From contig NZ_CP108394.1 of NCBI RefSeq assembly GCF_041435215.1, positions 5,456,001 to 5,520,000 of the forward strand: a DNA stretch of 64,000 nt, read 5' to 3'. Below, piece after piece: positions 1 through 64,000 of the stretch. How positions within the stretch are numbered: the stretch's first letter is position 1; each line of letters begins with the position of its first letter. The position numbers and the translations under genes are program-made. The DNA comes from Streptomyces sp. NBC_01314. GTDB taxonomy: Bacteria; Actinomycetota; Actinomycetes; Streptomycetales; Streptomycetaceae. Under the pieces are notes generated by a model. That model saw nothing but the letters and a program-made list of their open reading frames with translations, was not told the DNA's origin and did not search any database.

Positions 1-1356
1 TGGGCGGCCGGGGACGGGGAGCGGCGGCGTGGGGCTGCCGGTGGGGGCGGGGAGGTGTACGTGCCGATCGCGGTCGGGGCCGGGGGCGGGCCCGTCGGGA
101 GTGATCGGGTGCATGTGCTGAAGGTCGGGCCGCGGGACGCGGGGACCGTGGTGGTGCTGGTGCCGGGGATGTTCGGGGCGGCGAACGACTTCCGGCTGAT
201 GGCCCGGGATCTGGTGGCCTCGGTGCCCGGGATCCAGGTGTGGGCCGTCGACCGGCGCGAGGAGAACCTCGCCGACCGGAGCGGGTTCGGGAGCGGAAAC
301 GGCAACGGGCACGGAGACGGGACCAGGGACGGGGACGGGGATCTCGTCGGGTACTACCTCGACGGGCGGTATCGGGCGCTGGAGCCCGCAGCCGCCGGGT
401 ACTTCGGGCAGTGGGGGCTGGCGCGGACCCTCGACGACCTGCGGTGCGTCGTGCTCGCCGCTCGCGCGGGCGGGCGGCGGCGGGTCGTGCTCGGGGGGCA
501 TTCCTGGGGTGCGACCAGCGCGTTGGCGTACGCGGCCTGGGACTTCGACGGGCGGGCCGGGTACCGGGACCTCGTGGGGCTGGCGGTCCTCGACGGGGGC
601 GTGCGCGGGGCGTTCGAGGGGACGGGGGCGACCGTGCGGGACTCGCCGGAGGAGGTGCGGGAGCGGCTCGCGGCGATCGCCGGCGGCCGGGTCTTCGACA
701 TGACGCTCAGCGGGGTCGGACTGGGCAGCCGGGCGGAGAGCACGCAGATCTGGTACCAGCTCGCCGGGTGGTACGCCCATCACGACCCCGAGGGGCGTTC
801 CGTACTGCAGGACCGGGTGCCCGAGGCGCTGCGGGTGCCGTTCCCGGTGACCAACGCCGCGCTCCTCGGCTCCTTCGTCGACGCCGGCTTCGGCTGGCCG
901 AACGACATCAGCGTCCACTCCGGACACCTCGCCGCCGAGGCCGACGCCAGTGGCGTACGGGGGTGGGTCGACGACGGGATCACGCCGATCGGGCGCGTCG
1001 CGGAGGCGTACGCGGGGCCCGTGCCCGGCGTGTGGGAGTGGTACTGGCCCGCCAGGCTCTCCGTCGACCTGGACGTGAGCGACGTCTACGCCGACACCGA
1101 CCTCGCCCGTTCCCTCGGGCTGCGCCTGCGCCACGCCCCCGGCATCGACCTACCTCTCTACGCCTTCCAGACCAGCTACTCCAACGGCACCGTCGTGGAG
1201 AGCGCCCGCCGCGTCGTCGCCGAGTCCCACGTCCCGTACGCCGCCTACGAGTCCGACGAGGGCATGAACCACCTCGACCCCCTCTTCGCCGCCACGCCCC
1301 ACAACACGGCCACGCACACGCTGGCAGAGTTCCTGGGGAGGATCGGCGGACGGTGA
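1..1356 (+). CDS. alpha/beta hydrolase, 5' end outside window
   Basis: The reading frame is open to the window edge and ends at 1356. GTG 55 is a possible internal start, but coding frame continues upstream, so the true N-terminus (perhaps with a signal peptide) is probably missing. After a VVVLVPGMFG strand/oxyanion-type segment comes the nucleophile elbow G-H-S-W-G, with the serine codon at 502-504. A late MNHLDPL segment is a candidate for the catalytic histidine. About residues 80-95 there is a Gly/Asp/Asn-rich insert that looks like low-complexity expansion. The fold supports hydrolysis of an ester, amide or similar bond; the substrate cannot be told. A strong hairpin terminator follows directly, so it is the last gene of its transcript. 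Confidence 0.75.
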   Translation, partial: WAAGDGERRRGAAGGGGEVYVPIAVGAGGGPVGSDRVHVLKVGPRDAGTVVVLVPGMFGAANDFRLMARDLVASVPGIQVWAVDRREENLADRSGFGSGNGNGHGDGTRDGDGDLVGYYLDGRYRALEPAAAGYFGQWGLARTLDDLRCVVLAARAGGRRRVVLGGHSWGATSALAYAAWDFDGRAGYRDLVGLAVLDGGVRGAFEGTGATVRDSPEEVRERLAAIAGGRVFDMTLSGVGLGSRAESTQIWYQLAGWYAHHDPEGRSVLQDRVPEALRVPFPVTNAALLGSFVDAGFGWPNDISVHSGHLAAEADASGVRGWVDDGITPIGRVAEAYAGPVPGVWEWYWPARLSVDLDVSDVYADTDLARSLGLRLRHAPGIDLPLYAFQTSYSNGTVVESARRVVAESHVPYAAYESDEGMNHLDPLFAATPHNTATHTLAEFLGRIGGR

Positions 1357-1366
1357 CACGCGCCCA

Positions 1367-1411
1367 GTGACCGCCTGCGGGACCGTGGCGGACGGCCCCG
1401 CAGGCGGTCAC
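1367..1411 (+). terminator. hairpin terminator after the hydrolase
   Basis: A 15-bp perfect stem (1367-1381 with 1397-1411) encloses a 15-nt loop, 10 nt after the stop codon. It lacks a T-run, as usual in Streptomyces. Confidence 0.75.
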
Positions 1412-1415
1412 CCGG

Positions 1416-1620
1416 CTCAGAGGTGCGCTCGTCTGTTCACGGGTTGCGCCGCCGGCAGGTCCAGCGGTGCCGTCCAGTGGCGTTCCGTCGCCTGGGGGCT
1501 GTCCGGCGTGTCGGTCGCGAGGTACGCCCCGTGGAACCCGGCCGCCTCGGCCACCCGCTCCAGGTACGTCGTCCCTGCCGTCCGCGGCGCCGGCCCCGCG
1601 CCCCCATGCAGTAGCCGGAA
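1416..1620 (-). pseudogene. 3' remnant of an unidentified gene
   Basis: On the minus strand one frame reads as convincing protein for about 65 residues, including TYLERVAEAAGFHGAYLA and ending PLDLPAAQPVNRRAHL before a stop at 1416-1418. No start codon, ribosome binding site or coding-like upstream part is present, so this looks like the C-terminal end of a deleted gene. The segment faintly recalls the C-termini of gamma-glutamylcyclotransferase-like proteins, but that is a weak guess. It faces the upstream hydrolase tail to tail. Confidence 0.35.
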
Positions 1621-1692
1621 GCACGGGCGGGGGGCAGCCAGCAGGGATGTGCGGGTCCTGCATCAGAGGGATGCGCGGGCCTGTGCCCCGCG

Positions 1693-2292
1693 TCAGGAGT
1701 AGATCATCGGGCAGCCGCGGCGGATCGAGTGCTGGGCGGCACGCAGGTACAGGGCGACGTGGAAGGCCGTGTCGAGGTCGTCGGCCCAGGGACCCGGCCG
1801 GGTCGCGGCCACTCTCTCCGCCGTGCCGTCCCAGAACCACGTGGTCAGGTCGAGGTTGTCGCACATCTCCGGGGTCTCGGACGGCAGCTCGACGAGCGCC
1901 GCCAGCCGCTCCGCGAGGGCCAGCACCTGAGGGGCGCCGGCGACCATGGTCGACTCGATGTCGCCGGAGTCGTAGCCGGACTCAATGTCCAGCCAGATGT
2001 CCTCCTCCAGGGACAGCGGCACGAGAACCGTCCAGCCGCAGAGGGTCTCCGCCTCCTCGCGCGTGAGATGGGCGTCGCACAACCTGCCGAACCCGTCCAT
2101 CGACCGGTTCAGCTTCTCCTCGAAGGCCAGCCCCGAGCCACGGACGAAGGCCGTCGCCGCAGGCACCGACACGTAGGCCGGCAGCCCCCGCCGCCCCAGT
2201 TCCTCGTTCAGCGCCGAGGCGACGTGCCCCCACCCGCCCTCCTCCTCACCGAACCACTCCTCCGCGTCGACGCTCACCAGATAGATGCCCAT
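1693..2292 (-). CDS. hypothetical acidic protein
   Basis: 199 residues starting MGIYLVSVDAEEWFGEEEGG. I do not recognise the family. The protein is acidic, without signal peptide or membrane segment, and has well-ordered alternation of hydrophobic residues. The sequence resembles small cytoplasmic Streptomyces proteins of unknown role. The frame stays open upstream to 2475, but that part is arginine-rich and crosses the 60-bp palindrome, so ATG 2292 is preferred. No good ribosome binding site precedes it, which fits loss or replacement of its upstream region at the palindrome only 15 bp away. It diverges from the GntR-like gene. Confidence 0.6.
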   Translation of the reverse strand: MGIYLVSVDAEEWFGEEEGGWGHVASALNEELGRRGLPAYVSVPAATAFVRGSGLAFEEKLNRSMDGFGRLCDAHLTREEAETLCGWTVLVPLSLEEDIWLDIESGYDSGDIESTMVAGAPQVLALAERLAALVELPSETPEMCDNLDLTTWFWDGTAERVAATRPGPWADDLDTAFHVALYLRAAQHSIRRGCPMIYS

Positions 2293-2306
2293 GGCCGGAA
2301 CGTACT

Positions 2307-2366
2307 GCGCATCACTGCCGCCCCGGGGGTGTAGCCGGCTACACCCCCGGGGCGGCAGTGATGCGC
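2307..2366. repeat. perfect 60-bp palindrome
   Basis: Bases 2307-2336 are the exact reverse complement of 2337-2366 with no spacer. The symmetry axis lies in a CCGG within GTAGCCGGCTAC, and the arms contain GC-rich blocks CCCCGGGGGTG and CACCCCCGGGG. Pairing stops sharply: 2306 T faces 2367 G. It lies between two divergent genes and covers the start of the right-hand one. It could be a large operator, a double-ended terminator, the scar of a fold-back duplication, or an assembly artefact. Confidence 0.9.
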
Positions 2367-2588
2367 GGCCGGATCGCCGAATGGAACCTATCCCCCGCGT
2401 ACGCGCGTCCCCTCTGTTGTGCAGTTGACCGAGGAGTGTTGACCCAGGAGTTCGGGATCGCCGACGCGACGGCACACAAGATCCTCAGGTCGCTGCGCGA
2501 AGCAGGGCTGACCTGCACCGAACCCGGCCTCGGCTCCTTCGTCGCCCAGAACGCCCCGGCGTCGACCCTCACCTCAGAGAGCGAATGA
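2361..2588 (+). CDS. truncated GntR-like winged-helix protein
   Basis: 75 residues from ATG 2361 (GTG 2358 also possible). Residues about 30-65 fit the GntR winged helix: LTQEFGIADATAHKILRSL followed by the wing EPGLGSFVAQ. It lines up with the GntR-like protein at 32990-33247 (EFGVARTTVRKV, PGMGSFVAERP). The first part of the usual domain is missing: only RGRIAEWNLSP, matching LRKRIASGQYPP in the other, remains right after the palindrome arm, so the 5' end seems cut off by that element. No effector domain is present. The stop overlaps the next start by 4 bp. Confidence 0.55.
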   Translation: MRGRIAEWNLSPAYARPLCCAVDRGVLTQEFGIADATAHKILRSLREAGLTCTEPGLGSFVAQNAPASTLTSESE

Positions 2589-2779
2589 CCACCGTGCTCG
2601 TACTCATACTGTCCGTCGTCCTCCTGCTCGCCATCGGCGGCTGCGCCTGCGTCTACTGGACGGCCCGGGGCGACGCCCCACGCTGGGCACGCGGCGTGGC
2701 CAAGACGACCGAAGTCGCGAGTGAGCTGGTGCTCCGGGCGAACACCAAGTCCCGCACCGGCAACAACGGGGACGACTAG
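2585..2779 (+). CDS. small single-span membrane protein
   Basis: 64 residues. Residues 2-27 form one hydrophobic segment (LVLILSVVLLLAIGGCACVY), followed by a basic cytoplasmic tail. The ATG overlaps the stop of the GntR-like gene (ATGA), a classical sign of translational coupling. GntR-like regulators with a coupled small membrane protein occur in Streptomyces; the function is unknown. Confidence 0.6.
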   Translation: MTTVLVLILSVVLLLAIGGCACVYWTARGDAPRWARGVAKTTEVASELVLRANTKSRTGNNGDD

Positions 2780-3087
2780 AGCCCTGGCGTCCCGTGACGG
2801 GGCTCGGCGCACGCGCCGTTCGTCGGCCGGAACGCAGTCGTACATGGTGTTGGCCCAGTCGTCGGGCCTGCCGAGGACGAGCCGCGCGCTACGTCGACGG
2901 GCACGAGGAACTGCCCGCCGCACCTCCCGGCGTCGATCTGCTCGGCATACTCACCACGCTCTCCCAGCCCCCCTCCTCCCGTCCCATCCGGTACGCGGCA
3001 GGACAAATCCTCAACACACTGAAGCCGAACTCGACACACTGAAGCCGAAGAAGAACGGGAGCCCCTGACGGGTGCCAGGCGGCGCAT
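2780..3087. other. intergenic stretch with possible decayed minus-strand gene
   Basis: No intact gene. On the minus strand about 2780-3000, fragments such as YAEQIDAGRCGGQFLVPVDV and DDWANTMYDCVPADERRV look like real protein but lie in different frames, suggesting a frameshifted relic. At 3009-3046 a 15-bp word CACACTGAAGCCGAA occurs twice. Confidence 0.3.
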
Positions 3088-3133
3088 ACGAAGAGGCCGG
3101 CTCGACAGGGTGATGTCGGGCCGGCCTCTTCGT
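3088..3133 (-). terminator. argG terminator
   Basis: A 14-bp perfect stem (3088-3101 with 3120-3133) lies 38 bp past the argG stop on the minus strand. The sequence is symmetric enough to serve the plus strand as well. Confidence 0.8.
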
Positions 3134-3170
3134 GCGATGTCCTGTGATGTCCGTTGCTGTCCGCCGCCGG

Positions 3171-4660
<1,490 letters not shown>

Positions 4661-4700
4661 GATGCGGGTGATTCAGCTCCCATCGCTACCGGCGCCCGCC

Positions 4701-4795
4701 ACCGCCCCCGTCACTCCCCACCGCCCCCGTCACTCCCCACCGCCCCCGTCACTCCCCACCGCCCCCGTCACTCCCCACCGCCCCCGTCACTCCCC
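4701..4795. repeat. five tandem copies of a 19-bp unit
   Basis: The unit ACCGCCCCCGTCACTCCCC is repeated exactly five times starting at 4701, 4720, 4739, 4758 and 4777. It lies between argG and the 3' end of the glyoxalase-like gene, overlapping that gene's last codons. The period is not a multiple of three, so it is not a coding expansion. Copy number is likely variable between strains. Confidence 0.9.
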
Positions 4796-5206
4796 CTCGC
4801 CCTCATCCCCGAGTTCCGTGAAGAGGGTCAGCTGGAGGGCGCCGGGGGCTTCGAGGCGGGCGTTGAGGGAGTTCCAGGGGGTGCGGGTCGGCTCGGCGAT
4901 CACCTCGGCTCCGGCCGCCGCCAGCTTCGCCGTGGTCGCGGTCGAGTCGTCCACCTGGAAGGCGACCCGGATGTGACCGGCCACGCGACGGCCCACCTCC
5001 ACGTCGTCGATGAACGCCGCGTGGTTCGGATCGGTGATCTCCAGCGTCGCCCGGCCCGCTTCGAGGATCGACACCCGCCCGCCGTCGGACGAGAACGCCG
5101 CCCGCTCGGGAAGACCCAGCACATCACGGTAGAAGTGCAGCGCGGCGTCGTAGTCGGCGGCCGTGACGACCAGACGGAGTTCACGGACGGCGGGTTCGTC
5201 GGACAC
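4787..5206 (-). CDS. glyoxalase/bleomycin-resistance (VOC) family protein
   Basis: 139 residues from GTG 5206, preceded by AGGAG at good spacing. It is a single VOC unit pair: ELRLVVTAADYDAALHFYRDVLGL for the first beta-alpha-beta module, and HIRVAFQVDDSTATTAKLAAAGAEVIAEP for the second, ending with LEAPGALQLTLFTEL. Members bind a metal and either isomerise, cleave or sequester small molecules; the substrate is not predictable here. The acidic C-terminal tail GDEGEGE reads into the 19-bp repeat array. Divergent from the HIT-like gene with a 59-bp gap. Confidence 0.8.
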   Translation of the reverse strand: MSDEPAVRELRLVVTAADYDAALHFYRDVLGLPERAAFSSDGGRVSILEAGRATLEITDPNHAAFIDDVEVGRRVAGHIRVAFQVDDSTATTAKLAAAGAEVIAEPTRTPWNSLNARLEAPGALQLTLFTELGDEGEGE

Positions 5207-5265
5207 AACAGCTCCTGGATACTTGGGGGTTGGACCGTGAGACGGTGATTGTAAAGTCACCGGCC

Positions 5266-5841
5266 ATGACTGAGGACTGGCGGAACGAGCGGATCGGCAG
5301 CGCGCTTCGGGGCGCGAACCCGACGGTGCTGCGGAGACTCACGGCCGGGTTCGCGGTGATCGGGGACACGCAGTTCCTGCCCGGGTACTGCGTACTGCTC
5401 GTGGACGATCCGGCGGTGGGGCGGCTGTCGGAGCTGCCGAGGGACCGGCGCACGGCGTTCCTCGCGGACATGGACCGGCTGGGCGAGGCCGTCGAGCGGG
5501 CCTGCGGGCGGCTGGATCCGGCGTTCCGGCGGGTCAACCTGGAGATCCTCGGGAACACGGACCCGTTTCTGCACGCGCATGTGTGGCCGCGGTACGAGTG
5601 GGAGCCGGCGGAGCTGGTCGGCAAGCCGGTGTGGCTGTATCCCCGTGAGCGGTGGAGCGACGAGCGGTACGCGCTCGGGCCGCGCCACGACGAGCTGCGC
5701 GAGGCGATCGGCGACGAGCTGGACCGCCTCGCGAGCCGACCGGACCCCTCACTGGACCACCTCGCGAACCGAGCAGGCCCCCTCACTGCACCACCTCACG
5801 AGCCGACCGGCCCTCTCAGAGGAGACCCTTCGGCAATGTGA
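5266..5841 (+). CDS. HIT-like (diadenosine polyphosphate hydrolase type) protein
   Basis: 191 residues from ATG 5266. Residues about 90-115 read NLEILGNTDPFLHAHVWPRYEWEP, resembling the histidine-triad region, but the third triad position is tryptophan (H-A-H-V-W). The N-terminal part GFAVIGDTQFLPGYCVLL fits the HIT core strands. Streptomyces homologues are usually annotated as diadenosine tetraphosphate hydrolases; activity is not certain given the atypical triad. The C-terminus carries degenerate repeats around PSLDHLANRAGPLTAPPHEP and overlaps the convergent exonuclease gene by 26 bp. Confidence 0.65.
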   Translation: MTEDWRNERIGSALRGANPTVLRRLTAGFAVIGDTQFLPGYCVLLVDDPAVGRLSELPRDRRTAFLADMDRLGEAVERACGRLDPAFRRVNLEILGNTDPFLHAHVWPRYEWEPAELVGKPVWLYPRERWSDERYALGPRHDELREAIGDELDRLASRPDPSLDHLANRAGPLTAPPHEPTGPLRGDPSAM

Positions 5842-6427
5842 CCCCCGTGCCCGCCAAGTGCCGTAGCGCCGCCGCGATCGAGTGGCAGTCGAAGAGGGCC
5901 GAGTGTTCGTCGCCCGGGGCGGGCCGGGGAAGGCCCAAGGCCTGCCACAGACGGCCCGAGTTGCTGCCTGTCGTCGTCGGGGCGACGGTGTTCAGCCAGG
6001 GGCGGATGTTGAGGAAGCCGGGGGTCAGGGCGTTGTGCTTGATCTCCTCGCCCCGGGCGCGGGCCCAGCCGATGTTCTCGCCGAGGACGAGCATGTCGTT
6101 GCCGTAGGAGAGGACGGACCGGCCCTGGCAGAAGGCGAGGAAGTCGCTCAGGGCCCGGGCCGGTGCGAGGCCGTCGCGGTCGACGGCCCGCTGACCGATA
6201 CCGGTGAGGGTGGTGAAGAACGGCGAGAGGACCGGGTTCACCACCGGCCGGACCAGCGCCTCGTACTCCTCGACGACGGAGTACTCCCCGCACTTCCCGT
6301 GCCCCGCACTCACCCGCAGCGCGCCGATCTGCACGATCTCCCGCAGCTGGCCGGGGGCCGACCAGTCCTGTTCCATGGCCCCCGGCCAGGTCGTGAACTC
6401 CAGGTCGAAGATGACGAAGGTGGGCAA
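5816..6427 (-). CDS. DnaQ-like 3'-5' exonuclease family protein
   Basis: 203 residues. It has the DEDDh pattern: ExoI FVIFDLEFTT near residues 4-13, a middle segment with SYGNDMLVLGENI supplying the second acidic residue, and a final DEHSALFDCHSIAAAL with the H-x4-D motif near residues 173-180. This supports a metal-dependent exonuclease acting on DNA or RNA, as a stand-alone domain without polymerase. The genomic context gives no pathway. The 3' end overlaps the HIT-like gene tail to tail. Confidence 0.75.
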   Translation of the reverse strand: MPTFVIFDLEFTTWPGAMEQDWSAPGQLREIVQIGALRVSAGHGKCGEYSVVEEYEALVRPVVNPVLSPFFTTLTGIGQRAVDRDGLAPARALSDFLAFCQGRSVLSYGNDMLVLGENIGWARARGEEIKHNALTPGFLNIRPWLNTVAPTTTGSNSGRLWQALGLPRPAPGDEHSALFDCHSIAAALRHLAGTGVTLPKGLL

Positions 6428-6501
6428 AACACTACTCCCTGGGGTGCGAGGGCGGTTACGAGAGTGTTCTACCCACCAGCGGCCGTGACGCAGGAACGGG
6501 T

Positions 6502-7875
6502 TTACCGGTTCGGGGCCACCAGTCGGCTCCCGGTGGACAGATCCACACCCGCCAGGCCGTCCGGAAGGATCCGCCCGGCGTCCGCCGCCGCGATCCCGGA
6601 CTTCAGCGCCGCCCCGGAGCCCGCGCCCGGCTCCTCACCCGTGTCCGCTGTCGGGCACAGCCCCTCGACGAGGTGGGTGTTGATCGCCTCGTCGATCGGG
6701 CTCGGCTCCAGGGCCGTACCGTCCTCGTTGAGGCGCTGGTACTTCATCAGGTTCAGGCCCATGGAGAGCTGGCGCTTGCCGTCCGCCCTGGTGAGGCTGA
6801 TCGTGCCGGCGCCGAAGACCCCGCCGTCGTGGCCCCAGAAACGCCCGCAGCCGGGGAGGTCGAGGGTGTAGATGCCGAGGCCGTAGTCGATGGCGGCGCC
6901 CGGCCCGACCTCCACCGGGACCGTGCGCTGCATCTCGGCGAGGGAGGCCCGGCTGACGAGACCGCCGCCGGTGAGCAGCTTGCGGTAGAAGCGGTTGAGG
7001 TCGTCGGTCGTGGAGACGATCGCGCCGGCGGTGTAGGCCCAGGACATGTCGTAGACGCTGTAGTCGCGGGGCGGGTCGATGAGCCCGAAGAAGGACTCGT
7101 ACATCCTGGCGTGCGGGCCCTTGATGTACGGGGTGCGCGGGTACGAGGTGTTGTCCAGCCCGGCGCGGTCGATGACGTTGCGGGTGATGTACGTCGACGC
7201 CTTCTGGCCGGTGACCTTCTCCAGGATCAGGCCGGCGACGACGTAGTTGGTGTTGGAGTACGAGCCGGGCTGCGCGCCGGGGCGGCCGGTGGCGTCGGCG
7301 GCCAGGCCCAGCCGTACCAGTTCCCGGGGCCTGATCGAGCGGAAGCGCCCCTCGTCGAGGCTGGTGGTGGAGTTCTGCGCGAGGGAGGGGAAGGCGCCGA
7401 TGACGTAGTCGCCGATGTGGCTCGTGTGGTTGAGGAGCATGCGTACGGTGATGGCGTCGCCGCGCTCCCGGTCGGCGTCGGTGCCGTCGAACAGTTCGGG
7501 GACGTAGTCGGTGACCGGGGCGTCGAGACTGATCCGGCCCCGCTCCACCTGCTGCATGATCGCCACCGACGTGAACGTCTTGCTGATGCTGCCGATACGG
7601 TGCCGCATGTTCGGGGTGACCTTGCGGCCCGTGTCCACGTCGGCCAGCCCGGACGCACCGGTCCAGCGCTCCCTGCCGTCACGCACGGACGAGTACGTGC
7701 CGTACATCCCGGCCTCGTGTATCGCGTCGAGCGTGTCGCGCAGTTCGGCCCGGTCCAGCCCGGTGGGCGCCGGAGGCGGGCCCTTTGCCCCGGGCGCGGC
7801 CGACACCGTCGGCGCCGCCGTGACGAGCAGAAGTGTGGTGCCCAGCGCGGTCCCGACGAGACGTTTGATACGCAC
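6502..7875 (-). CDS. secreted serine hydrolase (class C beta-lactamase / DD-peptidase fold)
   Basis: 457 residues from GTG 7875, which follows GAGGGGGA. Signal peptide about 1-27 (LVGTALGTTLLLVTAAPTVSAA). The catalytic S-I-S-K is at 96-99, Y-S-N about 215, and G-H-D-G-G near 355, corresponding to the three active-site motifs of the serine beta-lactamase/D-alanyl-D-alanine carboxypeptidase family. Many such Streptomyces proteins are esterases or peptidases rather than resistance enzymes. The Ala/Gly-rich tail after residue 420 carries no recognised domain. Confidence 0.85.
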   Translation of the reverse strand: MRIKRLVGTALGTTLLLVTAAPTVSAAPGAKGPPPAPTGLDRAELRDTLDAIHEAGMYGTYSSVRDGRERWTGASGLADVDTGRKVTPNMRHRIGSISKTFTSVAIMQQVERGRISLDAPVTDYVPELFDGTDADRERGDAITVRMLLNHTSHIGDYVIGAFPSLAQNSTTSLDEGRFRSIRPRELVRLGLAADATGRPGAQPGSYSNTNYVVAGLILEKVTGQKASTYITRNVIDRAGLDNTSYPRTPYIKGPHARMYESFFGLIDPPRDYSVYDMSWAYTAGAIVSTTDDLNRFYRKLLTGGGLVSRASLAEMQRTVPVEVGPGAAIDYGLGIYTLDLPGCGRFWGHDGGVFGAGTISLTRADGKRQLSMGLNLMKYQRLNEDGTALEPSPIDEAINTHLVEGLCPTADTGEEPGAGSGAALKSGIAAADAGRILPDGLAGVDLSTGSRLVAPNR

Positions 7876-8051
7876 GGCGTGTCCCCCTCGATCCTGACGT
7901 TCCCGGTGGTCCCGGACGGTCAACTCCCGGTTCCTGTCAGGCGATTGTCACGAACAGCCGGTGCGCCCCGCATCCCTCCCGTGGACGACCGCCTTCACAG
8001 CGGGGCCATGACATCTGTCACGGCCCCGCCCACGTCGGTGAAAGGTGGGTG

Positions 8052-8984
8052 TCAGAGGCCGTACCGGGACTTCATGTGGCGCCAGAAGTCACGGAACATC
8101 CACTTGTCGAACTCGGTGATCTGGGTGGCGCTGCCGGCCTTCATCAGGAAGCAGCACTGGCCGGTGGGGGACCAGTCGTAGAAGTCGTCGAGGCCGAAGG
8201 TGTGGCCGACCTCGTGCAGGTAGATGTGGATGTTCTCCTGGTTGAGGGCGCCGGTGAAGTAGGAGCGGCCCATCCGCTGCCCCCAGTCACCGCCGGCGCC
8301 GCCGCCGAAGCCCTCGGTGAGCCAGAGGGACTGGTCGTAGTGGCGGGCGGCGCCGCCGGGACAGCGGGAGTAGTTGCCGTCCTGGTGGAAGAAGCGGCCG
8401 CAGTCGGGAGCGCACTGCGGGGCTCCGCCGTCGTCCAGCATGTTGGTGTAGATGTCGACGGAGTTGTCGCTCCACTGGAGGGTGGAGCGGTTCTTCACCG
8501 CCCAGCCGACGATGTTGACGGGGACGTTGGTGTACGGCCAGGCGTTGTGCCCCTGGCCGTTGTCGACCATCGCCGCCATCCACTTGCCGAACTGCTTCTT
8601 CAGCGCGGCGTGGATCTGGTCGCGCAGGGCGGTGCTGACCGGCTGGTCCGACTCCCAGCGGACGCAGTAGTTGACGCTTCCGCGGTTGGCCATGATCTGG
8701 TCCCAGCCGTAGTTGCGGAAGCCGTACAGGTTGCCGTACGTGGACTCGACGTGGTTCCAGACCTCGTTGAGCGGCTGGACCAGGTTCGAGGGTGGGTTCC
8801 AGACGGCCGCGGCGGCGGCGACCGCCGCCTCGGCCTGGGTCTGCGCCTGAGCTTCGGTCTGCTGAGCCTGGGCGGACCGGTCGTTCGCCGCCTGCGCGAC
8901 GGACGGGGTCGTCAGGCCGGGTGCGAGCAGCACGGCCAGGACGGCGGCGAGCACGGTGAGCAGTCTTGCGATGCGGGTGCGCAT
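8052..8984 (-). CDS. secreted zinc metalloprotease-like protein
   Basis: 310 residues from ATG 8984 with AAGGGAG upstream. A signal peptide ends near residue 33, followed by a Gln/Ala-rich spacer (about 38-60). The zinc-binding helix H-E-V-G-H-T-F-G-L-D-D is at 257-267, so two His and the catalytic Glu are present, with Asp as possible third ligand in an HExxHxxGxxD pattern. Seven or more cysteines (for example GAPQCAPDC, GQCCF) suggest disulfides outside the cell. Physiological substrate unknown. Confidence 0.8.
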   Translation of the reverse strand: MRTRIARLLTVLAAVLAVLLAPGLTTPSVAQAANDRSAQAQQTEAQAQTQAEAAVAAAAAVWNPPSNLVQPLNEVWNHVESTYGNLYGFRNYGWDQIMANRGSVNYCVRWESDQPVSTALRDQIHAALKKQFGKWMAAMVDNGQGHNAWPYTNVPVNIVGWAVKNRSTLQWSDNSVDIYTNMLDDGGAPQCAPDCGRFFHQDGNYSRCPGGAARHYDQSLWLTEGFGGGAGGDWGQRMGRSYFTGALNQENIHIYLHEVGHTFGLDDFYDWSPTGQCCFLMKAGSATQITEFDKWMFRDFWRHMKSRYGL

Positions 8985-9114
8985 GGTGAACTCCCTTGGT
9001 GGGGGCGGGATTCCACGTGCCTTCACTTCACCCTGTGGTCGCCGCCGACCGGTGCGGAGGTTGCCGACGGATTTCCCGGCATGTTCTCGGCACTCGATGT
9101 CAGCCGTCCCGGCG

Positions 9115-10053
9115 TCAGCCGGCCATGCCCCCGGCGAACGGCATCGTCCCCCATTGGTCGACTGCCGGCTTGAGGTACTCCACCAGCTCGGGCAGTTGCG
9201 GCACGAGCGTGAGGGAAGCGATGATCCGCAGCATTCCCACGGCGTTCACGAACCTCAGGACATGCTCGTCCAGCAGTCGCGTGCCGTTGCGCTCCGCGCC
9301 ACGGTTGTACGCGGATTCGTGAACCGGCCCGAGAGCGGCCAGGTCCCACTCGACGGGGCCCAGCGTGACCAGCTCGAAGTCGGAGTAGAGGTCCCCGTCC
9401 ACCCCGGAGAAGATGTTCGCCGGCGGGGAGTCACCGTGGATGGGCTGGAGGTCGATCCCCGGGAACGCTTCTTCGAACACCGTGCGTGAGCGCACCAGCG
9501 GTTCCAGGACTTGCCACTCGCGTCGTGCGCGGTCCAGCTCGGGCGCGCCGATGAGGCCGGGGAACTTGTCGAGCGCGGTGAGGCTCTCCGCGATGAACCG
9601 CGGATCGGCCGCGGACAGAAACGGCAGACGGCCCGGGTAGGCGCGCATCGCGGCGTGCAGGTCGGCAACGCTTTCGGAGTTCGCCACGTAGTCGGGTTCC
9701 TTGTCCCGGTCCTCCTCGACGAACTGCCAGAACGTCATCGAGAGCCCGTCGCGCTGAACGGGTTCCCGGGGCACGAGCGGGCTGGGAGCGATCACGGGGG
9801 TTCCCTGGTCGGCGAGCCATCGTGCCACGTCCAGTTCCGCCCGCTGGCGGCGCGCGAGGGAATCGAGGTCTTCGGAGGGTGGCAGGACCGTGGGGATCCG
9901 GACCACGACCGGTGAGGGCGCGAGGTGGACGACGACGGAGAAGACGTCGTGGAGCACCTTGGCATCAGCCACGGTGAGTCCGAGATCGCGTCCTGCTCCG
10001 ACAGCCGCGTCGACTGCGGCGGAGGTGCGGTGGGCGTCGTGTGGTGGGGTCAC
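9115..10053 (-). CDS. aminoglycoside phosphotransferase-like (APH) kinase
   Basis: 312 residues. The kinase catalytic loop IHGDSPPANIF (H-G-D-x4-N) lies near residue 200, and the metal-binding segment DFELVTLGPVEWDLA follows about 20 residues later, as in the APH/choline-kinase fold. The N-terminal lobe (VLHDVFSVVVHLAPSPVVVRI) fits the nucleotide-binding sheet. Substrate unknown; most such genes are not resistance genes. The GTG at 10053 is only 1 nt behind a GGAGG, so the true start may lie further downstream. Confidence 0.75.
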   Translation of the reverse strand: MTPPHDAHRTSAAVDAAVGAGRDLGLTVADAKVLHDVFSVVVHLAPSPVVVRIPTVLPPSEDLDSLARRQRAELDVARWLADQGTPVIAPSPLVPREPVQRDGLSMTFWQFVEEDRDKEPDYVANSESVADLHAAMRAYPGRLPFLSAADPRFIAESLTALDKFPGLIGAPELDRARREWQVLEPLVRSRTVFEEAFPGIDLQPIHGDSPPANIFSGVDGDLYSDFELVTLGPVEWDLAALGPVHESAYNRGAERNGTRLLDEHVLRFVNAVGMLRIIASLTLVPQLPELVEYLKPAVDQWGTMPFAGGMAG

Positions 10054-10081
10054 CCCTCCGATGTTCCCTCAACTGCCTGGC

Positions 10082-15202
<5,121 letters not shown>

Positions 15203-15245
15203 CTGGCATGACTGAGTCGGCGTAGCGGCATACGACTACGACAAG

Positions 15246-15273
15246 CGCTCGGCCGGGCACTCCCGGCCGAGCG
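15246..15273 (+). terminator. beta-galactosidase terminator
   Basis: A 12-bp perfect stem (15246-15257 with 15262-15273) with a 4-nt loop, 43 bp after the stop codon. Confidence 0.85.
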
Positions 15274-15307
15274 TCTTGCCGGGCATGCCCCGACTACCGG
15301 CCCGACA

Positions 15308-15889
15308 TCAACTCCGCTTCTCACCAAGCGCTGTACGCAACCAGTCCAGAGACCCGGTCGCCAGCACCGCGTCAGCGAGTTCGTTGGCCGACTTCGTGGT
15401 GAGCCGTCCGCGACTGTTGTCGATCCAGCGCTGCGCGTTCTCATAGCCCTGGGCCTTGTACTCGATGCCCTGGATCATGCATTCCAGCTTGTCGGCGTCC
15501 CGGGCACAGATGGCCTCGGCGGAATCCTTCGCCTCGTATTCGGCCACGAGTTCCCGCACGGCCGAGGCCAGGATCTCGGGCATACCGGCGACCTGGTCGT
15601 CAGTGACCGCCTGAGGGTCCGCTTCGGTGGAGTACTTCTTGCCCAGGTAGTTCACGTCACCGGTCCGCGTCTCCTGGGAGTCGTGCCACACCGCGAGGTA
15701 GGCCGCGCGTGCGGGATCTGCGCCTTCGAGCTTCGCGATGATCGTGGCGAGCAGAGCGGTACGCCACGAGTGCTCCGCCACCGACTCCGGATCGCGTACG
15801 CCGGCCATCCACCAGCCGGTGCGCTTGGTCTGCTTCAGCGTCCCCGCCTCGTACAGGAAGCGCGCCACGGCCGACAGGTCTTCAGCCAC
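15308..15889 (-). CDS. HD-domain phosphohydrolase (5'-deoxynucleotidase-like)
   Basis: 193 residues from GTG 15889 with AGGAG 6 nt upstream. The first metal His is H40 (SVAEHSWR) and the H-D pair is 69-70 (VWHDSQETRTGD); a further Asp is in ARDADKLECMIQ. The pattern matches the YfbR/HDDC2 group, which dephosphorylates deoxynucleoside monophosphates in the cytoplasm. It begins 12 bp after the stop of the XRE regulator and is probably cotranscribed with it, so this regulator may control nucleotide metabolism or defence-like depletion; that link is inference. Confidence 0.8.
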   Translation of the reverse strand: MAEDLSAVARFLYEAGTLKQTKRTGWWMAGVRDPESVAEHSWRTALLATIIAKLEGADPARAAYLAVWHDSQETRTGDVNYLGKKYSTEADPQAVTDDQVAGMPEILASAVRELVAEYEAKDSAEAICARDADKLECMIQGIEYKAQGYENAQRWIDNSRGRLTTKSANELADAVLATGSLDWLRTALGEKRS

Positions 15890-15901
15890 GTCGGACTCCT
15901 C

Positions 15902-17068
15902 TCACGCCTCGGCGAGGCGGATTGCGTATCGGATGCTCTCCAGCTCCCGGCGCCCGCGCACTGACAGCTCCCGGCTATCCAACATCACGGGCAGCCGGTC
16001 GCGCAGGGCCCGGCTAGCCGTACCGGATCGCAGCAGGTGGGGCCGGATCTGGAGCAGGGACCACACGGAATGGATGTTGAGATCGACGTAGCCGTGATGC
16101 GGGGCGAATCCCTGAGCAAGATGAGCGAGCAGCTTGTCACCCGACCATGACCCGGGAGTGCGGGTGGCGATGAAGCCGTCGGTCAATTCGAGATGGGCGG
16201 TCTCGCCGATCCAGTACGCCCAGTAGTTCAGGTTCGCTGCCTCACCGGCCTCATCGTCGATCAGGGCTGTGTCGATGAAGTGACTCATGCCGTCCCGGTC
16301 TCCTTGCCGGGCAGAGACGGCTGCGACGGAACGGGAGTTGAGCCACCGTGTGAGCCAGTCGCCAGGGCGCTCGGTGGCCTGCTGGTGGGCGAGCCACTCC
16401 GAGGTGTCGGACTGATCGTCGTACCCAGCGAGGTACAGGGCCTGGCGGCGAAGGAGGAACTGATCCTCGCCACGGGCCTGCTCGGCGGTACGCCGCATCT
16501 GGGTGAAGAAGCGGATCCGGTCGGACGCCGACAGTTCCGGCCCGTCCGGCGTGGGTCCTCGGCGCCTGCGGGGCGCGGCAGGGAGGTCACGGACGGGTCC
16601 GGGTGGCACGTGGTTGAGAGGCCACGCGAGCACCTCGACGAGATCACGTTGCATGACGCAGGCCCCGAGCGGGCTGTCCTCGATCCCTGCTGCGTCGTCA
16701 AGGGCCCCGGTGAGGAGGACGTCTGCCTCCAAAGCACGGTCGAGGGACCGTAGGAGCGCAGGCACGGTGCCCATCTGCATGAGCCGGTGACGATGCACGA
16801 GCATCTGCCCGACCGGTACAGCGGTCAGAGGGCGACGGCCGGACTCCCACCCGGCGATCGTGTCCGCGGACACGCGCAGCCGCTCAGCCGCTTCGTCCTG
16901 GGTGAGCCCCGCCTGCTCTCGTATGACCCGGAAGACATGGCCGGAAATGACGCCCGTGCGAGGGCGAGCGACTGTTCCCTGACTGCTGGTCAGGGTTGGT
17001 CGCGAACTCGACTGCATAAACAGCCCCATCCCGTGCGCGCGCAGCAAAGCACTTGTACTCGCAGTCAC
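15902..17068 (-). CDS. XRE-family helix-turn-helix regulator
   Basis: Up to 388 residues. The HTH is at about 45-82 ([32 protein letters not shown]). A roughly 300-residue C-terminal region follows, rich in Trp/Tyr and helices ([37 protein letters not shown]). This resembles the C-terminal domains of Streptomyces XRE regulators linked to small-protein operons. The start is uncertain: GTG 17068 has no clear ribosome binding site, and ATG 17029 or 17017 are alternatives. It diverges from the small-protein operon beginning at 17355 and likely regulates it and itself. Confidence 0.8.
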
Positions 17069-17293
17069 TTCAAGCAGTGATCACGGACTTCTACCTTCGT
17101 ATGCATCACCGGACGAGCCTAGTGGGACGGCGGCCTCGACGGCCGGTGATGGACCACGCCGAACGCGGGTGCTCCGGAGGGACGCGACGATGACCACGAT
17201 GGATGCCTCGGTGGGACCACAGCGCCACCAGGAGCGGCATGCGGCGAGGCCCTTGATCACAGACACAGGTCACGGACTCGCTGCCGAAGTGAG

Positions 17294-17332
17294 GACCCCC
17301 GCGACGGGCGCAACCGTCCGGGGGCGTGGCCA
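17294..17332 (+). promoter_or_regulatory. conserved leader hairpin, copy A
   Basis: In the 5' leader of the small gene at 17355. Outer stem 6 bp (17296-17301 with 17319-17324), one bulged C (17302), inner stem 5 bp (17303-17307 with 17314-17318), loop GCGCAA, then CGTGGCCA. The same architecture, bulge, loop length and flanking bases occur at 33351-33389 with compensatory pair changes, so it is probably a functional RNA or DNA structure. It ends 30 nt before the start codon. Confidence 0.75.
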
Positions 17333-17354
17333 CCAGCCAAACCCAGAGGAGCTG

Positions 17355-17726
17355 ATGGCAGTGAGCATTATCCACACATTGGTGAAACGGGTACTGGGCG
17401 TATGGGCGCCCGGCACCGGCAGACGCCGAGCGGGCGAGCGCACGCCGGTATCCGCCCCCGACCGGGTCTCCGAGGCGCCTCTCGCGGCGACCTCCTCGCT
17501 CCCGGCCCACCGCTCCCCGTACGGACTGCACACCCCTCTCGACGGCGCTGCGAACGCCATGGTCCGGCCCTACCTGGCCGCCGTCGCTGCGAACGCCATG
17601 GTCCGGCCTTACCCGGCCGCCGTCGAGCGGAAGCGGGAGTGCGCCTTCCAGACCCGCGCACGTGGCCGTACACCGAGCTGCTTGGCAGCACCGGCTCGCA
17701 CACGCCAGTTCGCAGAGGTGCACTGA
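17355..17726 (+). CDS. small PGTGRRRAG-family protein, copy A
   Basis: 123 residues from ATG 17355 with GAGGAG upstream. The N-terminus is an amphipathic/hydrophobic helix (AVSIIHTLVKRVLGVWAP), then the signature PGTGRRRAG and, after a variable Pro/Ala stretch, HRSPYGL-x4-LDGAA-x3-VRPYLAA. The same order occurs in the protein at 33413-33727, so the two are paralogues. Function unknown. A 39-bp in-frame duplication repeats AANAMVRPYLAAV, and the C-terminus after it does not match copy B, so part of it may be frameshifted. It starts an operon of three overlapping small genes, divergent from the XRE regulator. Confidence 0.75.
   Translation: MAVSIIHTLVKRVLGVWAPGTGRRRAGERTPVSAPDRVSEAPLAATSSLPAHRSPYGLHTPLDGAANAMVRPYLAAVAANAMVRPYPAAVERKRECAFQTRARGRTPSCLAAPARTRQFAEVH
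17547..17624 (+). repeat. 39-bp tandem duplication within the small gene
   Basis: Units 17547-17585 and 17586-17624 differ at only two bases and keep the frame, adding 13 residues compared with copy B. Recent slippage or unequal exchange is likely. Confidence 0.9.
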
Positions 17727-17929
17727 TGACCGGCGGACGAGTAGGGGCTGCCGTCCAGCGCGCCGAGATGCCCATGCTCCGCGCCTACCGGCTGTGGTTC
17801 GAGCACACCCGCAGGTGCGACGGCGGCTGCAAGGGCATCCCCAAGGCGCAGGACGGGTGCGAGGCCGGGCGAGAACTGTGGGGCGCGTACCGCCTCGCGA
17901 GGATCGGAAGGGGCGGGGCGGCGTCATGA
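17726..17929 (+). CDS. small cysteine-containing protein
   Basis: 67 residues; the ATG shares one base with the preceding stop (TGATG), so translation is coupled. The core reads RAYRLWFEHTRRCDGGCKGI with a third cysteine nine residues on (KAQDGC), that is C-x3-C-x8-C, then an alpha-helical AGRELWGAYRLARIG. The cysteines could bind a metal. Unknown family; position suggests a partner of the PGTGRRRAG protein. Confidence 0.65.
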   Translation: MTGGRVGAAVQRAEMPMLRAYRLWFEHTRRCDGGCKGIPKAQDGCEAGRELWGAYRLARIGRGGAAS

Positions 17930-18186
17930 GCTGGACCATCGAGCGCGCACCAGGGCGACCGGTGCGCCGGACCGACGACGATCGTCTCGCCGTCCCCCTA
18001 CGGCTGACCCGCACCGGCGGCCACCCCACCGACACCGAACTGACCCTCACCCTTGCCGAAGCCGAACACCTCCACGCCGCCCTCTGCCGAGCCCTCGACG
18101 GCCAGCCCCCGCCACCGGCCGCCCCGGACTGCCGACAGCCCGTTCAGGCATCTCGCGGTGCCGCCCACATCGTGGGCCACGTGTAG
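17926..18186 (+). CDS. small hypothetical protein
   Basis: 86 residues starting MSWTIERAPGRPVRRTDDD. It overlaps the previous stop by 4 bp (ATGA), completing a three-gene overlapping operon. The pattern VPLRLTRTGGHPTDTELTLTLAEAEHLHAAL suggests a beta-hairpin and one helix. Not recognised; no signal or membrane segment. Confidence 0.6.
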   Translation: MSWTIERAPGRPVRRTDDDRLAVPLRLTRTGGHPTDTELTLTLAEAEHLHAALCRALDGQPPPPAAPDCRQPVQASRGAAHIVGHV

Positions 18187-18290
18187 CGGGTACGCACGGA
18201 CGGCACCACACCGACGCCCGCCGCCGACGCATCCCGAGGCGCGGCGGCGGGGCGGGGCCGAGGTGTGGCGTCCACCCACCATTCCGCCAG

Positions 18291-19172
18291 TCAGCGCACC
18301 AGCAGGTCGATCACCCCCGTCAGGTCCTCCTCGCCGCCGCCCTCGGCCAGGCGGCGGCGCATCAGCTCGAAGTAGGGGCTGAGCAGTTCCGGGCTGACGC
18401 CCTGCTGCTCGGCGGTGTCCAGGAAGGTCGGCGTGCCGGCCACCTGCATGGCCAGGTTGGAGACGACTCCCCCGGTGTAGTGACCGCTGCGCAGCCGGTC
18501 GGCGGTCTCGTGGACGGACGGGGCCATCGCGACGAGCCAGTCGGCGAGCAACGGGGCGAGGGACGCGGGGTCGATGTCCTCCTTGCGGATCAGGGCGAAG
18601 GCGTGCGCGGCCCCGGCGAACATCCCGTACATGGCGCTGAGCAGGGCCACGTCGTGCAGGGCCGCGAAGCCCGCGTCCTCTCCCACGTAGGTGGTGCCGG
18701 CCGGGACGCCCAAAGCCTCCTGGTGCCGCTCGAACACCTCGCGCGCGCCGCTGTAGAAGACGTAACCGCCTGCCTCGGGGACGCCGATCATCGGCGGGAC
18801 GGCCATGATGCCGCCGTCCAGGTAGCGGGCGCCTCGCTCACGGGCCCGTTCGGCGAGGCGGCGGGCCTGGGCGGGGGTGCTGGTGGTGAGGTTCACCAGG
18901 TCGCGGCCGGCCAGGTCGGCGCCGGCCAGCGCCTCGTCGACAGAGGCGTCGTCCAACAGGCAGACGACGACCAGGGTGTTCGCCGCGACCGCCTCGGCGG
19001 CGCTGTCCGCGACCCTCGCCCCCTCGGCGGCGAGCGCCGCGGCACGGGCCGGGCTGCGGTTCCAGACGGTGAGCGGATGGCCGGCGGCGAGCCAGGCACG
19101 AGCCAGCGCGGTGCCCATCGCGCCGAGTCCCAGCAAGGTGACGGAGGTCTTCTCGGCAAAGTTCTGTGTCAT
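18291..19172 (-). CDS. NAD(P)-dependent 6-phosphogluconate dehydrogenase-like / imine reductase-like enzyme
   Basis: 293 residues from ATG 19172. The Rossmann motif VTLLGLGAMGTALARAWLAAGH is at about 9-30, with NRS after beta2 suggesting NADP preference. The catalytic Lys of classical 3-hydroxyisobutyrate dehydrogenases is replaced in the C-terminal all-helical domain: FAALHDVALLSAMYGMFAG has Asp, as in imine reductases. It likely reduces a small carbonyl or cyclic imine in the cytoplasm. It diverges from an HxlR regulator 96 bp away, the standard arrangement for inducible reductases in Streptomyces, so HxlR control is likely. Confidence 0.8.
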   Translation of the reverse strand: MTQNFAEKTSVTLLGLGAMGTALARAWLAAGHPLTVWNRSPARAAALAAEGARVADSAAEAVAANTLVVVCLLDDASVDEALAGADLAGRDLVNLTTSTPAQARRLAERARERGARYLDGGIMAVPPMIGVPEAGGYVFYSGAREVFERHQEALGVPAGTTYVGEDAGFAALHDVALLSAMYGMFAGAAHAFALIRKEDIDPASLAPLLADWLVAMAPSVHETADRLRSGHYTGGVVSNLAMQVAGTPTFLDTAEQQGVSPELLSPYFELMRRRLAEGGGEEDLTGVIDLLVR

Positions 19173-19268
19173 GCCGAACAGGCTGGTCACGGGCGCGGAA
19201 GTGATCAAGTACGCACTTCGGAGTGGGTGGTTACCCTGAGGTGAGCGAGCACGTCGGAGGGGTGGGGC

Positions 19269-19607
19269 ATGACGACGCTGAACCGGCCGGGCGCACCGAA
19301 CGGACACGCCTGCGGGATCGACACCGCGATGGAGGTGATCGGCGGCAAGTGGAAGGTGCTGATTCTCTGGGCGCTGCACGAGCACCCCTGCCGCCGCTTC
19401 GGTGAGCTGCGTCGGCTGCTGCCGGGTGTCAGCGAGAAGGTGCTGGCCTCACATCTGCGCGAGATGGAGGCGGACGGCGTCGTGCACCGCGTCTCCTACG
19501 ACGAGGTGCCGCCCCGCGTCGAGTACTCGCTGACCGAGGACGGGACGCGCCTCAACGACGCGCTCCAGCCGCTGGCCGCCTGGGGACGCGAGCGGGCGAC
19601 GGAATAG
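19269..19607 (+). CDS. HxlR-family transcriptional regulator
   Basis: 112 residues. It is a full HxlR winged helix: CGIDTAMEVIGGKWKVLILWAL, FGELRRLLPGVSEKVLASHLREMEADGVV, and VEYSLTEDGTRLNDAL. The cysteine before IDTAMEVIGGKW corresponds to the redox- or electrophile-sensing cysteine of several HxlR/HypR proteins. It probably represses the divergent dehydrogenase and itself. GTG/ATG choice is clear: ATG 19269 follows GGAGGGGTGG. Confidence 0.88.
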   Translation: MTTLNRPGAPNGHACGIDTAMEVIGGKWKVLILWALHEHPCRRFGELRRLLPGVSEKVLASHLREMEADGVVHRVSYDEVPPRVEYSLTEDGTRLNDALQPLAAWGRERATE

Positions 19608-19754
19608 CGGTTTCAGCCGCTCGCGCGCTGTGCTTCCCCTGTGAGCCGCTATGTGTCAACGATGAATGAGACAGAATTGTTGACGATTTTTCGAGCGCCC
19701 CCGTACGTTCGCAAGCAGAAACAAGCAGGGAACGCGAGCGAAGGAAGTGGCGCG

Positions 19755-21383
19755 GTGAAGCACAGGGCAGTCAGGCGCAGGAACGTGATCATGGGGCTCG
19801 GCGCGACCGCGGGCGCGGCGGCCGTCGGCGGCTTCGCCCTCAGCGCCCGGGCGGCGGGCAGCGGCTCCGCGAAGTCCTCGGGGTCCTCCGGTTCCACCGC
19901 CTCGGGCGCCCTGGCCTTCGACAAGGACGACTACACCGAGCTGACGACGACGATCACGACCGACGACGGTGATGTGGAGGTGACCTACCACTTCCACAAG
20001 GCGATCACGTACGTCACGAAGCCGGTCGACGAGACGTACCAGTCGCTGAACGTCAGCGTGCCCGTGGAGATCGACGGGAAGACGGTCGACGCGACGAACG
20101 CGCCGATTCTGTTCGCGAATTCGGTGGGCGGCTACATGCCCTCCTCGGTGGCCGAGGCCACGGGGGTCGGCGGCGGGGGCATGACCGGGATGCCCGGTGG
20201 GGGCGCCCCCAGCGCGTCCGCCTCCGCGTCCACGGGGACCGGCTCGGGTGAGGTCGAGTCCGGCGGCAACGGCCAGCTCGACCAGCGGGGGCAGTCCGTC
20301 AGCAACGCGCAGCTCGCGCTCGCCGCCGGATACGTCGTGGTCGAGCCGGGGGCGCGTGGCCGTACCCTCGTCGACGCGGACGGGGCCTACTACGGTGTCG
20401 CACCGGCCGCCATCGTGGACCTCAAGGCGGCCGTACGGTACGTCCGCGCCAACAAGGGCCGCATCCCCGGCAACACCGACCGCATCGTGTCGTCCGGCAC
20501 CAGTGCGGGAGGTGCGCTGTCCGCGCTCCTCGGCGCGTCCGGCGACAGCCCGCTGTACGACGCGTACCTGAAGGAGATCGGCGCGGCCGACGCCTCCGAC
20601 GCGATCTTCGCCAGCGGCGACTGGTGCCCGATCACCGATCTGGAGCACGCGGACATGGCCTACGAGTGGAACTGGGGCGCCAACAAGCTCGGTTCGGGCT
20701 CGCTCGTCGACCGGACGGTGTCGAAGGAGCTGAAGGCGGCGTTCACCGACTACCAGGCCTCGCTGAAGCTCAAGGCCAAGGGCCTCGGCACACTGACCGT
20801 ACGGAACCTCGACGAGTACCTGGTCAGGACGTTCCTGGAGCCGTCGGCCACCAGGTACCTGGCCGCACTGTCGGACGCGGACCGGACGACGTATCTGGCG
20901 AGCAACACCTTCATCACCTGGTCCGGCGGCAGGGCGACGTTCTCCTGGGCGGACTTCCTCACGCACGTGGGCGCCCGGAAGAAGGACGCCCCCGCCTTCG
21001 ACGCCTTCGACCTGTCCTCCGGTGAGAACAACCTCTTCGGCAAGGGCACCACCGAGGCCCGCCACTTCACGCTCTACAGCCTCCGCCACGAGGGCAGCGC
21101 CGGCGCGCGCCTCGCCGGCGACCTGCCCGAGACGCTGAAGCTGATGAATCCGATGCCGTTCCTCGCGAAGGCCAACCCCGGGCGCGCCAGGCACTGGTGG
21201 ATCCGGGTCGGCACCAAGGACAGCGACACCTCGCTCACGGTCGTCGGCAACCTCGCCGCGAAGCTGGAGAACCTCGGCGACGACGTCAACGCCTCCATGT
21301 ACTGGGACGGCGGCCACGGCGCGAACGAGGACGCGGCCGACTTCATCAAGTGGATCGCGAAGGTGACCGGTCACAAGGCCTGA
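19755..21383 (+). CDS. exported alpha/beta hydrolase (tannase subtype B-like)
   Basis: 542 residues from GTG 19755 with AAGGAAG upstream. A Tat-like signal with RRRN precedes GLGATAGAAAVGGFALSARAAG, then a Ser-rich linker. The catalytic serine lies in IVSSGTSAGGALSALLGAS and the probable His in WDGGHGANEDAADFI. The segment AITYVTKPVDETYQSLNVSVPVEI is typical of proteins annotated as subtype B tannases. A Gly/Ser-rich insert (about 155-195) interrupts the domain. It is expected to cleave aryl or acyl esters outside the cell, possibly on plant material degraded by the neighbouring glycosidases. Confidence 0.78.
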   Translation: MKHRAVRRRNVIMGLGATAGAAAVGGFALSARAAGSGSAKSSGSSGSTASGALAFDKDDYTELTTTITTDDGDVEVTYHFHKAITYVTKPVDETYQSLNVSVPVEIDGKTVDATNAPILFANSVGGYMPSSVAEATGVGGGGMTGMPGGGAPSASASASTGTGSGEVESGGNGQLDQRGQSVSNAQLALAAGYVVVEPGARGRTLVDADGAYYGVAPAAIVDLKAAVRYVRANKGRIPGNTDRIVSSGTSAGGALSALLGASGDSPLYDAYLKEIGAADASDAIFASGDWCPITDLEHADMAYEWNWGANKLGSGSLVDRTVSKELKAAFTDYQASLKLKAKGLGTLTVRNLDEYLVRTFLEPSATRYLAALSDADRTTYLASNTFITWSGGRATFSWADFLTHVGARKKDAPAFDAFDLSSGENNLFGKGTTEARHFTLYSLRHEGSAGARLAGDLPETLKLMNPMPFLAKANPGRARHWWIRVGTKDSDTSLTVVGNLAAKLENLGDDVNASMYWDGGHGANEDAADFIKWIAKVTGHKA

Positions 21384-21470
21384 CCAGGCCGACCACCACC
21401 GGGGCCGACCGGCCCTCCCCCAGTCTCGGCGTGTCTGCGTTCCCGTCATGAAACCCGGCCGCCGAAGCGT

Positions 21471-21499
21471 GACGCCGAGCCCCTTCCGGGCTCGGCGTC
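21471..21499 (+). terminator. terminator after the tannase-like gene
   Basis: A 12-bp perfect stem (21471-21482 with 21488-21499) with a 5-nt loop. The following 60 bp repeat GCTTTTCCGGCTC-like words. Confidence 0.8.
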
Positions 21500-21607
21500 G
21501 CCACTTTCCCGACTCGGAGCCGTCGCTTTTCCGGCTCGGCGCCATCGCTTTTCCGGCTCAGCGCCGTCAGAATGTGACCGGTTCAAAAACCACCTCTGTC
21601 ACAGCCG

Positions 21608-21636
21608 TTGACTTCCTTCTCTCCCGGCTCTACTTT
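21608..21636 (+). promoter_or_regulatory. probable promoter of the GH27-GH43 operon
   Basis: TTGACT (21608-21613), 17-bp spacer, TACTTT (21631-21636), about 75 bp before the start codon. It fits the main vegetative sigma factor. Confidence 0.5.
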
Positions 21637-21710
21637 CGGCCAGCCAGCATGTTCGGCAAGCCGATCCCCGTTCGAGATATCGACCTCCGGGTATCCATTG
21701 AAGGAGCCGC

Positions 21711-23720
21711 ATGACCCCCCCTCCGCGTGCCAACTCCCGTGGTATCAAACGGCTTTGTAAAAACGCGGCGATTCGCGCCGTCACCCTGGCGACCGCCGCG
21801 ACGGCCGCCCTGCTCTTCGCCCAGCCGATGAACGCGACAACCGCGACGCCCGCCCCGGAGACGCGTCTCGACGCCGCGCCCGTGGCGGTCACGGACCGCC
21901 AGATACCGGTCCCCGAAGCCCCGATGGGCTGGGCCTCCTGGAACGCCTTCGCCGCGAAGGTCGACTACAACGTGATCAAGCAGCAGGTCGACGCGTTCGT
22001 CGCGGCCGGGCTGCCCGAGGCCGGCTACGAGTACATCAACATCGACGAGGGCTGGTGGCAGGGCACCCGCGACAGCGCGGGCAACATCACCATCGACGAG
22101 GCCGAGTGGCCCGGCGGCATGAAGGCCATCGCCGACTACATCCACAGCAAGGGCCTGAAGGCGGGCATCTACACCGACGCCGGCAAGGACGGCTGCGGCT
22201 ACTACTTCCCCACCGGCCGCCCGGCAGCGCCCGGCAGTGGCAGCGAGGGCCACTACGTCCAGGACATGACGCAGTTCTCCAAGTGGGGCTTCGACTTCGT
22301 GAAGGTCGACTGGTGCGGCGGTGACGCCGAGGGCCTCGACCCGAAGACGACCTACCAGGCGATCAGCGACGCCGTGGCCACCGCGACCGCCACCACCGGC
22401 CGCCCGCTCGCCCTCTCCCTGTGCAACTGGGGCTACTCCAACCCCTGGAACTGGGCACCGGGCATGGGCCCGATGTGGCGGACGAACACGGACATCTTCT
22501 ACCACGGCCAGTCCCTGACGTACGCGAACATGCTGACGAACTACGACCGGAACGTGCACCCCACGGCCCAGCACACCGGCTACGTCAACGACCCCGACAT
22601 GCTGCTGATCGGCATGGGGCTCACCGCCGGCCAGGACCGCACCCACATGAACCTGTGGGCGGTCTCCGGCGCCCCGCTGCTCGCCGGCAACGACCTCACC
22701 ACCATGACCACCGAGACGGTGAACACCCTCAAGAACTCCGAGGTCATCGCCGTCGACCAGGACCCCCGCGGCCTCCAGGGCGTCAAGGTCGCCGAGGACA
22801 CCACCGGCCTCCAGGTGTACGGCAAGGTCCTCTCCGGCTCCGGCAACCGCGCGGTCGTCCTCCTCAACCGCACCTCCACCACGCAGAACATGACGATCCG
22901 CTGGTCCGACCTGGGCCTGACGAACGCCTCCGCGACCGTCCGTGACCTGTGGAGCCGGACGAACGTCGGTACGCCCGGCACGAGTTACACCACCAGCGTT
23001 CCGGCGGGCTCCTCCATGATGCTCACGGTCAAGGGCGGCACCGAGCAGTCGGCGAGCTCGTACACCGGCACGTCGAGCTTCTCCGGTGTGGTCGCCGGGA
23101 ACACCGGCCTGAAGACGGTCGACGTCTCCTACACCAACAACACGTCGACGGCCCGCGTCGGCACCCTCACCGTCAACGGCCAGACGTCGACGAAGGTCTC
23201 CTTCCCGCCGACCGGCTCGTCCCCCGGCAACATCTCCGTCGCCATGGCCCTGACGAAGGGCAGCACCAACACGATCACGTTCTCCGGCGCCCCGACCCTC
23301 GAAGGCATCGTCGTACGACCGCTGCCGGGCACCAACGGCACGCTGATCACCGGCACGGCCTCCGGCCGCTGCGCCGACATCAACGACAACACCATCACCA
23401 ACGGCACCGACGCCCAGCTGTGGGCCTGCTCCGGCGGCCAGAACCAGGCCTTCACGTACACCTCCCGCAAGGAACTCGTCGTCTACGGCAACAAGTGCCT
23501 GGACGCCTGGGACCGCGGCACCTCCAACGGCACCCGCGTCGTCATCTGGGACTGCCACGGCGCCACCAACCAGCAGTGGAACGTGAACACGGACGGCACG
23601 ATCGTCAACGTCAACTCCGGTCTCTGCCTGGACGCCTACAACGCGGGCACCGCCAACGGCACGAAGCTCGTCCTGTGGGCCTGCAACGGTCAGAACAACC
23701 AGAAGTGGAGCCGGACGTGA
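21711..23720 (+). CDS. secreted GH27 alpha-galactosidase with CBM and ricin-B domains
   Basis: 669 residues; ATG 21711 follows GAAGGAG. Signal peptide about 1-45. The GH27 barrel spans roughly 65-350: MGWASWNAF, EYINIDEGWW, nucleophile D200 in VKVDWCGG, and the acid/base region NDPDM at 294-298. A beta-sandwich terminates the catalytic unit. A CBM35-like module (about 440-540, YTGTSSFSGVVAGNTG) and a ricin-B/CBM13 lectin with QxW repeats (GQNQAF, NQQWNV, NNQKWS) complete it. It should remove alpha-galactosyl side chains from galactomannan or related plant glycans. It is coupled to the arabinofuranosidase gene by a 4-bp overlap. Confidence 0.92.
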   Translation: MTPPPRANSRGIKRLCKNAAIRAVTLATAATAALLFAQPMNATTATPAPETRLDAAPVAVTDRQIPVPEAPMGWASWNAFAAKVDYNVIKQQVDAFVAAGLPEAGYEYINIDEGWWQGTRDSAGNITIDEAEWPGGMKAIADYIHSKGLKAGIYTDAGKDGCGYYFPTGRPAAPGSGSEGHYVQDMTQFSKWGFDFVKVDWCGGDAEGLDPKTTYQAISDAVATATATTGRPLALSLCNWGYSNPWNWAPGMGPMWRTNTDIFYHGQSLTYANMLTNYDRNVHPTAQHTGYVNDPDMLLIGMGLTAGQDRTHMNLWAVSGAPLLAGNDLTTMTTETVNTLKNSEVIAVDQDPRGLQGVKVAEDTTGLQVYGKVLSGSGNRAVVLLNRTSTTQNMTIRWSDLGLTNASATVRDLWSRTNVGTPGTSYTTSVPAGSSMMLTVKGGTEQSASSYTGTSSFSGVVAGNTGLKTVDVSYTNNTSTARVGTLTVNGQTSTKVSFPPTGSSPGNISVAMALTKGSTNTITFSGAPTLEGIVVRPLPGTNGTLITGTASGRCADINDNTITNGTDAQLWACSGGQNQAFTYTSRKELVVYGNKCLDAWDRGTSNGTRVVIWDCHGATNQQWNVNTDGTIVNVNSGLCLDAYNAGTANGTKLVLWACNGQNNQKWSRT

Positions 23721-25123
23721 CCCCTGTGAACGGAACCTTTGACGCGAGCGGGCCCTCCCGCCGCACGTTCCTCGGCATGGCCGCGACCGTCCCCCTGGCC
23801 GCGACCGGCGTCATGACCCTCGGCGCCGGCACCGCCCACGCCGCCGACTCGGCGTACGCGATGGTCTACTTCACCGAGTCCAACACCATGCTGGAGGCCA
23901 ACTACGGTCTCCACCTGGCCGTCAGCCAGGACGGCCTGAACTGGACCCCGCTGAACCAGAACGCCCCCCTGGTCACCCCGACCCAGGGCGCCGGCGGCCT
24001 GCGCGACCCGTTCCTGATGCGCAAGCAGGACGGTACGTTCGTCGTCCTGGCGACGGACCTCAATGGCACCGACTGGAACTACGCCAGCACGTACATCCAC
24101 GTCTGGGACTCGACCGACCTGCGGACCTTCACCGGCTACCGGCGCGTGAAGCTGCACGACATGACCACCACCCACAGCTGGGCCCCCGAGGCCTACTGGG
24201 ACGCCTCACGCGGCCAGTACGGCATCCTCTACTCCTCGGTGAACAGCAGCGGCCACAACGTCATCATGGTCAGCTACACGACCGACTTCGTCACGACGTC
24301 CAACCCCCAGGTCTTCTTCGACCCCGGCTACGACATCATCGACGGCAACCTCACGGTCGGTGTCAACGGCGTCAACTACCTCTACTACAAGAGGAACCAG
24401 ACCCTGGTGGGCGCCCGCTCGACGACCCTCAACCCGGGCAGCTTCACCCCGTTCAGCACGGCGGCCTCCCACGGCGGCACGGAGGCCCCGACGGTGGTGA
24501 AGTCCCTGTCCTCCAGCTCCTGGTACCTCTGGGGAGACACCTACACCCCCAACGGCGTCTTCTACGTCTGGCAGTCCAGCGACATCGCCTCCGGCACCTG
24601 GACGGCCCTGGACCAGAAGCTCTACACCCAGCCGCTCAACTCCAAGCACTGCGGCATCCACCCGATCACGTCGAGCGAGTACAACAACCTGCTGACCAAG
24701 TGGGGCGCGCCGGCGTGGAACCGCCTCAAGTCCTACAACTACCCGTCCCGCTACGTCCGCCACAGCGACTACGTGGGCCGCATAGACGAGTACCCCTTCG
24801 ACCCGTTCACGGACTCCCAGTGGAAACTGGTCCCGGGCCTGGCGGACTCCTCCGGGGTCTCCTTCCAGTCGGTCAGCCACCCCACCCGCTACCTCCGCCA
24901 CTACAGCTACAACCTCCGCCTCGACGTGAACGACGGCACATCGACCTTCGCCGCCGACGCCACGTTCACCCGCGTCGCCGGCCTCGCGGACTCGACGTGG
25001 TCCTCCTTCCGCTCGTACAACAACCCGACCCGCTACATCCGCCACAGCAACTACGTGCTCCGCATCGACCCGATCTCGACGACGACGGAGAAGGCGGACG
25101 CGACGTTCCGGGTCGGCTACTGA
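23717..25123 (+). CDS. Tat-exported GH43 arabinofuranosidase-like protein with AbfB (CBM42) domain
   Basis: 468 residues from GTG 23717, overlapping the GH27 stop (GTGA). Signal with SRRTFLGMAATVPLAATG and AHAAD cleavage region. Residues about 45-315 are a five-bladed propeller of GH43 type (LRDPFLMRKQDGTFVVLATD, HSWAPEAYWDA, DIIDGNLTV, GTEAPTVVKS), with acidic residues at the family positions. The C-terminal ~140 residues are an AbfB beta-trefoil with three repeats of the type YPSRYVRHSDYVGRI. It likely removes arabinose from arabinoxylan or arabinogalactan in concert with the neighbouring galactosidases. Confidence 0.9.
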   Translation: MTPVNGTFDASGPSRRTFLGMAATVPLAATGVMTLGAGTAHAADSAYAMVYFTESNTMLEANYGLHLAVSQDGLNWTPLNQNAPLVTPTQGAGGLRDPFLMRKQDGTFVVLATDLNGTDWNYASTYIHVWDSTDLRTFTGYRRVKLHDMTTTHSWAPEAYWDASRGQYGILYSSVNSSGHNVIMVSYTTDFVTTSNPQVFFDPGYDIIDGNLTVGVNGVNYLYYKRNQTLVGARSTTLNPGSFTPFSTAASHGGTEAPTVVKSLSSSSWYLWGDTYTPNGVFYVWQSSDIASGTWTALDQKLYTQPLNSKHCGIHPITSSEYNNLLTKWGAPAWNRLKSYNYPSRYVRHSDYVGRIDEYPFDPFTDSQWKLVPGLADSSGVSFQSVSHPTRYLRHYSYNLRLDVNDGTSTFAADATFTRVAGLADSTWSSFRSYNNPTRYIRHSNYVLRIDPISTTTEKADATFRVGY

Positions 25124-25153
25124 GACGACCGCCCCGCTCGGTGTGACCGACCG

Positions 25154-25188
25154 TTCCCCGCGCCCCCGTTTCCTGGGGGCGCGGGGAA
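25154..25188. terminator. strong GC hairpin terminator
   Basis: A 14-bp perfect stem (25154-25167 with 25175-25188), 7-nt loop, 30 bp past the arabinofuranosidase stop. The TTCCCCGCGCCCC motif is shared with the terminator at 62391-62435. Confidence 0.85.
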
Positions 25189-25269
25189 TCGCGCGAACGG
25201 GCCCTGTCACAAGGTGTGTTGGTGCCACGGAGACCACGACGCCGTACGCCCACCTGCGATGCTGAGCGG

Positions 25270-26100
25270 ATGAGCAAGGTGTGGCAGGGAGACGTCATCG
25301 ATGGCACGCGCTTCGTGGTCCCCGGGTCGGGTGTGACGCCGAGGCACGTGCTGTGCGCGGTCGGAGTGGGCCTGGATCTCGACGTGCTCAACCGGGTGGT
25401 CGATGAGGCGGGCGAAGGGGGCTTCACCGTCGATGAGTTGCAGCAGGAGCCGGACCCCCGGATGCGTGAGGCATTCGACGCCGCGTTGGGCGCCCGCCGG
25501 GCCACCGACGACGACGGGTTCAGCGATGACGACTGGGCCGCGGTGGACGCACACGACTCGGTCGCCTATGTCCTGTCACCGCCGATCTCCCAGGCCAGTG
25601 CCCTTGACGTGTCCCGGCGGGCGCTGGCCGTCACCGCCGCCCTGCTGGCCAACGGGGCCACCGCGGTGAAGAACGAATCCAGCGGGGTGGCCTGCGGGCA
25701 CAAGCGGTGGCTGGCCCTGGCGGACGAGGCGGCGACCGCCGAGAACGCGTACGACCTGGTAGGCGCCCTTGTCCAGGCATGGGTCGTGCCGGTGATCCAC
25801 GACGGGGAGGTGTACTACAGCTGCGGCCTGCATCTCCTGGGCGAGGCCGACGTGGAGCTCGCCCCCGGAAGCGCCGCGGAGCCCGAGCCAGAGCTGTTGC
25901 GTGAGTGGGTGACCACCATGGAGGTCGCGTCGTACTACCTGCTGACCGAGCAGCCGGAACACGGAGTCCAGGACGGCGAAGGCTTCCGCATCGCCCCGGA
26001 CGCCCCCCGCTGGATCATGAACCGCATGGAGTGCGAACGCTTCGAGGAAGACGACTTCTTCCACAACCCGTACGGATACTGGCGCCTGACTCCCGGCTAG
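25270..26100 (+). CDS. hypothetical cytoplasmic protein
   Basis: 276 residues from ATG 25270. Not recognised. No signal peptide or membrane segment. It is acidic overall, with a hydrophobic helix ALDVSRRALAVTAALLANGATAV followed by NESSGVACGHKRWLAL, which resembles the central part of DUF4261-like proteins, but the match is only by eye. The C-terminal part is rich in Glu/Asp and aromatic residues. No operon partner: a terminator lies upstream and 380 bp of empty sequence downstream. Confidence 0.65.
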   Translation: MSKVWQGDVIDGTRFVVPGSGVTPRHVLCAVGVGLDLDVLNRVVDEAGEGGFTVDELQQEPDPRMREAFDAALGARRATDDDGFSDDDWAAVDAHDSVAYVLSPPISQASALDVSRRALAVTAALLANGATAVKNESSGVACGHKRWLALADEAATAENAYDLVGALVQAWVVPVIHDGEVYYSCGLHLLGEADVELAPGSAAEPEPELLREWVTTMEVASYYLLTEQPEHGVQDGEGFRIAPDAPRWIMNRMECERFEEDDFFHNPYGYWRLTPG

Positions 26101-26479
26101 ACGCGCCCCACGAACGCGGGCGGGTTCGTGGACCGGGGCGGGGAGGCGCGGGACGCTCGCCGGACTCCGACGCGGCAGGTGGCTTGCCAGATCGCCCGCA
26201 CCGCACGGCGCTTCGACGCACCACCCTGCGGTCCGAAGGCCACGCGGACATCGCAGGGCAGGGTGCGACAGCCCTGGGGGCGGCGCCCCAAGGCGGGTCG
26301 AAGGGCCACAGCTGCTGGGAGGGAAAGGGACGGGAAGGGACGGTACGGGCGAGGGCTGCGGAGGCGAGAAAATCTCCGGGCCACGAGCCGAACGCCGCAC
26401 CCCTCTCCGGCGTCTCAGTACCGACCGCGGTCCCGCCCTCCCGGGCGACCGCACGCGGGACGAAGGACCGGAGGGACAC
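26101..26479. other. intergenic region without recognisable gene
   Basis: Six-frame reading shows only arginine/proline-rich shadow frames. The end of the region (GACCGGAGGGACAC) supplies the ribosome binding site of the next gene. No repeat or hairpin stood out beyond short GC-rich words. Confidence 0.5.
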
Positions 26480-27094
26480 ATGACCAAGCGAACCCCCGCC
26501 AGGCCCGGCATGACCGTGGCCGTGGCGGTCGCCGTCCTGGCTCTCGGCGGACTGCAGGGCTCGACGGCCGGCGCCCAGACCGTGGAAGCCGTATCGACCC
26601 CTTCGAAAACCTGCCACGGCACCCAGCCGAAGGGCGGCAGCACCGGTCAGGCCGGGGACGGAGGCCCGGAGGACGACACCCCCATGTACCGAACCCTGGA
26701 CTACGTGGACAAGCTGGTCACCGGCCGCTACTCCGCCATCTACACCGGCCTGGTCCTCGACGAGGACGAAGCCTCCATCGACATCTACCGCATCCCCTCC
26801 AAGCCCTTCGACACCGCCGTCTGCGACGCCGCCGAAAAGGGCGTGACCATCCACCTCCACGACCGCGACATCAACGAGAAGGACCTCACCACCCTGCTCG
26901 ACCGCGTCAGCGAGGACATGAGCCGCTGGGACGGCACGTTCAACATGCGCGAAGCCGGCCTGGACGGCACCGGCTACGTCGTGATCGGCGTGGACGACCC
27001 CGACACGGCCGAGCCGATCCTCCGCAAGGCCCTGGGCGAACGGAACGCCAAGTACCTCCGCGTCGAGTACGCCCCCCAGGCATACCTGCAGTGA
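26480..27094 (+). CDS. secreted hypothetical protein
   Basis: 204 residues with a signal peptide at about 10-32 (TVAVAVAVLALGGLQGSTAGA). The mature part begins with a Gly-rich linker and two cysteines (KTCHG, AVCDAAEKG). It continues with an alpha/beta pattern containing TVL-type strands, DRDINEKDLTTLLDRVSEDM and GYVVIGVDDPDTAEPILRKALGER, which resembles small exported ferredoxin-like or inhibitor-like folds. Function unknown. Strong ribosome binding site GGAGGG. Confidence 0.7.
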   Translation: MTKRTPARPGMTVAVAVAVLALGGLQGSTAGAQTVEAVSTPSKTCHGTQPKGGSTGQAGDGGPEDDTPMYRTLDYVDKLVTGRYSAIYTGLVLDEDEASIDIYRIPSKPFDTAVCDAAEKGVTIHLHDRDINEKDLTTLLDRVSEDMSRWDGTFNMREAGLDGTGYVVIGVDDPDTAEPILRKALGERNAKYLRVEYAPQAYLQ

Positions 27095-27182
27095 CCCGGA
27101 GCCGGGGTGCAACACCCCCGTGGATCCGCTATAGTTGATCACGAGCCGCTCACCGGAACAGTAACTCCCGGTAGTACTCAAT

Positions 27183-27255
27183 GCGTTGGTGGTCCAAGGA
27201 AAGACGCCCCGCTTCCTGCGGGGAAATGCAGGTGCAAGGCCTGCCCGGCGCTCCA
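27183..27255 (+). tRNA. tRNA-Gly(UCC)-like gene with encoded CCA and unusual T-loop
   Basis: A full cloverleaf can be folded: acceptor 27183-27189/27245-27251 (7 bp, two G-U), D-arm with GG, anticodon stem 27207-27211/27219-27223, loop CTTCCTG with anticodon TCC at 27214-27216, four-base variable loop, T-arm 27228-27232/27240-27244, discriminator T and encoded CCA. Glycine identity elements G1-C72, C2-G71, G3-C70, C35, C36 and U73 are all present. Odd points are T-loop TGCAAGG instead of TTC-R-A, and U at 37. A TATAGT box at 27130-27135 and a 17-bp terminator stem flank it. It may be a specialised, diverged or decaying tRNA. Confidence 0.7.
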
Positions 27256-27258
27256 GTA

Positions 27259-27297
27259 CAAGAGCCCCACTTCGCTCCATGCGAAGTGGGGCTCTTG
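27259..27297 (+). terminator. terminator of the tRNA-like gene
   Basis: A perfect 17-bp stem (27259-27275 with 27281-27297) with a 5-nt loop, beginning 3 nt after the encoded CCA. Confidence 0.9.
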
Positions 27298-27386
27298 CGT
27301 TGCACGAGACCGACAGTCTCCCCACCATCCACCAGACACCATCCACCAGAGCCGTCGCCACACCCCGAGCCCTGCGCCGCCGAATG

Positions 27387-27423
27387 GTATCGACGGAGAT
27401 AGTATCTCTCTCGATACTATCTC
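27387..27423. promoter_or_regulatory. operator-like inverted repeats upstream of the AAA ATPase gene
   Basis: GAGATAGTATC (27396-27406) and GATACTATCTC (27413-27423) are an 11-bp perfect inverted repeat. A second overlapping pair is GTATCGA (27387-27393) with TCGATAC (27411-27417). The AT-rich patch stands out and lies 18 bp before the ATG. Confidence 0.7.
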
Positions 27424-27440
27424 TCGCGGGAGTCTCCATC

Positions 27441-28862
27441 ATGCGACGATTCATCGGGCGAGACCCGGAGCTGAACGTGCTCCGCAACGCCTTCCAAGCG
27501 GTTCACGAGGCCGTCGGGTCGGCGAAGCCAGGTCAATGCATCCTCATGCGGGGCAGGCGACGGGTCGGCAAGTCCAGCCTTGTCGAGGAGTTCCTCCGGC
27601 GCACCGGGGCGCCGAACCTCTTCTTCACCGCGGCGGGCGGCACGGCGGAGGACGAACTGACAGAGCTGCTCGACACCGTCGCGAGATCCACCCTGCCGGA
27701 GAAAGAACTGTTCTCGGAGGAGACCCCGGGACAGTGGAACGCGGCGTTCAGGCTGCTCGCCGAGATCCTGCCCGACGACAGCCCGAGCGTGGTCGTCATC
27801 GACGAGGTTCCGTACCTCATGGACCGCATCGACGCCTTCGAGGGCATGCTCCAGCGGGCATGGGACCGCCTCCTCAGCCGCAAACCCGTGCTCCTGCTCC
27901 TCGTCGGATCCGACCTGTCGATGATGGAGGCACTGAACAGCTACGACCGCCCCTTCCACCAGCGAGGCCGGGAAATGGTGGTGGGGCCGCTGAACCCGGC
28001 CGACATCGGCGAGATGCTCGGCCTTCCGCCGGCGGCCACCTTCGACGCCGCCCTGATCACGGGCGGTCTTCCGCTGATCTGCGCGGAGTGGCGAGCCGGG
28101 GCGGACGTCTGGGAGTTCCTCCGCGACTCCCTGAACAACCCGATCTCGGCACTGCTGGTCTCCGCCGAGCGCTCACTGGCCGCGGAGTTTCCCCCGCAGG
28201 CCATGAGCAGGGAAGTCCTGCGGGCCATCGGAAGCGGGGAGCGGACCTTCACCAACATCGCGCGCGCCGCCGGCGGAATCTCCCACACCACTCTCACCCG
28301 TGCCACGGACGTCCTGACCGAGAAGCGGGTGGTGGCGGCCGAGCTACCCCTCTCCCCGCGTCCGTCGAAGGAACGCCGCTACCGAGTGGCCGACCCCTAC
28401 CTGCGCTTCTGGCTCGCGTTTCTGGATCCGCACATGGCGGAGATCGAGCGGATGCGGGGAGATCTCACACTGAGCCGGATCAAGGAGCGGTGGACGAGCT
28501 GGCGTGGCCGCGCGATCGAGCCTCTGGTCCGGGAATCCCTCGCCCGCCTCCTGCCGGACGGGCACCTGCCCGCCGCCCCGGCGATCGGCGCGTACTGGAC
28601 CCGCAGCAACGACGTCGAGATCGACCTGGTGGGCGCCGACCGGCAGCCGGTGGCCAAGCAGCTGCTCTTCCTCGGCTCGGTCAAATGGCTGGAGAACTCC
28701 GCGTTCGACACCCACGACCTGGCCGCACTGCAGAAGCACCGGGCCTCGCTCACCGACGAGCCCGTCCCCCTGGTGGCGGTCTCCCGCAACGGGACCAGCT
28801 GCTCCGGCCTCGATGCGGCGTACGGCCCCGAGGCACTGCTCGGCGCCTGGCGCCGGAGGTAG
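27441..28862 (+). CDS. AAA-family ATPase with DUF234 C-terminal domain
   Basis: 473 residues from ATG 27441. Walker A is GRRRVGKSS (38-46), Walker B is SVVVIDEVPYL (about 113-123), and an arginine-finger/sensor region follows. The middle winged-helix (FTNIARAAGGISHTTLTRATDVLTEKRVV) and the C-terminal DUF234 segment (RRYRVADPYLRFWLAF, WTRSNDVEIDLVGAD) are typical. DUF234 contains a nuclease-like pattern E/D-I-D-L-V. These proteins are common in archaea and actinobacteria and are suspected in DNA-related or mobile-element functions. The operator-like repeat suggests autoregulation. Confidence 0.85.
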   Translation: MRRFIGRDPELNVLRNAFQAVHEAVGSAKPGQCILMRGRRRVGKSSLVEEFLRRTGAPNLFFTAAGGTAEDELTELLDTVARSTLPEKELFSEETPGQWNAAFRLLAEILPDDSPSVVVIDEVPYLMDRIDAFEGMLQRAWDRLLSRKPVLLLLVGSDLSMMEALNSYDRPFHQRGREMVVGPLNPADIGEMLGLPPAATFDAALITGGLPLICAEWRAGADVWEFLRDSLNNPISALLVSAERSLAAEFPPQAMSREVLRAIGSGERTFTNIARAAGGISHTTLTRATDVLTEKRVVAAELPLSPRPSKERRYRVADPYLRFWLAFLDPHMAEIERMRGDLTLSRIKERWTSWRGRAIEPLVRESLARLLPDGHLPAAPAIGAYWTRSNDVEIDLVGADRQPVAKQLLFLGSVKWLENSAFDTHDLAALQKHRASLTDEPVPLVAVSRNGTSCSGLDAAYGPEALLGAWRRR

Positions 28863-28930
28863 GTCGGTCCCGAACGTTGCCGGCCTGCCCCGCGTCTCAG
28901 TGGTGACCGTCCCATAAGGAGGCCACCACC

Positions 28931-29398
28931 ATGCCGACGCCCGCCACCGTACGAGTCCGTCACCGTGCCCTGACCGCCGCCGCGATGGCCGGGACGTTGC
29001 TGTCGGTGCTTTCCGCGTGCGGGGAGGAGTCGACCACAGCGAAGGGGTCGGCGCCCGCTTGGAAGGAGCCCTCCGCGTACCGCTACACCCTGGATTCGGG
29101 TGAGGGTGAACGGGCGCTGATCGGGACGTTCGAGGTGACGGTCCGGGACGGGAAGGCCGTGAAGACCGTCGGGCTCGATGAGAGCGGCCGACGGGTGGTG
29201 GACCAGAAGCTGATCGAAGTGCCCACCATCGCCGGGTTGTTGAAGCAGGCGAAGACGGCACGGGAAGAGGGCGCCGACGTCGTGGACATCGAGTACGCGA
29301 AGGACGGCCGTCCGACCAGCATCTCCATCGACTGGGACGAGAACGCCATCGACGACGAGGAGGGGTACACCCTCGGCGACTACGAGGCGCTCGGCTGA
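28931..29398 (+). CDS. small lipoprotein (DUF6174-like)
   Basis: 155 residues; ATG 28931 follows AAGGAGG. Lipobox LSAC at about residues 28-31, so exported and lipid-anchored. The mature part (YRYTLDSGEGERALIGTFEVTVRDGKAVKTV, DGRPTSISIDWDENAIDDEEGYTLGDYE) fits the DUF6174 pattern of bacterial lipoproteins with unknown role. The 3' end overlaps the convergent lipoprotein gene by 19 bp. Confidence 0.75.
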   Translation: MPTPATVRVRHRALTAAAMAGTLLSVLSACGEESTTAKGSAPAWKEPSAYRYTLDSGEGERALIGTFEVTVRDGKAVKTVGLDESGRRVVDQKLIEVPTIAGLLKQAKTAREEGADVVDIEYAKDGRPTSISIDWDENAIDDEEGYTLGDYEALG

Positions 29399-29796
29399 CT
29401 CAGGTCCCGGATCGTGCCGCCCACCTTGGCCTTCAGCTTCTTGAGCACGGCGGGCTTGGCGGAGATGGCCCACTGCGGACCGACCAGGTACTTGCCGCCG
29501 TACATGGAGGCCGACTCCAGCCAGACTTCCTTCAGTTCGTCCTTGGGGAAGGTGGTGATGAGGTAGTCCCCCACGGCGGTCTGACACACGCCCTCGCGCA
29601 ACTCCTTCGCCTCGGTCCGGATCTTCACCTCGCACCCGGTGAGCTCGGCGATCACCTCGACCTTGGCCGGCGCGACCAGCGCGGCGACCGGACTCGACTC
29701 GCCCGACGCCTCGCCACCACCGCTGCACGCCGCCACCAGGGGCAGGACAGCCAGGCTCGCAGCCAACGCGACACCACGCGACAGCTTCCTCACCAT
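29380..29796 (-). CDS. small lipoprotein
   Basis: 138 residues from ATG 29796. Signal peptide with lipobox LVAAC at about 20-24. The mature domain has two cysteines (ELTGCEVKIR, EGVCQTAVG) and a compact alternating pattern (YLITTFPKDELKEVWLESA, YLVGPQWAISAKPAVLKKL). Unknown function, probably a small surface-anchored fold stabilised by one disulfide. Confidence 0.7.
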   Translation of the reverse strand: MVRKLSRGVALAASLAVLPLVAACSGGGEASGESSPVAALVAPAKVEVIAELTGCEVKIRTEAKELREGVCQTAVGDYLITTFPKDELKEVWLESASMYGGKYLVGPQWAISAKPAVLKKLKAKVGGTIRDLSQPSAS

Positions 29797-30073
29797 GTCC
29801 TGATCTCCGTTCGCCTTCTCCGTACCGAGTGCACTCGGCAAAAAGTACGTTTGGAAGCCGTCGGATGCTCAATCGTCGACACGTGATGTCGTCGCCCGAC
29901 CACAACCCCCTTGCATGGCTCCACGGCAAGCTCTCAGGACCCACGGGGGCAATGCCCTGATGCACCGCCGCAGGCCTCGTCCTGCCTCCACGGTCGGCCC
30001 TTGACGCATGGAACCGGCCTGCCATATGGGTGATTTGTGATACTAATCGACATGGTGCGGATAGCTATCCAGC
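29797..30073. other. intergenic region upstream of the HNH gene
   Basis: 277 bp with an AT-rich end. TTGACG (30002-30007) and later TGATACTAAT (30038-30047) are possible promoter parts for the gene at 30074; spacing does not allow a firm assignment. Confidence 0.35.
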
Positions 30074-30793
30074 ATGAGCACACCTGGCATAGACCTTTCG
30101 CATCGACGGTCTGCGGTCATCTGCGCGGCCATAGCGTTCCTTCCCGTCCCGACGGCCATCGTCGCCGTCCTGGCAAACGGCTGGGAGCGGGTCGAGAAAA
30201 CAGCCCCGGCATCGGCCCATCCTCCGCCCCCGGCCGCAGCGCCGATGGTGCCCGAGGCGCCGTCCGCCGACGTGGCTCGCACAGAGCTCGCGACCCTCGC
30301 CGTGGAGACTCCGCACTCGCTGGAGGGGTACAGCAGGGAGAAGTTCGAGCACTGGATCGAGGACCATTGGCCCCGAACACGCCAGGTGGTCCTGATCCGT
30401 GACGGCAAGCACGTCGGCGTTCAGTCAAAGGCCCAGACCGCATCGAAGAACTGGCACAGCCCCTACGACGACCGCATCCTCACGATGCCGTCGGAGGTCC
30501 ACGTGGATCACGTCGTACCACTGGCCAACGCATGGCGGTCCGGGGCGGACGAGTGGAGCGCCGCCCGGCGCAGCAAGTTCGCCAACGACCTGTCCACCAC
30601 GCAACTCATCGCCGTCTCGGTCGTGGCCAACAGGGCGAAGGGCGACCAGTCGCCCGACCAGTGGGTGCCCCCGAACACGGCCTTCCACTGCGTGTACGGC
30701 AGGGCCTGGACCCATGTGAAGTTCACCTATGGGCTCTCGGTCACCCAGAAGGAGAAGGACGCGCTGATCTCCATTCTGGACACATGCCACTGA
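30074..30793 (+). CDS. membrane-anchored or secreted HNH nuclease (DUF1524-like)
   Basis: 239 residues. A hydrophobic segment near 14-32 (AVICAAIAFLPVPTAIVAVLA) acts as signal anchor. A Pro/Ala-rich linker follows, then an HNH core: EVHVDHVVPLANAWRSGADEW, FANDLSTTQLIAVSVVANRAKGDQSPDQW. This is the DUF1524/GmrSD-C-like pattern (D-H-V-V-P, N-x-L, N-x-x-K). Such exported HNH proteins in Streptomyces are presumed extracellular DNases. It lies next to a tRNA fragment and may mark the flank of an insertion hotspot. Confidence 0.82.
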   Translation: MSTPGIDLSHRRSAVICAAIAFLPVPTAIVAVLANGWERVEKTAPASAHPPPPAAAPMVPEAPSADVARTELATLAVETPHSLEGYSREKFEHWIEDHWPRTRQVVLIRDGKHVGVQSKAQTASKNWHSPYDDRILTMPSEVHVDHVVPLANAWRSGADEWSAARRSKFANDLSTTQLIAVSVVANRAKGDQSPDQWVPPNTAFHCVYGRAWTHVKFTYGLSVTQKEKDALISILDTCH

Positions 30794-30887
30794 TGGTTCA
30801 CCAGCCATCGCGTCCGTGCCCCAACCGTCCCCGATCGAGCGGGGAATCAGGCGGAACGACGGTGGCGGGCAGGGAGCGAACAACACC

Positions 30888-30922
30888 ACGGCCCCTGACC
30901 GAATCATCTGGTCAGGGGCCGT
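30888..30922. terminator. hairpin terminator beside the tRNA fragment
   Basis: A 13-bp perfect stem (30888-30900 with 30910-30922), 9-nt loop. On the minus strand it lies 10 bp after the tRNA 3' end, as a native tRNA terminator would. Confidence 0.85.
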
Positions 30923-30931
30923 CACACAGAG

Positions 30932-30982
30932 CGGTGAGTGTGGGATTTGAACCCACGGCGACTCGCGCCACGACGATTTTCG
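30932..30982 (-). other. 3' fragment of a class II tRNA (probably tRNA-Ser CGA): putative att site
   Basis: Read on the minus strand: part of an anticodon loop (CGAAAA), anticodon stem, a variable arm GGCG-CGAGT-CGCC, a T-arm GTGGG-TTCAAAT-CCCAC, the acceptor 3' strand ACTCACC and discriminator G. The matching 5' acceptor (GGTGAGT) is absent, so identity starts in the anticodon loop. This is the usual extent of tRNA att duplications of integrative elements. The element side should be at higher coordinates. Confidence 0.75.
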
Positions 30983-31129
30983 GCTGCGTCCATGGAAATG
31001 GTGTACGGGTTCGACCTGATCCGGGGGTTTGCTCAGACTTCAGGGTGATGCCCGCATAGACGAACGGCCACCGGCTGATCTTCCTTAAAGCGGTACCGCT
31101 GCCACCAGTGACCGGTCGAAGATGGAGGC

Positions 31130-31636
31130 ATGGACACGCAGAAGGTGACCTTACGGAAGATGACGCCGTCGGAGTACGACGCGGCGACTGAGCATCGCGA
31201 AGCCGAGACCGTCCGAGAACTCGGCAAATTCATGCCCGAGGAGCTGGCGCGGGTGCGGGCTCATCAGGGCACAGCGCGGTTCCTCCCCGACGGGCTCGCC
31301 ACGACTAGTCACCATCTCGTGGTCGCGGAGAACGGATCAGGCGAAGTCGTGGGGAACGCGTGGATCGGCCCGGATCCGCGCCAGGCTGCGGACACTGCCA
31401 GCTCAGCTTGGCTGTACGACATCAACGTCTTCCCCGCGTTTCGGCGCCGCGGACACGGGTCCGCCATCCTCTCCGCCGCCGAAGAACTCGTTGCCCGCGA
31501 GGGCTGGACATCCCTCGGTTTGAATGTCTTCGGAGACAATGAGGCGGCCATTGCCCTGTATCGCCGCAACGGCTACGACGTGGAATCCATGTCCCTGCGT
31601 AAGAGCGTGCAGCAGGCTCCTGACATCAACAGCTGA
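31130..31636 (+). CDS. GNAT-family N-acetyltransferase
   Basis: 168 residues; ATG 31130 follows GATGGAGG. The acetyl-CoA motif is at about 100-125 (WLYDINVFPAFRRRGHGSAILSAAEELV, with R-R-x-G-x-G), followed by GWTSLGLNVFGDNEAAIALYRRNGY, the standard beta5-alpha4 end. The acceptor is unknown. It lies just inside the presumed att site with no obvious operon partner. Confidence 0.85.
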   Translation: MDTQKVTLRKMTPSEYDAATEHREAETVRELGKFMPEELARVRAHQGTARFLPDGLATTSHHLVVAENGSGEVVGNAWIGPDPRQAADTASSAWLYDINVFPAFRRRGHGSAILSAAEELVAREGWTSLGLNVFGDNEAAIALYRRNGYDVESMSLRKSVQQAPDINS

Positions 31637-32091
31637 CACCAATAAGCACGAACAGCACCGGCCGACGCCGGACTCCAGAGGACGTACCACCGAGTCGAGG
31701 CCGGTTGGCCGGTGGCCACGAAAACCGGTGATCGACCTGATAAGGATGAGGCCACACGTTCATGCCCTGCAGTCGGCCAGGGTCCCTCAGCCTGGCGGGC
31801 ATCTTTTAGCGCTCGTATTTGTGCCTGATGGGTACCGAGGTAGGAAGCCGCCTCACCTGCGATAGCTCCCACGAGGCCTGAGAGGGGAGATAGCCAGTCC
31901 GCGCGGCACATTGTCTAAGACGTCACCTCGCGCCGCAGCCGAATGCGTGTCGAAAGCCGCACAGCCGCCCAGAGTTCTTCGCCCCAACCGGCGTACGGGG
32001 CATCTCGTCAACGTGACGCGAAAAGCGTCGAACTGGCGCCCTCTTCCTGAGCGTCTGAGATCCTGAAGTCCGATCGAGAAGGGCCGAAGGC
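31637..32091. other. gene-poor stretch with fragment of a minus-strand gene
   Basis: No intact gene. On the minus strand near 31790-31911 the reading SGLVGAIAGEAASYLGTHQ and QIRALKDARQAEG resembles the N-terminus of a small membrane-associated protein. It then loses coding character, consistent with a broken gene. Confidence 0.3.
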
Positions 32092-32625
32092 ATGGAGTGG
32101 AAGACCCACGGTGAGCGGCAGCTCTACACGAACAAGTGGGTGAACCTGTGTCTGGTCGACGTCCAGCAGCCTGACGGGCGCAGGTGGGAGTACCACGTCG
32201 TTCGCCTCCGGCACCTGGCCGTGGCCGCCGTGGTCAACGACCGCCAAGAGGTGCTGATGATGTGGCGGCATCGCTTCATCACGGACTCGTGGGCCTGGGA
32301 GTTGCCCATGGGCCTGGTCGAAGAGGGCGAGTCGCCTGAGGAAGCTGCGGCACGCGAGGTGCTGGAGGAGACGGGCTGGCGGCCTGGCCCCATCAAGCCT
32401 CTGATCTACGCCGAGCCGGCCAACGGGATCACCGACTCACAGCACCACGTCTTCCGCGCGGACGGCGCGACCCACGTCGGGCCGCCCGCCGAGAAGAACG
32501 AGTCGGACCGCATCGAGTGGATCCCGCTCAGTGAGGTGCGCGGGATGATCGACCGTCGCGAGATCGTGAGCAGCGGGACCCTCGTCGGGCTCCTCTACCT
32601 GCTCATGGATGAAGCGATCCGCTGA
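32092..32625 (+). CDS. Nudix hydrolase (integrative-element Pif type)
   Basis: 177 residues. The Nudix box GLVEEGESPEEAAAREVLEETGW (G-x5-E-x7-R-E-V-x-E-E-T-G-W) is complete at about 85-107. The N-terminal WKTHGERQLYTNKWVNL, RLRHLAVAAVV and the later GITDSQHHVFRADGATHVG form the family-specific fold. Similar proteins are carried by actinomycete integrative elements; in pSAM2 the Nudix protein Pif mediates transfer immunity. Whether this copy does so is unknown. The substrate would be a nucleoside diphosphate derivative. Confidence 0.85.
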   Translation: MEWKTHGERQLYTNKWVNLCLVDVQQPDGRRWEYHVVRLRHLAVAAVVNDRQEVLMMWRHRFITDSWAWELPMGLVEEGESPEEAAAREVLEETGWRPGPIKPLIYAEPANGITDSQHHVFRADGATHVGPPAEKNESDRIEWIPLSEVRGMIDRREIVSSGTLVGLLYLLMDEAIR

Positions 32626-32819
32626 CCGGCGGGAGGACTGCCAGTAGCCGTGCCTCGAAGGCCAGAGCCACGGGCTCCTGCCTGCGTGGGGCCAACTGGT
32701 CGTAGAACTCCCTGAGATGGCCAGAAACCCGCTCGGACGCCAGGCGGGCGGTCGAGTACCCGGACGACACTCCTCGCGCCGTGCAGAGAGAAGCCGCGGC
32801 GAACGGTCGGCGCCGCCCC

Positions 32820-32922
32820 GTAGAGGCGCCCGGTGAGCTGGGCGAACTGATCGACGCCATGCTCAGCCACGCTCCCGAGGACCGGCCGACCATCAACGAG
32901 GTGGGTAAGGCACTCGGCTGAG
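32820..32922 (+). pseudogene. 3' remnant of a Ser/Thr protein kinase gene
   Basis: The frame reads GELGELIDAMLSHAPEDRPTIN then EVGKALG before a stop at 32920-32922. This is the end of a eukaryote-type kinase domain (helix I with P-E-D-R-P-T). No start or kinase core is present upstream. On the minus strand 32603-32780 another coding-like piece (VSGHLREFYDQLAP, LAFEARLLAVLP) also lacks a plausible start, so this stretch is a patchwork of remnants. Confidence 0.45.
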
Positions 32923-32989
32923 TTGCGAAGCATGCCCGGACGGGCGCCGGACCGCATCGGAGGCCTGGGCGGCCTGAGCCGAAACGACG

Positions 32990-33247
32990 TTAGCCCGTGG
33001 GGGCGTCACCTGCGGCAGGGGGCCTTTCGGCGACGAAGGAGCCCATGCCCGGGGTCGTGGTGATCAGGCCGTCCGCTCGCAGGGCGGCCGTCACCTTGCG
33101 AACGGTCGTTCGCGCCACGCCGAACTCCTGCTCCAGTCGCACTTCGGAGATCATCGTTTGGGGCGGGTACTGGCCGCTCGCGATCCGCTTACGGAGCACG
33201 TCGGCGATCTGGACCCACTTGGGCCTGGTGGGGTCAAACTCGATCAC
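32990..33247 (-). CDS. small GntR-family HTH regulator
   Basis: 85 residues from GTG 33247 (GTG 33262 is an alternative). It is a complete GntR winged helix and nothing else: KWVQIADVLRKRIASGQYPP, EVRLEQEFGVARTTVRKVTAAL, RADGLITTTPGMGSFVAERP. There is no ligand domain, so it may act as a simple repressor or need a partner. It diverges from the small-protein operon at 33413 and a palindrome of the right size for a GntR dimer lies between them over the putative -35. Longer reading frames upstream are not supported. Confidence 0.8.
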   Translation of the reverse strand: MIEFDPTRPKWVQIADVLRKRIASGQYPPQTMISEVRLEQEFGVARTTVRKVTAALRADGLITTTPGMGSFVAERPPAAGDAPTG

Positions 33248-33291
33248 AGCAGGACCGTACACAGCGACCGAGATTCGAACATAGAGCACTG

Positions 33292-33323
33292 CCGGTGCAC
33301 CTAGGTGTAGACAGGTGCACCGG
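33292..33323. promoter_or_regulatory. inverted-repeat operator, probably for the GntR regulator
   Basis: CCGGTGCACCT (33292-33302) and AGGTGCACCGG (33313-33323) form an 11-bp perfect inverted repeat. The spacer contains the first part of a TAGACA -35 box. Confidence 0.7.
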
Positions 33324-33336
33324 ACGTGGCTAGTGT
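33308..33336 (+). promoter_or_regulatory. promoter of the copy B small-protein operon
   Basis: TAGACA (33308-33313), 17-bp spacer, TAGTGT (33331-33336). The -35 lies inside the operator repeat, so a bound repressor would block it. The leader hairpin begins about 15 bp downstream. Confidence 0.55.
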
Positions 33337-33350
33337 CAGGCGCGATGAAA

Positions 33351-33389
33351 GACCCCGGCGAGGTGGCTAGACCTCCCGGGGCGTGGCCA
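33351..33389 (+). promoter_or_regulatory. conserved leader hairpin, copy B
   Basis: Outer stem 6 bp (33353-33358 with 33376-33381), one bulged C (33359), inner stem 5 bp (33360-33364 with 33371-33375), loop GGCTAG, then CGTGGCCA. Architecture and flanks match copy A at 17294-17332; three pairs differ by compensatory changes. It ends 31 nt before the GTG start. Confidence 0.75.
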
Positions 33390-33412
33390 ACGCTGGTTAA
33401 GGAGCGTCGACA

Positions 33413-33727
33413 GTGCTCGACCCTATCCGCCGCATCGCCCTGTGGCTGCGGCTTCTCTTCACGCCCGGTACGGGCAGGCGGCGGGCTGGTATCCGCCTCG
33501 TCGTCGTGCCCACGCCCGCCGACTGGGCAGAGACTCCCCCGACCCCCCTCCCCCCGCATCGGTCCCCGTACGGGCTCGACGAGGTGTTCGACGGCGCCTC
33601 CACCGTCGCCGTACGCCCCTACCTCGCCGCCCATGAGCAACGGCTGCGGCGGCGGGAGTTGGCGATGGCGGCTATCGGGTTGGACATGCCCGGGTCGTGC
33701 TGGATTCACGGGGTGGAGGTCGCCTGA
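33413..33727 (+). CDS. small PGTGRRRAG-family protein, copy B
   Basis: 104 residues from GTG 33413 after AAGGAG. Hydrophobic/amphipathic N-terminus (IRRIALWLRLLFT), PGTGRRRAG, a Pro-rich stretch, then HRSPYGLDEVFDGA and VRPYLAAHEQRLRRREL, ending CWIHGVEVA. It is paralogous to the protein at 17355. The N-terminal helix might touch the membrane. Unknown function. The stop overlaps the next ATG (TGATG). Confidence 0.78.
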   Translation: MLDPIRRIALWLRLLFTPGTGRRRAGIRLVVVPTPADWAETPPTPLPPHRSPYGLDEVFDGASTVAVRPYLAAHEQRLRRRELAMAAIGLDMPGSCWIHGVEVA

Positions 33728-34026
33728 TGCGGGACGAAACGCCTGGTGAAGTGCGGTTGTTGCCCTGGGCCGGGGGCGAGGGCAAGGCCTGCTATCTGGT
33801 CACCGACGGTGGGGGTGGGCCGGTGTCGCGGGTGGCTGATGCCACGGAGGCCATTCAGCTCGGGATGGGGCGTGAGCTGCTTGATCACGCGGGGGAGATG
33901 TTGGCGGAGGCTGCTCCGGGTGGTGAAGTCCGGTTTCTCGCCGAGAGGTTGCGGGAGGCGCTCGCGGACGCGCTTCGGGTCGCCGAGAGTCGGGGGCAGC
34001 GGCTGGGGCGGCTGCGGCTCGACTGA
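33727..34026 (+). CDS. small hypothetical protein coupled to copy B
   Basis: 99 residues. It reads RLLPWAGGEGKACYLVTDGGGGPVS, then long helices (EAIQLGMGRELLDHAGEMLAE, FLAERLREALADALRVAESRG). It holds the position of the two small proteins at 17726-18186 in module A but is not obviously homologous to them. Translation is coupled to the preceding gene. No signal or membrane segment. Confidence 0.65.
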   Translation: MRDETPGEVRLLPWAGGEGKACYLVTDGGGGPVSRVADATEAIQLGMGRELLDHAGEMLAEAAPGGEVRFLAERLREALADALRVAESRGQRLGRLRLD

Positions 34027-34186
34027 CGTCGCCGGGTCACTTGCGAGGCGATGACCGCGTACGCCTCCACCGTGCGGATGCATGGGCGTCAGGGACGTGT
34101 CACGCTTTCCGTAGCGCCGCGCCTGGACCTCCCTTGCACCCGTTGCACCCGTCATCTGCGATGAAGAGACGAAACGGAGTACGGCC

Positions 34187-35362
34187 ATGGGCGAGATTCT
34201 GGTCAGTACGACCACCAGCGGTGCCCAGTTCCAACCGTCCGTCGACTCGGTCCTCGGTACGCAGTACGTGGCCATGTGGGCGGACGAGAGCAATGCCGGT
34301 ATCAAGGGGCAGAACCTGGGAGTGACCGGGGCCAAACTCGGTGCGGAGTTCCAGGTGAGCGCGGCGACGCCGCCCGGCGCGAACACGAATCGGCAGTGGC
34401 CCACGATCGAGTCCGCGGGGTTCTCCTCGTTCGCGGTGTGGCGGGAAGAGGCCTTCAATCCTCCGCCCGGTCCGCAGCTGAAACTGCGGCGATTCGTCAA
34501 CGGGCAGCCGTCGGGGTCCGAGATCCAGGTCAACAGCTCCGAAATCGACCCGAAGACCCGACCGTCCGTCACGAACATGATCGACGGCGGCTGCCTCGTC
34601 ACCTGGGCCGGTTCCCGTGCGGACCAACGGATCCGGGCCCAGCGGTTCACCTCCGAAGGCATCAAGGCCGGGCCGGAGTTCACGGTCAACACCACCGAGG
34701 GGTTCCATGTGAACCCGGCCGTGACGGTTCTGGCGGACGGCAATTACGCCATCGCCTGGACCACCGACCCTTCGTCGATCGGCGGAGGCCGGCTCACCTT
34801 CAGGGTCTTCGACTTCGAGGGAATTCCGCAGGGCGGCGAGATCCAGCCCAACGCCTCCGGATTCAGGGGGGACAACGCGATCACGCTGCTCGACAACGGG
34901 CGGTTCGTCGTCGCGCACATCGACGGCATCGGTCCCAGTGACATCGGTGTCCCGCAGACCACCGTGGAGGCCAGCATCTACGACCCCAGCGGAGGCGGCG
35001 TCGAGGTCACCAGCGTGACCGCGGGCCAGCCGCGGGACTTCAACCGCTCCAGCCCGGCCCTCACGCCGCTGCCGGGTGGACGCTTCCTTCTCGCCTGGGT
35101 GGAGAAGAGCGCGGCCACCTTCGACACCGTCCCCACCGTCATGGCGAAGATGTGTTCCGACACCGCGCTCTCCCTCAGCGACAAGGTGCAGGTCAGTACG
35201 GCTACGGCCGGCGATCGCCTCCAGGTCTGCGCCGCGTCCGCCTTCGGCGACGGAGCGGAATCCGTCTTCCTCGCCTGGGCGGACGACGGCGGCACGTCGG
35301 ACTTCGCCGTACGGGGACGCGCCTTCACCGTCACGTCCACAGGGCAGTTGGTGTCGGCGTAG
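34187..35362 (+). CDS. beta-propeller-like repeat protein
   Basis: 391 residues, no signal peptide. At least six repeats of roughly 50-60 residues with the pattern P-x-V-x3-DG-x-x-V-x-W followed by a strand ending in G-x-E-x-x-V-N/S (for example SVTNMIDGGCLVTWAG, AVTVLADGNYAIAWTT, ALTPLPGGRFLLAWVE, GAEFQVSA, GPEFTVNT). Similar repeats occur in large secreted bacterial proteins with calcium-binding modules; here they form the whole protein. Function unknown, perhaps a binding scaffold. Confidence 0.65.
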   Translation: MGEILVSTTTSGAQFQPSVDSVLGTQYVAMWADESNAGIKGQNLGVTGAKLGAEFQVSAATPPGANTNRQWPTIESAGFSSFAVWREEAFNPPPGPQLKLRRFVNGQPSGSEIQVNSSEIDPKTRPSVTNMIDGGCLVTWAGSRADQRIRAQRFTSEGIKAGPEFTVNTTEGFHVNPAVTVLADGNYAIAWTTDPSSIGGGRLTFRVFDFEGIPQGGEIQPNASGFRGDNAITLLDNGRFVVAHIDGIGPSDIGVPQTTVEASIYDPSGGGVEVTSVTAGQPRDFNRSSPALTPLPGGRFLLAWVEKSAATFDTVPTVMAKMCSDTALSLSDKVQVSTATAGDRLQVCAASAFGDGAESVFLAWADDGGTSDFAVRGRAFTVTSTGQLVSA

Positions 35363-35436
35363 GCGAGGCGACTGCCTCCTCGGGCGCCGGTGAGAAGGGG
35401 TCGGCGGCCGGTACCGACCCCAGGCAGACTGCGTTC

Positions 35437-35820
35437 ATGCAGCTCCCCGCACCAGCCGTCGCGGCCACCGCTCTGATCGAGGTCGTCAGGATCTCCGGCC
35501 TGCCGAGGAGGCGGGGCGACCCCTACCCCGGTGCGGTGGTCACTCACTGGGCCGGGGACGAGGCCGCTGACGTACTGGCCCTGATCGAGACCCTGCCCGG
35601 CAGCGCGCAGTATCGCTGCGGCTTCTCGCCGGGATGGGGTGTCCGGGCGTACGACGACGCGCTCGACCTTGCGTTGTTCGAGGCGGCGTTCTGCTTCACC
35701 TGCCATGAGGTGCGGATGCAGGGGACCGCTGTGCCGCCCGCCCTGTCCACGCAGTTCTTCGACGCGGACGCCGAGCGGGCTCAGGCTCTCCTGGCCCGCT
35801 TTCGCGAGGCGGCCCGGTAA
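35437..35820 (+). CDS. hypothetical protein
   Basis: 127 residues from ATG 35437. No recognised domain. Contains AAFCFTCHEVRMQGTAVPPAL with a C-x2-C pair, and otherwise a compact alpha/beta pattern without signal peptide. The residues RCGFSPGWGVRAYDDALDLALFEAAFC look like the core of small immunity-like or SMI-type proteins but this is not secure. The long frame to its left is not coding. Confidence 0.6.
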   Translation: MQLPAPAVAATALIEVVRISGLPRRRGDPYPGAVVTHWAGDEAADVLALIETLPGSAQYRCGFSPGWGVRAYDDALDLALFEAAFCFTCHEVRMQGTAVPPALSTQFFDADAERAQALLARFREAAR

Positions 35821-35952
35821 CCGGACCCGGTGGCCGGGCGCTGAGCGCGCTGGTACGTAGCCGATTCCGTAATCTCACTGATCACTTCCTGGGCGGCGGC
35901 CGGGAGGATGGGCCGGGTTCATATGACCAGCGATCGTTGTGGAGGTAGTCGC

Positions 35953-36702
35953 GTGCGTTTGCGTTCCCTGGCCGCCGTGTTGACCGGTGCCCTCGCTCTC
36001 TCGGCGTTCGCCGTCCCGGCCGCTCATGCCACCGGTGACACGACGATCACCGATGTCGTCGTGAACGGCGGGGCCCAACTCGCTCTGGGGCCCATTGCGC
36101 CCACGACCTTCAAGGTGAGCGTCACGGCGCAGGACAACTCGGGTATCGATGCGATGGAACTGCATGTGAGGCTGCCGAGTTACCTGTACAACGCGTCGGA
36201 CCGGGGGCTCACCTGCACCGCGAAGAGCGCCACGACCTCGACGTGCACCGGGTCCTGGACGGTCGACACGAGGAATTTCTACGGCAACGGCCCGGCCGAC
36301 GACCCCTGGTACATCAACGCCTCGGTGGACGCCAAGGACGGCGACTGGTTCTCCACGGAGACGGCCGACACCTTCACCGTGCGACGGCTCGCCAAGCTGA
36401 CCGTCAACGCCGCCCCGGAGCCGGTGACGCAGGACGCCAAGCTCACCGTGACCGGCAAGCTGGCGCGCGCCGACTGGAGCACCCACAAGAACGCGGGCTA
36501 CTCGGGCCGGGCGGTGAAGCTGCAGTTCCGTAAGAAGGGCACCTCCACGTACAGCACCGTGAAGACGGTCACCAGCGGCAGCGGCGGCGTGCTCAAGGCC
36601 ACGGTCAAGGCCACCGCCGACGGTTACTGGCGCTGGACCTTCGCCGGCAACAGCACCACCTCGACGGCCAAAGCCACCGGGGACTACGTCGACGTGCGCT
36701 GA
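35953..36702 (+). CDS. secreted beta-rich protein
   Basis: 249 residues from GTG 35953, 8 nt after GGAGG. Signal peptide 1-28 (SLAAVLTGALALSAFAVPAAHA). Two Ig-like halves follow: ITDVVVNGGAQLALGPIAP to TFTVRR, and KLTVNAAPEPVTQDAKLTVTGKL to the C-terminus, with RAVKLQFRKKGTSTYSTVKTV and GYWRWTFAGNSTTS. The second half is the calcium-binding-like or Ig repeat seen in many actinomycete exported proteins. No catalytic signature; probably an adhesin-like or accessory protein. Confidence 0.72.
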   Translation: MRLRSLAAVLTGALALSAFAVPAAHATGDTTITDVVVNGGAQLALGPIAPTTFKVSVTAQDNSGIDAMELHVRLPSYLYNASDRGLTCTAKSATTSTCTGSWTVDTRNFYGNGPADDPWYINASVDAKDGDWFSTETADTFTVRRLAKLTVNAAPEPVTQDAKLTVTGKLARADWSTHKNAGYSGRAVKLQFRKKGTSTYSTVKTVTSGSGGVLKATVKATADGYWRWTFAGNSTTSTAKATGDYVDVR

Positions 36703-36726
36703 GCCACCGTCACACGGTCACACGGA

Positions 36727-36763
36727 TGCGGCGCCCGGACCTCGGAAGAGGCCGGGCGCCGCA
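36727..36763. terminator. bidirectional terminator
   Basis: A 12-bp perfect stem (36727-36738 with 36752-36763) between two convergent genes, 24 bp past one stop and 25 bp past the other. Confidence 0.85.
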
Positions 36764-36788
36764 GACGTTCACGCGCTCTCGCGTCGCG

Positions 36789-37763
36789 TCACGAAGCCGT
36801 GCGGTTCGCGCCCTTGCGTCGCGTCACCACGAAGATCACGCCGCCCGCGGCGACCAGGCCCGCCGCGCCGATGGCGATCGGGATGGCGTTGCCGCCGCCC
36901 GTCTCGGCGAGGTCGCCGGGCTCGCCGCCGTTGGGGGTGGGGACGGCCGGGGCCGAGTCGGAGGGCGAGGGGGACTCGGCCTTCGGAGTGTCGTCGCCAG
37001 GGGGGTTCTCGTCGGCCGGCGGGTTCTCGTCCGCCGGGGGCTGCTCCTCCGCCGGCGGCTGCTCCTCGGCGGGCGGCTTCTCCTCAGCCGGCGGCTGGTC
37101 GTCGGCCGGCGGCTGCTCCTCCGCCGGGGGGTTCTCCTCGGCCGGGGGCTGCTCCGTCGTGCAGTCCTTCGTACCGCCGTTCCAGGCCGCGATCAGCTTG
37201 TCCTTGATGACGGGGCGGTCGGGGCCCTTGGGGACGTCGCCGTGTTCGAAGCCGTCGTTCGCGTCGAGCTTGCCGTCGAACTTCACCTTCCCCCGGTAGA
37301 GGTCCACCTGGCCGTAGCAGCCCGCGTCGGGGACCGCGATGTCCAGAGAGTCCGTCCCGCCCTGCTTGACCGTCACCGTGTCGAAGTCGACGAAGACCTG
37401 CTCGCCGGAAGTGCGGAACGTCGGGCCGTGGGCGAGGTAGGACGCGAGGGAGACCGTGCAGGTCGTGGCGTCGGAGGCGGCACGGACCTTGATGTGGACC
37501 TTGCCGTCCTCGGTGGGCTTGAGGTTCTGGTCGTCGAGCTTGACCCAGTCGGCGAACTTCACGCCGTCCAGCGAGAACTCGCAGCGGTCGGTCTCGGTGG
37601 GCGTACCCGCGCCCTGGCCGGGGGCGTAGCTCTTCTTGCCCCAGCCGTCACCGCCGGGCGTGTCGGTGGCGAAGGCCGGACCGGACACGGCCGCGCTCAG
37701 TGCGAGAGCGGCGATGCCCGTCCCCACCAGGCGGCTCACGATGACACGTCTCGCTATGGACAT
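36789..37763 (-). CDS. LAETG sortase-anchored surface protein with Pro/Glu-rich stalk
   Basis: 324 residues from ATG 37763. Signal peptide about 1-35. A globular N-terminal domain with four cysteines (DRCEFSLDGVKFADWVKLDD, TTCTVSLASY, AGCYGQVDLY, TKDCTTEQ) is followed by about 13 units of the type PPAEEQ/PPADEN, then LAETG, a hydrophobic span (AIPIAIGAAGLVAAGGVIFVV) and TRRKGANR. This is a canonical class E sortase substrate, linked to peptidoglycan. The stalk would lift the head domain through the wall. Aerial-surface or adhesive roles are typical of such proteins. Confidence 0.9.
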   Translation of the reverse strand: MSIARRVIVSRLVGTGIAALALSAAVSGPAFATDTPGGDGWGKKSYAPGQGAGTPTETDRCEFSLDGVKFADWVKLDDQNLKPTEDGKVHIKVRAASDATTCTVSLASYLAHGPTFRTSGEQVFVDFDTVTVKQGGTDSLDIAVPDAGCYGQVDLYRGKVKFDGKLDANDGFEHGDVPKGPDRPVIKDKLIAAWNGGTKDCTTEQPPAEENPPAEEQPPADDQPPAEEKPPAEEQPPAEEQPPADENPPADENPPGDDTPKAESPSPSDSAPAVPTPNGGEPGDLAETGGGNAIPIAIGAAGLVAAGGVIFVVTRRKGANRTAS

Positions 37764-38259
37764 GCAGATCCCATTCTCGAACTCGGAAGAATGTACGAGA
37801 CCCGGGGCGCGACGGCATGACGGCAGCACAAAGCCACGTCGGTCCGGGCCGCGCCAGGGTGTGAGTGGTTGAAGAAAACACTGGGCTCAGGGGTCACTTG
37901 AGCCACAGAGTCTGCACATCGTTTACCAAGCGGTAGGGGCTGTCAACCTCGGTAAACGCCCGTCCGATGCCCTAGTTCGGCAGCCCGTAGGGCACGCCTG
38001 CGCCACACGCACGGCACATATGGGACACAAGGGGAATCAGTTCCTCCGATGACCCATGAGCCGTTCATGAGCCGTCCATGAGCGCCCCAACGCCGGGTCG
38101 CCCAACCGCAAAGGATTCCCCAACTCGCCACTGTGGGCAGGTGAGTTGATATGGGGCGGATTTGACAATCCCGGTCCTCGCTCCCGAACCTACGTTCATG
38201 ACATCCATTTTCATTATCGGCGTCAATGGTGCCGCCGAGAGCGAGCGGGGTGACGGTCC
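37764..38259. other. long divergent intergenic region with repeats
   Basis: Nearly 500 bp without a gene. It holds CGTTTACC (37921-37928) facing GGTAAACG (37952-37959), an 11-bp motif (CATGAGCCGT core) in three tandem copies at 38054-38086, TTGACA boxes on both strands (38162-38167 plus; 37942-37947 minus), and an AT-rich patch at 38199-38219. This suggests substantial regulation of the flanking genes. Confidence 0.6.
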
Positions 38260-39255
38260 ATGCGCGTGGCCTTCGTAGGCAAGGGCGGCAGCGGCAAGAC
38301 CACGCTCTCCGCGCTCTTCGCCCGGCACCTCGCTCGCTCGGGCGCGCCGCTCGTGGCGATCGACGGCGACATCAACCAGCACCTCGCGCACGCGCTCGGC
38401 CTCGACGAGGACGACGACTTCCGCGCACCACCGCTGAGTTCGCGCACCGCCGAGATCAAGGACCTGCTGCGCGGCACGAACCCGCGGATCGTCTCCCGCG
38501 AGGCCATGGTGAAGACGACCCCGCCGGGCCGGGGTTCGCGGCTGCTGCGACTGCTCGGGGACGACGACGTCCACGGCCGGCACGTCGAGCGCGTGGACGG
38601 CGTTCCGCTCATGGTCACCGGCGCCTTCGACGAGAGCGACCTCGGCGTGGCCTGCTACCACTCCAAGCTCGGCGCGGTGGAGCTGTACCTCAACCATCTC
38701 GTCGACGGTCCGGGCGAGTACGTCGTCGTCGACATGACCGCCGGCGCGGACGCCTTCGCCTCCGGGCTCTTCACCCGGTTCGACATGACCTTCCTCGTGG
38801 TCGAGCCGACGCGGAAGAGCGTGTCCGTGTACCGGCAGTACCGGGAGCACGCCGCCGAGTTCGGTATCCCGATCGCCGTCGTCGGCAACAAGGTCACCGG
38901 CGAGGACGACCTGCTCTTCCTCAAGGAGCACGTCGGCGAGGACCTGCTGGCGTACTGCGTGCAGTCGTCGTACGTCCGCGCGCAGGAACAGGGGAGGGAG
39001 CAGGGCGAGTTGGAGGCACACAACGTGCACGCGCTGACGCAACTGAAGGCCGCCGTGGACGCCCGCACGAAGGACTGGGCCACCTTCCAGCGCCACGCCG
39101 TCGAGTTCCACCTCCGCAACGCCGCCGCCTGGGCCAACGCCGCCACCGGGCACGACCTGGCCGCCCAGGTGGACCCCGGCTTCCGCCACGGCCCGGAGGC
39201 ACTGGCCGCCGTCGAGTCCGCCTCCACGCCCGTGTCGCCCGACGTCTCCCCGTAG
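38260..39255 (+). CDS. ArsA/CooC-like P-loop ATPase
   Basis: 331 residues. The deviant Walker A GKGGSGKTT is at 7-15; IDGDINQH follows at about 36 and VVVDMTAGADAF near 155 gives the switch II-like motif. The family (MinD/ArsA/CooC, SIMIBI class) couples ATP hydrolysis to dimerisation for membrane or metal-insertion tasks. The form with long C-terminal helices (KDWATFQRHAVEFHLRNAAAW) is annotated in Streptomyces as CO-dehydrogenase maturation-like ATPase, but no dehydrogenase is nearby. Partner unknown. Confidence 0.8.
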   Translation: MRVAFVGKGGSGKTTLSALFARHLARSGAPLVAIDGDINQHLAHALGLDEDDDFRAPPLSSRTAEIKDLLRGTNPRIVSREAMVKTTPPGRGSRLLRLLGDDDVHGRHVERVDGVPLMVTGAFDESDLGVACYHSKLGAVELYLNHLVDGPGEYVVVDMTAGADAFASGLFTRFDMTFLVVEPTRKSVSVYRQYREHAAEFGIPIAVVGNKVTGEDDLLFLKEHVGEDLLAYCVQSSYVRAQEQGREQGELEAHNVHALTQLKAAVDARTKDWATFQRHAVEFHLRNAAAWANAATGHDLAAQVDPGFRHGPEALAAVESASTPVSPDVSP

Positions 39256-39722
39256 CTGCTCGCGTATGCCGAGAGGGATGACTCCCCATCCCGACCCCAG
39301 ACCCGGTTCCCGATCCCAGACCCAATCCAGGGCTCAGCCCCAGGTCCAGACCCAGGCCCGGGTCCAGTCCAGGTCCAGTCCCAATGGGCCTGATTCGGCC
39401 ACCGACCGCCCCCTCCGCACCCCTCCCGTGGAGGGGGCGGTCGGTCCGACACGCCGGAGCTCAGGGGGCGCACGGGGGCGCATTACCGGCGTACAGCTGC
39501 ATGGGTGGTCCGGGGCGAGGGCGTCCGTGTGTGGGGCTTCGGGCTGTTCGTGCGGGGGCTTCGTCCCGATCACGCCCGATCCCGCCCGGTCCTGTGGGGC
39601 TCATGCGCGGCGGTCGCGTGCCTCGTGGGCACTTGGTGCGTGCCGGTCCGCGCGCCACGGCGTGCGGCCGTGTGATTTGCGCCGTCACAAGTTGGCCTGC
39701 CTGCGATCACACAAGGTGAATA
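39256..39722. other. low-complexity intergenic region with terminator
   Basis: 39290-39385 consists of diverged CCCAGACCC / GGTCCAG-type words, a simple-repeat tract. A 15-bp perfect stem at 39402-39416 with 39430-39444 is the terminator of the ATPase gene. The rest shows no coding potential. Confidence 0.65.
39402..39444. terminator. terminator of the ArsA-like gene
   Basis: 15-bp perfect stem with a 13-nt loop. Confidence 0.85.
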
Positions 39723-42700
39723 ATGGGGCCTGAGGGCGTCTCAGCGACAGAGAGGGCCGCCGTGGGGACCGACAGGGACAGTGCCGTTTCCCGTCAGCGC
39801 TTCGACGTGGCCGATGCCGCGCCGTTGCTGATCGACGCGGACGGGTTCGTGACGAGCTGGACCCGGGACGCGGAGCGGCTCTTCGGGTATCCGGCGGCCG
39901 AGATCCTGGGCCGCAGCGTCCGTACGCTCCTGGTCGACGAGGACGGCGAACGCATCGGTTCACTGGCCGAGGCCCATCGTGCCCTCGGCGGCTGGTCCGG
40001 CATCCTCACCGCCCGCCACCGCGACGGCCACCGCGTCAAGGTGATGGTCCGGGTCGTCCCGACGCGGGAGGCGACGGCGGCGACCGCGGCGGCGGCTGCC
40101 TCGGCCGATGTGATCCCCTCAGCTGATTCCGCCGGTTCGGCCGTCCCGCCCGGTTCCGCCGTCCCGCCCGGTTCCGCCGTCCCGCTCAGTGCAGCCCCCT
40201 CCGCCGGCTCCGCCCTCCCGTCCGGTTCCGCCGTCCCGCCCGGTGCGGCCCCCTCGGCCGGTTCCACCGGTCCCGTCGACATGGCGGCCTCGGCGTCGGT
40301 TCCCGGCGCCTGGCCCGCGCCGCGTCCCGGTTACCCCGACGTGCCCCGGTCCGTCACACCACCACCGCCACCGCCTCCGACCCGGTCCGCAACCCCGGCG
40401 TCGCCCTCGCCCGAGGTCGGGCGCGCCCCTGCCCGGGAGGCGGGTACTTGGCCGGCCGCCGGAAACACCGGAAGCCCGGCCCGGCAGAGCCCGCCCCCTC
40501 CCAAGCCCGCCCCACCACGGGCCACGTCACCATGGGCCGCGTCATCCCAGACCTCATCACCACAGAGCGCACCACCACGGATCGCGTCACCCCAGACCGC
40601 CTCACCCCAGACCGCCTCACCAGCGACGCAGGCAACCCCACGGCCGCCCGCGCCCGAGGCCGGGCACGCGTCGGCGCGAGAGCGCGGCGCCTGGCCGGCC
40701 GCCCAGGGCCCCAGCAGGCCCACGGTCCGGCAGGCCACACCCGCCCCCGACTTTCCGCCGCCGCCCCAATCCCCCTCCGCACGCCTGCCCTTCTCCCCAT
40801 CCCTGTCCTCAGCCCCCTCTCCGTCCCCGTACCCGTCCGCATCCCCACCCCTCTCGCCATCCCCCTCTCCATCCCCGTCGCCCTCCTCTCCCCCTCCCTC
40901 CCCCGACCCCCTCAAGGCCGCCCACTGGGTGGCCCTCGTCTCCGACGCCACCCAGGCTCCCGGCTGGGACATGAGCCGGACCGTGCTGGAGCGGATGACC
41001 GCGTGGTCGCCCGTGGGGATCGCGATAGTGGACACGGAGCTGCGGTTCGTGTGGTCCAACGCGGCGTTGGAGCGGTTCGGAGGCGGGCGGGCGCACGAGC
41101 GGGTGGGGCTTCGGCTCGCGGAGGTGCAGCCGGGGCTCGACGCCGAGCGCATCGAGACACAGATGCGGCGGGTGCTGGAGACGGGCGTGCCGGTGCTCGA
41201 CTACGAGCACGTGGGCCGGGTCCGGTCGTCTCCGCACCGCGAGACCGCGCACGCCATGTCGTTCACACGGCTGGAGGACGACCACGGGCGGGCCATCGGC
41301 GTGTACTACACGGTGGTCGACGTGTCGGAGCAGCACCGCGCCCGCATCCGGCTGGCGCTGCTGGACCGGGCCGGTGAGCAGATCGGCCGGACCCTCGACG
41401 TACGGCGGACCGCGCAGGAGCTGGCGGACGTGGTCGTGCCGACGCTCGCCGACTTCGTGACAGTCGACCTGGTGGACTCGGTGCTGCGGGGCGCCGAGCC
41501 GGGCCCCCTCGGGGACGGGTCCGTCCCGCTGCGGCGGATCGCCCAGCAGTCCGTGCACGCCGGGGTGCCGGAGGCCGTTCTGGAGGTCGGCGCGATCGTC
41601 TCGTACGCGGCCGGATCACCCCCGGTGCGTGCGCTGGTCGACGGCCGGTCCTGGTCGGAGCCGAGGCTCGACCCGCTGTCGGCGGAGTGGGCCGAGGCCG
41701 TGCCCGGCGACCGGACGGTGAGCGTGGAGGCGCTCGGGCTGCACAGCGTGATGATCGTGCCGGTACGGGCGCGGGGCACCACACTCGGCATCACCAAGTT
41801 CTTCCGGCGCGACCGGCAGGACCCCTTCGACGCGGTCGACCTGGGCCTCGCCGAGGAGTTGGTCGGCCGGGCCGCCATCTGCGTCGACAACGCCCGTCGG
41901 TACACGCGCGAGCGGGACGCCGCCCTCGTCCTCCAGCGCAGCCTGCTGCCGCGCCGGCTGCCCGAGCAGGACGCGGCCGAGGTCGCCGTCCGCTACCGGC
42001 CCGCCGACGAACTGACCGGCCTCGGCGGCGACTGGTACGACGTCATCCCGCTCTCCGGAGCCCGCGTCGCCCTCGTCGTCGGCGAGGTCGCGGGCCACGG
42101 CATCGACGGCGCCGCCGCCATGGGCCGCCTCCGTACGGCCGTACGCACCCTCGCCGACCTCGATCTGCCGCCGGACGAGGTGCTCGCCCACCTCGACGAC
42201 ATGGTCGCCAAGTCGGCGCGGCAGGAGGGATCCGAGCCGGGCGGGGGCAGCGTCCACACGGTCGGGGCACGCTGTCTGTACGTCGTCCACGACCCGGTGT
42301 CGGGGACGTGCGCGATGGCCTCCGCCGGGCCGTTCGCCCCGGCCCTGGTCGCCCCCGACGGGACGGTCACCTTCCCCGAGCTTCCCGAGGGGCCGGCGCT
42401 CGGCGTCGACCAGCGGCCCTTCGAGGTGCTGGAGATGGACCTCCCCGAGGGCACCGTCATCGCGCTGCACACCGACGGACTGCTCGCCGGGGCCTCCCGC
42501 GAGGCGCTGTGCCGCGCGCTGGCCCGGCCCGAGCCCCTGCTCGAACGGCACGCCCAACGCGTCCTCGACTCCCTCGCCCCGGCCCACCCCACCGACGACG
42601 TCGCCCTCCTCCTGGCCCGCACCCGGCGGCTGCCCGCCCACCGGGTCGCCTCCTGGGAACTGCCGGCCGACCCGGCGCTCGTCGCGGAGGCCCGCAAGAC

Positions 42701-43103
42701 CACCGCCCGACAGCTCGGTGCGTGGGGGCTGGAGGAGCTGGCGTTCACCACCGAACTGGTCGTCAGCGAACTGGTCACCAACGCGATCCGGCACGCCGCC
42801 GGGCCCATCCGACTCCGGCTCATCCTCGAACGCACCCTGGTCTGCGAGGTGTTCGACGGCGGCGCCACCGCGCCCCATCTGCGCCACCCGCGCACCACCG
42901 ACGAGGGCGGCCGCGGCCTCTTCCTCATCTCCCAGTTCACCCAGCGCTGGGGCACCCGCTTCCTGCCCGAGGGCAAGGTGATCTGGGCGGAACAGTCACT
43001 GGCGGATCCATTGCCCGATCCATTGGCGGGTCCACCGGCCGATCCATTGGCGGGTCCACCGGCCGATCCACTGACGGGTCCACCGGCGGATCCACTGGTC
43101 TGA
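39723..43103 (+). CDS. PAS-GAF-SpoIIE phosphatase with C-terminal HATPase (RsbU/RsbW-type regulator)
   Basis: 1126 residues from ATG 39723; GTG 39762 with GAGAGGG upstream is an equally good start. Domain order: PAS (about 25-125), a 270-residue Pro/Ser/Ala-rich linker, second PAS (about 415-530, WSPVGIAIVDTELRFVWSNAALERFGG), GAF (about 550-720), SpoIIE/PP2C phosphatase (about 740-960; GGDWYDV, VVGEVAGHG, LHTDGLLAG), and HATPase (about 985-1085; VVSELVTNAIRHAAG, DEGGRGLFLI). It should dephosphorylate anti-anti-sigma factors while the kinase domain may bind anti-sigma partners. The usual D of GDVxGHG is E here. Three 24-bp repeats encode the ADPLAGPP tail. Confidence 0.88.
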   Translation: MGPEGVSATERAAVGTDRDSAVSRQRFDVADAAPLLIDADGFVTSWTRDAERLFGYPAAEILGRSVRTLLVDEDGERIGSLAEAHRALGGWSGILTARHRDGHRVKVMVRVVPTREATAATAAAAASADVIPSADSAGSAVPPGSAVPPGSAVPLSAAPSAGSALPSGSAVPPGAAPSAGSTGPVDMAASASVPGAWPAPRPGYPDVPRSVTPPPPPPPTRSATPASPSPEVGRAPAREAGTWPAAGNTGSPARQSPPPPKPAPPRATSPWAASSQTSSPQSAPPRIASPQTASPQTASPATQATPRPPAPEAGHASARERGAWPAAQGPSRPTVRQATPAPDFPPPPQSPSARLPFSPSLSSAPSPSPYPSASPPLSPSPSPSPSPSSPPPSPDPLKAAHWVALVSDATQAPGWDMSRTVLERMTAWSPVGIAIVDTELRFVWSNAALERFGGGRAHERVGLRLAEVQPGLDAERIETQMRRVLETGVPVLDYEHVGRVRSSPHRETAHAMSFTRLEDDHGRAIGVYYTVVDVSEQHRARIRLALLDRAGEQIGRTLDVRRTAQELADVVVPTLADFVTVDLVDSVLRGAEPGPLGDGSVPLRRIAQQSVHAGVPEAVLEVGAIVSYAAGSPPVRALVDGRSWSEPRLDPLSAEWAEAVPGDRTVSVEALGLHSVMIVPVRARGTTLGITKFFRRDRQDPFDAVDLGLAEELVGRAAICVDNARRYTRERDAALVLQRSLLPRRLPEQDAAEVAVRYRPADELTGLGGDWYDVIPLSGARVALVVGEVAGHGIDGAAAMGRLRTAVRTLADLDLPPDEVLAHLDDMVAKSARQEGSEPGGGSVHTVGARCLYVVHDPVSGTCAMASAGPFAPALVAPDGTVTFPELPEGPALGVDQRPFEVLEMDLPEGTVIALHTDGLLAGASREALCRALARPEPLLERHAQRVLDSLAPAHPTDDVALLLARTRRLPAHRVASWELPADPALVAEARKTTARQLGAWGLEELAFTTELVVSELVTNAIRHAAGPIRLRLILERTLVCEVFDGGATAPHLRHPRTTDEGGRGLFLISQFTQRWGTRFLPEGKVIWAEQSLADPLPDPLAGPPADPLAGPPADPLTGPPADPLV
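43017..43088 (+). repeat. three 24-bp tandem repeats at the 3' end of the phosphatase gene
   Basis: Units start at 43017, 43041 and 43065, each encoding about ADPLAGPP; the third carries a few substitutions. In-frame C-terminal expansion. Confidence 0.9.
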
Positions 43104-43424
43104 CTTACCGCCAGTCACCGCGGTACGCCATCCGAGGGCGCTCTCATTGGACCGACCGGGTGGAACTCGTCGGGCCGGCCCCACTCCCCGGCCCCAGTAC
43201 CCGGCCCCACTCTTCGGCGTCCCCCACCTCCCCCGGATCTCCGCATTTCCGGCATCGCGCCCCACTCTCCCGCCCTCGCCCTGCCCTCGCCCCGCGCTCC
43301 TCCCGCGCCCCGTGCCCCGTTCGGCCTGATTAGTGACGCTTGGCACCTCATATGAATGCAGGGGTCGGCTTCGGGCACCGGTTTCCGTCGCCTCGGCAGG
43401 ACATCAGGAGAAGAGGGACGTGGC
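43104..43424. other. intergenic region
   Basis: Proline-codon-rich shadow frames only. The sequence AAGAGGGACGTGGC at its end is the ribosome binding site for the next gene. No convincing hairpin or promoter was found. Confidence 0.5.
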
Positions 43425-46091
43425 GTGAAGCGAAGAACTCCGGGGGGCGTGGGTCTGGCCCTGGCCCTCTCGGCGGCGCTGGTGGTCGGACTGGCCGGCG
43501 AGGCGGTCCCCGCCGGCGCCGGCGCCGGCGCCGGCGCCGGCGCCGGAAGCATCGCGGACGGCAGGGCACCCGGCGACGGCAACGTGACCGTACGCGTCGT
43601 CAACGACGTGGACACCGACGGGGCGTACGACCACGGCATGGAGAAGGGCCGGGCCGGTGTGCGGGTCACGCTGACCGACGACCAGGGGACCGTGGTGGCC
43701 CTGACCACCAACTCCTGGGGCGTCGCCTGGTTCCAGCCGGCGACCACCACACTGCAGGGCGGCAAGTACCGCGTCCAGGTCCACAACCCCGACCCCCACA
43801 CCCTCCAGCCTGCGATCGCGGGCCTCGGCGACGGCCCGAAAGTCATGCGCAGCGGCGTCGGCTTCGTGGACGTCTCCGGGGGCCGGAGCACGACGTACAC
43901 CACCGGGTTCTGGGAGCCCGGGGTCTACTGCCAGGAGAATCCCGACCTGGTGACCTGCAACCTGACGAAGGGCGACGCGTCCGACACCCACCAGGGTCTG
44001 GTGTCGTTCGCGGGGAACTTCTCCGACACCCACCCCGGCGGCACGGTCCGCCGGCTGACCAACAACCAGCAGCAGGGGGCCGTTTTCGGCATCGGCAACG
44101 ACCGGATCGGCAACACGTACATGGGCACGCTGGTCAAGCGGCACGCGGCGTACGGGCCGGCGGGCGCGACCAACACGATCTACCGACGCAACAGCGCCTC
44201 CGGGGTGAGCACCTTCGTCACCCTGCCGGGCCTGCTGACCGAGCACGACGAGTCCGACGGCTGGCTCCGTGACGACCCGGTCTACAGAAGGGTCGGCCGG
44301 GAGGGCATCGGTGACGTCGACGTCTCCGGTGACGGCAGGACCCTCTACGCGGTCAGCCTCAACGACTCCCGGCTGTACGCCGTGCCGATCCGCGGCAGCG
44401 GCGACGGGGTCTACCCGGGCAGGTACCGGTCGCACGTCATTCCCAGGCCGAAGGACTGCGCCGGCCACTGGCACCCGTACGGCATCGGGGTGCGCGGCGG
44501 GCGCGTGCTCGTCGGCGGGGTGTGCGGCGCGGAGAACACGGTCACCAGGAACGCCCCGTGGGGCGACCCGTCCCAGGTCACCTCGCACGTCTACGAGTTC
44601 TCCCAGGGCTCGTTCCAACCGCTGTTCCACACGGCGATGAACTACCCGCGCGGCTGCGTGTACCGGTTCACCGGACTGCCCGCGACCACTCCCCGCTGCA
44701 CCAAGCCCTCCGCCGTCGGCCAACCGCTGAGCGCCATGTGGGAGGCGTGGAACCAGCGCGTACCCACGCCCCGGAACCTCTCCTTCGTCGCCGCGCCGCA
44801 GCCGATCCTGTCCAACATCGAGATCGCCGACAACGGCGACCTGGTCCTGGGCTTCCGCGACCGCTTCGCCGACATGCAGGGCACGGCGACATACCCCTTC
44901 AACGCCCACAAGAAGAACCTGGTCAGAGCTGTCGCCGCCGGTGACGTGCTGCGCGTGTGCAAGTCCGGTACGACGTACACGCCGGAGAACAACGCCCGGT
45001 GCGACGCGCTCTACGGCGCACAGCCCAACAACGACGAGGGTCCGGGCCACGGCGAGTTCTACGACGACTCGACCAGGCTGGTGGACGCCCACGAGGACCA
45101 GGTCACCCAGGGCGGCACGGCCCTCCTGCCGTTCCGGAACAAGCTGTGGAGCACGGTCTACGACCCGTTCGACAACCACCCCTGGGAACAGGGCGTACGC
45201 CGCTGGAACGCCGACAAGGGCAAGACGGAGGGCAACCTCACGATCCAGAACACCTGGAGCAGCGACGCCAGGCAGCGCGCCCTGCTCTTCGGCAAGGGCA
45301 ACGGCCTCGCCGACCTGGCGCTGGTCTGCGACCGGGCGCCCGTCCAGGTCGGCAACCGCGTCTGGTACGACGCCAACGGCAACGGCGTCCAGGACCCGTC
45401 CGAGCCGCCGCTCAAGGGCGTGAAGGTGACGCTCGACCCGATGTCGCGGTCCGGCCCCGACCTCACCACGTCCACCGACGCGAACGGCGAGTACTACGTC
45501 GGCGGCGGGCAGGGTCTCAAGCCGAACACCACCTACCGGGTCTCGTTCGACTACAGCGGCATCGACACGTCCGCCCTGCCGGGCAACCCGAGCCGCTCCT
45601 CCCTCACATGGACGGTGAGGAACGCCGGTTCGAACCGCGCGATCGACTCCGACGCCGCCCCGTACGGCCGGACCACCGTCCGCGTCGGTGACCCCGGCCA
45701 TGTGAACCACACGGTCGACGCCGGCCTCACCCCCTCGGTGCGGCTGACGCTCGTGAAGCTCGACAGGAAGAGCAACAGGCCGTTGGCCGGCGCGGTGTTC
45801 GAGCTGTGGCAGGACGTCAACGGCGTCCGCGGCCTCCAGCGGTACGGCATGAGGAAGGACAGGTTCGTCAACGACTGCGCCAGCTCCCGCACCGGCCGCT
45901 GCTCCTTCGGCTCGCTCCTGCCGGGCACGTACTACCTGGTGGAGACCGACGTTTTTGAGGGCTACCTCAAGCCGGAGCAGCCGGTCACCGGGCCGTACGT
46001 CCTCACCCCGAAGAACGCCTCGTACGGCAGCGGGCTGTCCGTGAAGCTCTTCAACCTGCGAGGAGAGCCGTGCAAGGGCAAGAAGTGCTGA
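43425..46091 (+). CDS. large secreted SdrD-B/SpaA-type surface protein
   Basis: 888 residues from GTG 43425. Signal peptide about 1-28, then an (AG)n tract built from GCCGGC repeats. Residues about 40-130 are a first B-type repeat (NVTVRVVNDVDTDGAYDHGMEKGRAGV). A large propeller-like middle domain follows (GIGNDRIGNTYMG, GDVDVSGDGRTLYAVSLND). A classical SdrD B domain is at about 640-735 (VGNRVWYDANGNGVQDPSEPP) and a SpaA/prealbumin-like domain at about 770-875 (RLTLVKLDRKSNRPLAGAVFEL). It lacks an LPXTG-type motif and ends CKGKKC, so it is probably released or held non-covalently. Adhesive or wall-associated role likely. Confidence 0.85.
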   Translation: MKRRTPGGVGLALALSAALVVGLAGEAVPAGAGAGAGAGAGSIADGRAPGDGNVTVRVVNDVDTDGAYDHGMEKGRAGVRVTLTDDQGTVVALTTNSWGVAWFQPATTTLQGGKYRVQVHNPDPHTLQPAIAGLGDGPKVMRSGVGFVDVSGGRSTTYTTGFWEPGVYCQENPDLVTCNLTKGDASDTHQGLVSFAGNFSDTHPGGTVRRLTNNQQQGAVFGIGNDRIGNTYMGTLVKRHAAYGPAGATNTIYRRNSASGVSTFVTLPGLLTEHDESDGWLRDDPVYRRVGREGIGDVDVSGDGRTLYAVSLNDSRLYAVPIRGSGDGVYPGRYRSHVIPRPKDCAGHWHPYGIGVRGGRVLVGGVCGAENTVTRNAPWGDPSQVTSHVYEFSQGSFQPLFHTAMNYPRGCVYRFTGLPATTPRCTKPSAVGQPLSAMWEAWNQRVPTPRNLSFVAAPQPILSNIEIADNGDLVLGFRDRFADMQGTATYPFNAHKKNLVRAVAAGDVLRVCKSGTTYTPENNARCDALYGAQPNNDEGPGHGEFYDDSTRLVDAHEDQVTQGGTALLPFRNKLWSTVYDPFDNHPWEQGVRRWNADKGKTEGNLTIQNTWSSDARQRALLFGKGNGLADLALVCDRAPVQVGNRVWYDANGNGVQDPSEPPLKGVKVTLDPMSRSGPDLTTSTDANGEYYVGGGQGLKPNTTYRVSFDYSGIDTSALPGNPSRSSLTWTVRNAGSNRAIDSDAAPYGRTTVRVGDPGHVNHTVDAGLTPSVRLTLVKLDRKSNRPLAGAVFELWQDVNGVRGLQRYGMRKDRFVNDCASSRTGRCSFGSLLPGTYYLVETDVFEGYLKPEQPVTGPYVLTPKNASYGSGLSVKLFNLRGEPCKGKKC

Positions 46092-46119
46092 TGCCCTGAC
46101 CCGAACGCGTCACACGAGA

Positions 46120-46155
46120 CGGGCCGCCCACCGGCAGACAACGGTGGGCGGCCCG
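46120..46155 (+). terminator. terminator of the SdrD-B protein gene
   Basis: 13-bp perfect stem (46120-46132 with 46143-46155), 10-nt loop, 28 bp after the stop. Confidence 0.85.
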
Positions 46156-46266
46156 ACGCCGGTTCCCGTTCGGCCCAGCAGGACGTCTCCGGCGTCCGCT
46201 GGACGCCGTATCTCTGGGAGGGGGTTCGGCGATGAGTGTGTGAGTGAGTAAGTACCGGAGGCCGCG

Positions 46267-46425
46267 TTGACGACCCGACGAAGGACGCGGAAGACCCGGA
46301 TACGTACGGTCGCGGCGGTGTCCTGCGCCCTGCTGGGCTGGACGGCGGTCCCCGCCGCCGCGGCGGCGCCCGCGCCGGAGTGCACCGCGCGCACCGGCCC
46401 CTACCAGTGGGACCTGGAGCGCCAT
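46267..46425 (+). pseudogene. 5' remnant of an exported peptidoglycan-binding/L,D-transpeptidase-type gene
   Basis: Starts at TTG 46267 (TTRRRTRKTRIRTVAAVSC), has a signal peptide ending AAAAAP, and reads ECTARTGPYQWDLERHL, the beginning of a wall-associated domain common in Streptomyces. At 46425/46426 the coding quality stops abruptly: from there the frame runs antisense through the next gene's 3' end. The downstream part of the gene has been lost at a junction exactly at that gene's stop codon. Confidence 0.55.
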
Positions 46426-47331
46426 CTAGGAGGAGTCCTCTTCGTCGGACGACGTCTCGTCGGGGGACTGCCCGTCCGGGGCACTCTCCTCGGTGGACCC
46501 CTCGTCGGACGGTGCCTTCTTCGGCTTCTTCTCGCCCTTCTCCGGCTTCTTCTTCGCCTTCTTTTCCTGTTGCTCCTTCTTCAGGAGTTTCTGGAGGCGT
46601 TTGGCTCCCGCCTGGGCGGCGTCGCGGGTGGCGGTGTCGTCGATGCCGTAGAGGCCGCCGTGGGTGAGGAGGGCGGCGGTGTCGCCGACGCGTACCGTGG
46701 CGAGGTCGAGGGTGAGGGCGCTGTCCTCGCCCTCGACGTCACCGCTGACGACCAGCCGCAGCCCCTGCCGGGCGTCGCCCAGGTCGCCGGGGAGTTCGAC
46801 GGGGGTGACCTCGGCGCCGTACTCCCGCCCCTGGGTGCCGGTGATGGTGAACTCCCCGCACTCGTCCACGAGTTGGCGGAGGTGGCCGAGGCGGGTGTCG
46901 ACGTCGGCCCTGTCGTACGCGCCCACCTGGTAGCGCAGCTGGGCACCGTACTCGTCGTCGTCGAAGCCCGTGACGGCCGTCTCGCCCCTGGGTTTGCCGA
47001 GGACGTCCTCGGTGTACACCGCGTCGAGGAGTTCCTGGCACTCGGGGCGGTCGGTGCGGCCCTTGAGGAGGCCGTCCCGCCAGGTCGCCGCGCCCTGGGT
47101 GCCGGCCCAGGCGTCGCCGAGGTCGTCCTGGCGGAGCAGGGCGCTTCTGACCCGGGCGTCGGTGAGGGCGGGGGCGGGCGGGGCGGAGGGTGAGGGGGAG
47201 GCCGTGTCGTCGACGACGGCGGCCTCGGGGAAGCCGCGCGGGTACCCCGGGTCGTCCGCGACGCAGGCCGCCGCGCCCGCGAGCATCCCGAGGACCACGA
47301 CCCGGGCGAGAACACGGTACGGACGACGCAT
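46426..47331 (-). CDS. putative lipoprotein with charged C-terminal tail
   Basis: 301 residues from ATG 47331 after GGGAGG. Signal peptide with a cysteine near 23 (LAGAAACVADD), lipobox imperfect. The core (VRSALLRQDDLGDAWAGTQ, RPECQELLDAVYTED, GYGAQLRYQ-type strands) resembles Streptomyces lipoproteins with a PknH-sensor-like or NTF2-like shape. The last 55 residues are alternating Lys/Glu and then Ser/Glu/Asp-rich, disordered. The stop codon sits at the junction with the truncated gene. Function unknown; likely envelope. Confidence 0.7.
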   Translation of the reverse strand: MRRPYRVLARVVVLGMLAGAAACVADDPGYPRGFPEAAVVDDTASPSPSAPPAPALTDARVRSALLRQDDLGDAWAGTQGAATWRDGLLKGRTDRPECQELLDAVYTEDVLGKPRGETAVTGFDDDEYGAQLRYQVGAYDRADVDTRLGHLRQLVDECGEFTITGTQGREYGAEVTPVELPGDLGDARQGLRLVVSGDVEGEDSALTLDLATVRVGDTAALLTHGGLYGIDDTATRDAAQAGAKRLQKLLKKEQQEKKAKKKPEKGEKKPKKAPSDEGSTEESAPDGQSPDETSSDEEDSS

Positions 47332-47462
47332 GGCGGAGCCTCCCAAGAGCACGACGTTTCCGCTCCCACGCCAACACCGCTCGGGTCCGTCCACCAGCGC
47401 ACAAGGGCATGTGGGTGAACGACTCCCCCCGTACGGCTCCCCCCGTACCGCTCGCCCTGCGG

Positions 47463-48371
47463 TCAGCCGGGCGCGGGGCTTTCCGTCCGGGCGGTCTGGG
47501 GGACCGGGTCGTCGGCGGGCGTGGGGAGGGTGATGGCCGGGGTCGGGGTCGTGGTCGTGGTCGGGCCCTTGTCCCGGATCTCCACGATCGCGCCCTCGGA
47601 CAGCCGTTCGTACAGCCACCGCGCGTCGGTGGTGCGCAGGCCGAGCCAGCCGGTGGTGACGTCGAGGTTGCCGGGGGCCTTCTCGTAGTAGGTGATGGCG
47701 GCGATCCAGAGCGCCCCCGGGGCAGGGCTCCGCGTCGGCGCGCCACTCGCCCTCCCGTCCGTGTCGACCCCTTCGCCGGAGTCGCCGGAGTCGCCTGTGT
47801 TGCCGCTGTCGCCGGTGTCGCTCGCCTCGGTGGGGGCGGTTGCCTCGGTCCCGTCGGGCGCCTCGGTGGGGACGCGTGTACCGCCCGTGGTACTGCCCGT
47901 GGCGCTCGCCTCGATCGGGGACAGTTCCAGGACCCATGTCAACTTCAGGTCGTACCCGGATCCGTAGCCGACCGTCTGCCCATGGACGACCATGGCACTC
48001 CTCTTGACGGTGACGGTCATCAGGCCGGTCGGGGTCGGGGTCTTGGTTGCGCCGGCGGAGATGGGCAGTTCGCGGCCGGCGAAGGTGAGGACGCGGCGGG
48101 AGAGGTCCACGGTGGCGTGGGGAGCCACCGACGCACTGGGCGGGGAGGCCGCGGCCGTGGACGGGCGCTGTTCGGTGCCGTGGGAGGCGACGTTCAGGGT
48201 GAGGACGGCGGCGAGGCCCGCCGCCGCGCAGCCGCCCGCGACGGCGGCGGTCGTACGGCGGCGGCGTCGACGGCGGCCGGCGGTGGCGCGGACCTCGGCG
48301 CCGGACCCGGGCGGCAGGGCCTCGGCGGTCTCGGCCAGCTCGCGCAGCCGGACGGTGAGTTCATCGGACAC
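47463..48371 (-). CDS. membrane partner of an ECF sigma factor with degenerate YkuD (L,D-transpeptidase) domain
   Basis: 302 residues from GTG 48371, overlapping the sigma gene stop by 11 bp, with AAGGAGGA inside the sigma gene. About 38 cytoplasmic residues, an R7 cluster and a transmembrane segment at 41-60 are followed by an extracytoplasmic domain. That domain follows the YkuD scheme (TVDLSRRVLTFAGRELPIS, TPTPTGLMTV, and near the end DARWLYERL-x4-IVEI). Where active enzymes have S-H-G-C-x-R, it reads T-T-G-W-L-G-L-R, so catalytic His and Cys are missing. It also has an acidic Ser/Thr/Asp-rich insert. Probably an anti-sigma or sensor subunit. Confidence 0.75.
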   Translation of the reverse strand: MSDELTVRLRELAETAEALPPGSGAEVRATAGRRRRRRRTTAAVAGGCAAAGLAAVLTLNVASHGTEQRPSTAAASPPSASVAPHATVDLSRRVLTFAGRELPISAGATKTPTPTGLMTVTVKRSAMVVHGQTVGYGSGYDLKLTWVLELSPIEASATGSTTGGTRVPTEAPDGTEATAPTEASDTGDSGNTGDSGDSGEGVDTDGRASGAPTRSPAPGALWIAAITYYEKAPGNLDVTTGWLGLRTTDARWLYERLSEGAIVEIRDKGPTTTTTPTPAITLPTPADDPVPQTARTESPAPG

Positions 48372-48864
48372 GTCCGTCCTCCTTCTCACCCTCGCCGGGG
48401 GCCAGTTCGCGCGCCAGCGCCGCCCGGCCGCGGGACAGCCGGGCCTTGACGGTGCCCACGGGGGCGCCGGTCTCGGAGGCTACCTGCTCGACACTCAAGT
48501 CGCACAGATGGTGCAGAACCACCGCCATCCGCTGTGCCTCCGGAATCCTGCGCAACGCGTCGACCAGTACCGCGCGCTCGGGATCGGGTCCCGGCGCGTG
48601 TTCCTGGGGCGGATTGCGGCCCACCAGCTCCAGCCAGCGGCGCGCCCGCCGCCACCGGCTCACCGCGAGCCGCATCGCCACGGTGCGGATCCACGCCTCG
48701 GGCGCCCCCTCCGCGAGGAAGTCCCGCCGCCGGTCCCAGGCCCGTACGAATGCCTCCTGCACCACGTCCTGCGCCTCACCGTGGTCCCCGGTGAAGGCGT
48801 AGAGCTGGCCGGTCAGCCGGGGGAACGCGGTGGCGTAGAACGCGTCGAACTCTTCCTCGGTCAT
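48361..48864 (-). CDS. ECF sigma factor (SigE/sigma-70 family), module 1
   Basis: 167 residues from ATG 48864. Region 2 (FYATAFPRLTGQLYAFTGDHGEAQDVVQEAFVRAW) and region 4 (ALRRIPEAQRMAVVLHHLCDLSVEQVASETGAPVGTVKARLSRGRAAL) are complete. Its 3' end overlaps the membrane partner, which is the typical sigma/anti-sigma arrangement. The gene is 139 bp from a divergent L,D-transpeptidase gene, a plausible target for cell-wall stress control. Confidence 0.88.
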   Translation of the reverse strand: MTEEEFDAFYATAFPRLTGQLYAFTGDHGEAQDVVQEAFVRAWDRRRDFLAEGAPEAWIRTVAMRLAVSRWRRARRWLELVGRNPPQEHAPGPDPERAVLVDALRRIPEAQRMAVVLHHLCDLSVEQVASETGAPVGTVKARLSRGRAALARELAPGEGEKEDGRVR

Positions 48865-49003
48865 GCCCCCGCCGTTGTCCGAAGTCACCTGTGTCGCCGT
48901 GCAACCCGGTCGCCCCCGTCGTGCGTACAGGTTCCGTACGTACGCCGCACATCGAAACACATCACGGAAACAGACCGCTCGAAAGACAACTGGGGGGAAC
49001 ACC

Positions 49004-50044
49004 ATGACCACGAGGAGCAGCACCTCGGGGAAGAGTGCCACGAGAGGCAGGACCACGAGGACGGGGCGGGCCCGGCGCCTCGTCCGCGTGCTCGCCGCGA
49101 CGGCCGCGTGCGCGGCCGCGCTGACGCTCACGGGCTGTGCGGGGATCGGGGAGGGGGTGCGGGTCGAAGGGCCGAGCGCGATACCGGAGGCCCATGCCCG
49201 GGCGGACGCGGAGACGGGCTCGGGGGCGGGCAGCGGGGGCGAGGCCGGCACCGAGGCCGTGAACGTGAAGCCGAGTCCCACCCCGCTGAAGGCCTTCGAC
49301 GGCGCGCGCGTGAACATCGCCGACGGGCAGACCGTGGGGGTCGGCATGCCGATATCCGTCACCTTCGACAGTCCGGTCCCGGAGTCCGAACGCGCCGCCG
49401 TGGAACGGCAGTTGAAGATCGAGACGGACACCGCCACCGAGGGCTCCTGGAGCTGGGTCAAGGACCGCGACCTCGCCGACGGGCAACGCGTCGACTACCG
49501 GCCCCGCACCTACTGGAAGCCCGGCACGAAGGTCACCGTCCGGATCGGCGGCGCGAACCTCACCCGGCACTTCACCATCGGCCGCTCACTGATCGCCACG
49601 GTCGACGTACTCCGCCACACCATGACCGTCGAGAAGGACGGCTCGACCCAGCGCATCCCGGTCACCGCGGGCGCGCCCGGCATGGAGACCTGGAACGGCA
49701 CGATGGTCGTCTCCGACAAGCAGCGCCGGGTGTTCATGGACTCCCGCTCGGTCGGCTACGGCGACTCGTACGCCGGCTGGTACGGGTACGCGGTCCACCT
49801 CACCGCCTCCGGCACCTACCTCCACGAGAACCCGAAGGCCAACACGTACGCAGGCCGGCAGAACGTCACCCACGGCTGCGTGGGCCTCGCGGACGACGGG
49901 ACGGCGAAACGGTTCTACGACCAGGTCATCCCCGGGGACGTGGTGAAGGTGACCGGCTCGAAGGAGACCGTGGCCGTCGGGAACGGGTACGGCGACTGGA
50001 ACCTGAGCTGGGAGCGGTGGAAGGCCGGCAGCGAGCTGAGCTGA
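49004..50044 (+). CDS. lipoprotein L,D-transpeptidase (YkuD)
   Basis: 346 residues from ATG 49004 after GGGGGGAA. Lipobox LTGC at about 44-47. An Ig-like domain (about 100-215, NIADGQTVGVGMPISVTFDSPVPESER) precedes the YkuD domain (about 220-345), whose motif is NVTHGCVGLADD with H290 and C292. It makes 3-3 peptidoglycan crosslinks outside the membrane. The architecture equals that of the mycobacterial LdtMt2 type. It diverges from the ECF sigma gene whose partner has an inactive form of the same fold. Confidence 0.92.
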   Translation: MTTRSSTSGKSATRGRTTRTGRARRLVRVLAATAACAAALTLTGCAGIGEGVRVEGPSAIPEAHARADAETGSGAGSGGEAGTEAVNVKPSPTPLKAFDGARVNIADGQTVGVGMPISVTFDSPVPESERAAVERQLKIETDTATEGSWSWVKDRDLADGQRVDYRPRTYWKPGTKVTVRIGGANLTRHFTIGRSLIATVDVLRHTMTVEKDGSTQRIPVTAGAPGMETWNGTMVVSDKQRRVFMDSRSVGYGDSYAGWYGYAVHLTASGTYLHENPKANTYAGRQNVTHGCVGLADDGTAKRFYDQVIPGDVVKVTGSKETVAVGNGYGDWNLSWERWKAGSELS

Positions 50045-50203
50045 GCGCCCGGTGGACGGCGCCGGGGAAAGGGGCTGAGAAGGGGGCTTGGAAGGGGCTG
50101 GGAAAAATGTTCCGCCGGTGTCATCCGTCCCGTACGACTCCCGGGTTTCAGGAGTGTCAGACCAACGCACCTGGACCAACACACCTTTGGGGGTCGTCCG
50201 TTC

Positions 50204-50788
50204 ATGACCATGGCACGGATGCACACATTCGTCGCCGTCGCAGCGCTGACCACGCTGCTGGCGGGGGCATCGACGACGTCGTACGCCGTCTCGCGGGGGG
50301 AGACGGCGCACGGTGCCGGCACGGCGGTGGCGGTGGTGGAGGCGGCGGCCAGGAAGGCGCCGACTCCGCGCATCGTCCAGCCCGGTGAACACGTCGTCGC
50401 CGCGCCGGGATTCGAGCTCTGGATGACGGCGGAGGGCAAGCACTGGCTGGAGCCGGACCTGCCCGGCGACCCGCAGTTCCGGAGCGTCGTCGACGGCAAC
50501 CTCGACCTGTCCCGGCCCGGCGTGGGGATCCAGGCGTCCGCCTTCGAGGGGCGCTACTACCTCTCGGGCCTCTACTACGGCGGCGCGGGGACCGCCTCCC
50601 GCGTGGAGGTCGGCACGAGCACGGGCACGGTCCACGGCAAGCTGATCGAGCTGCCCGGGAAGCCGGGATGGGGCGTCTGGTACGCCATCGCGGACCTGCC
50701 CCCGGTGGACGACGGGCAGGAGTTCCTGCGCCGTGTCACCGTCCTCGACACCAAGGGCGGCGTCTACTCCCGGTTGCGCCTGAGCTGA
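50204..50788 (+). CDS. secreted stand-alone paralogue of the module 2 sensor domain
   Basis: 194 residues. Signal peptide 1-29. From about residue 55 it matches the extracytoplasmic part of the protein at 51561-52403: IVQPGEHVVAAPGFELWMTAEGKHWLEPD against VVEPGERVDVGKGTQIWLTKEGKHAYEPV. Further shared blocks are DLSRPGVGIQ/DTSRPGAAMQ, YLSGLYYG/LLSGLYFG, WGVWYAI/WGAWYVL and VTVLDTKG/VTVYDKEG. There is no membrane anchor, so it is released. Its place directly before the sigma gene suggests one functional unit. Confidence 0.75.
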   Translation: MTMARMHTFVAVAALTTLLAGASTTSYAVSRGETAHGAGTAVAVVEAAARKAPTPRIVQPGEHVVAAPGFELWMTAEGKHWLEPDLPGDPQFRSVVDGNLDLSRPGVGIQASAFEGRYYLSGLYYGGAGTASRVEVGTSTGTVHGKLIELPGKPGWGVWYAIADLPPVDDGQEFLRRVTVLDTKGGVYSRLRLS

Positions 50789-50931
50789 CCCGGTCCGGGG
50801 TGGCCCTCCCCGTGGGACGCCCCGGCCCGCCCCGGCACATCCGTGCCGAAGTGACCGTGCGGGAGCGGGACTTGACCGCTCCGCTCCCGCACGGCATGCT
50901 CCCCCGTTCCCGATCCCGAGGACCGTCGTCC

Positions 50932-51564
50932 GTGCCGCAACAGAAACCCGGATCACCAGAGGCCGGTGACTTCGCCGTGTACGCCACCGCGGCCTGGCCC
51001 CGTCTGGTGCGTACCGCACACATGCTGACCGGCGATTTCCACGAGGCCGAGGATCTCGTGCAGACCACCCTGGCGAAGGTGTACGCCCGCTGGCGGCGCA
51101 TACCGCGCGACGACGTCGACTTCTACGTACGGCGCTCGCTGGTGAACAACAACATCAGCCGCGTGAGAAAGAGACGCGTGGCCCATCTGCTCACGCCGTT
51201 CCTGCCGGAACGGGTGCACGAACGGCACGCCGGGCACGCCGACTCGATCGCCCAACGGGCCGCCGTCACGCAGGCGTTGGCGGCCCTTTCGGCCCGGCAG
51301 CGGTCCGTGCTGGTGCTCCGCTTCTGGGAGGACCTCAGCGAGAACGAGATAGCCCAGCTGCTCGGCTGCTCGCTCGGCACGGTCAAGACCCATGTACGAC
51401 GCGGCCTGCAGGCCCTGCGCGCCCACCCCGAGTTCGCCGATGCGGCCCACACGGCCCACCGCGCCCACGGCTCGGCCACCTCCACCACCTCCGCCACCTC
51501 CGTCCCTTCCTCCCACCCGTTCGCCCCGGCGTCCCCGTCGCCCGTTTCCGGAGCCCGCCCATGA
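50932..51564 (+). CDS. ECF sigma factor (SigE family), module 2
   Basis: 210 residues from GTG 50932 (GAGGA 9 nt upstream); ATG 50896 is an alternative. Region 2: FAVYATAAWPRLVRTAHMLTGDFHEAEDLVQTTLAKVYARW. Region 4: LAALSARQRSVLVLRFWEDLSENEIAQLLGCSLGTVKTHVRRGLQAL. This is the SigE-family pattern of short Streptomyces ECFs. A Ser/Thr/Pro-rich tail of about 35 residues follows. The stop overlaps the membrane protein start (ATGA), so the two are coupled. Confidence 0.88.
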   Translation: MPQQKPGSPEAGDFAVYATAAWPRLVRTAHMLTGDFHEAEDLVQTTLAKVYARWRRIPRDDVDFYVRRSLVNNNISRVRKRRVAHLLTPFLPERVHERHAGHADSIAQRAAVTQALAALSARQRSVLVLRFWEDLSENEIAQLLGCSLGTVKTHVRRGLQALRAHPEFADAAHTAHRAHGSATSTTSATSVPSSHPFAPASPSPVSGARP

Positions 51565-52403
51565 ACCACCCCACTTCCGGGACCGGCCCGGAGACCACCG
51601 CAGGAAGACGCACAGGAAGAGGAGGAGGAATCGACTTGGGTACGGTCGCGGACGGCGAGTACGACACCGACACCGACACCGGGCGGATGCTGCGCGAGGC
51701 GTTCGCCGATGCCGCGTACGACGTCACACCGCCGCCCGTGCCGCTGCAGGCGATCGAACGGGACGGCCGCGGTCATCGGCGGCGGCGCCGGGCCGCCGCG
51801 CTGAGCACGGGCTGCGGACTGCTGCTGCTCCCGCTCGTCGCGGTGCTGACCCTCCGCCCCGGCGGCCCTCCCGCCACCGTCCAGCCCATGGCTCCTACGG
51901 CCCCGACCGCCAGCGCCTCGCCCACACCCACCCGGATCTCCGGCCCGCTCGCGGGGCGGATGCGGGTCGTCGAGCCGGGCGAGCGCGTGGACGTCGGCAA
52001 AGGCACGCAGATCTGGCTGACGAAGGAGGGCAAGCACGCGTACGAGCCGGTGATGTCCGACCTGACCGAGTTCCAGAACCTGCTCGACAAGGACATCGAC
52101 ACCAGCCGCCCCGGCGCAGCGATGCAGGAGGCGGCGTCGGGCACCGACTACGCGCTCCTCTCCGGCCTCTACTTCGGCACCCGGACCCTGGCGGCCGGAG
52201 TACGGCTCGAACTCCGCGACGGCCGCACGCTCGACGGCACGATCCTGCGGCTGTCCGGCAACAACGAGTGGGGGGCCTGGTACGTGCTCACGAGCCGCAA
52301 GGAGGGTGCCCCCCACGACGAGCGTCTGCGGAGCCTCACCCGCAAGGTCACGGTGTACGACAAGGAGGGCACCGTGCTCGTGTCGCGGGAGTTCGCCGAC
52401 TGA
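51561..52403 (+). CDS. membrane-anchored sensor/anti-sigma partner, module 2
   Basis: 280 residues. A cytoplasmic part of about 75 residues (RMLREAFADAAYDVTPPPVPLQAIERDGRG, an anti-sigma-like segment), a basic RRRRR stop and a transmembrane helix at about 78-98 come first. A Pro/Thr-rich spacer and a roughly 150-residue extracytoplasmic domain follow. That domain is paralogous to the free secreted protein at 50204. Not recognised in any enzyme family. It likely holds the ECF sigma factor inactive until an extracellular event changes the sensor domain. Confidence 0.78.
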   Translation: MNHPTSGTGPETTAGRRTGRGGGIDLGTVADGEYDTDTDTGRMLREAFADAAYDVTPPPVPLQAIERDGRGHRRRRRAAALSTGCGLLLLPLVAVLTLRPGGPPATVQPMAPTAPTASASPTPTRISGPLAGRMRVVEPGERVDVGKGTQIWLTKEGKHAYEPVMSDLTEFQNLLDKDIDTSRPGAAMQEAASGTDYALLSGLYFGTRTLAAGVRLELRDGRTLDGTILRLSGNNEWGAWYVLTSRKEGAPHDERLRSLTRKVTVYDKEGTVLVSREFAD

Positions 52404-52460
52404 GTCCCGCGCGGATCACCGCAACTCCTCCGCTGCTCCTCGGTCTTCACCTGTTTCTTG

Positions 52461-53813
52461 TCAGAGTGGGGGCTGTGCGGGGGCCGGGCCGAGGGTGGTC
52501 GTGCCGGGGGCGGTGCGGTGGCCGAGGCCGGTGCGGTAGGCGTCGAGGGCGGCCTCGACGCGGCCGGTGCGGCGGTACAGGTCCCCGAGTAGCCGGCACA
52601 GGTCGGCCAGGTCACCGGCGGCGCCCGCCCGCTCCAGCAGGCTCAGCGCCCGTACATAGTGCTCCTCGGCCGCGTCCGCGTCCCGGGCGTCCTCGGCGAT
52701 GATGCCGAGGAGGCGGTGGGCGGCGGCGGAGTGCAGGGCGCCGCGTTCGGAGCTGAGGTCGCTGAGGACCTCGCGGAGCAGTTCGGCGGCCTCCTCGGAC
52801 TTGCCGCGCCGGTGCAGGACGTCGGCGAGTTCGACGGCGACCTGGCTGGTGTAGAGGGCGGCCCGCTTGGCGGAGAGCATGCACCGGGCCTCGCGCAGCT
52901 CCTCCTCGGCACGGGCGTAGTCGCCGTTCTGGGCGTGGAGGTAGCCGCGCATCCAGTGGCAGTTGGCCAGCTCGGTGCGGATCTGGAGCTGCCGGTACAG
53001 CTCGGAGGCCTTGGCGAGCGACGCGTCGGCCTCGGCGATCCGCCCCTCGGCGATCATCGTCCGGGCGACCGAGCGGTGCATACGGGCGACGAGGGCGGGG
53101 TCGCCGGACTGCGGGGCGAGCGCGAGGGCCAGCTCGGCGGCCTGGGCGGCGCGGGCGTGGGCGCCCATGTCCATGTAGGGGGCGATGACCCCGGTGTAGA
53201 GGAGGAGCAGCGCGTCCGGGTCGTGCATCCCGTTGCGGTTCAGCTCGTCGAGGGTGGACTCGTACAGGTAGCACGAGTAGCGGAGTTCACCGGCGAGGTA
53301 GTGCGCGGTCGCGCGGCCGCGCAGGGCGGGGACGCGGGCCGGCAGCGGGGCGTCGCCGAGCCGCTGCTCGGCCTGTTCGAACCGCTGCTGGGCTGTCTCC
53401 AGGTCGCCGGTCTCCAGGGCGCACTCACCGAGTCCGAGCAGCGCGTCGGCCTGCTCGGCGACCAGCCCGTACTCCTCCGCCTCCGCGAGGACGACCGTGA
53501 ACCCCTCGGTGGCGGCCTCCGTGGCGCCGTTGGCGAGGGTGCGCTGGGCGCCGGTCAGGCGCAGCCGCAGCTCGGTGGCGAACCCGGCGGGCCGGCCGGT
53601 GGCCAGTTCCTCGAACCCCACGCCGAGCCGTTCGGCGATGTGCCGCAGGGCCGGTTCGGAGGCCCGGACCCGGCCGGCCTCCAGGGTCGAGATGTACGCC
53701 GGGGTGTATGCCGGTTCCGCCAACTGACGCTGTGTGAGGCCCTGTTCCGTCCGCAGTCGCTGCACTCTGCGCCCGATGACCTCGGGATCGTCACGCTCGG
53801 CCGTACCTGCCAT
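52461..53813 (-). CDS. XRE-TPR transcriptional regulator
   Basis: 450 residues from ATG 53813. HTH at about 12-70 (VIGRRVQRLRTEQGLTQRQLAEPAYTPAYISTLEAGRV), then eight or nine tetratricopeptide-like repeats to the C-terminus (ADALLGLGECALETGDLETAQQRFEQAEQ, ADVLHRRGKSEEAAELLREVL, LGDLYRRTGRVEAALDAYRTG). XRE-TPR proteins of this build in Firmicutes (RRNPPS group) bind short peptides in the TPR groove. The divergent gene encodes a 32-residue signal-like peptide. Shared 10-bp sites lie at its own start and before that gene. Peptide binding is inference. Confidence 0.85.
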   Translation of the reverse strand: MAGTAERDDPEVIGRRVQRLRTEQGLTQRQLAEPAYTPAYISTLEAGRVRASEPALRHIAERLGVGFEELATGRPAGFATELRLRLTGAQRTLANGATEAATEGFTVVLAEAEEYGLVAEQADALLGLGECALETGDLETAQQRFEQAEQRLGDAPLPARVPALRGRATAHYLAGELRYSCYLYESTLDELNRNGMHDPDALLLLYTGVIAPYMDMGAHARAAQAAELALALAPQSGDPALVARMHRSVARTMIAEGRIAEADASLAKASELYRQLQIRTELANCHWMRGYLHAQNGDYARAEEELREARCMLSAKRAALYTSQVAVELADVLHRRGKSEEAAELLREVLSDLSSERGALHSAAAHRLLGIIAEDARDADAAEEHYVRALSLLERAGAAGDLADLCRLLGDLYRRTGRVEAALDAYRTGLGHRTAPGTTTLGPAPAQPPL

Positions 53814-53822
53814 GACGTAAGC
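53813..53822 (-). promoter_or_regulatory. 10-bp site, copy at the XRE-TPR start
   Basis: GCTTACGTCA read on the minus strand, running into the ATG of the regulator (its last bases are part of the start codon). The same word in opposite orientation is at 53924-53933, before the peptide gene. TTACGT also occurs at 53899-53904. Confidence 0.55.
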
Positions 53823-53923
53823 ATGCCAGTACCCCCGGTCGCACCGGCCGCTTTGCCCCAACTCCCCAGCACGCTCTTGCCGTTGGCAGACCAAAGCCTT
53901 ACGTTGAACGACACGTTGAGCGC

Positions 53924-53933
53924 GCTTACGTCA
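53924..53933 (+). promoter_or_regulatory. 10-bp site, copy before the peptide gene
   Basis: GCTTACGTCA on the plus strand. It overlaps a possible -10 (TACGTC, 53927-53932) whose -35 would be TTGAAC at 53904-53909 with a 17-bp spacer. Confidence 0.5.
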
Positions 53934-54050
53934 CCTGCTCAACCACTCGGTTCGCAGCCGCACCCACTGCCACGTCACCGTCGCTGCCGCTGCCGCATCA
54001 TCGTCGTTGTCACATCGCCATCGCTTCGGCGTCGCCGCCGGGAGGTCCCC

Positions 54051-54149
54051 GTGATCCGAGACCTGCTCACCCGCCACGCCCGCTCCGTCGCCGCCGCGCT
54101 CCTCGCGATCACGGCCCTGATGACGGTGGCCAACGCGGTACCTCGCTGA
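54051..54149 (+). CDS. 32-residue signal-peptide-like peptide
   Basis: GTG 54051 follows GGGAGG with 6-nt spacing. The product has a basic N-terminus (MIRDLLTRHARS), a hydrophobic stretch (VAAALLAITALMTVANA) and ends VPR. It is either a tiny membrane peptide or a pre-peptide whose A-N-A site leaves a very short mature tail. It is divergent from the XRE-TPR regulator, so it may be its target or its cognate pheromone. Small size makes the call uncertain, but the ribosome binding site is excellent. Confidence 0.55.
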   Translation: MIRDLLTRHARSVAAALLAITALMTVANAVPR

Positions 54150-54174
54150 CCGGGTCCCGGTCGACCGCTCCGGC

Positions 54175-54831
54175 TCAGAACTCGGCGGTGTCCAGGTCGA
54201 AGCCAAGAGGGGCGGGCAGCGGCACGACCAGGCCCAGCTTGCACTTTGCCGCCTTTGCGTACCTCTCCCCGGACGGCTCCGAGAACACCGTGACCTCGGC
54301 TTCCTCCCGGTCGATCAGCAAGTAGAGGGGGATACCGGCGCGGGCGTATCCGAGGATCTTCGTTTCGCGGTCACGGTCCCCGGTGCTGGTCGAGGTGATT
54401 TCGGCTACGAGAAGGACGGCGGAGGGGTCGTGCCACTCCTGCTTGTCATCAAAGGTGCCCTTGGGAGCGATGGCGAGGTCAGGGACGACGTGCCCTGTCA
54501 TGGAGGCGCCGGGGACGTTCAACCCGATGCCGGTGTAATTGCGCAGGGACCGGTCTCGGCGGCGGTCGACGACCTGCTCCGTCAGCTCCGACACAATCTC
54601 CTCATGCTCCCCGTTGGCCGGAGGCCTCACGCAGATCTCCCCTTCGATCAGCTCCACGCGCCAGCCCCTGGGAGCCGTCGCACTGAAGAGCTGGAAGACC
54701 TGCTCGACGCTCGCACCTGTGTGGTCAGGCACGCCACTGTCCGCATCGCTGTCGCCGTCAGGGTCATCGAAAGGGCCGTAAATGTACTCACCCTGGTACC
54801 CCGGCCTGATGATCGGCTCCGCCATCGGCAT
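54175..54831 (-). CDS. Uma2-family (DUF820) endonuclease-like protein
   Basis: 218 residues from ATG 54831, with AGGAGG 5 nt upstream. The PD-(D/E)XK-like core: WRVELIEGEICVRPPANGEHEEIVSEL, VVPDLAIAPKGTFDDKQEW, VLLVAEITSTSTGDRDRETKILGYARAGIPLYLLID, which is the Uma2 pattern of a restriction-like fold. Uma2 proteins are numerous in Streptomyces and have no settled function. The C-terminal part DREEAEVTVFSEP closes the sheet. Confidence 0.88.
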   Translation of the reverse strand: MPMAEPIIRPGYQGEYIYGPFDDPDGDSDADSGVPDHTGASVEQVFQLFSATAPRGWRVELIEGEICVRPPANGEHEEIVSELTEQVVDRRRDRSLRNYTGIGLNVPGASMTGHVVPDLAIAPKGTFDDKQEWHDPSAVLLVAEITSTSTGDRDRETKILGYARAGIPLYLLIDREEAEVTVFSEPSGERYAKAAKCKLGLVVPLPAPLGFDLDTAEF

Positions 54832-55316
54832 GACAGACCTCCTCCGCTCAGCGCGACGCTCCCAGGGTAGACCTGAAGCGCGCCCTGCGAATCCGGAGTC
54901 ATTCACTCGGACGAGCGTGCTGTTACGTCTCTGTGCGGGCCTGCGCCCGTCAGTCCGCCGACGCCGCCGCCGGCGGACCACGAAGGCCTCCGGGTTGTCG
55001 AGCATGACGTTGAGCGGGCCGTCGGCCTCGGGGTGGAGGTACGTGGGGGGATCTTCGGGTCGAGCAGCAGCTCGCGCATGGTGGGGGCGGGTGCCGCGGG
55101 CGGCGGTCGCCGCCGCACGGCCTCGGGGCCTGGCGATCGGGCGGTGCGGCACCGCCTCGTCGAGCACCACCAGGCTCGGCGGAGGATACGGCGGCGCGCC
55201 CGCAGCCGTACCGGTTCGACGGGGAGGCCGCGGGGTCCGGTCGGCGCACATGCGACAGGTAGCGACCGCCACCGAGCGACCACGGACGCTCTCATGCCCG
55301 GAATCCAGATCTGAGC
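54832..55316. other. gene-poor stretch, possible frameshifted minus-strand remnant
   Basis: On the minus strand two pieces look like protein: MRELLLDPKIPP (about 55045-55080) and, in another frame immediately after it, TYLHPEADGPLNVMLDNPEAFVV (about 54980-55048). Joined they would be one continuous peptide, so a single frameshift may have broken a small gene. Otherwise nothing recognisable. Confidence 0.3.
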
Positions 55317-55317
55317 A

Positions 55318-55355
55318 CCCCGGGCCAGGACGAGGCTTTCCGCCCCGGCCCGGGG
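55318..55355 (-). terminator. terminator of the module 3 operon
   Basis: A 9-bp GC stem (55318-55326 with 55347-55355) just past the stop of the beta-propeller protein on the minus strand. Confidence 0.65.
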
Positions 55356-55362
55356 CCTTTGG

Positions 55363-56736
55363 TCAGTCGCCCACGCGTGGCAGGAGGGAGACCATCTTGC
55401 TGCCGTAACGGGCGATCAGTACGTCCTCGTAGAGCAGGACCTGGGGCATGTACCCGTACTTGCCGAGGTCGACGTGACCGCGCCAGAGCTGCTCGCCCGT
55501 GCGCACATCGAGGCCGGACAGATCGCCGGCCGTGCCGAGGAAGTACACGACGTTCTGGCTCGGCGCCACCACGGGAGACGCGATGCCGTCCCAGATCGCC
55601 TCCCCCTCGGGCATCTTGACGCCGACCGGGGCGGTCCACAGGGTCTTTCCGGTCGTGAGCGAGTAGGAGGAGGCCTTGCCCTCCAAGGACACGGAGACCA
55701 GACGATCACCGACGAGTTGCTGGGTGGCCGTCCCCCCCTCGACCCGATAGGACCGTGAGGTCTGCTTCCCCGAGCTGTCGACGAGGGTCAGCACCAGGGT
55801 CTTTGCTCTACGGGCCTCCTCCGTGAGGGTCTTGCTTTCCATGGGCGGCACCGTGACCAGGGCCATCCGGTCCCCCGAGATCCCGATGATTCCCTGCCTT
55901 CCGGGGAGGTCCGTGACCTTCTCGGTCCGTCCGGTGACAGGGTCGAGACGGAATACGTCGGTGTAGCCAGGCGGATTCTTGGTGTCCGGCGCGCACAGGA
56001 GGTAGGGGACACCGTTCAACACCGTCCGGTCGCACCAGATGCCCTTGTCCCAGGTGTGGCGCCACTTCACCTCACCGGTCCGCGGATCGACGGCCGACAG
56101 CGTCCGGTCGGTCGGGGCGTTGGCCAGTACCGCGCCGTCGATGAGCAGGGCGGCCTGGTCGTCGCGGTTGTCGCTCGCCAGCTCCACCGTCCACAGCACC
56201 TTGCCGGTGTCGGTGTTCAACGCCATCAGGTCGGTGCCGCCCGCGTAGTCGCCGTTCGGCTGCTTGTCGGCGGTGTGGTTGCGGTAGCCGTAGAGCACGC
56301 CGTCGCGCACGGCGAACGGATGGTCGCGCCCGTCGCCGTCGCCGTTGACCTTGACCGTCCACAGGCGCTCGCCGGTGTTCGCGTCGAACTTCGCGGCGTC
56401 GTACTTGTACCCGGCGCAGTACAGCGCGGCGCCGTCCACCAGGCAGCCCCGCTCGGTGGCGCCCGGGGCGCTGATCCGCCACGGCTTCCAGCCCTCCGGC
56501 GACGCCGCCGTCCGCGTCGGCCTGTCCTGGTCGGTCACGCCGCCGCCCCCGAAGCCGAGGACCGCCCCCGCGGTGATCGCGGCCACAGCCGCCGCCGTCC
56601 CCGCCACCTGCGAGAAACGGCGTCGGGCGCGCCGCCGCACCACCTTCTCGACCAGGTCGCCGGGCGCCCGTACGCGGTCCAGGTCGACGGCGTGCAGAGT
56701 CTCCCGGACCTTCTGTTCCACCTGCTCCGTCGTCAT
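55363..56736 (-). CDS. membrane-anchored PQQ-type beta-propeller, partner of ECF sigma module 3
   Basis: 457 residues from ATG 56736, overlapping the sigma stop by 4 bp. Cytoplasmic segment 1-40 (QKVRETLHAVDLDRVRAPGDLVEKVVRRRARRR) resembling a short anti-sigma domain, a transmembrane helix (about 42-62), then an extracytoplasmic eight-bladed-type propeller with repeats such as DANTGERLWTVKV, NTDTGKVLWTVEL, DPRTGEVKWRHTW, DVRTGEQLWRG. The pattern A-x-D-x3-G-x3-W marks PQQ-like blades without enzyme residues. It probably senses an envelope ligand and controls the sigma factor. Confidence 0.82.
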   Translation of the reverse strand: MTTEQVEQKVRETLHAVDLDRVRAPGDLVEKVVRRRARRRFSQVAGTAAAVAAITAGAVLGFGGGGVTDQDRPTRTAASPEGWKPWRISAPGATERGCLVDGAALYCAGYKYDAAKFDANTGERLWTVKVNGDGDGRDHPFAVRDGVLYGYRNHTADKQPNGDYAGGTDLMALNTDTGKVLWTVELASDNRDDQAALLIDGAVLANAPTDRTLSAVDPRTGEVKWRHTWDKGIWCDRTVLNGVPYLLCAPDTKNPPGYTDVFRLDPVTGRTEKVTDLPGRQGIIGISGDRMALVTVPPMESKTLTEEARRAKTLVLTLVDSSGKQTSRSYRVEGGTATQQLVGDRLVSVSLEGKASSYSLTTGKTLWTAPVGVKMPEGEAIWDGIASPVVAPSQNVVYFLGTAGDLSGLDVRTGEQLWRGHVDLGKYGYMPQVLLYEDVLIARYGSKMVSLLPRVGD

Positions 56737-57287
56737 CCCCGGGCCCCCTTCGGCGTAAGACTGAGCTGCCGTGCCTGTTCTTCCGCGAGCCCGGCGGGCC
56801 CCAGTTCCGGTACGAGGACCCGGAGTTTGGCGAGCGACCTGTGTGCCGTGCTGCGCACGGTGCCGACCGGACACCTCAGCAGCGCCGCGACCTCGGCCTC
56901 CGGCAGGTCCTCGAAGTAGCGCAGGACGACCACGGCCCGCTGGCGCTTCGTCAGCCGGCCGAGCGCCGCCCACAGCGCGATCCGCAGCTCGGACTCCGCC
57001 CCGGCGTCGGCGTCGGTGCCCGACTCGGGCAGTACGGGCACCGTCGTCTCCGCACGGTGTCTGCGCAGCCGCCAGCGGTTGACCTGCTGGCGGTACAGGA
57101 CCTGACGTACGTACGCCTCGGGCTGCTCGATGCTCGACCAGCGTCCATAGACTTTCATCAACGCGATCTGCAGCAGATCCTCCGCTCCGTGGCGGTCCCC
57201 GCCGGTGAGCAGCACCGCGAGCCGCAGCAGCGCGGTGGAGCGCATCGCTACGAACTCCCGGAACTCGTCGTGACTCGACGCCTTCAT
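56733..57287 (-). CDS. ECF sigma factor (SigE family), module 3
   Basis: 184 residues from ATG 57287 after GGGAGGG. Region 2: FREFVAMRSTALLRLAVLLTGGDRHGAEDLLQIALMKVYGRW. Region 4: LGRLTKRQRAVVVLRYFEDLPEAEVAALLRCPVGTVRSTAHRSLAKL. Translationally coupled to the propeller protein. This is the third ECF pair within about 9 kb, each with an unrelated extracytoplasmic domain. Confidence 0.9.
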   Translation of the reverse strand: MKASSHDEFREFVAMRSTALLRLAVLLTGGDRHGAEDLLQIALMKVYGRWSSIEQPEAYVRQVLYRQQVNRWRLRRHRAETTVPVLPESGTDADAGAESELRIALWAALGRLTKRQRAVVVLRYFEDLPEAEVAALLRCPVGTVRSTAHRSLAKLRVLVPELGPAGLAEEQARQLSLTPKGARG

Positions 57288-57412
57288 CAACCCTCCCCCT
57301 TCTCGGCAACCATCACGACGTGATGAGCCGCGCACGGCTATCCCTCATCGAGTGAGATTGTGCGTCCGCCCCGGGGGCACCCCGGGGAGAGAGGTACGCG
57401 GGCGCTGAGCCG

Positions 57413-60400
57413 CTAGTCGCACACCCTGCGGTACGGCGCGTCCGGTACGTACGTGTCCCACTCGGCTCTGGTCAGGTCCTCGTTCCCGGCGCGGGCGCAG
57501 ACGCGGTTGACGGTGCGGGTGGGGGCGACGGTGTGGTGGTGCAGGGAGACGTGGGTGCCGCCGGCGAAGAGGGTGGTGTTGTCGGGGCTGAAGGCGAGGG
57601 ACGCGATGCGTTCGCCGGGGGAGGGGAGCGGGCCGCCGAGGGGCTGTTGGGTGGTGGTGTCCCAGAGCTGGATGGTGCCGGCGTCGCCGCCGACGGCGAG
57701 GGTGTGGCCGTCGGGGCTGAGCGCGAGCGCGCTGACCGCCTCCGGGGTCTCGCCCAGCGGCGCCGGGAAGACGTTGCGCAGGACTCCGGCCCGGCGGCGC
57801 AGGTCCCCGTCCCACAGGGCGACCCGGCCGGTGCGGTCGCCCGCCGCCACGCGGCTCCCGTCGGGGCTGAACGCCAGCGCGCTGACGTGGTCGCCCTGGA
57901 CGAGGTCCAGCGCGGCACTCCGCCCGGTGCTGTCGCGGGCGACCCGGTTGTCGCCGACGACCAGTTCGCCACGGGGGCTGAGCACCAGACGGACGCTCGC
58001 GAGGCCCGGCCCGGTGCGGGAGTCCGTACGGGTGCGGGTGACGGTGTCCCACCGCTCGTTGCTCGGTTCGCCGTCGGCCGGGGTCCGGGTGGTGAAGAGG
58101 GTGCGGCCGTCGGAGGTCAGGGCCAGGGCCGTCACCTCCGTACCGGACTGGGTGCGTCCCAGGTCCAGCACGCTCTGTTCGCGGTCCCGGGCCAGGTCCC
58201 AGACGGTGAACCGCTGGGGCGCGGCCGGCCTGCCGGGCGCGGTGACCCCGTAGACGAACCTGCTGCCGTCGGGGCTGAACGCCATCTGGGGTACGACGTC
58301 CGGGGCGAGCGGCACGTCGGCGGCGGAGTCGTGACGGGCCTCGCCGCCGACGGGCGGCAAGGCGTACGGGGGCGGCGACGCGGACAGGGCTGGGGAAGGG
58401 GACGGGGACGGGGGCGGCAGCGTGCGGACCAAGCGGCCGTTGTCGGTGGCGCGGAGTTCGAAGCCGAAGCCGAAGCCGGTGTCGCTGCCGGGGCCGGGGC
58501 CCGTGCGCTCGGCGGTGGCGAAGAGGCGGCCGTCGGGGCTGAGCAGTACCGCGTGCGTGGGGCGGTCGCTCCAGGCGGCCGTGACGGTGGTCGTCAGGTC
58601 GAGGGTGTGGGCGGTGCCGCCCTCCAGGTAGCGCAGGACGGGCGGGCCGGGGTCCCAGGCGAGGCCGCCGCGCAGGTGCTGGTTGTTGAGGGGGTGTCGC
58701 AGGACGGGGGCGGCCGGGGCCGACAGCCGCCACACGCGGATCTCGTCGGCGGAACCGGCCGTCGCCAGGAACCCGCCGTCCCGGCTGAACGAGGCGTACC
58801 GCACCCCCGGGTCTCGGAGGTCGGCGACCCGGCCACCGGTGCGTATGTCCCACACGCGCACCATGCCGCGGGCCAGGACGGCGAACCGGCCGTCCGCCCC
58901 GAACACCACCGCCGAGTCGGCGCCGCACACCCCCCGCTCCCGCTCCCAGGAGCCCCGCAGCACCCGTCGCCCGTCGACTTCCAGAACCCGCGGCGCCTTC
59001 CCGGCGGGACACACGGCCACCCGCCGGTCGTCGGCACCGGGCGCCACGTTCGCGGGCGTGACCCCCCGTGTCTCGAACAACACCGAGCCGTCCACGACGG
59101 ACCGGAGCTGTACGCGGCCGGCGCCTGCCGCGCCACCGGTACCGGCGTCCCCCACCACAAAGCTCCGCCCGCTCGCCCCGAAAGCGATGCCCTGCCCGCC
59201 CGCCGACAACGGCGGCCCCCCGGTCCAGCGCCCGACCCGCACGTCCCACAGCCGTACTCCTCCGTCGCCACCCCCGTTCCCCTCCCCGGCCGCCTCCGAG
59301 ATCGCCAGGACCCGGGCGTCCGGGCCGGCGGCCAGGACCTCGCCCTCGGGGAGGCGGCCGGAGGCGGTGGTGCTGCGGGTGCCGAGGTCCCAGGTCTGCC
59401 AGGTGCGGTCGTCGACGCTGAGGAGGGTGCGGCCGGAGTCGGCGAGGAAGCGCTGGGAGCGGTAGCCGGACGCGGGGTCGGAGAAGGCGTCCACCTCCGG
59501 CTGGGCGAGGGAGCCCAGGAGGGCGCGGCGGGTCTCCGGGAGCGGGGCCATGTGCCAGGCGGCGACGCCGAGGAGGAGGGCGGCCCGGGGGTCGGTGGTG
59601 CGCAGCCCGTCGGCGACGGCGGCGACCCGGCGCGCGGTGTTCTGCTGTTGCTGGAGCAGGTTGTCGTCGTGCTGTCGCCAGGCCGCGATGCCCGCGACGA
59701 GCGCCACCGCCAGGACCGCCGAGAGCGCGCCCACCAGGGTCCGAGCACGGCGCGTGGCGCCGGCGGCGGCCCGGCGCTCCGCCTCGCGGGCGTCGAACGC
59801 GGAGGTGAGGAAGGCCCGTTCCGCCTCGGAGAGCGCGAGGTCGGAGCCGTGGCCGGGGAACATCTCCTCCGCACGGGCCAGCCGGGTACCCCGGTAGAGG
59901 GTGCCGGGGTCGCGGTCGTGCTCCAGCCAGGCGCGGGCGGCCTCGGTGAGCTGCCGGTGGTGCCGCAGCCGTTCGCGGTTCCGGTCGATCCAGCCGTGCA
60001 GCCGGGGCCAGCAGCCGATCAGCGACTCGTGGGCGAGGCGTACGCCCTCCTCGTCGACGGTCAGCAGCCGGGCGCGGGCGAGCCGTTCCGCCACCGCGGG
60101 AATGTCGGGGTGGACGCACTCCAGGAGTTCGTCCCGGCTCAGGGGACGCCCGGTGTCGACGGTGCCGCGCCCCGGTTCGACCAGCCGCAGCAGCAGCTGC
60201 CGGGCGGCGGCGGCCTGGGGCGCGGACAGCTGCCCGTACACCGTCTCGGCGCTCGCCGCGATCGCGCCGTTGAGGCCCCCGGCCGCCTCGTACGCGGCCG
60301 TCGTCAGCATGCGGCCCCTGCGGCGGCGCCAGGTCTCCAGCAGGGCGTGCGACAGCATGGGCAGCGCGCCGGGCCGGTCGAGGACCTCCTCGACGACGGT

Positions 60401-61288
60401 CGCGGCGAGGGACCGTTCCACCAGGAGTCCGGCCGCCTGTGCGGGCCGTACCACCGCCTCGCGCAGCTCGTCCGCGGTCATCGGACCCACCGGCAGCCCG
60501 GCGACGCGCAACGCCTCCGCGAGGCCGGGGTGTTCGGCGCAGCGGGCGCAGAAGTCGGCGCGTACGGCGATGAGGACCCGGAGCCGGGAGTCCGGGTCGC
60601 GGGCGGTCAGCAGCAGATCGAGGAAGCGGGCCCGCTCCGCCTCGTCCCGGCAGAGGGTGAACACCTCCTCGAACTGGTCCACCACCACCCAGCTGTCCGG
60701 CTCGCCCTCGGCCACGGTCAGCAGATGCCCGTACGTCTCCGCCGGCCGGGCGCCCGGAGTGAACACCCGCAGCACCGACTCGCAACGCTGCCGCGCGATG
60801 TCCTCGCGGAGCCGGGGCAGGAACCCGGCCCGCAGCAGGGACGACTTGCCGCTGCCGGAGGCGCCGAAGACGGCCGCGAAGCGGTGGGCGGCGACCAGTT
60901 CGCACAGCTCGTCCACCAGCCGGTCGCGGCCGAAGAACAGTGCGTGGTCGTCCGGTTCGAAGCGGGCGAGGCCCCGGTACGGCGCCGGGTCGTCCCCGCC
61001 GTCGCCCACGGCCGCCGCGCCGGCCGCCGCCTCGGCCTCCTTCCAGCGCGTCTCCCACGCGCCGGGGTCACCCCCGCAGGCCCGGACGTACCCCTGGACG
61101 ACGGCGAGCGTGGGCAGCCGTTCGCCGGCCGCCGCCTGGGAGAGAGTCGTCGCGGAGAAGCCCGCGGTGCCCTCGGCCATCGCCCGGTAGGACGGGCTGC
61201 CTGCGGTCCGGCGCAACTCCCGTAGCTCGTGGGCGAGTCGCTGTACGGGCCCGGCTGCCGGGTCCAGGGGTCTCTCGGGACGCCCCAC
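57413..61288 (-). CDS. HTH-STAND NTPase-WD40 protein
   Basis: 1291 residues from GTG 61288. Order: XRE-like HTH (about 15-75, SYRAMAEGTAGFSATTLSQAAAGERLPT), linker, nSTAND1 NTPase with P-loop 142-150 (GASGSGKSS) and Walker B WVVVDQFEEVF near 200, and a winged-helix/helical arm to about 520. A possible transmembrane helix (LVGALSAVLAVALVAGIAA, about 535-555) is followed by about 12 WD40-type blades to the C-terminus (VRLWDVRVG, VRVWDIRTGG, ALSPDGHTLAVGGDAGTIQLWDT). STAND proteins are oligomerising signal switches; a few defend against phages. Here the membrane helix would place the propeller on the opposite side from HTH and NTPase. Confidence 0.88.
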   Translation of the reverse strand: MGRPERPLDPAAGPVQRLAHELRELRRTAGSPSYRAMAEGTAGFSATTLSQAAAGERLPTLAVVQGYVRACGGDPGAWETRWKEAEAAAGAAAVGDGGDDPAPYRGLARFEPDDHALFFGRDRLVDELCELVAAHRFAAVFGASGSGKSSLLRAGFLPRLREDIARQRCESVLRVFTPGARPAETYGHLLTVAEGEPDSWVVVDQFEEVFTLCRDEAERARFLDLLLTARDPDSRLRVLIAVRADFCARCAEHPGLAEALRVAGLPVGPMTADELREAVVRPAQAAGLLVERSLAATVVEEVLDRPGALPMLSHALLETWRRRRGRMLTTAAYEAAGGLNGAIAASAETVYGQLSAPQAAAARQLLLRLVEPGRGTVDTGRPLSRDELLECVHPDIPAVAERLARARLLTVDEEGVRLAHESLIGCWPRLHGWIDRNRERLRHHRQLTEAARAWLEHDRDPGTLYRGTRLARAEEMFPGHGSDLALSEAERAFLTSAFDAREAERRAAAGATRRARTLVGALSAVLAVALVAGIAAWRQHDDNLLQQQQNTARRVAAVADGLRTTDPRAALLLGVAAWHMAPLPETRRALLGSLAQPEVDAFSDPASGYRSQRFLADSGRTLLSVDDRTWQTWDLGTRSTTASGRLPEGEVLAAGPDARVLAISEAAGEGNGGGDGGVRLWDVRVGRWTGGPPLSAGGQGIAFGASGRSFVVGDAGTGGAAGAGRVQLRSVVDGSVLFETRGVTPANVAPGADDRRVAVCPAGKAPRVLEVDGRRVLRGSWERERGVCGADSAVVFGADGRFAVLARGMVRVWDIRTGGRVADLRDPGVRYASFSRDGGFLATAGSADEIRVWRLSAPAAPVLRHPLNNQHLRGGLAWDPGPPVLRYLEGGTAHTLDLTTTVTAAWSDRPTHAVLLSPDGRLFATAERTGPGPGSDTGFGFGFELRATDNGRLVRTLPPPSPSPSPALSASPPPYALPPVGGEARHDSAADVPLAPDVVPQMAFSPDGSRFVYGVTAPGRPAAPQRFTVWDLARDREQSVLDLGRTQSGTEVTALALTSDGRTLFTTRTPADGEPSNERWDTVTRTRTDSRTGPGLASVRLVLSPRGELVVGDNRVARDSTGRSAALDLVQGDHVSALAFSPDGSRVAAGDRTGRVALWDGDLRRRAGVLRNVFPAPLGETPEAVSALALSPDGHTLAVGGDAGTIQLWDTTTQQPLGGPLPSPGERIASLAFSPDNTTLFAGGTHVSLHHHTVAPTRTVNRVCARAGNEDLTRAEWDTYVPDAPYRRVCD

Positions 61289-61535
61289 GGCTCCACCCCC
61301 TTCCGGCTCGGGCGGCGATCAACATACGTATCCCGGTGGACACGCGTAACCCTGGGCACGCGAAGTGTGGTGTTGATGACAACGGTCGTACGCGCGGTCG
61401 AACAACCCGCGACCGCCGTACCGAGTTGATTGCCCTGGTGGAAGTAGCTGCCGATCAATTCTCCGCTTGCCAGCCTCTGTCCCGCAGAGCCGGATCACCG
61501 GCGTCCCCCACCGCTGAGCAAGTGGAGAACCGCTG

Positions 61536-62378
61536 ATGCCTCAAGCACGGAAGAAGTCGACGCGGAAGTCCCTGAAGGCACGCCTCGGGCTGCTCGCCAG
61601 AGCCGCTCTCGTAGGTTCCACCGCCACCGCCCTGACCGTCGCCCTGGGCACCAGCGCCCACGCCGGTGTGCCGACACCCCTGGCCGAGAGCACGACCTCG
61701 TTCCAGAAGAACTTCCAGCCGGTCTTCGACTACGACGGGAACAGCTGCTTCCCCGTCGCGGCGATCGACAAGAACGGCGCCCTCAACGGCGGCCTCGACG
61801 ACAGCGGGTCGGTCACCGGCCAGTGCCGCACGAACCACCTCGGCAAGGCCAACACCTACTCGCGGGTGAAGTGCAACAACGGCTGGTGCGGCATCATCTA
61901 CACGCTGTACTTCGAGAAGGACATGAGCTGCGGCGACTGCACGGCCACTTCGCACCGCCACGACTGGGAGGCCGCCGTCATCTGGGTGCGGCAGGGTGAC
62001 GCCACACCGTCCTACGCGTCCGTCTCCGCCCACGGCGAGTACACGACCTCGTCGTGGAGTTCCCTCCAGAGGGACGGCGTCCGCCTCAAGGTCGTCTACC
62101 ACAAGGGGGGCAACGTGTGGGACACCCACTCGTTCCGCTTCGCCAAGTCGGGTGAGGGGGCGGAGGCCTGGGGCGACGGCGGCTGGGACTTCCCGGGCCT
62201 GATCAGCTGGAACAGCTTCCCGGGCGGCGACAACAAGTGGACGGCGAACCTCCAGAGCCGTCTGCAGAACGCCACGTGGGGCGACGCCAACTTCCCGCTG
62301 AAGGACGGCCGCTTCACCACGGAGCTGACCCGCGCCAAGCCCTCCGGCATCTCCTTCGACCCGAACGGCGCGGGCTGA
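61536..62378 (+). CDS. secreted NPP1-family (necrosis-inducing, NLP) protein
   Basis: 280 residues. Basic N-terminus and signal peptide ending AHAG (about 43). The central heptapeptide S-H-R-H-D-W-E is at 139-145, corresponding to the GHRHDWE signature of NLPs that binds the metal needed for cytolysis of plant cells. Other family segments include NFQPVFDYDGNSCFPVAAID, YTLYFEKDM, WDTHSFRFAK and FPGLISWNSFPGGDN. Four cysteines suggest disulfides. In eudicots such proteins permeabilise membranes; in soil streptomycetes the role is unproven. Confidence 0.92.
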   Translation: MPQARKKSTRKSLKARLGLLARAALVGSTATALTVALGTSAHAGVPTPLAESTTSFQKNFQPVFDYDGNSCFPVAAIDKNGALNGGLDDSGSVTGQCRTNHLGKANTYSRVKCNNGWCGIIYTLYFEKDMSCGDCTATSHRHDWEAAVIWVRQGDATPSYASVSAHGEYTTSSWSSLQRDGVRLKVVYHKGGNVWDTHSFRFAKSGEGAEAWGDGGWDFPGLISWNSFPGGDNKWTANLQSRLQNATWGDANFPLKDGRFTTELTRAKPSGISFDPNGAG

Positions 62379-62390
62379 TCCTCTGAAAAC

Positions 62391-62435
62391 GCGTGGTTCC
62401 CCGCGCCCCTGGAAGGGGTGCGGGGAACCACGCGA
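62391..62435. terminator. long hairpin terminator
   Basis: Stem 62391-62410 with 62416-62435, about 19 of 20 pairs, 5-nt loop, 12 bp after the NPP1 stop. The TTCCCCGCGCCCC word recurs from the terminator at 25154. Confidence 0.85.
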
Positions 62436-62554
62436 AGAACCACGAGGTGCCCGCGGTCACAGCCCGCCCCGCGGCACGACGGCGGTCATCTGCCGACGAT
62501 CACCTGCCGGCACCAGCAATCACCTGACGGCGGTCGCCGGCCCGGCACCAGCAG

Positions 62555-63313
62555 TCACTTGTCGGCGGTCGTCCGACTGGCCGGGACGTTCTCGCGACCC
62601 GCCTGGTACGCCGCCACGCTCCCCCTCGCCTGCACGGTCTCCCGCTCGACCGTCGTCAGCATCCGCTCCCACCGCTGCCGCATCGGCCCGATCAGGCCGC
62701 CGCCGACACCGACGACGAGAATTCCGGCGACCGTGGCGAGCGCGGCGTAGAGGACGGGCCGGGTGATGTCCTGGGCGATGCCGGCCTGGCCGAGCGCCGC
62801 GATGACGCCGAGCCCGACGACACAGGCCCAGACGGCGGTCGCGAGGGTCCGGCCGTAGGAGACGGAGGCGAGCGCGCCCCCGACGATGCCGCGCACCGCG
62901 TTGGCGATGGCCATCGCCACGACGACGAGCACGACGGCGACGACCGCGCGCGGCAGCCAGGCCACGATGCCGTTGATCATCGCGCTGACGGGGTTCGTGC
63001 CGAAGACACCGAGCGCGAACTGGAGGGTGAGCAGCATCAGCGCGTAGTACACGATCCTGCGGAGGATGCCGGTCAGGTCGTACGAGGAGTCCTGGAGCAG
63101 GCGAGACGTTCCGGCACGTTCCGACAGGCGCTCGGAACCGACTTTACGCAGAGCGCGGTCGAAGACGCGGGCGATCAGTTTCGAGACGAACCAGCCGACG
63201 ACCAGGATGACGAGGAAGGCGACGAGCTGCGGAACGAACTGTGCGACTTTGGACCAGGCGTCGTTCAAGCCCTGGGTGAAGTCGACGGACAGGTCGACGG
63301 ACAGGCTGACCAT
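62555..63313 (-). CDS. mechanosensitive-channel-like membrane protein
   Basis: 252 residues from ATG 63313. Five or six transmembrane segments. The first pair (PQLVAFLVILVVGWFVSKLIARVFDRALRKVG) and the later RRIVYYALMLLTLQFALGVFG and AVVAVVLVVVAMAIANAVRGIVGGAL carry the conserved TM-helix repeats (TM_helix/CmpX type) found next to MscS channels, but no MscS beta domain follows. It is probably an envelope-stress or osmotic-response protein. Short cytoplasmic tail with ERETVQARGSVAAYQAGRE. Confidence 0.75.
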   Translation of the reverse strand: MVSLSVDLSVDFTQGLNDAWSKVAQFVPQLVAFLVILVVGWFVSKLIARVFDRALRKVGSERLSERAGTSRLLQDSSYDLTGILRRIVYYALMLLTLQFALGVFGTNPVSAMINGIVAWLPRAVVAVVLVVVAMAIANAVRGIVGGALASVSYGRTLATAVWACVVGLGVIAALGQAGIAQDITRPVLYAALATVAGILVVGVGGGLIGPMRQRWERMLTTVERETVQARGSVAAYQAGRENVPASRTTADK

Positions 63314-63629
63314 GGGTGGTTGTTCCCTTCGCGGGTACGTCGGATACGTCCCCTCCCCTTGTGGATAGCAGTGGGCCGACCGGGTGACGGCGCGGTGCAG
63401 GGCCGTTCGGGTGACCGCGCACGGGGTGCGCGGACGGCGCGTACGCCGGAGTGGACGTCCGTCACGTAAATACGTTGAGTTCTCCGCCACCCCCTGTGAC
63501 CCTCTTGTCAGTGGCATGACTTAGTCTTCGCACACGCTTCACACGCGTCACACGCGCCGCACAGGTCGAACACACCGGCCCCGCGCGACGACGCGCCCAT
63601 TTCTTTCGTTCCCCGGGGGGTTCGACACC

Positions 63630-64000
63630 GTGCGTATGCGCACTCTTCCGGCTGCCACCGCGCTGGCAGTCCTCTTCAGCTCCGCCGCGCTCGCGGTCGC
63701 ACCGGCTGCGTCCGCCGACACCACCAAGGTCCTGCCGGTCGCGTCGAGCGCGGACATCGTGGTGGACGGCGTCCACCAGCGGGTCTTCGTCAGCGACCCG
63801 ACCAACGGCAAGATCGTCGTCACCGACTACTACGGCATCGTCCGCAAGCAGTTCACGAACCTGCCGGGCGTCCAGGGCCTGGAGCTGTCGGCCGACTCCG
63901 GCACGCTGTACGCGGCCGTGCGCGACGCCGACGCGATCGTGGCCCTCGACACGGCGACGGAGACCGAGTCCGCCCGCTACCCGGTGGGCGACGCCCCGGT
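63630..64000 (+). CDS. secreted beta-propeller protein, 3' end outside window
   Basis: GTG 63630 (or ATG 63636) opens a frame that runs off the window (123 codons seen). Signal peptide to about 32 (ALAVAPAASA-D). The mature part has YncE/SMP30-like blades: ADIVVDGVHQRVFVSDPTNGKIVVTDYYG, VQGLELSADSGTLYAAVRDADAIVALDTAT. Such propellers in Streptomyces are commonly followed by Ig-like repeats. Function unknown. Confidence 0.7.
   Translation, partial: MRMRTLPAATALAVLFSSAALAVAPAASADTTKVLPVASSADIVVDGVHQRVFVSDPTNGKIVVTDYYGIVRKQFTNLPGVQGLELSADSGTLYAAVRDADAIVALDTATETESARYPVGDAP

Follow-up and report, generated by a model that had tools for sequence, protein, structure and literature searches.

A leader hairpin shared by two Streptomyces small-gene modules is better read as part of a candidate cis antisense RNA

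Introduction

What does a hairpin that recurs before two paralogous small genes control, and on which strand is it an RNA? In the 64,000-nt stretch of the Streptomyces sp. NBC_01314 genome analysed here (NZ_CP108394.1, positions 5,456,001 to 5,520,000; the window), module A, near 17 kb, and module B, near 33 kb, carry the same leader structure, which the initial annotation took for a conserved, perhaps RNA-level, control element of a single undescribed small-protein system. The results below support such a control element and do not bear out its tie to one system. We consider it probable that the element is a cis antisense RNA of about 66 nt with an anti-Shine-Dalgarno loop, a translation repressor within a cassette common to different genes. 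The basis is the conservation, structure, covariation, strand asymmetry, position and gene association of the element, from which we infer that the locus is transcribed in antisense as far as the hairpin and that the transcript represses translation.

Two modules with a common hairpin

Reading the sequence confirms one structure in both leaders: a 6-bp stem (17296-17301/17319-17324 in module A, 33353-33358/33376-33381 in module B), a bulged C (17302, 33359), a 5-bp stem (17303-17307/17314-17318, 33360-33364/33371-33375) and a 6-nt loop, followed directly by CGTGGCCA. Three compensatory pairs had been reported and are correct: 17300-17320 (C-G) against 33357-33377 (G-C), 17305-17316 (C-G) against 33362-33373 (G-C) and 17307-17314 (G-C) against 33364-33371 (T-A). 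The spacing of 30 or 31 nt given with them separates the last base of the hairpin from the start codon; it does not apply to CGTGGCCA, whose end lies 22 or 23 nt before that codon.

The paralogous genes and overlapping operons are also as described. In module A, a gene for a PGTGRRRAG-family small protein with an altered C-terminus (17355..17726, plus strand) is followed on the same strand by genes for a cysteine-containing protein of 67 aa (17726..17929) and a protein of 86 aa (17926..18186), and is divergent from an XRE-type regulator (HTH_31; 15902..17068, minus strand). In module B, the first gene (33413..33727, plus strand) encodes a protein of the same family, 104 aa long, and of 7988 candidates scored in a profile search 1027 reached E<=0.001; relatives with an organism name, among the 120 matches listed, are hypothetical or uncharacterized proteins of Streptomyces. 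Its neighbor (33727..34026, plus strand) encodes a strongly conserved protein of 99 aa (476 proteins at E<=0.001), predicted to form a β-hairpin and two long helices (pLDDT 82.3), for which a fold search returned no PDB match at E<=0.001, and the divergent gene (32990..33247, minus strand; start from our own gene calling) encodes a small GntR-type winged-helix protein of 85 aa. The small proteins of the window, the second and third products of module A included, have no match in Pfam or NCBIfam, and the first small protein has none among plasmids by tblastn at 0.01. A type I toxin role for the small protein was considered and dropped; its structure model is of low confidence (pLDDT 65).

The hairpin recurs in eight of nine clear paralogues of this genome (locus L009 lacks it). 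A plain MAFFT alignment of these eight copies holds 11 double-changed cells, a count that none of 500 shuffles reached, and four pairs with a double change, a number reached by 142 of 500 shuffles. Among 83 genomic copies, 97.7% of hairpin cells are paired and 9 of 11 pairs show double changes; among 74 distinct viral copies the figures are 99.8% and 6 of 11. Both alignments were fitted to a model that already contained the hairpin, and the viral copies were retrieved with a pattern fixing 7 of the 11 pairs, so only four pairs were free to count in the viral set. The covariation of the hairpin is significant. Its presence before other family members is likewise upheld: the element lies directly upstream in 24 of 30 fetched loci, some of these 24 belonging to the training set of the model, and a contig end cuts two of the six misses.

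Genes behind the element

The element occurs in 217 of 293 genomes sampled from the order (Streptomycetales), at 15 sites in the genome studied here, and in at least 120 stretches of viral contigs; among the papers listed by searches of one open-access library, none was an earlier report of it. Behind 173 copies (101 genomic, 72 viral) stand 40 protein clusters without a BLAST link to one another, and the cluster that holds the PGTGRRRAG family accounts for 45 of the 173. Phage genes behind the element include HNH, endonuclease VII and GIY-YIG-like nucleases, and two transposases are also found; homing-endonuclease types make up 23 of 30 sampled viral genes. The gene behind the element in Corynebacterium phage phi16 has no Pfam match at 0.01; by eye, it may be a PLD-type nuclease.

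Which strand is structured

A second hairpin lies around the Shine-Dalgarno sequence, and its wobble pairs distinguish the strands. Over its nine positions, 310 cells are G-U on the antisense strand only and 31 on the sense strand only (182 against 14 in 93 genomic copies, 128 against 17 in 72 viral copies); without the nearly invariant second position, the counts are 112 against 14 and 59 against 17. The reported hairpin leans the same way, with 18 antisense-only against 2 sense-only G-U cells in genomic copies and 2 against 0 in viral copies. Neither the second hairpin nor coding sequence was part of the pattern that selected the viral set, and models R1 and R2 hold the second hairpin as unpaired sequence only and contain no coding sequence. 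The strand test leaves out eight genomic copies that lack GGCC, namely L184, L187 and six of an HTH_36 group. In the HTH_36 group, the Shine-Dalgarno GGAG can pair with a CTCC just before the start, an arrangement uninformative on strand.

Pairing and stability agree. On the antisense strand, a mean of 7.75 (genomic) and 7.85 (viral) of the nine positions are paired, against 5.95 and 6.31 on the sense strand and 1.1-3.4 in registers slid by one or two positions; 500 permutations of the 3' arms gave maxima of 6.71 and 6.86, below the observed antisense pairing. The antisense fold is the more stable in 98 of 101 genomic and 71 of 72 viral copies (169/173), by a mean of 5.6 and 5.9 kcal/mol, and contains two top-level hairpins in all 173 copies; coding-sequence controls also fold better in antisense, in 67 of 101 and 53 of 72 cases, with mean gains of 1.8 and 3.2 kcal/mol. 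The anti-Shine-Dalgarno letters are unpaired in 78 of 99 genomic and 47 of 66 viral folds. RNAalifold, run on a plain alignment of 82 antisense sequences, recovered only the reported hairpin and not the second, whose arms are by eye misaligned there.

In module B, fold and family strand asymmetry predict an antisense RNA of about 66-70 nt (33345..33414, minus strand), with its 5' end near 33414 and its 3' end near 33345. It would fold into two hairpins (-34.6 kcal/mol, z -4.5; z -2.4 for the longer sense stretch): stem-loop 1 (33386..33411), of 9 bp including G-U pairs, whose loop CCUUAACC lies opposite the Shine-Dalgarno region 33399-33404, and stem-loop 2 (33353..33381), which is the reported hairpin with its 6 bp, bulge and 5 bp, a terminator stem predicted from sequence and covariation and followed by the T-rich tail TCTTTCAT (33345..33352). 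The predicted antisense RNA of module A (17288..17362, minus strand) likewise has two hairpins (-40.8 kcal/mol, z -3.2; z -2.1 for the longer sense stretch), the first (17329..17359) with the anti-Shine-Dalgarno CUCCUC and the second (17296..17324) identical with the reported hairpin, ahead of the tail TCCTCACT (17288-17295).

Promoters and tail

An antisense -10 box of the form TANNNT occupies gene positions +13 to +8 in 127 of 173 copies; of 537 other genes, none has it there. Its sense counterpart, ANNNTA, has its first letter exactly at +8 in 65 of the 101 genomic copies and 62 of the 72 viral ones, and no other place in the first 60 nt has it more than six times. In S. coelicolor, 80.4% of 3,570 mapped starts have TANNNT as their -10 motif (PMC4895711). 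Most copies carry the exact box in 28 of the 40 protein clusters, as do 17 of 25 singletons; it is absent from 46 copies, 14 of which lack even a relaxed box, and one cluster of seven has none at all. A relaxed box is found in 159 of 173 copies, a figure that stands without a control set. The antisense -35 is weak. With four or more matching letters of six, TTGACC is found at the right spacing in 13 of 65 and in 13 of 62 copies, where wrong spacings give 2-10 and 5-12; for TTGACA the counts are 7 of 65 (1-9 at wrong spacings) and 15 of 62 (2-7).

Behind the hairpin, the antisense strand reads TCTTT, with a conserved C. On the sense strand this is A-A-A-G-A before the stem, at 63, 73, 67, 83 and 90% in 98 genomic copies; the 6 nt before the stem hold a mean of 3.47 (genomic) and 3.31 (viral) A, and the 6 nt behind it 0.44 and 0.62 T. 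The coding strand carries a promoter motif of its own: 48 of 98 genomic copies and 42 of 71 viral ones have a TANNNT whose first base lies 17-30 nt ahead of the stem, against 4 and 3 in a control window.

The window copies differ in this respect. Module B has a predicted sense promoter (33308..33336), with TAGACA at 33308-33313, a 17-nt spacer, TAGTGT at 33331-33336 and an mRNA start expected near 33344, as well as a predicted antisense -10, TAGGGT (33420..33425, minus strand), inside codons 3-5 of the small gene, where the family has ANNNTA at +8. In module A a clear sense -10 is absent, and the only predicted antisense -10 is GATAAT (17367..17372, minus strand), a variant of the GTGAGCATTATC subfamily and not an exact TANNNT. 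A consensus promoter and terminator scan made no call in either copy.

Competing explanations

The antisense-only G-U excess, the fixed antisense -10 and the T-rich tail together point to the opposite strand as the structured RNA under selection; the sense leader, as first proposed, probably is not. A terminator stem in an antisense RNA is the preferable reading of the reported hairpin.

A purely cis-acting leader, in which mRNA hairpins bury the Shine-Dalgarno sequence and the antisense RNA is not made, is unlikely, even though it has a precedent in the T4-like homing endonuclease genes I-TevI, segB, mobE and seg43(25), described as having their own promoter and a structure around or beside the ribosome binding site (PMC2988022). 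The element resembles these in gene class, in the sense promoter immediately upstream and in structure at the ribosome binding site, and a sense helix of at least 4 bp encloses the Shine-Dalgarno sequence in 51 of 99 genomic and 54 of 72 viral copies, whereas 300 permutations gave at most 34 and 28. This helix beats permutation, but it is weaker than the one on the antisense strand, and in the sense leader the Shine-Dalgarno sequence is paired with a mean probability of 0.5 and 0.4; the wobble pairs favor the opposite strand; and the fixed ANNNTA at +8 within coding sequence and the A-rich flank before the stem are left unexplained. The T4-like hairpins are on the sense strand and work with early/late promoter switching, whereas here the selected structure appears to be antisense and one cassette precedes HNH, endonuclease VII, GIY-YIG-like and non-nuclease genes.

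It is distinctly improbable that the leader is an operator or riboswitch in which the bulged C and CRYGGCC are recognized by a common host factor that switches translation. The bulge, its flanking pairs and GGCC are nearly invariant among different genes, which favors this reading, but the base of antisense stem-loop 1 accounts for GGCC and UCGAC, no metabolic theme unites those genes that match Pfam, and no known aptamer in Rfam is matched: at the gathering threshold of release 15, on either strand, the window and 20 element-bearing loci gave zero matches, and a lax search with one copy gave three, all far below their thresholds. A DNA-level element (a mobile cassette end, a recombination site or an operator of the divergent XRE or GntR regulator, with the antisense -10 as the regulator's promoter) is very improbable: a divergent regulator gene is no more than about 300 nt away from many chromosomal copies, mobile genes are associated with the element and the nearest called upstream gene is divergent in 10 viral copies, but 46 of 56 callable viral copies (72 in total, with rough gene calling) share their strand with the nearest called upstream gene, yet the -10 is more frequent in viral contigs (62/72), and compensatory changes and wobble asymmetry need RNA pairing.

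A proposed antisense cassette

We propose that the element is a compact, portable control cassette using both strands. A coding-strand promoter would place the mRNA start some 8-10 nt ahead of the reported hairpin, and an opposite-strand promoter, with its -10 in codons 3-5 of the gene, would yield the antisense RNA, about 66 nt long and complementary to the 5' leader. Of its two predicted stem-loops, the first would present an anti-Shine-Dalgarno loop of the CUCCUU type and the second, the reported hairpin, would act as terminator. The RNA would pair with the mRNA at the Shine-Dalgarno sequence, probably loop to loop first, and block ribosome entry, so that the gene would stay silent or low. 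Loops and the first stem (in antisense order) vary between copies, and each antisense RNA should therefore fit its own gene best. The same cassette appears to have been acquired by phage endonuclease genes, transposases and chromosomal small genes beside XRE or GntR regulators.

More tentatively, and with about as much to be said against it as for it or slightly more, these copies may form an undescribed family of portable antisense RNA genes in actinobacteria and their viruses, moving between unrelated genes as an expression cassette and silencing translation of self-spreading nucleases and other risky genes, with loop specificity per copy; given copy-specific loops, RNAs made by resident copies could in addition repress related copies that newly arrive. 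To our knowledge, control of free-standing homing endonucleases has been worked out mainly in T4-like phages. If true, one antisense cassette serving nucleases of several types, transposases and chromosomal small genes would be a general answer to the same problem throughout a large phylum, and would account at once for conserved leaders and conserved start-codon contexts. It predicts an antisense RNA of about 66 nt from each element site, and a covariance model of the element can group many unnamed small genes by control element. Genome readers are cautioned that the opposite strand may be the one to which a hairpin ahead of a gene belongs.

Relation to known systems

RNA antitoxins of type I toxin-antitoxin systems and plasmid copy-control antisense RNAs act in cis, with stem-loops and bulges, against the translation initiation region; the targets of the present element differ, being nucleases and small proteins of unknown function. 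IS10 RNA-OUT is an RNA of about 70 nt with one main stem-loop, made from a promoter inside the gene. PMC6601013 describes a short RNA, antisense to the 5' translation initiation region of a mobile gene, that blocks the ribosome binding site. Our element is likened to it by layout, not sequence: the structure lies opposite the translation initiation region of its target gene, by position and strand in up to 173 copies, and the -10 is fixed inside the gene at +13 to +8, but with a weak -35. In contrast to RNA-OUT, the element has two stem-loops, an anti-Shine-Dalgarno loop and a terminator stem with a conserved bulge, and precedes 40 protein clusters where RNA-OUT serves one transposase family.

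A repeated element at the start codons of different phage genes also recalls the SAS of Cluster K mycobacteriophages, described in PMC3203893 as GGGATAGGAGCCC, a 13-bp sequence that encloses AGGAG, and the associated ESAS. ESAS are inverted repeats, whose half sites are TGTTGA in TM4 and Pixie, and the authors report little support for RNA pairing in them. Membership in SAS/ESAS was rejected; at the start codon, eight leaders of the genome studied here and 42 of the model set do not read GGGATAGGAGCCC. A search with model R2 (E<0.1) over the right halves of the TM4 and Pixie genomes (30000 to end) gives a single weak site for TM4, at 19.1 bits, and three for Pixie, of 15.5 bits or less; one site in each phage lies directly before a SAS.

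The leader hairpin and its genes

The bulged hairpin that the initial annotation described in the leaders at 17.3 and 33.4 kb holds up on reading the sequence: stem, bulge and loop lie at 17296-17324 and 33353-33381, and the three compensatory pairs claimed between the two leaders are present at their positions; the distance quoted there runs from the hairpin end to the start codon. The small-protein genes downstream (PGTGRRRAG family; 17355..17726 in module A, 33413..33727 in module B) are paralogues, as proposed, this first gene having nine clear copies in the genome, eight of them with the hairpin directly upstream (locus L009 lacks it). A profile search for family members across 41 genomes turned up 38 matches, spread over 12 of the genomes, and 24 of the 30 loci fetched carry the hairpin element directly upstream, a count that includes one weak copy (L451, 22.1 bits) and several loci, five from the source genome among them, from the training set of the covariance model R2. 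The loci without it are L443, L444, L449, L453, L455 and L462, of which L449 and L455 stop at a contig edge.

The structured strand

A second helix, around the Shine-Dalgarno sequence, reaches at least 4 bp in 51/99 and 54/72 copies, against maxima of 34 and 28 in 300 permutations (paired figures are genomic, then viral copies). Strand assignment rests mostly on wobble counts, the GGCC...UCGAC helix forming antisense G-U pairs where the sense strand has A-C mismatches. Over nine positions, G-U pairs number 182 antisense against 14 sense in 93 genomic copies and 128 against 17 in 72 viral ones; this count left out 8 genomic copies without GGCC, six from the HTH_36 group, and one position almost always holds the same mismatch, without which the figures are 112 against 14 and 59 against 17. 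Within the reported hairpin the counts are 18 against 2 (genomic) and 2 against 0 (viral). The mean number of paired positions among the nine is 7.75 and 7.85 for antisense, 5.95 and 6.31 for sense; shifting the register by one or two positions leaves 1.1 to 3.4, and none of the 500 permutations exceeded 6.71 and 6.86.

Folding agrees in direction. All 173 copies show two top-level hairpins in the antisense minimum-energy fold, which is more stable than the sense fold of the same stretch in 98/101 and 71/72, by a mean of 5.6 and 5.9 kcal/mol. Coding-sequence controls also favor the antisense strand (67/101 and 53/72, by 1.8 and 3.2 kcal/mol), and stability alone would therefore not settle the strand. 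The window copies fold on the antisense strand into two clean hairpins (z -4.5 and -3.2), better than longer sense stretches (z -2.4 and -2.1) because of the G-U wobble in GGCC...UCGAC. RNAalifold on 82 aligned antisense sequences returned the reported hairpin with one extra G-U closing pair and did not recover the second hairpin, whose arms look misaligned.

Predicted opposing promoters and a proposed antisense RNA

TANNNT is given as the -10 motif of Streptomyces coelicolor in PMC4895711. On the sense strand 48/98 genomic and 42/71 viral copies have it beginning 17-30 nt ahead of the stem (a control window of equal width gives 4 and 3), a placement from which the mRNA should start about 8-10 nt before the hairpin. 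Within the coding sequence, positions +8, +12 and +13 favor A, T and A: ANNNTA starts at +8 in 65/101 genomic and 62/72 viral copies, in at most 6 copies at any other position of the first 60 nt, and in 0/537 other genes from these regions. Most members carry the motif in 28 of 40 protein clusters, and 17 of 25 singletons have it, so that protein conservation hardly accounts for it. On the opposite strand the motif reads TANNNT, positioned for an RNA that would begin at the start codon. The antisense -35 signal is weak: at least 4 of 6 letters of TTGACA stand at the right spacing in 15/62 viral copies (wrong spacings give 2-7) and in 7/65 genomic ones (1-9), and for TTGACC in 13/65 genomic (2-10) and 13/62 viral copies (5-12). 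The source-genome locus L005, near 6299.75 kb, has an inverted repeat, AGAGGGTAGACGG...CCGTCTACCCTCT, immediately ahead of the element, a possible operator for the divergent GntR-type gene.

Directly behind the reported hairpin the antisense strand reads TCTTT; its sense counterpart AAAGA is conserved before the stem at 63, 73, 67, 83 and 90% by position in 98 genomic copies, and behind the hairpin the sense side has almost no T. The conserved C in this tail is unusual for a terminator. A promoter/terminator scanner called nothing in the two window copies; by its description it requires the stem beside the loop to be unbroken, and the stem here is bulged.

Because of the predicted promoters on both strands, the strand tests and the T-rich tail, we read the element as a putative antisense RNA encoded in cis, about 66 nt long (58-73, with assumed ends), that would carry an anti-Shine-Dalgarno loop and have the reported hairpin as its likely terminator stem. 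The opposing mRNA would start just before the same hairpin, and pairing of the two RNAs would block translation, as PMC6601013 describes for IS10. At least two of the four anti-Shine-Dalgarno letters are unpaired in the antisense fold in 78/99 and 47/66 copies, counting those with the anti-Shine-Dalgarno inside the first hairpin.

The alternative that the element is the SAS/ESAS of Cluster K phages was rejected, the ESAS inverted repeats being, in the view of their describers (PMC3203893), unlikely to pair as RNA. In both TM4 and Pixie a single hairpin with a weak match, CCCCCGC...GCGGGGGC-TGGCC (L315:2392-2450, L314:6217-6276), stands immediately before a SAS and is possibly a distant relative. 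No earlier description of the element was found among the papers listed by open-access literature searches, and no Rfam family matches it.

Distribution and downstream genes

R1, a covariance model of eight source-genome leaders with only the reported hairpin paired, finds 13 sites there at E<0.003, five before other small proteins; R2, built from 42 leaders, finds 15. The window has two element sites at E<=0.001. R2 is positive in 217/293 genomes drawn from the order and 55/296 of a class-wide draw (both E<=0.001), and in 38/296 of a phylum-wide draw (E<=0.0001); the E-values of either model are approximate. Scanning named genomes with a pattern gave at least 118 stretches, mostly Streptomyces among the matches listed, which also include Nocardiopsis, Actinorugispora, Streptomonospora, Kitasatospora, Actinacidiphila and a Rhodococcus. 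One hairpin match (L323) comes from a metagenome bin classed as Deltaproteobacteria; either the contig is mislabelled or the pattern occurs outside the phylum.

The viral collection holds at least 120 stretches with the plain hairpin pattern. Behind 80 analysed stretches stand 65 distinct complete proteins, matching (several Pfam families per protein being possible) HNH_3 in 16, Endonuclease_7 in 14, HNH and HNH_5 in 11 each, the GIY-YIG-like MUG113 in 4, T5orf172 in 2 and LAGLIDADG_3 in 1. Scanned one by one, 23/30 viral proteins carry such a nuclease family (7/10, 6/10, 10/10), PHROGs being consistent with these assignments; Gordonia phage Asapag has an annotated HNH endonuclease gene behind a 60.4-bit copy. 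Homing endonucleases of T4-like phages are held down after transcription, according to PMC2988022. In Corynebacterium phage phi16 (L312:185-255) the annotated gp001 start (204) lies inside the element, and a start at 255 fits better.

Few of 67 chromosomal proteins have a Pfam match: HTH_36 (3), HNH_3 (2), DDE_Tnp_1 transposase (2), DUF6415 (2), a recombinase (1) and some others. Grouping the 173 non-redundant copies by BLAST of their proteins (E 1e-3) gives 40 protein clusters, led by an HNH group (53) and the cluster that contains the PGTGRRRAG family (45); 40 is an upper figure, since some small-protein clusters, which by eye share GRHR and RPY motifs, may be distantly related. By home-made gene calling, chromosomal copies often adjoin a divergent small GntR-type or XRE gene; of the 72 viral copies, 46 have their nearest called upstream gene on the same strand, 10 have a divergent one, and 16 could not be called. 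Six loci of one family of the order (L042, L045, L046, L047, L048, L049) carry the element before a replication-protein-like HTH_36 gene (domain matched in 3 of those scanned), with a shortened hairpin-to-Shine-Dalgarno region and a GGAG able to pair with CTCC. Weaker element-like hairpins (33.0 and 30.2 bits) directly precede the DDE_Tnp_1 transposases at L190:6017-6075 and L191:1454-1512.

The two modules in the window

A low-confidence model gives the first small protein a helix at the N-terminus and helices at the C-terminus, with disorder between them. In module A its gene contains a 39-bp tandem duplication (17546-17625; 2.1 copies, 95% match), and the C-terminus has lost its likeness to the conserved end of the family, so this copy may be decaying. 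In module B the second gene (33727-34026) is strongly conserved: it has 476 relatives at E<=0.001, many of them with about 70% identity; its product is predicted to be a compact beta-hairpin plus helical hairpin (pLDDT 82.3), for which a PDB fold search gave no match. At L160 the element directly precedes the gene of a protein that looks similar by eye. A NUDIX hydrolase gene (32092-32625) adjoins the GntR gene, an arrangement that we take to recall the pif/korSA neighbourhood of the integrative element pSAM2.
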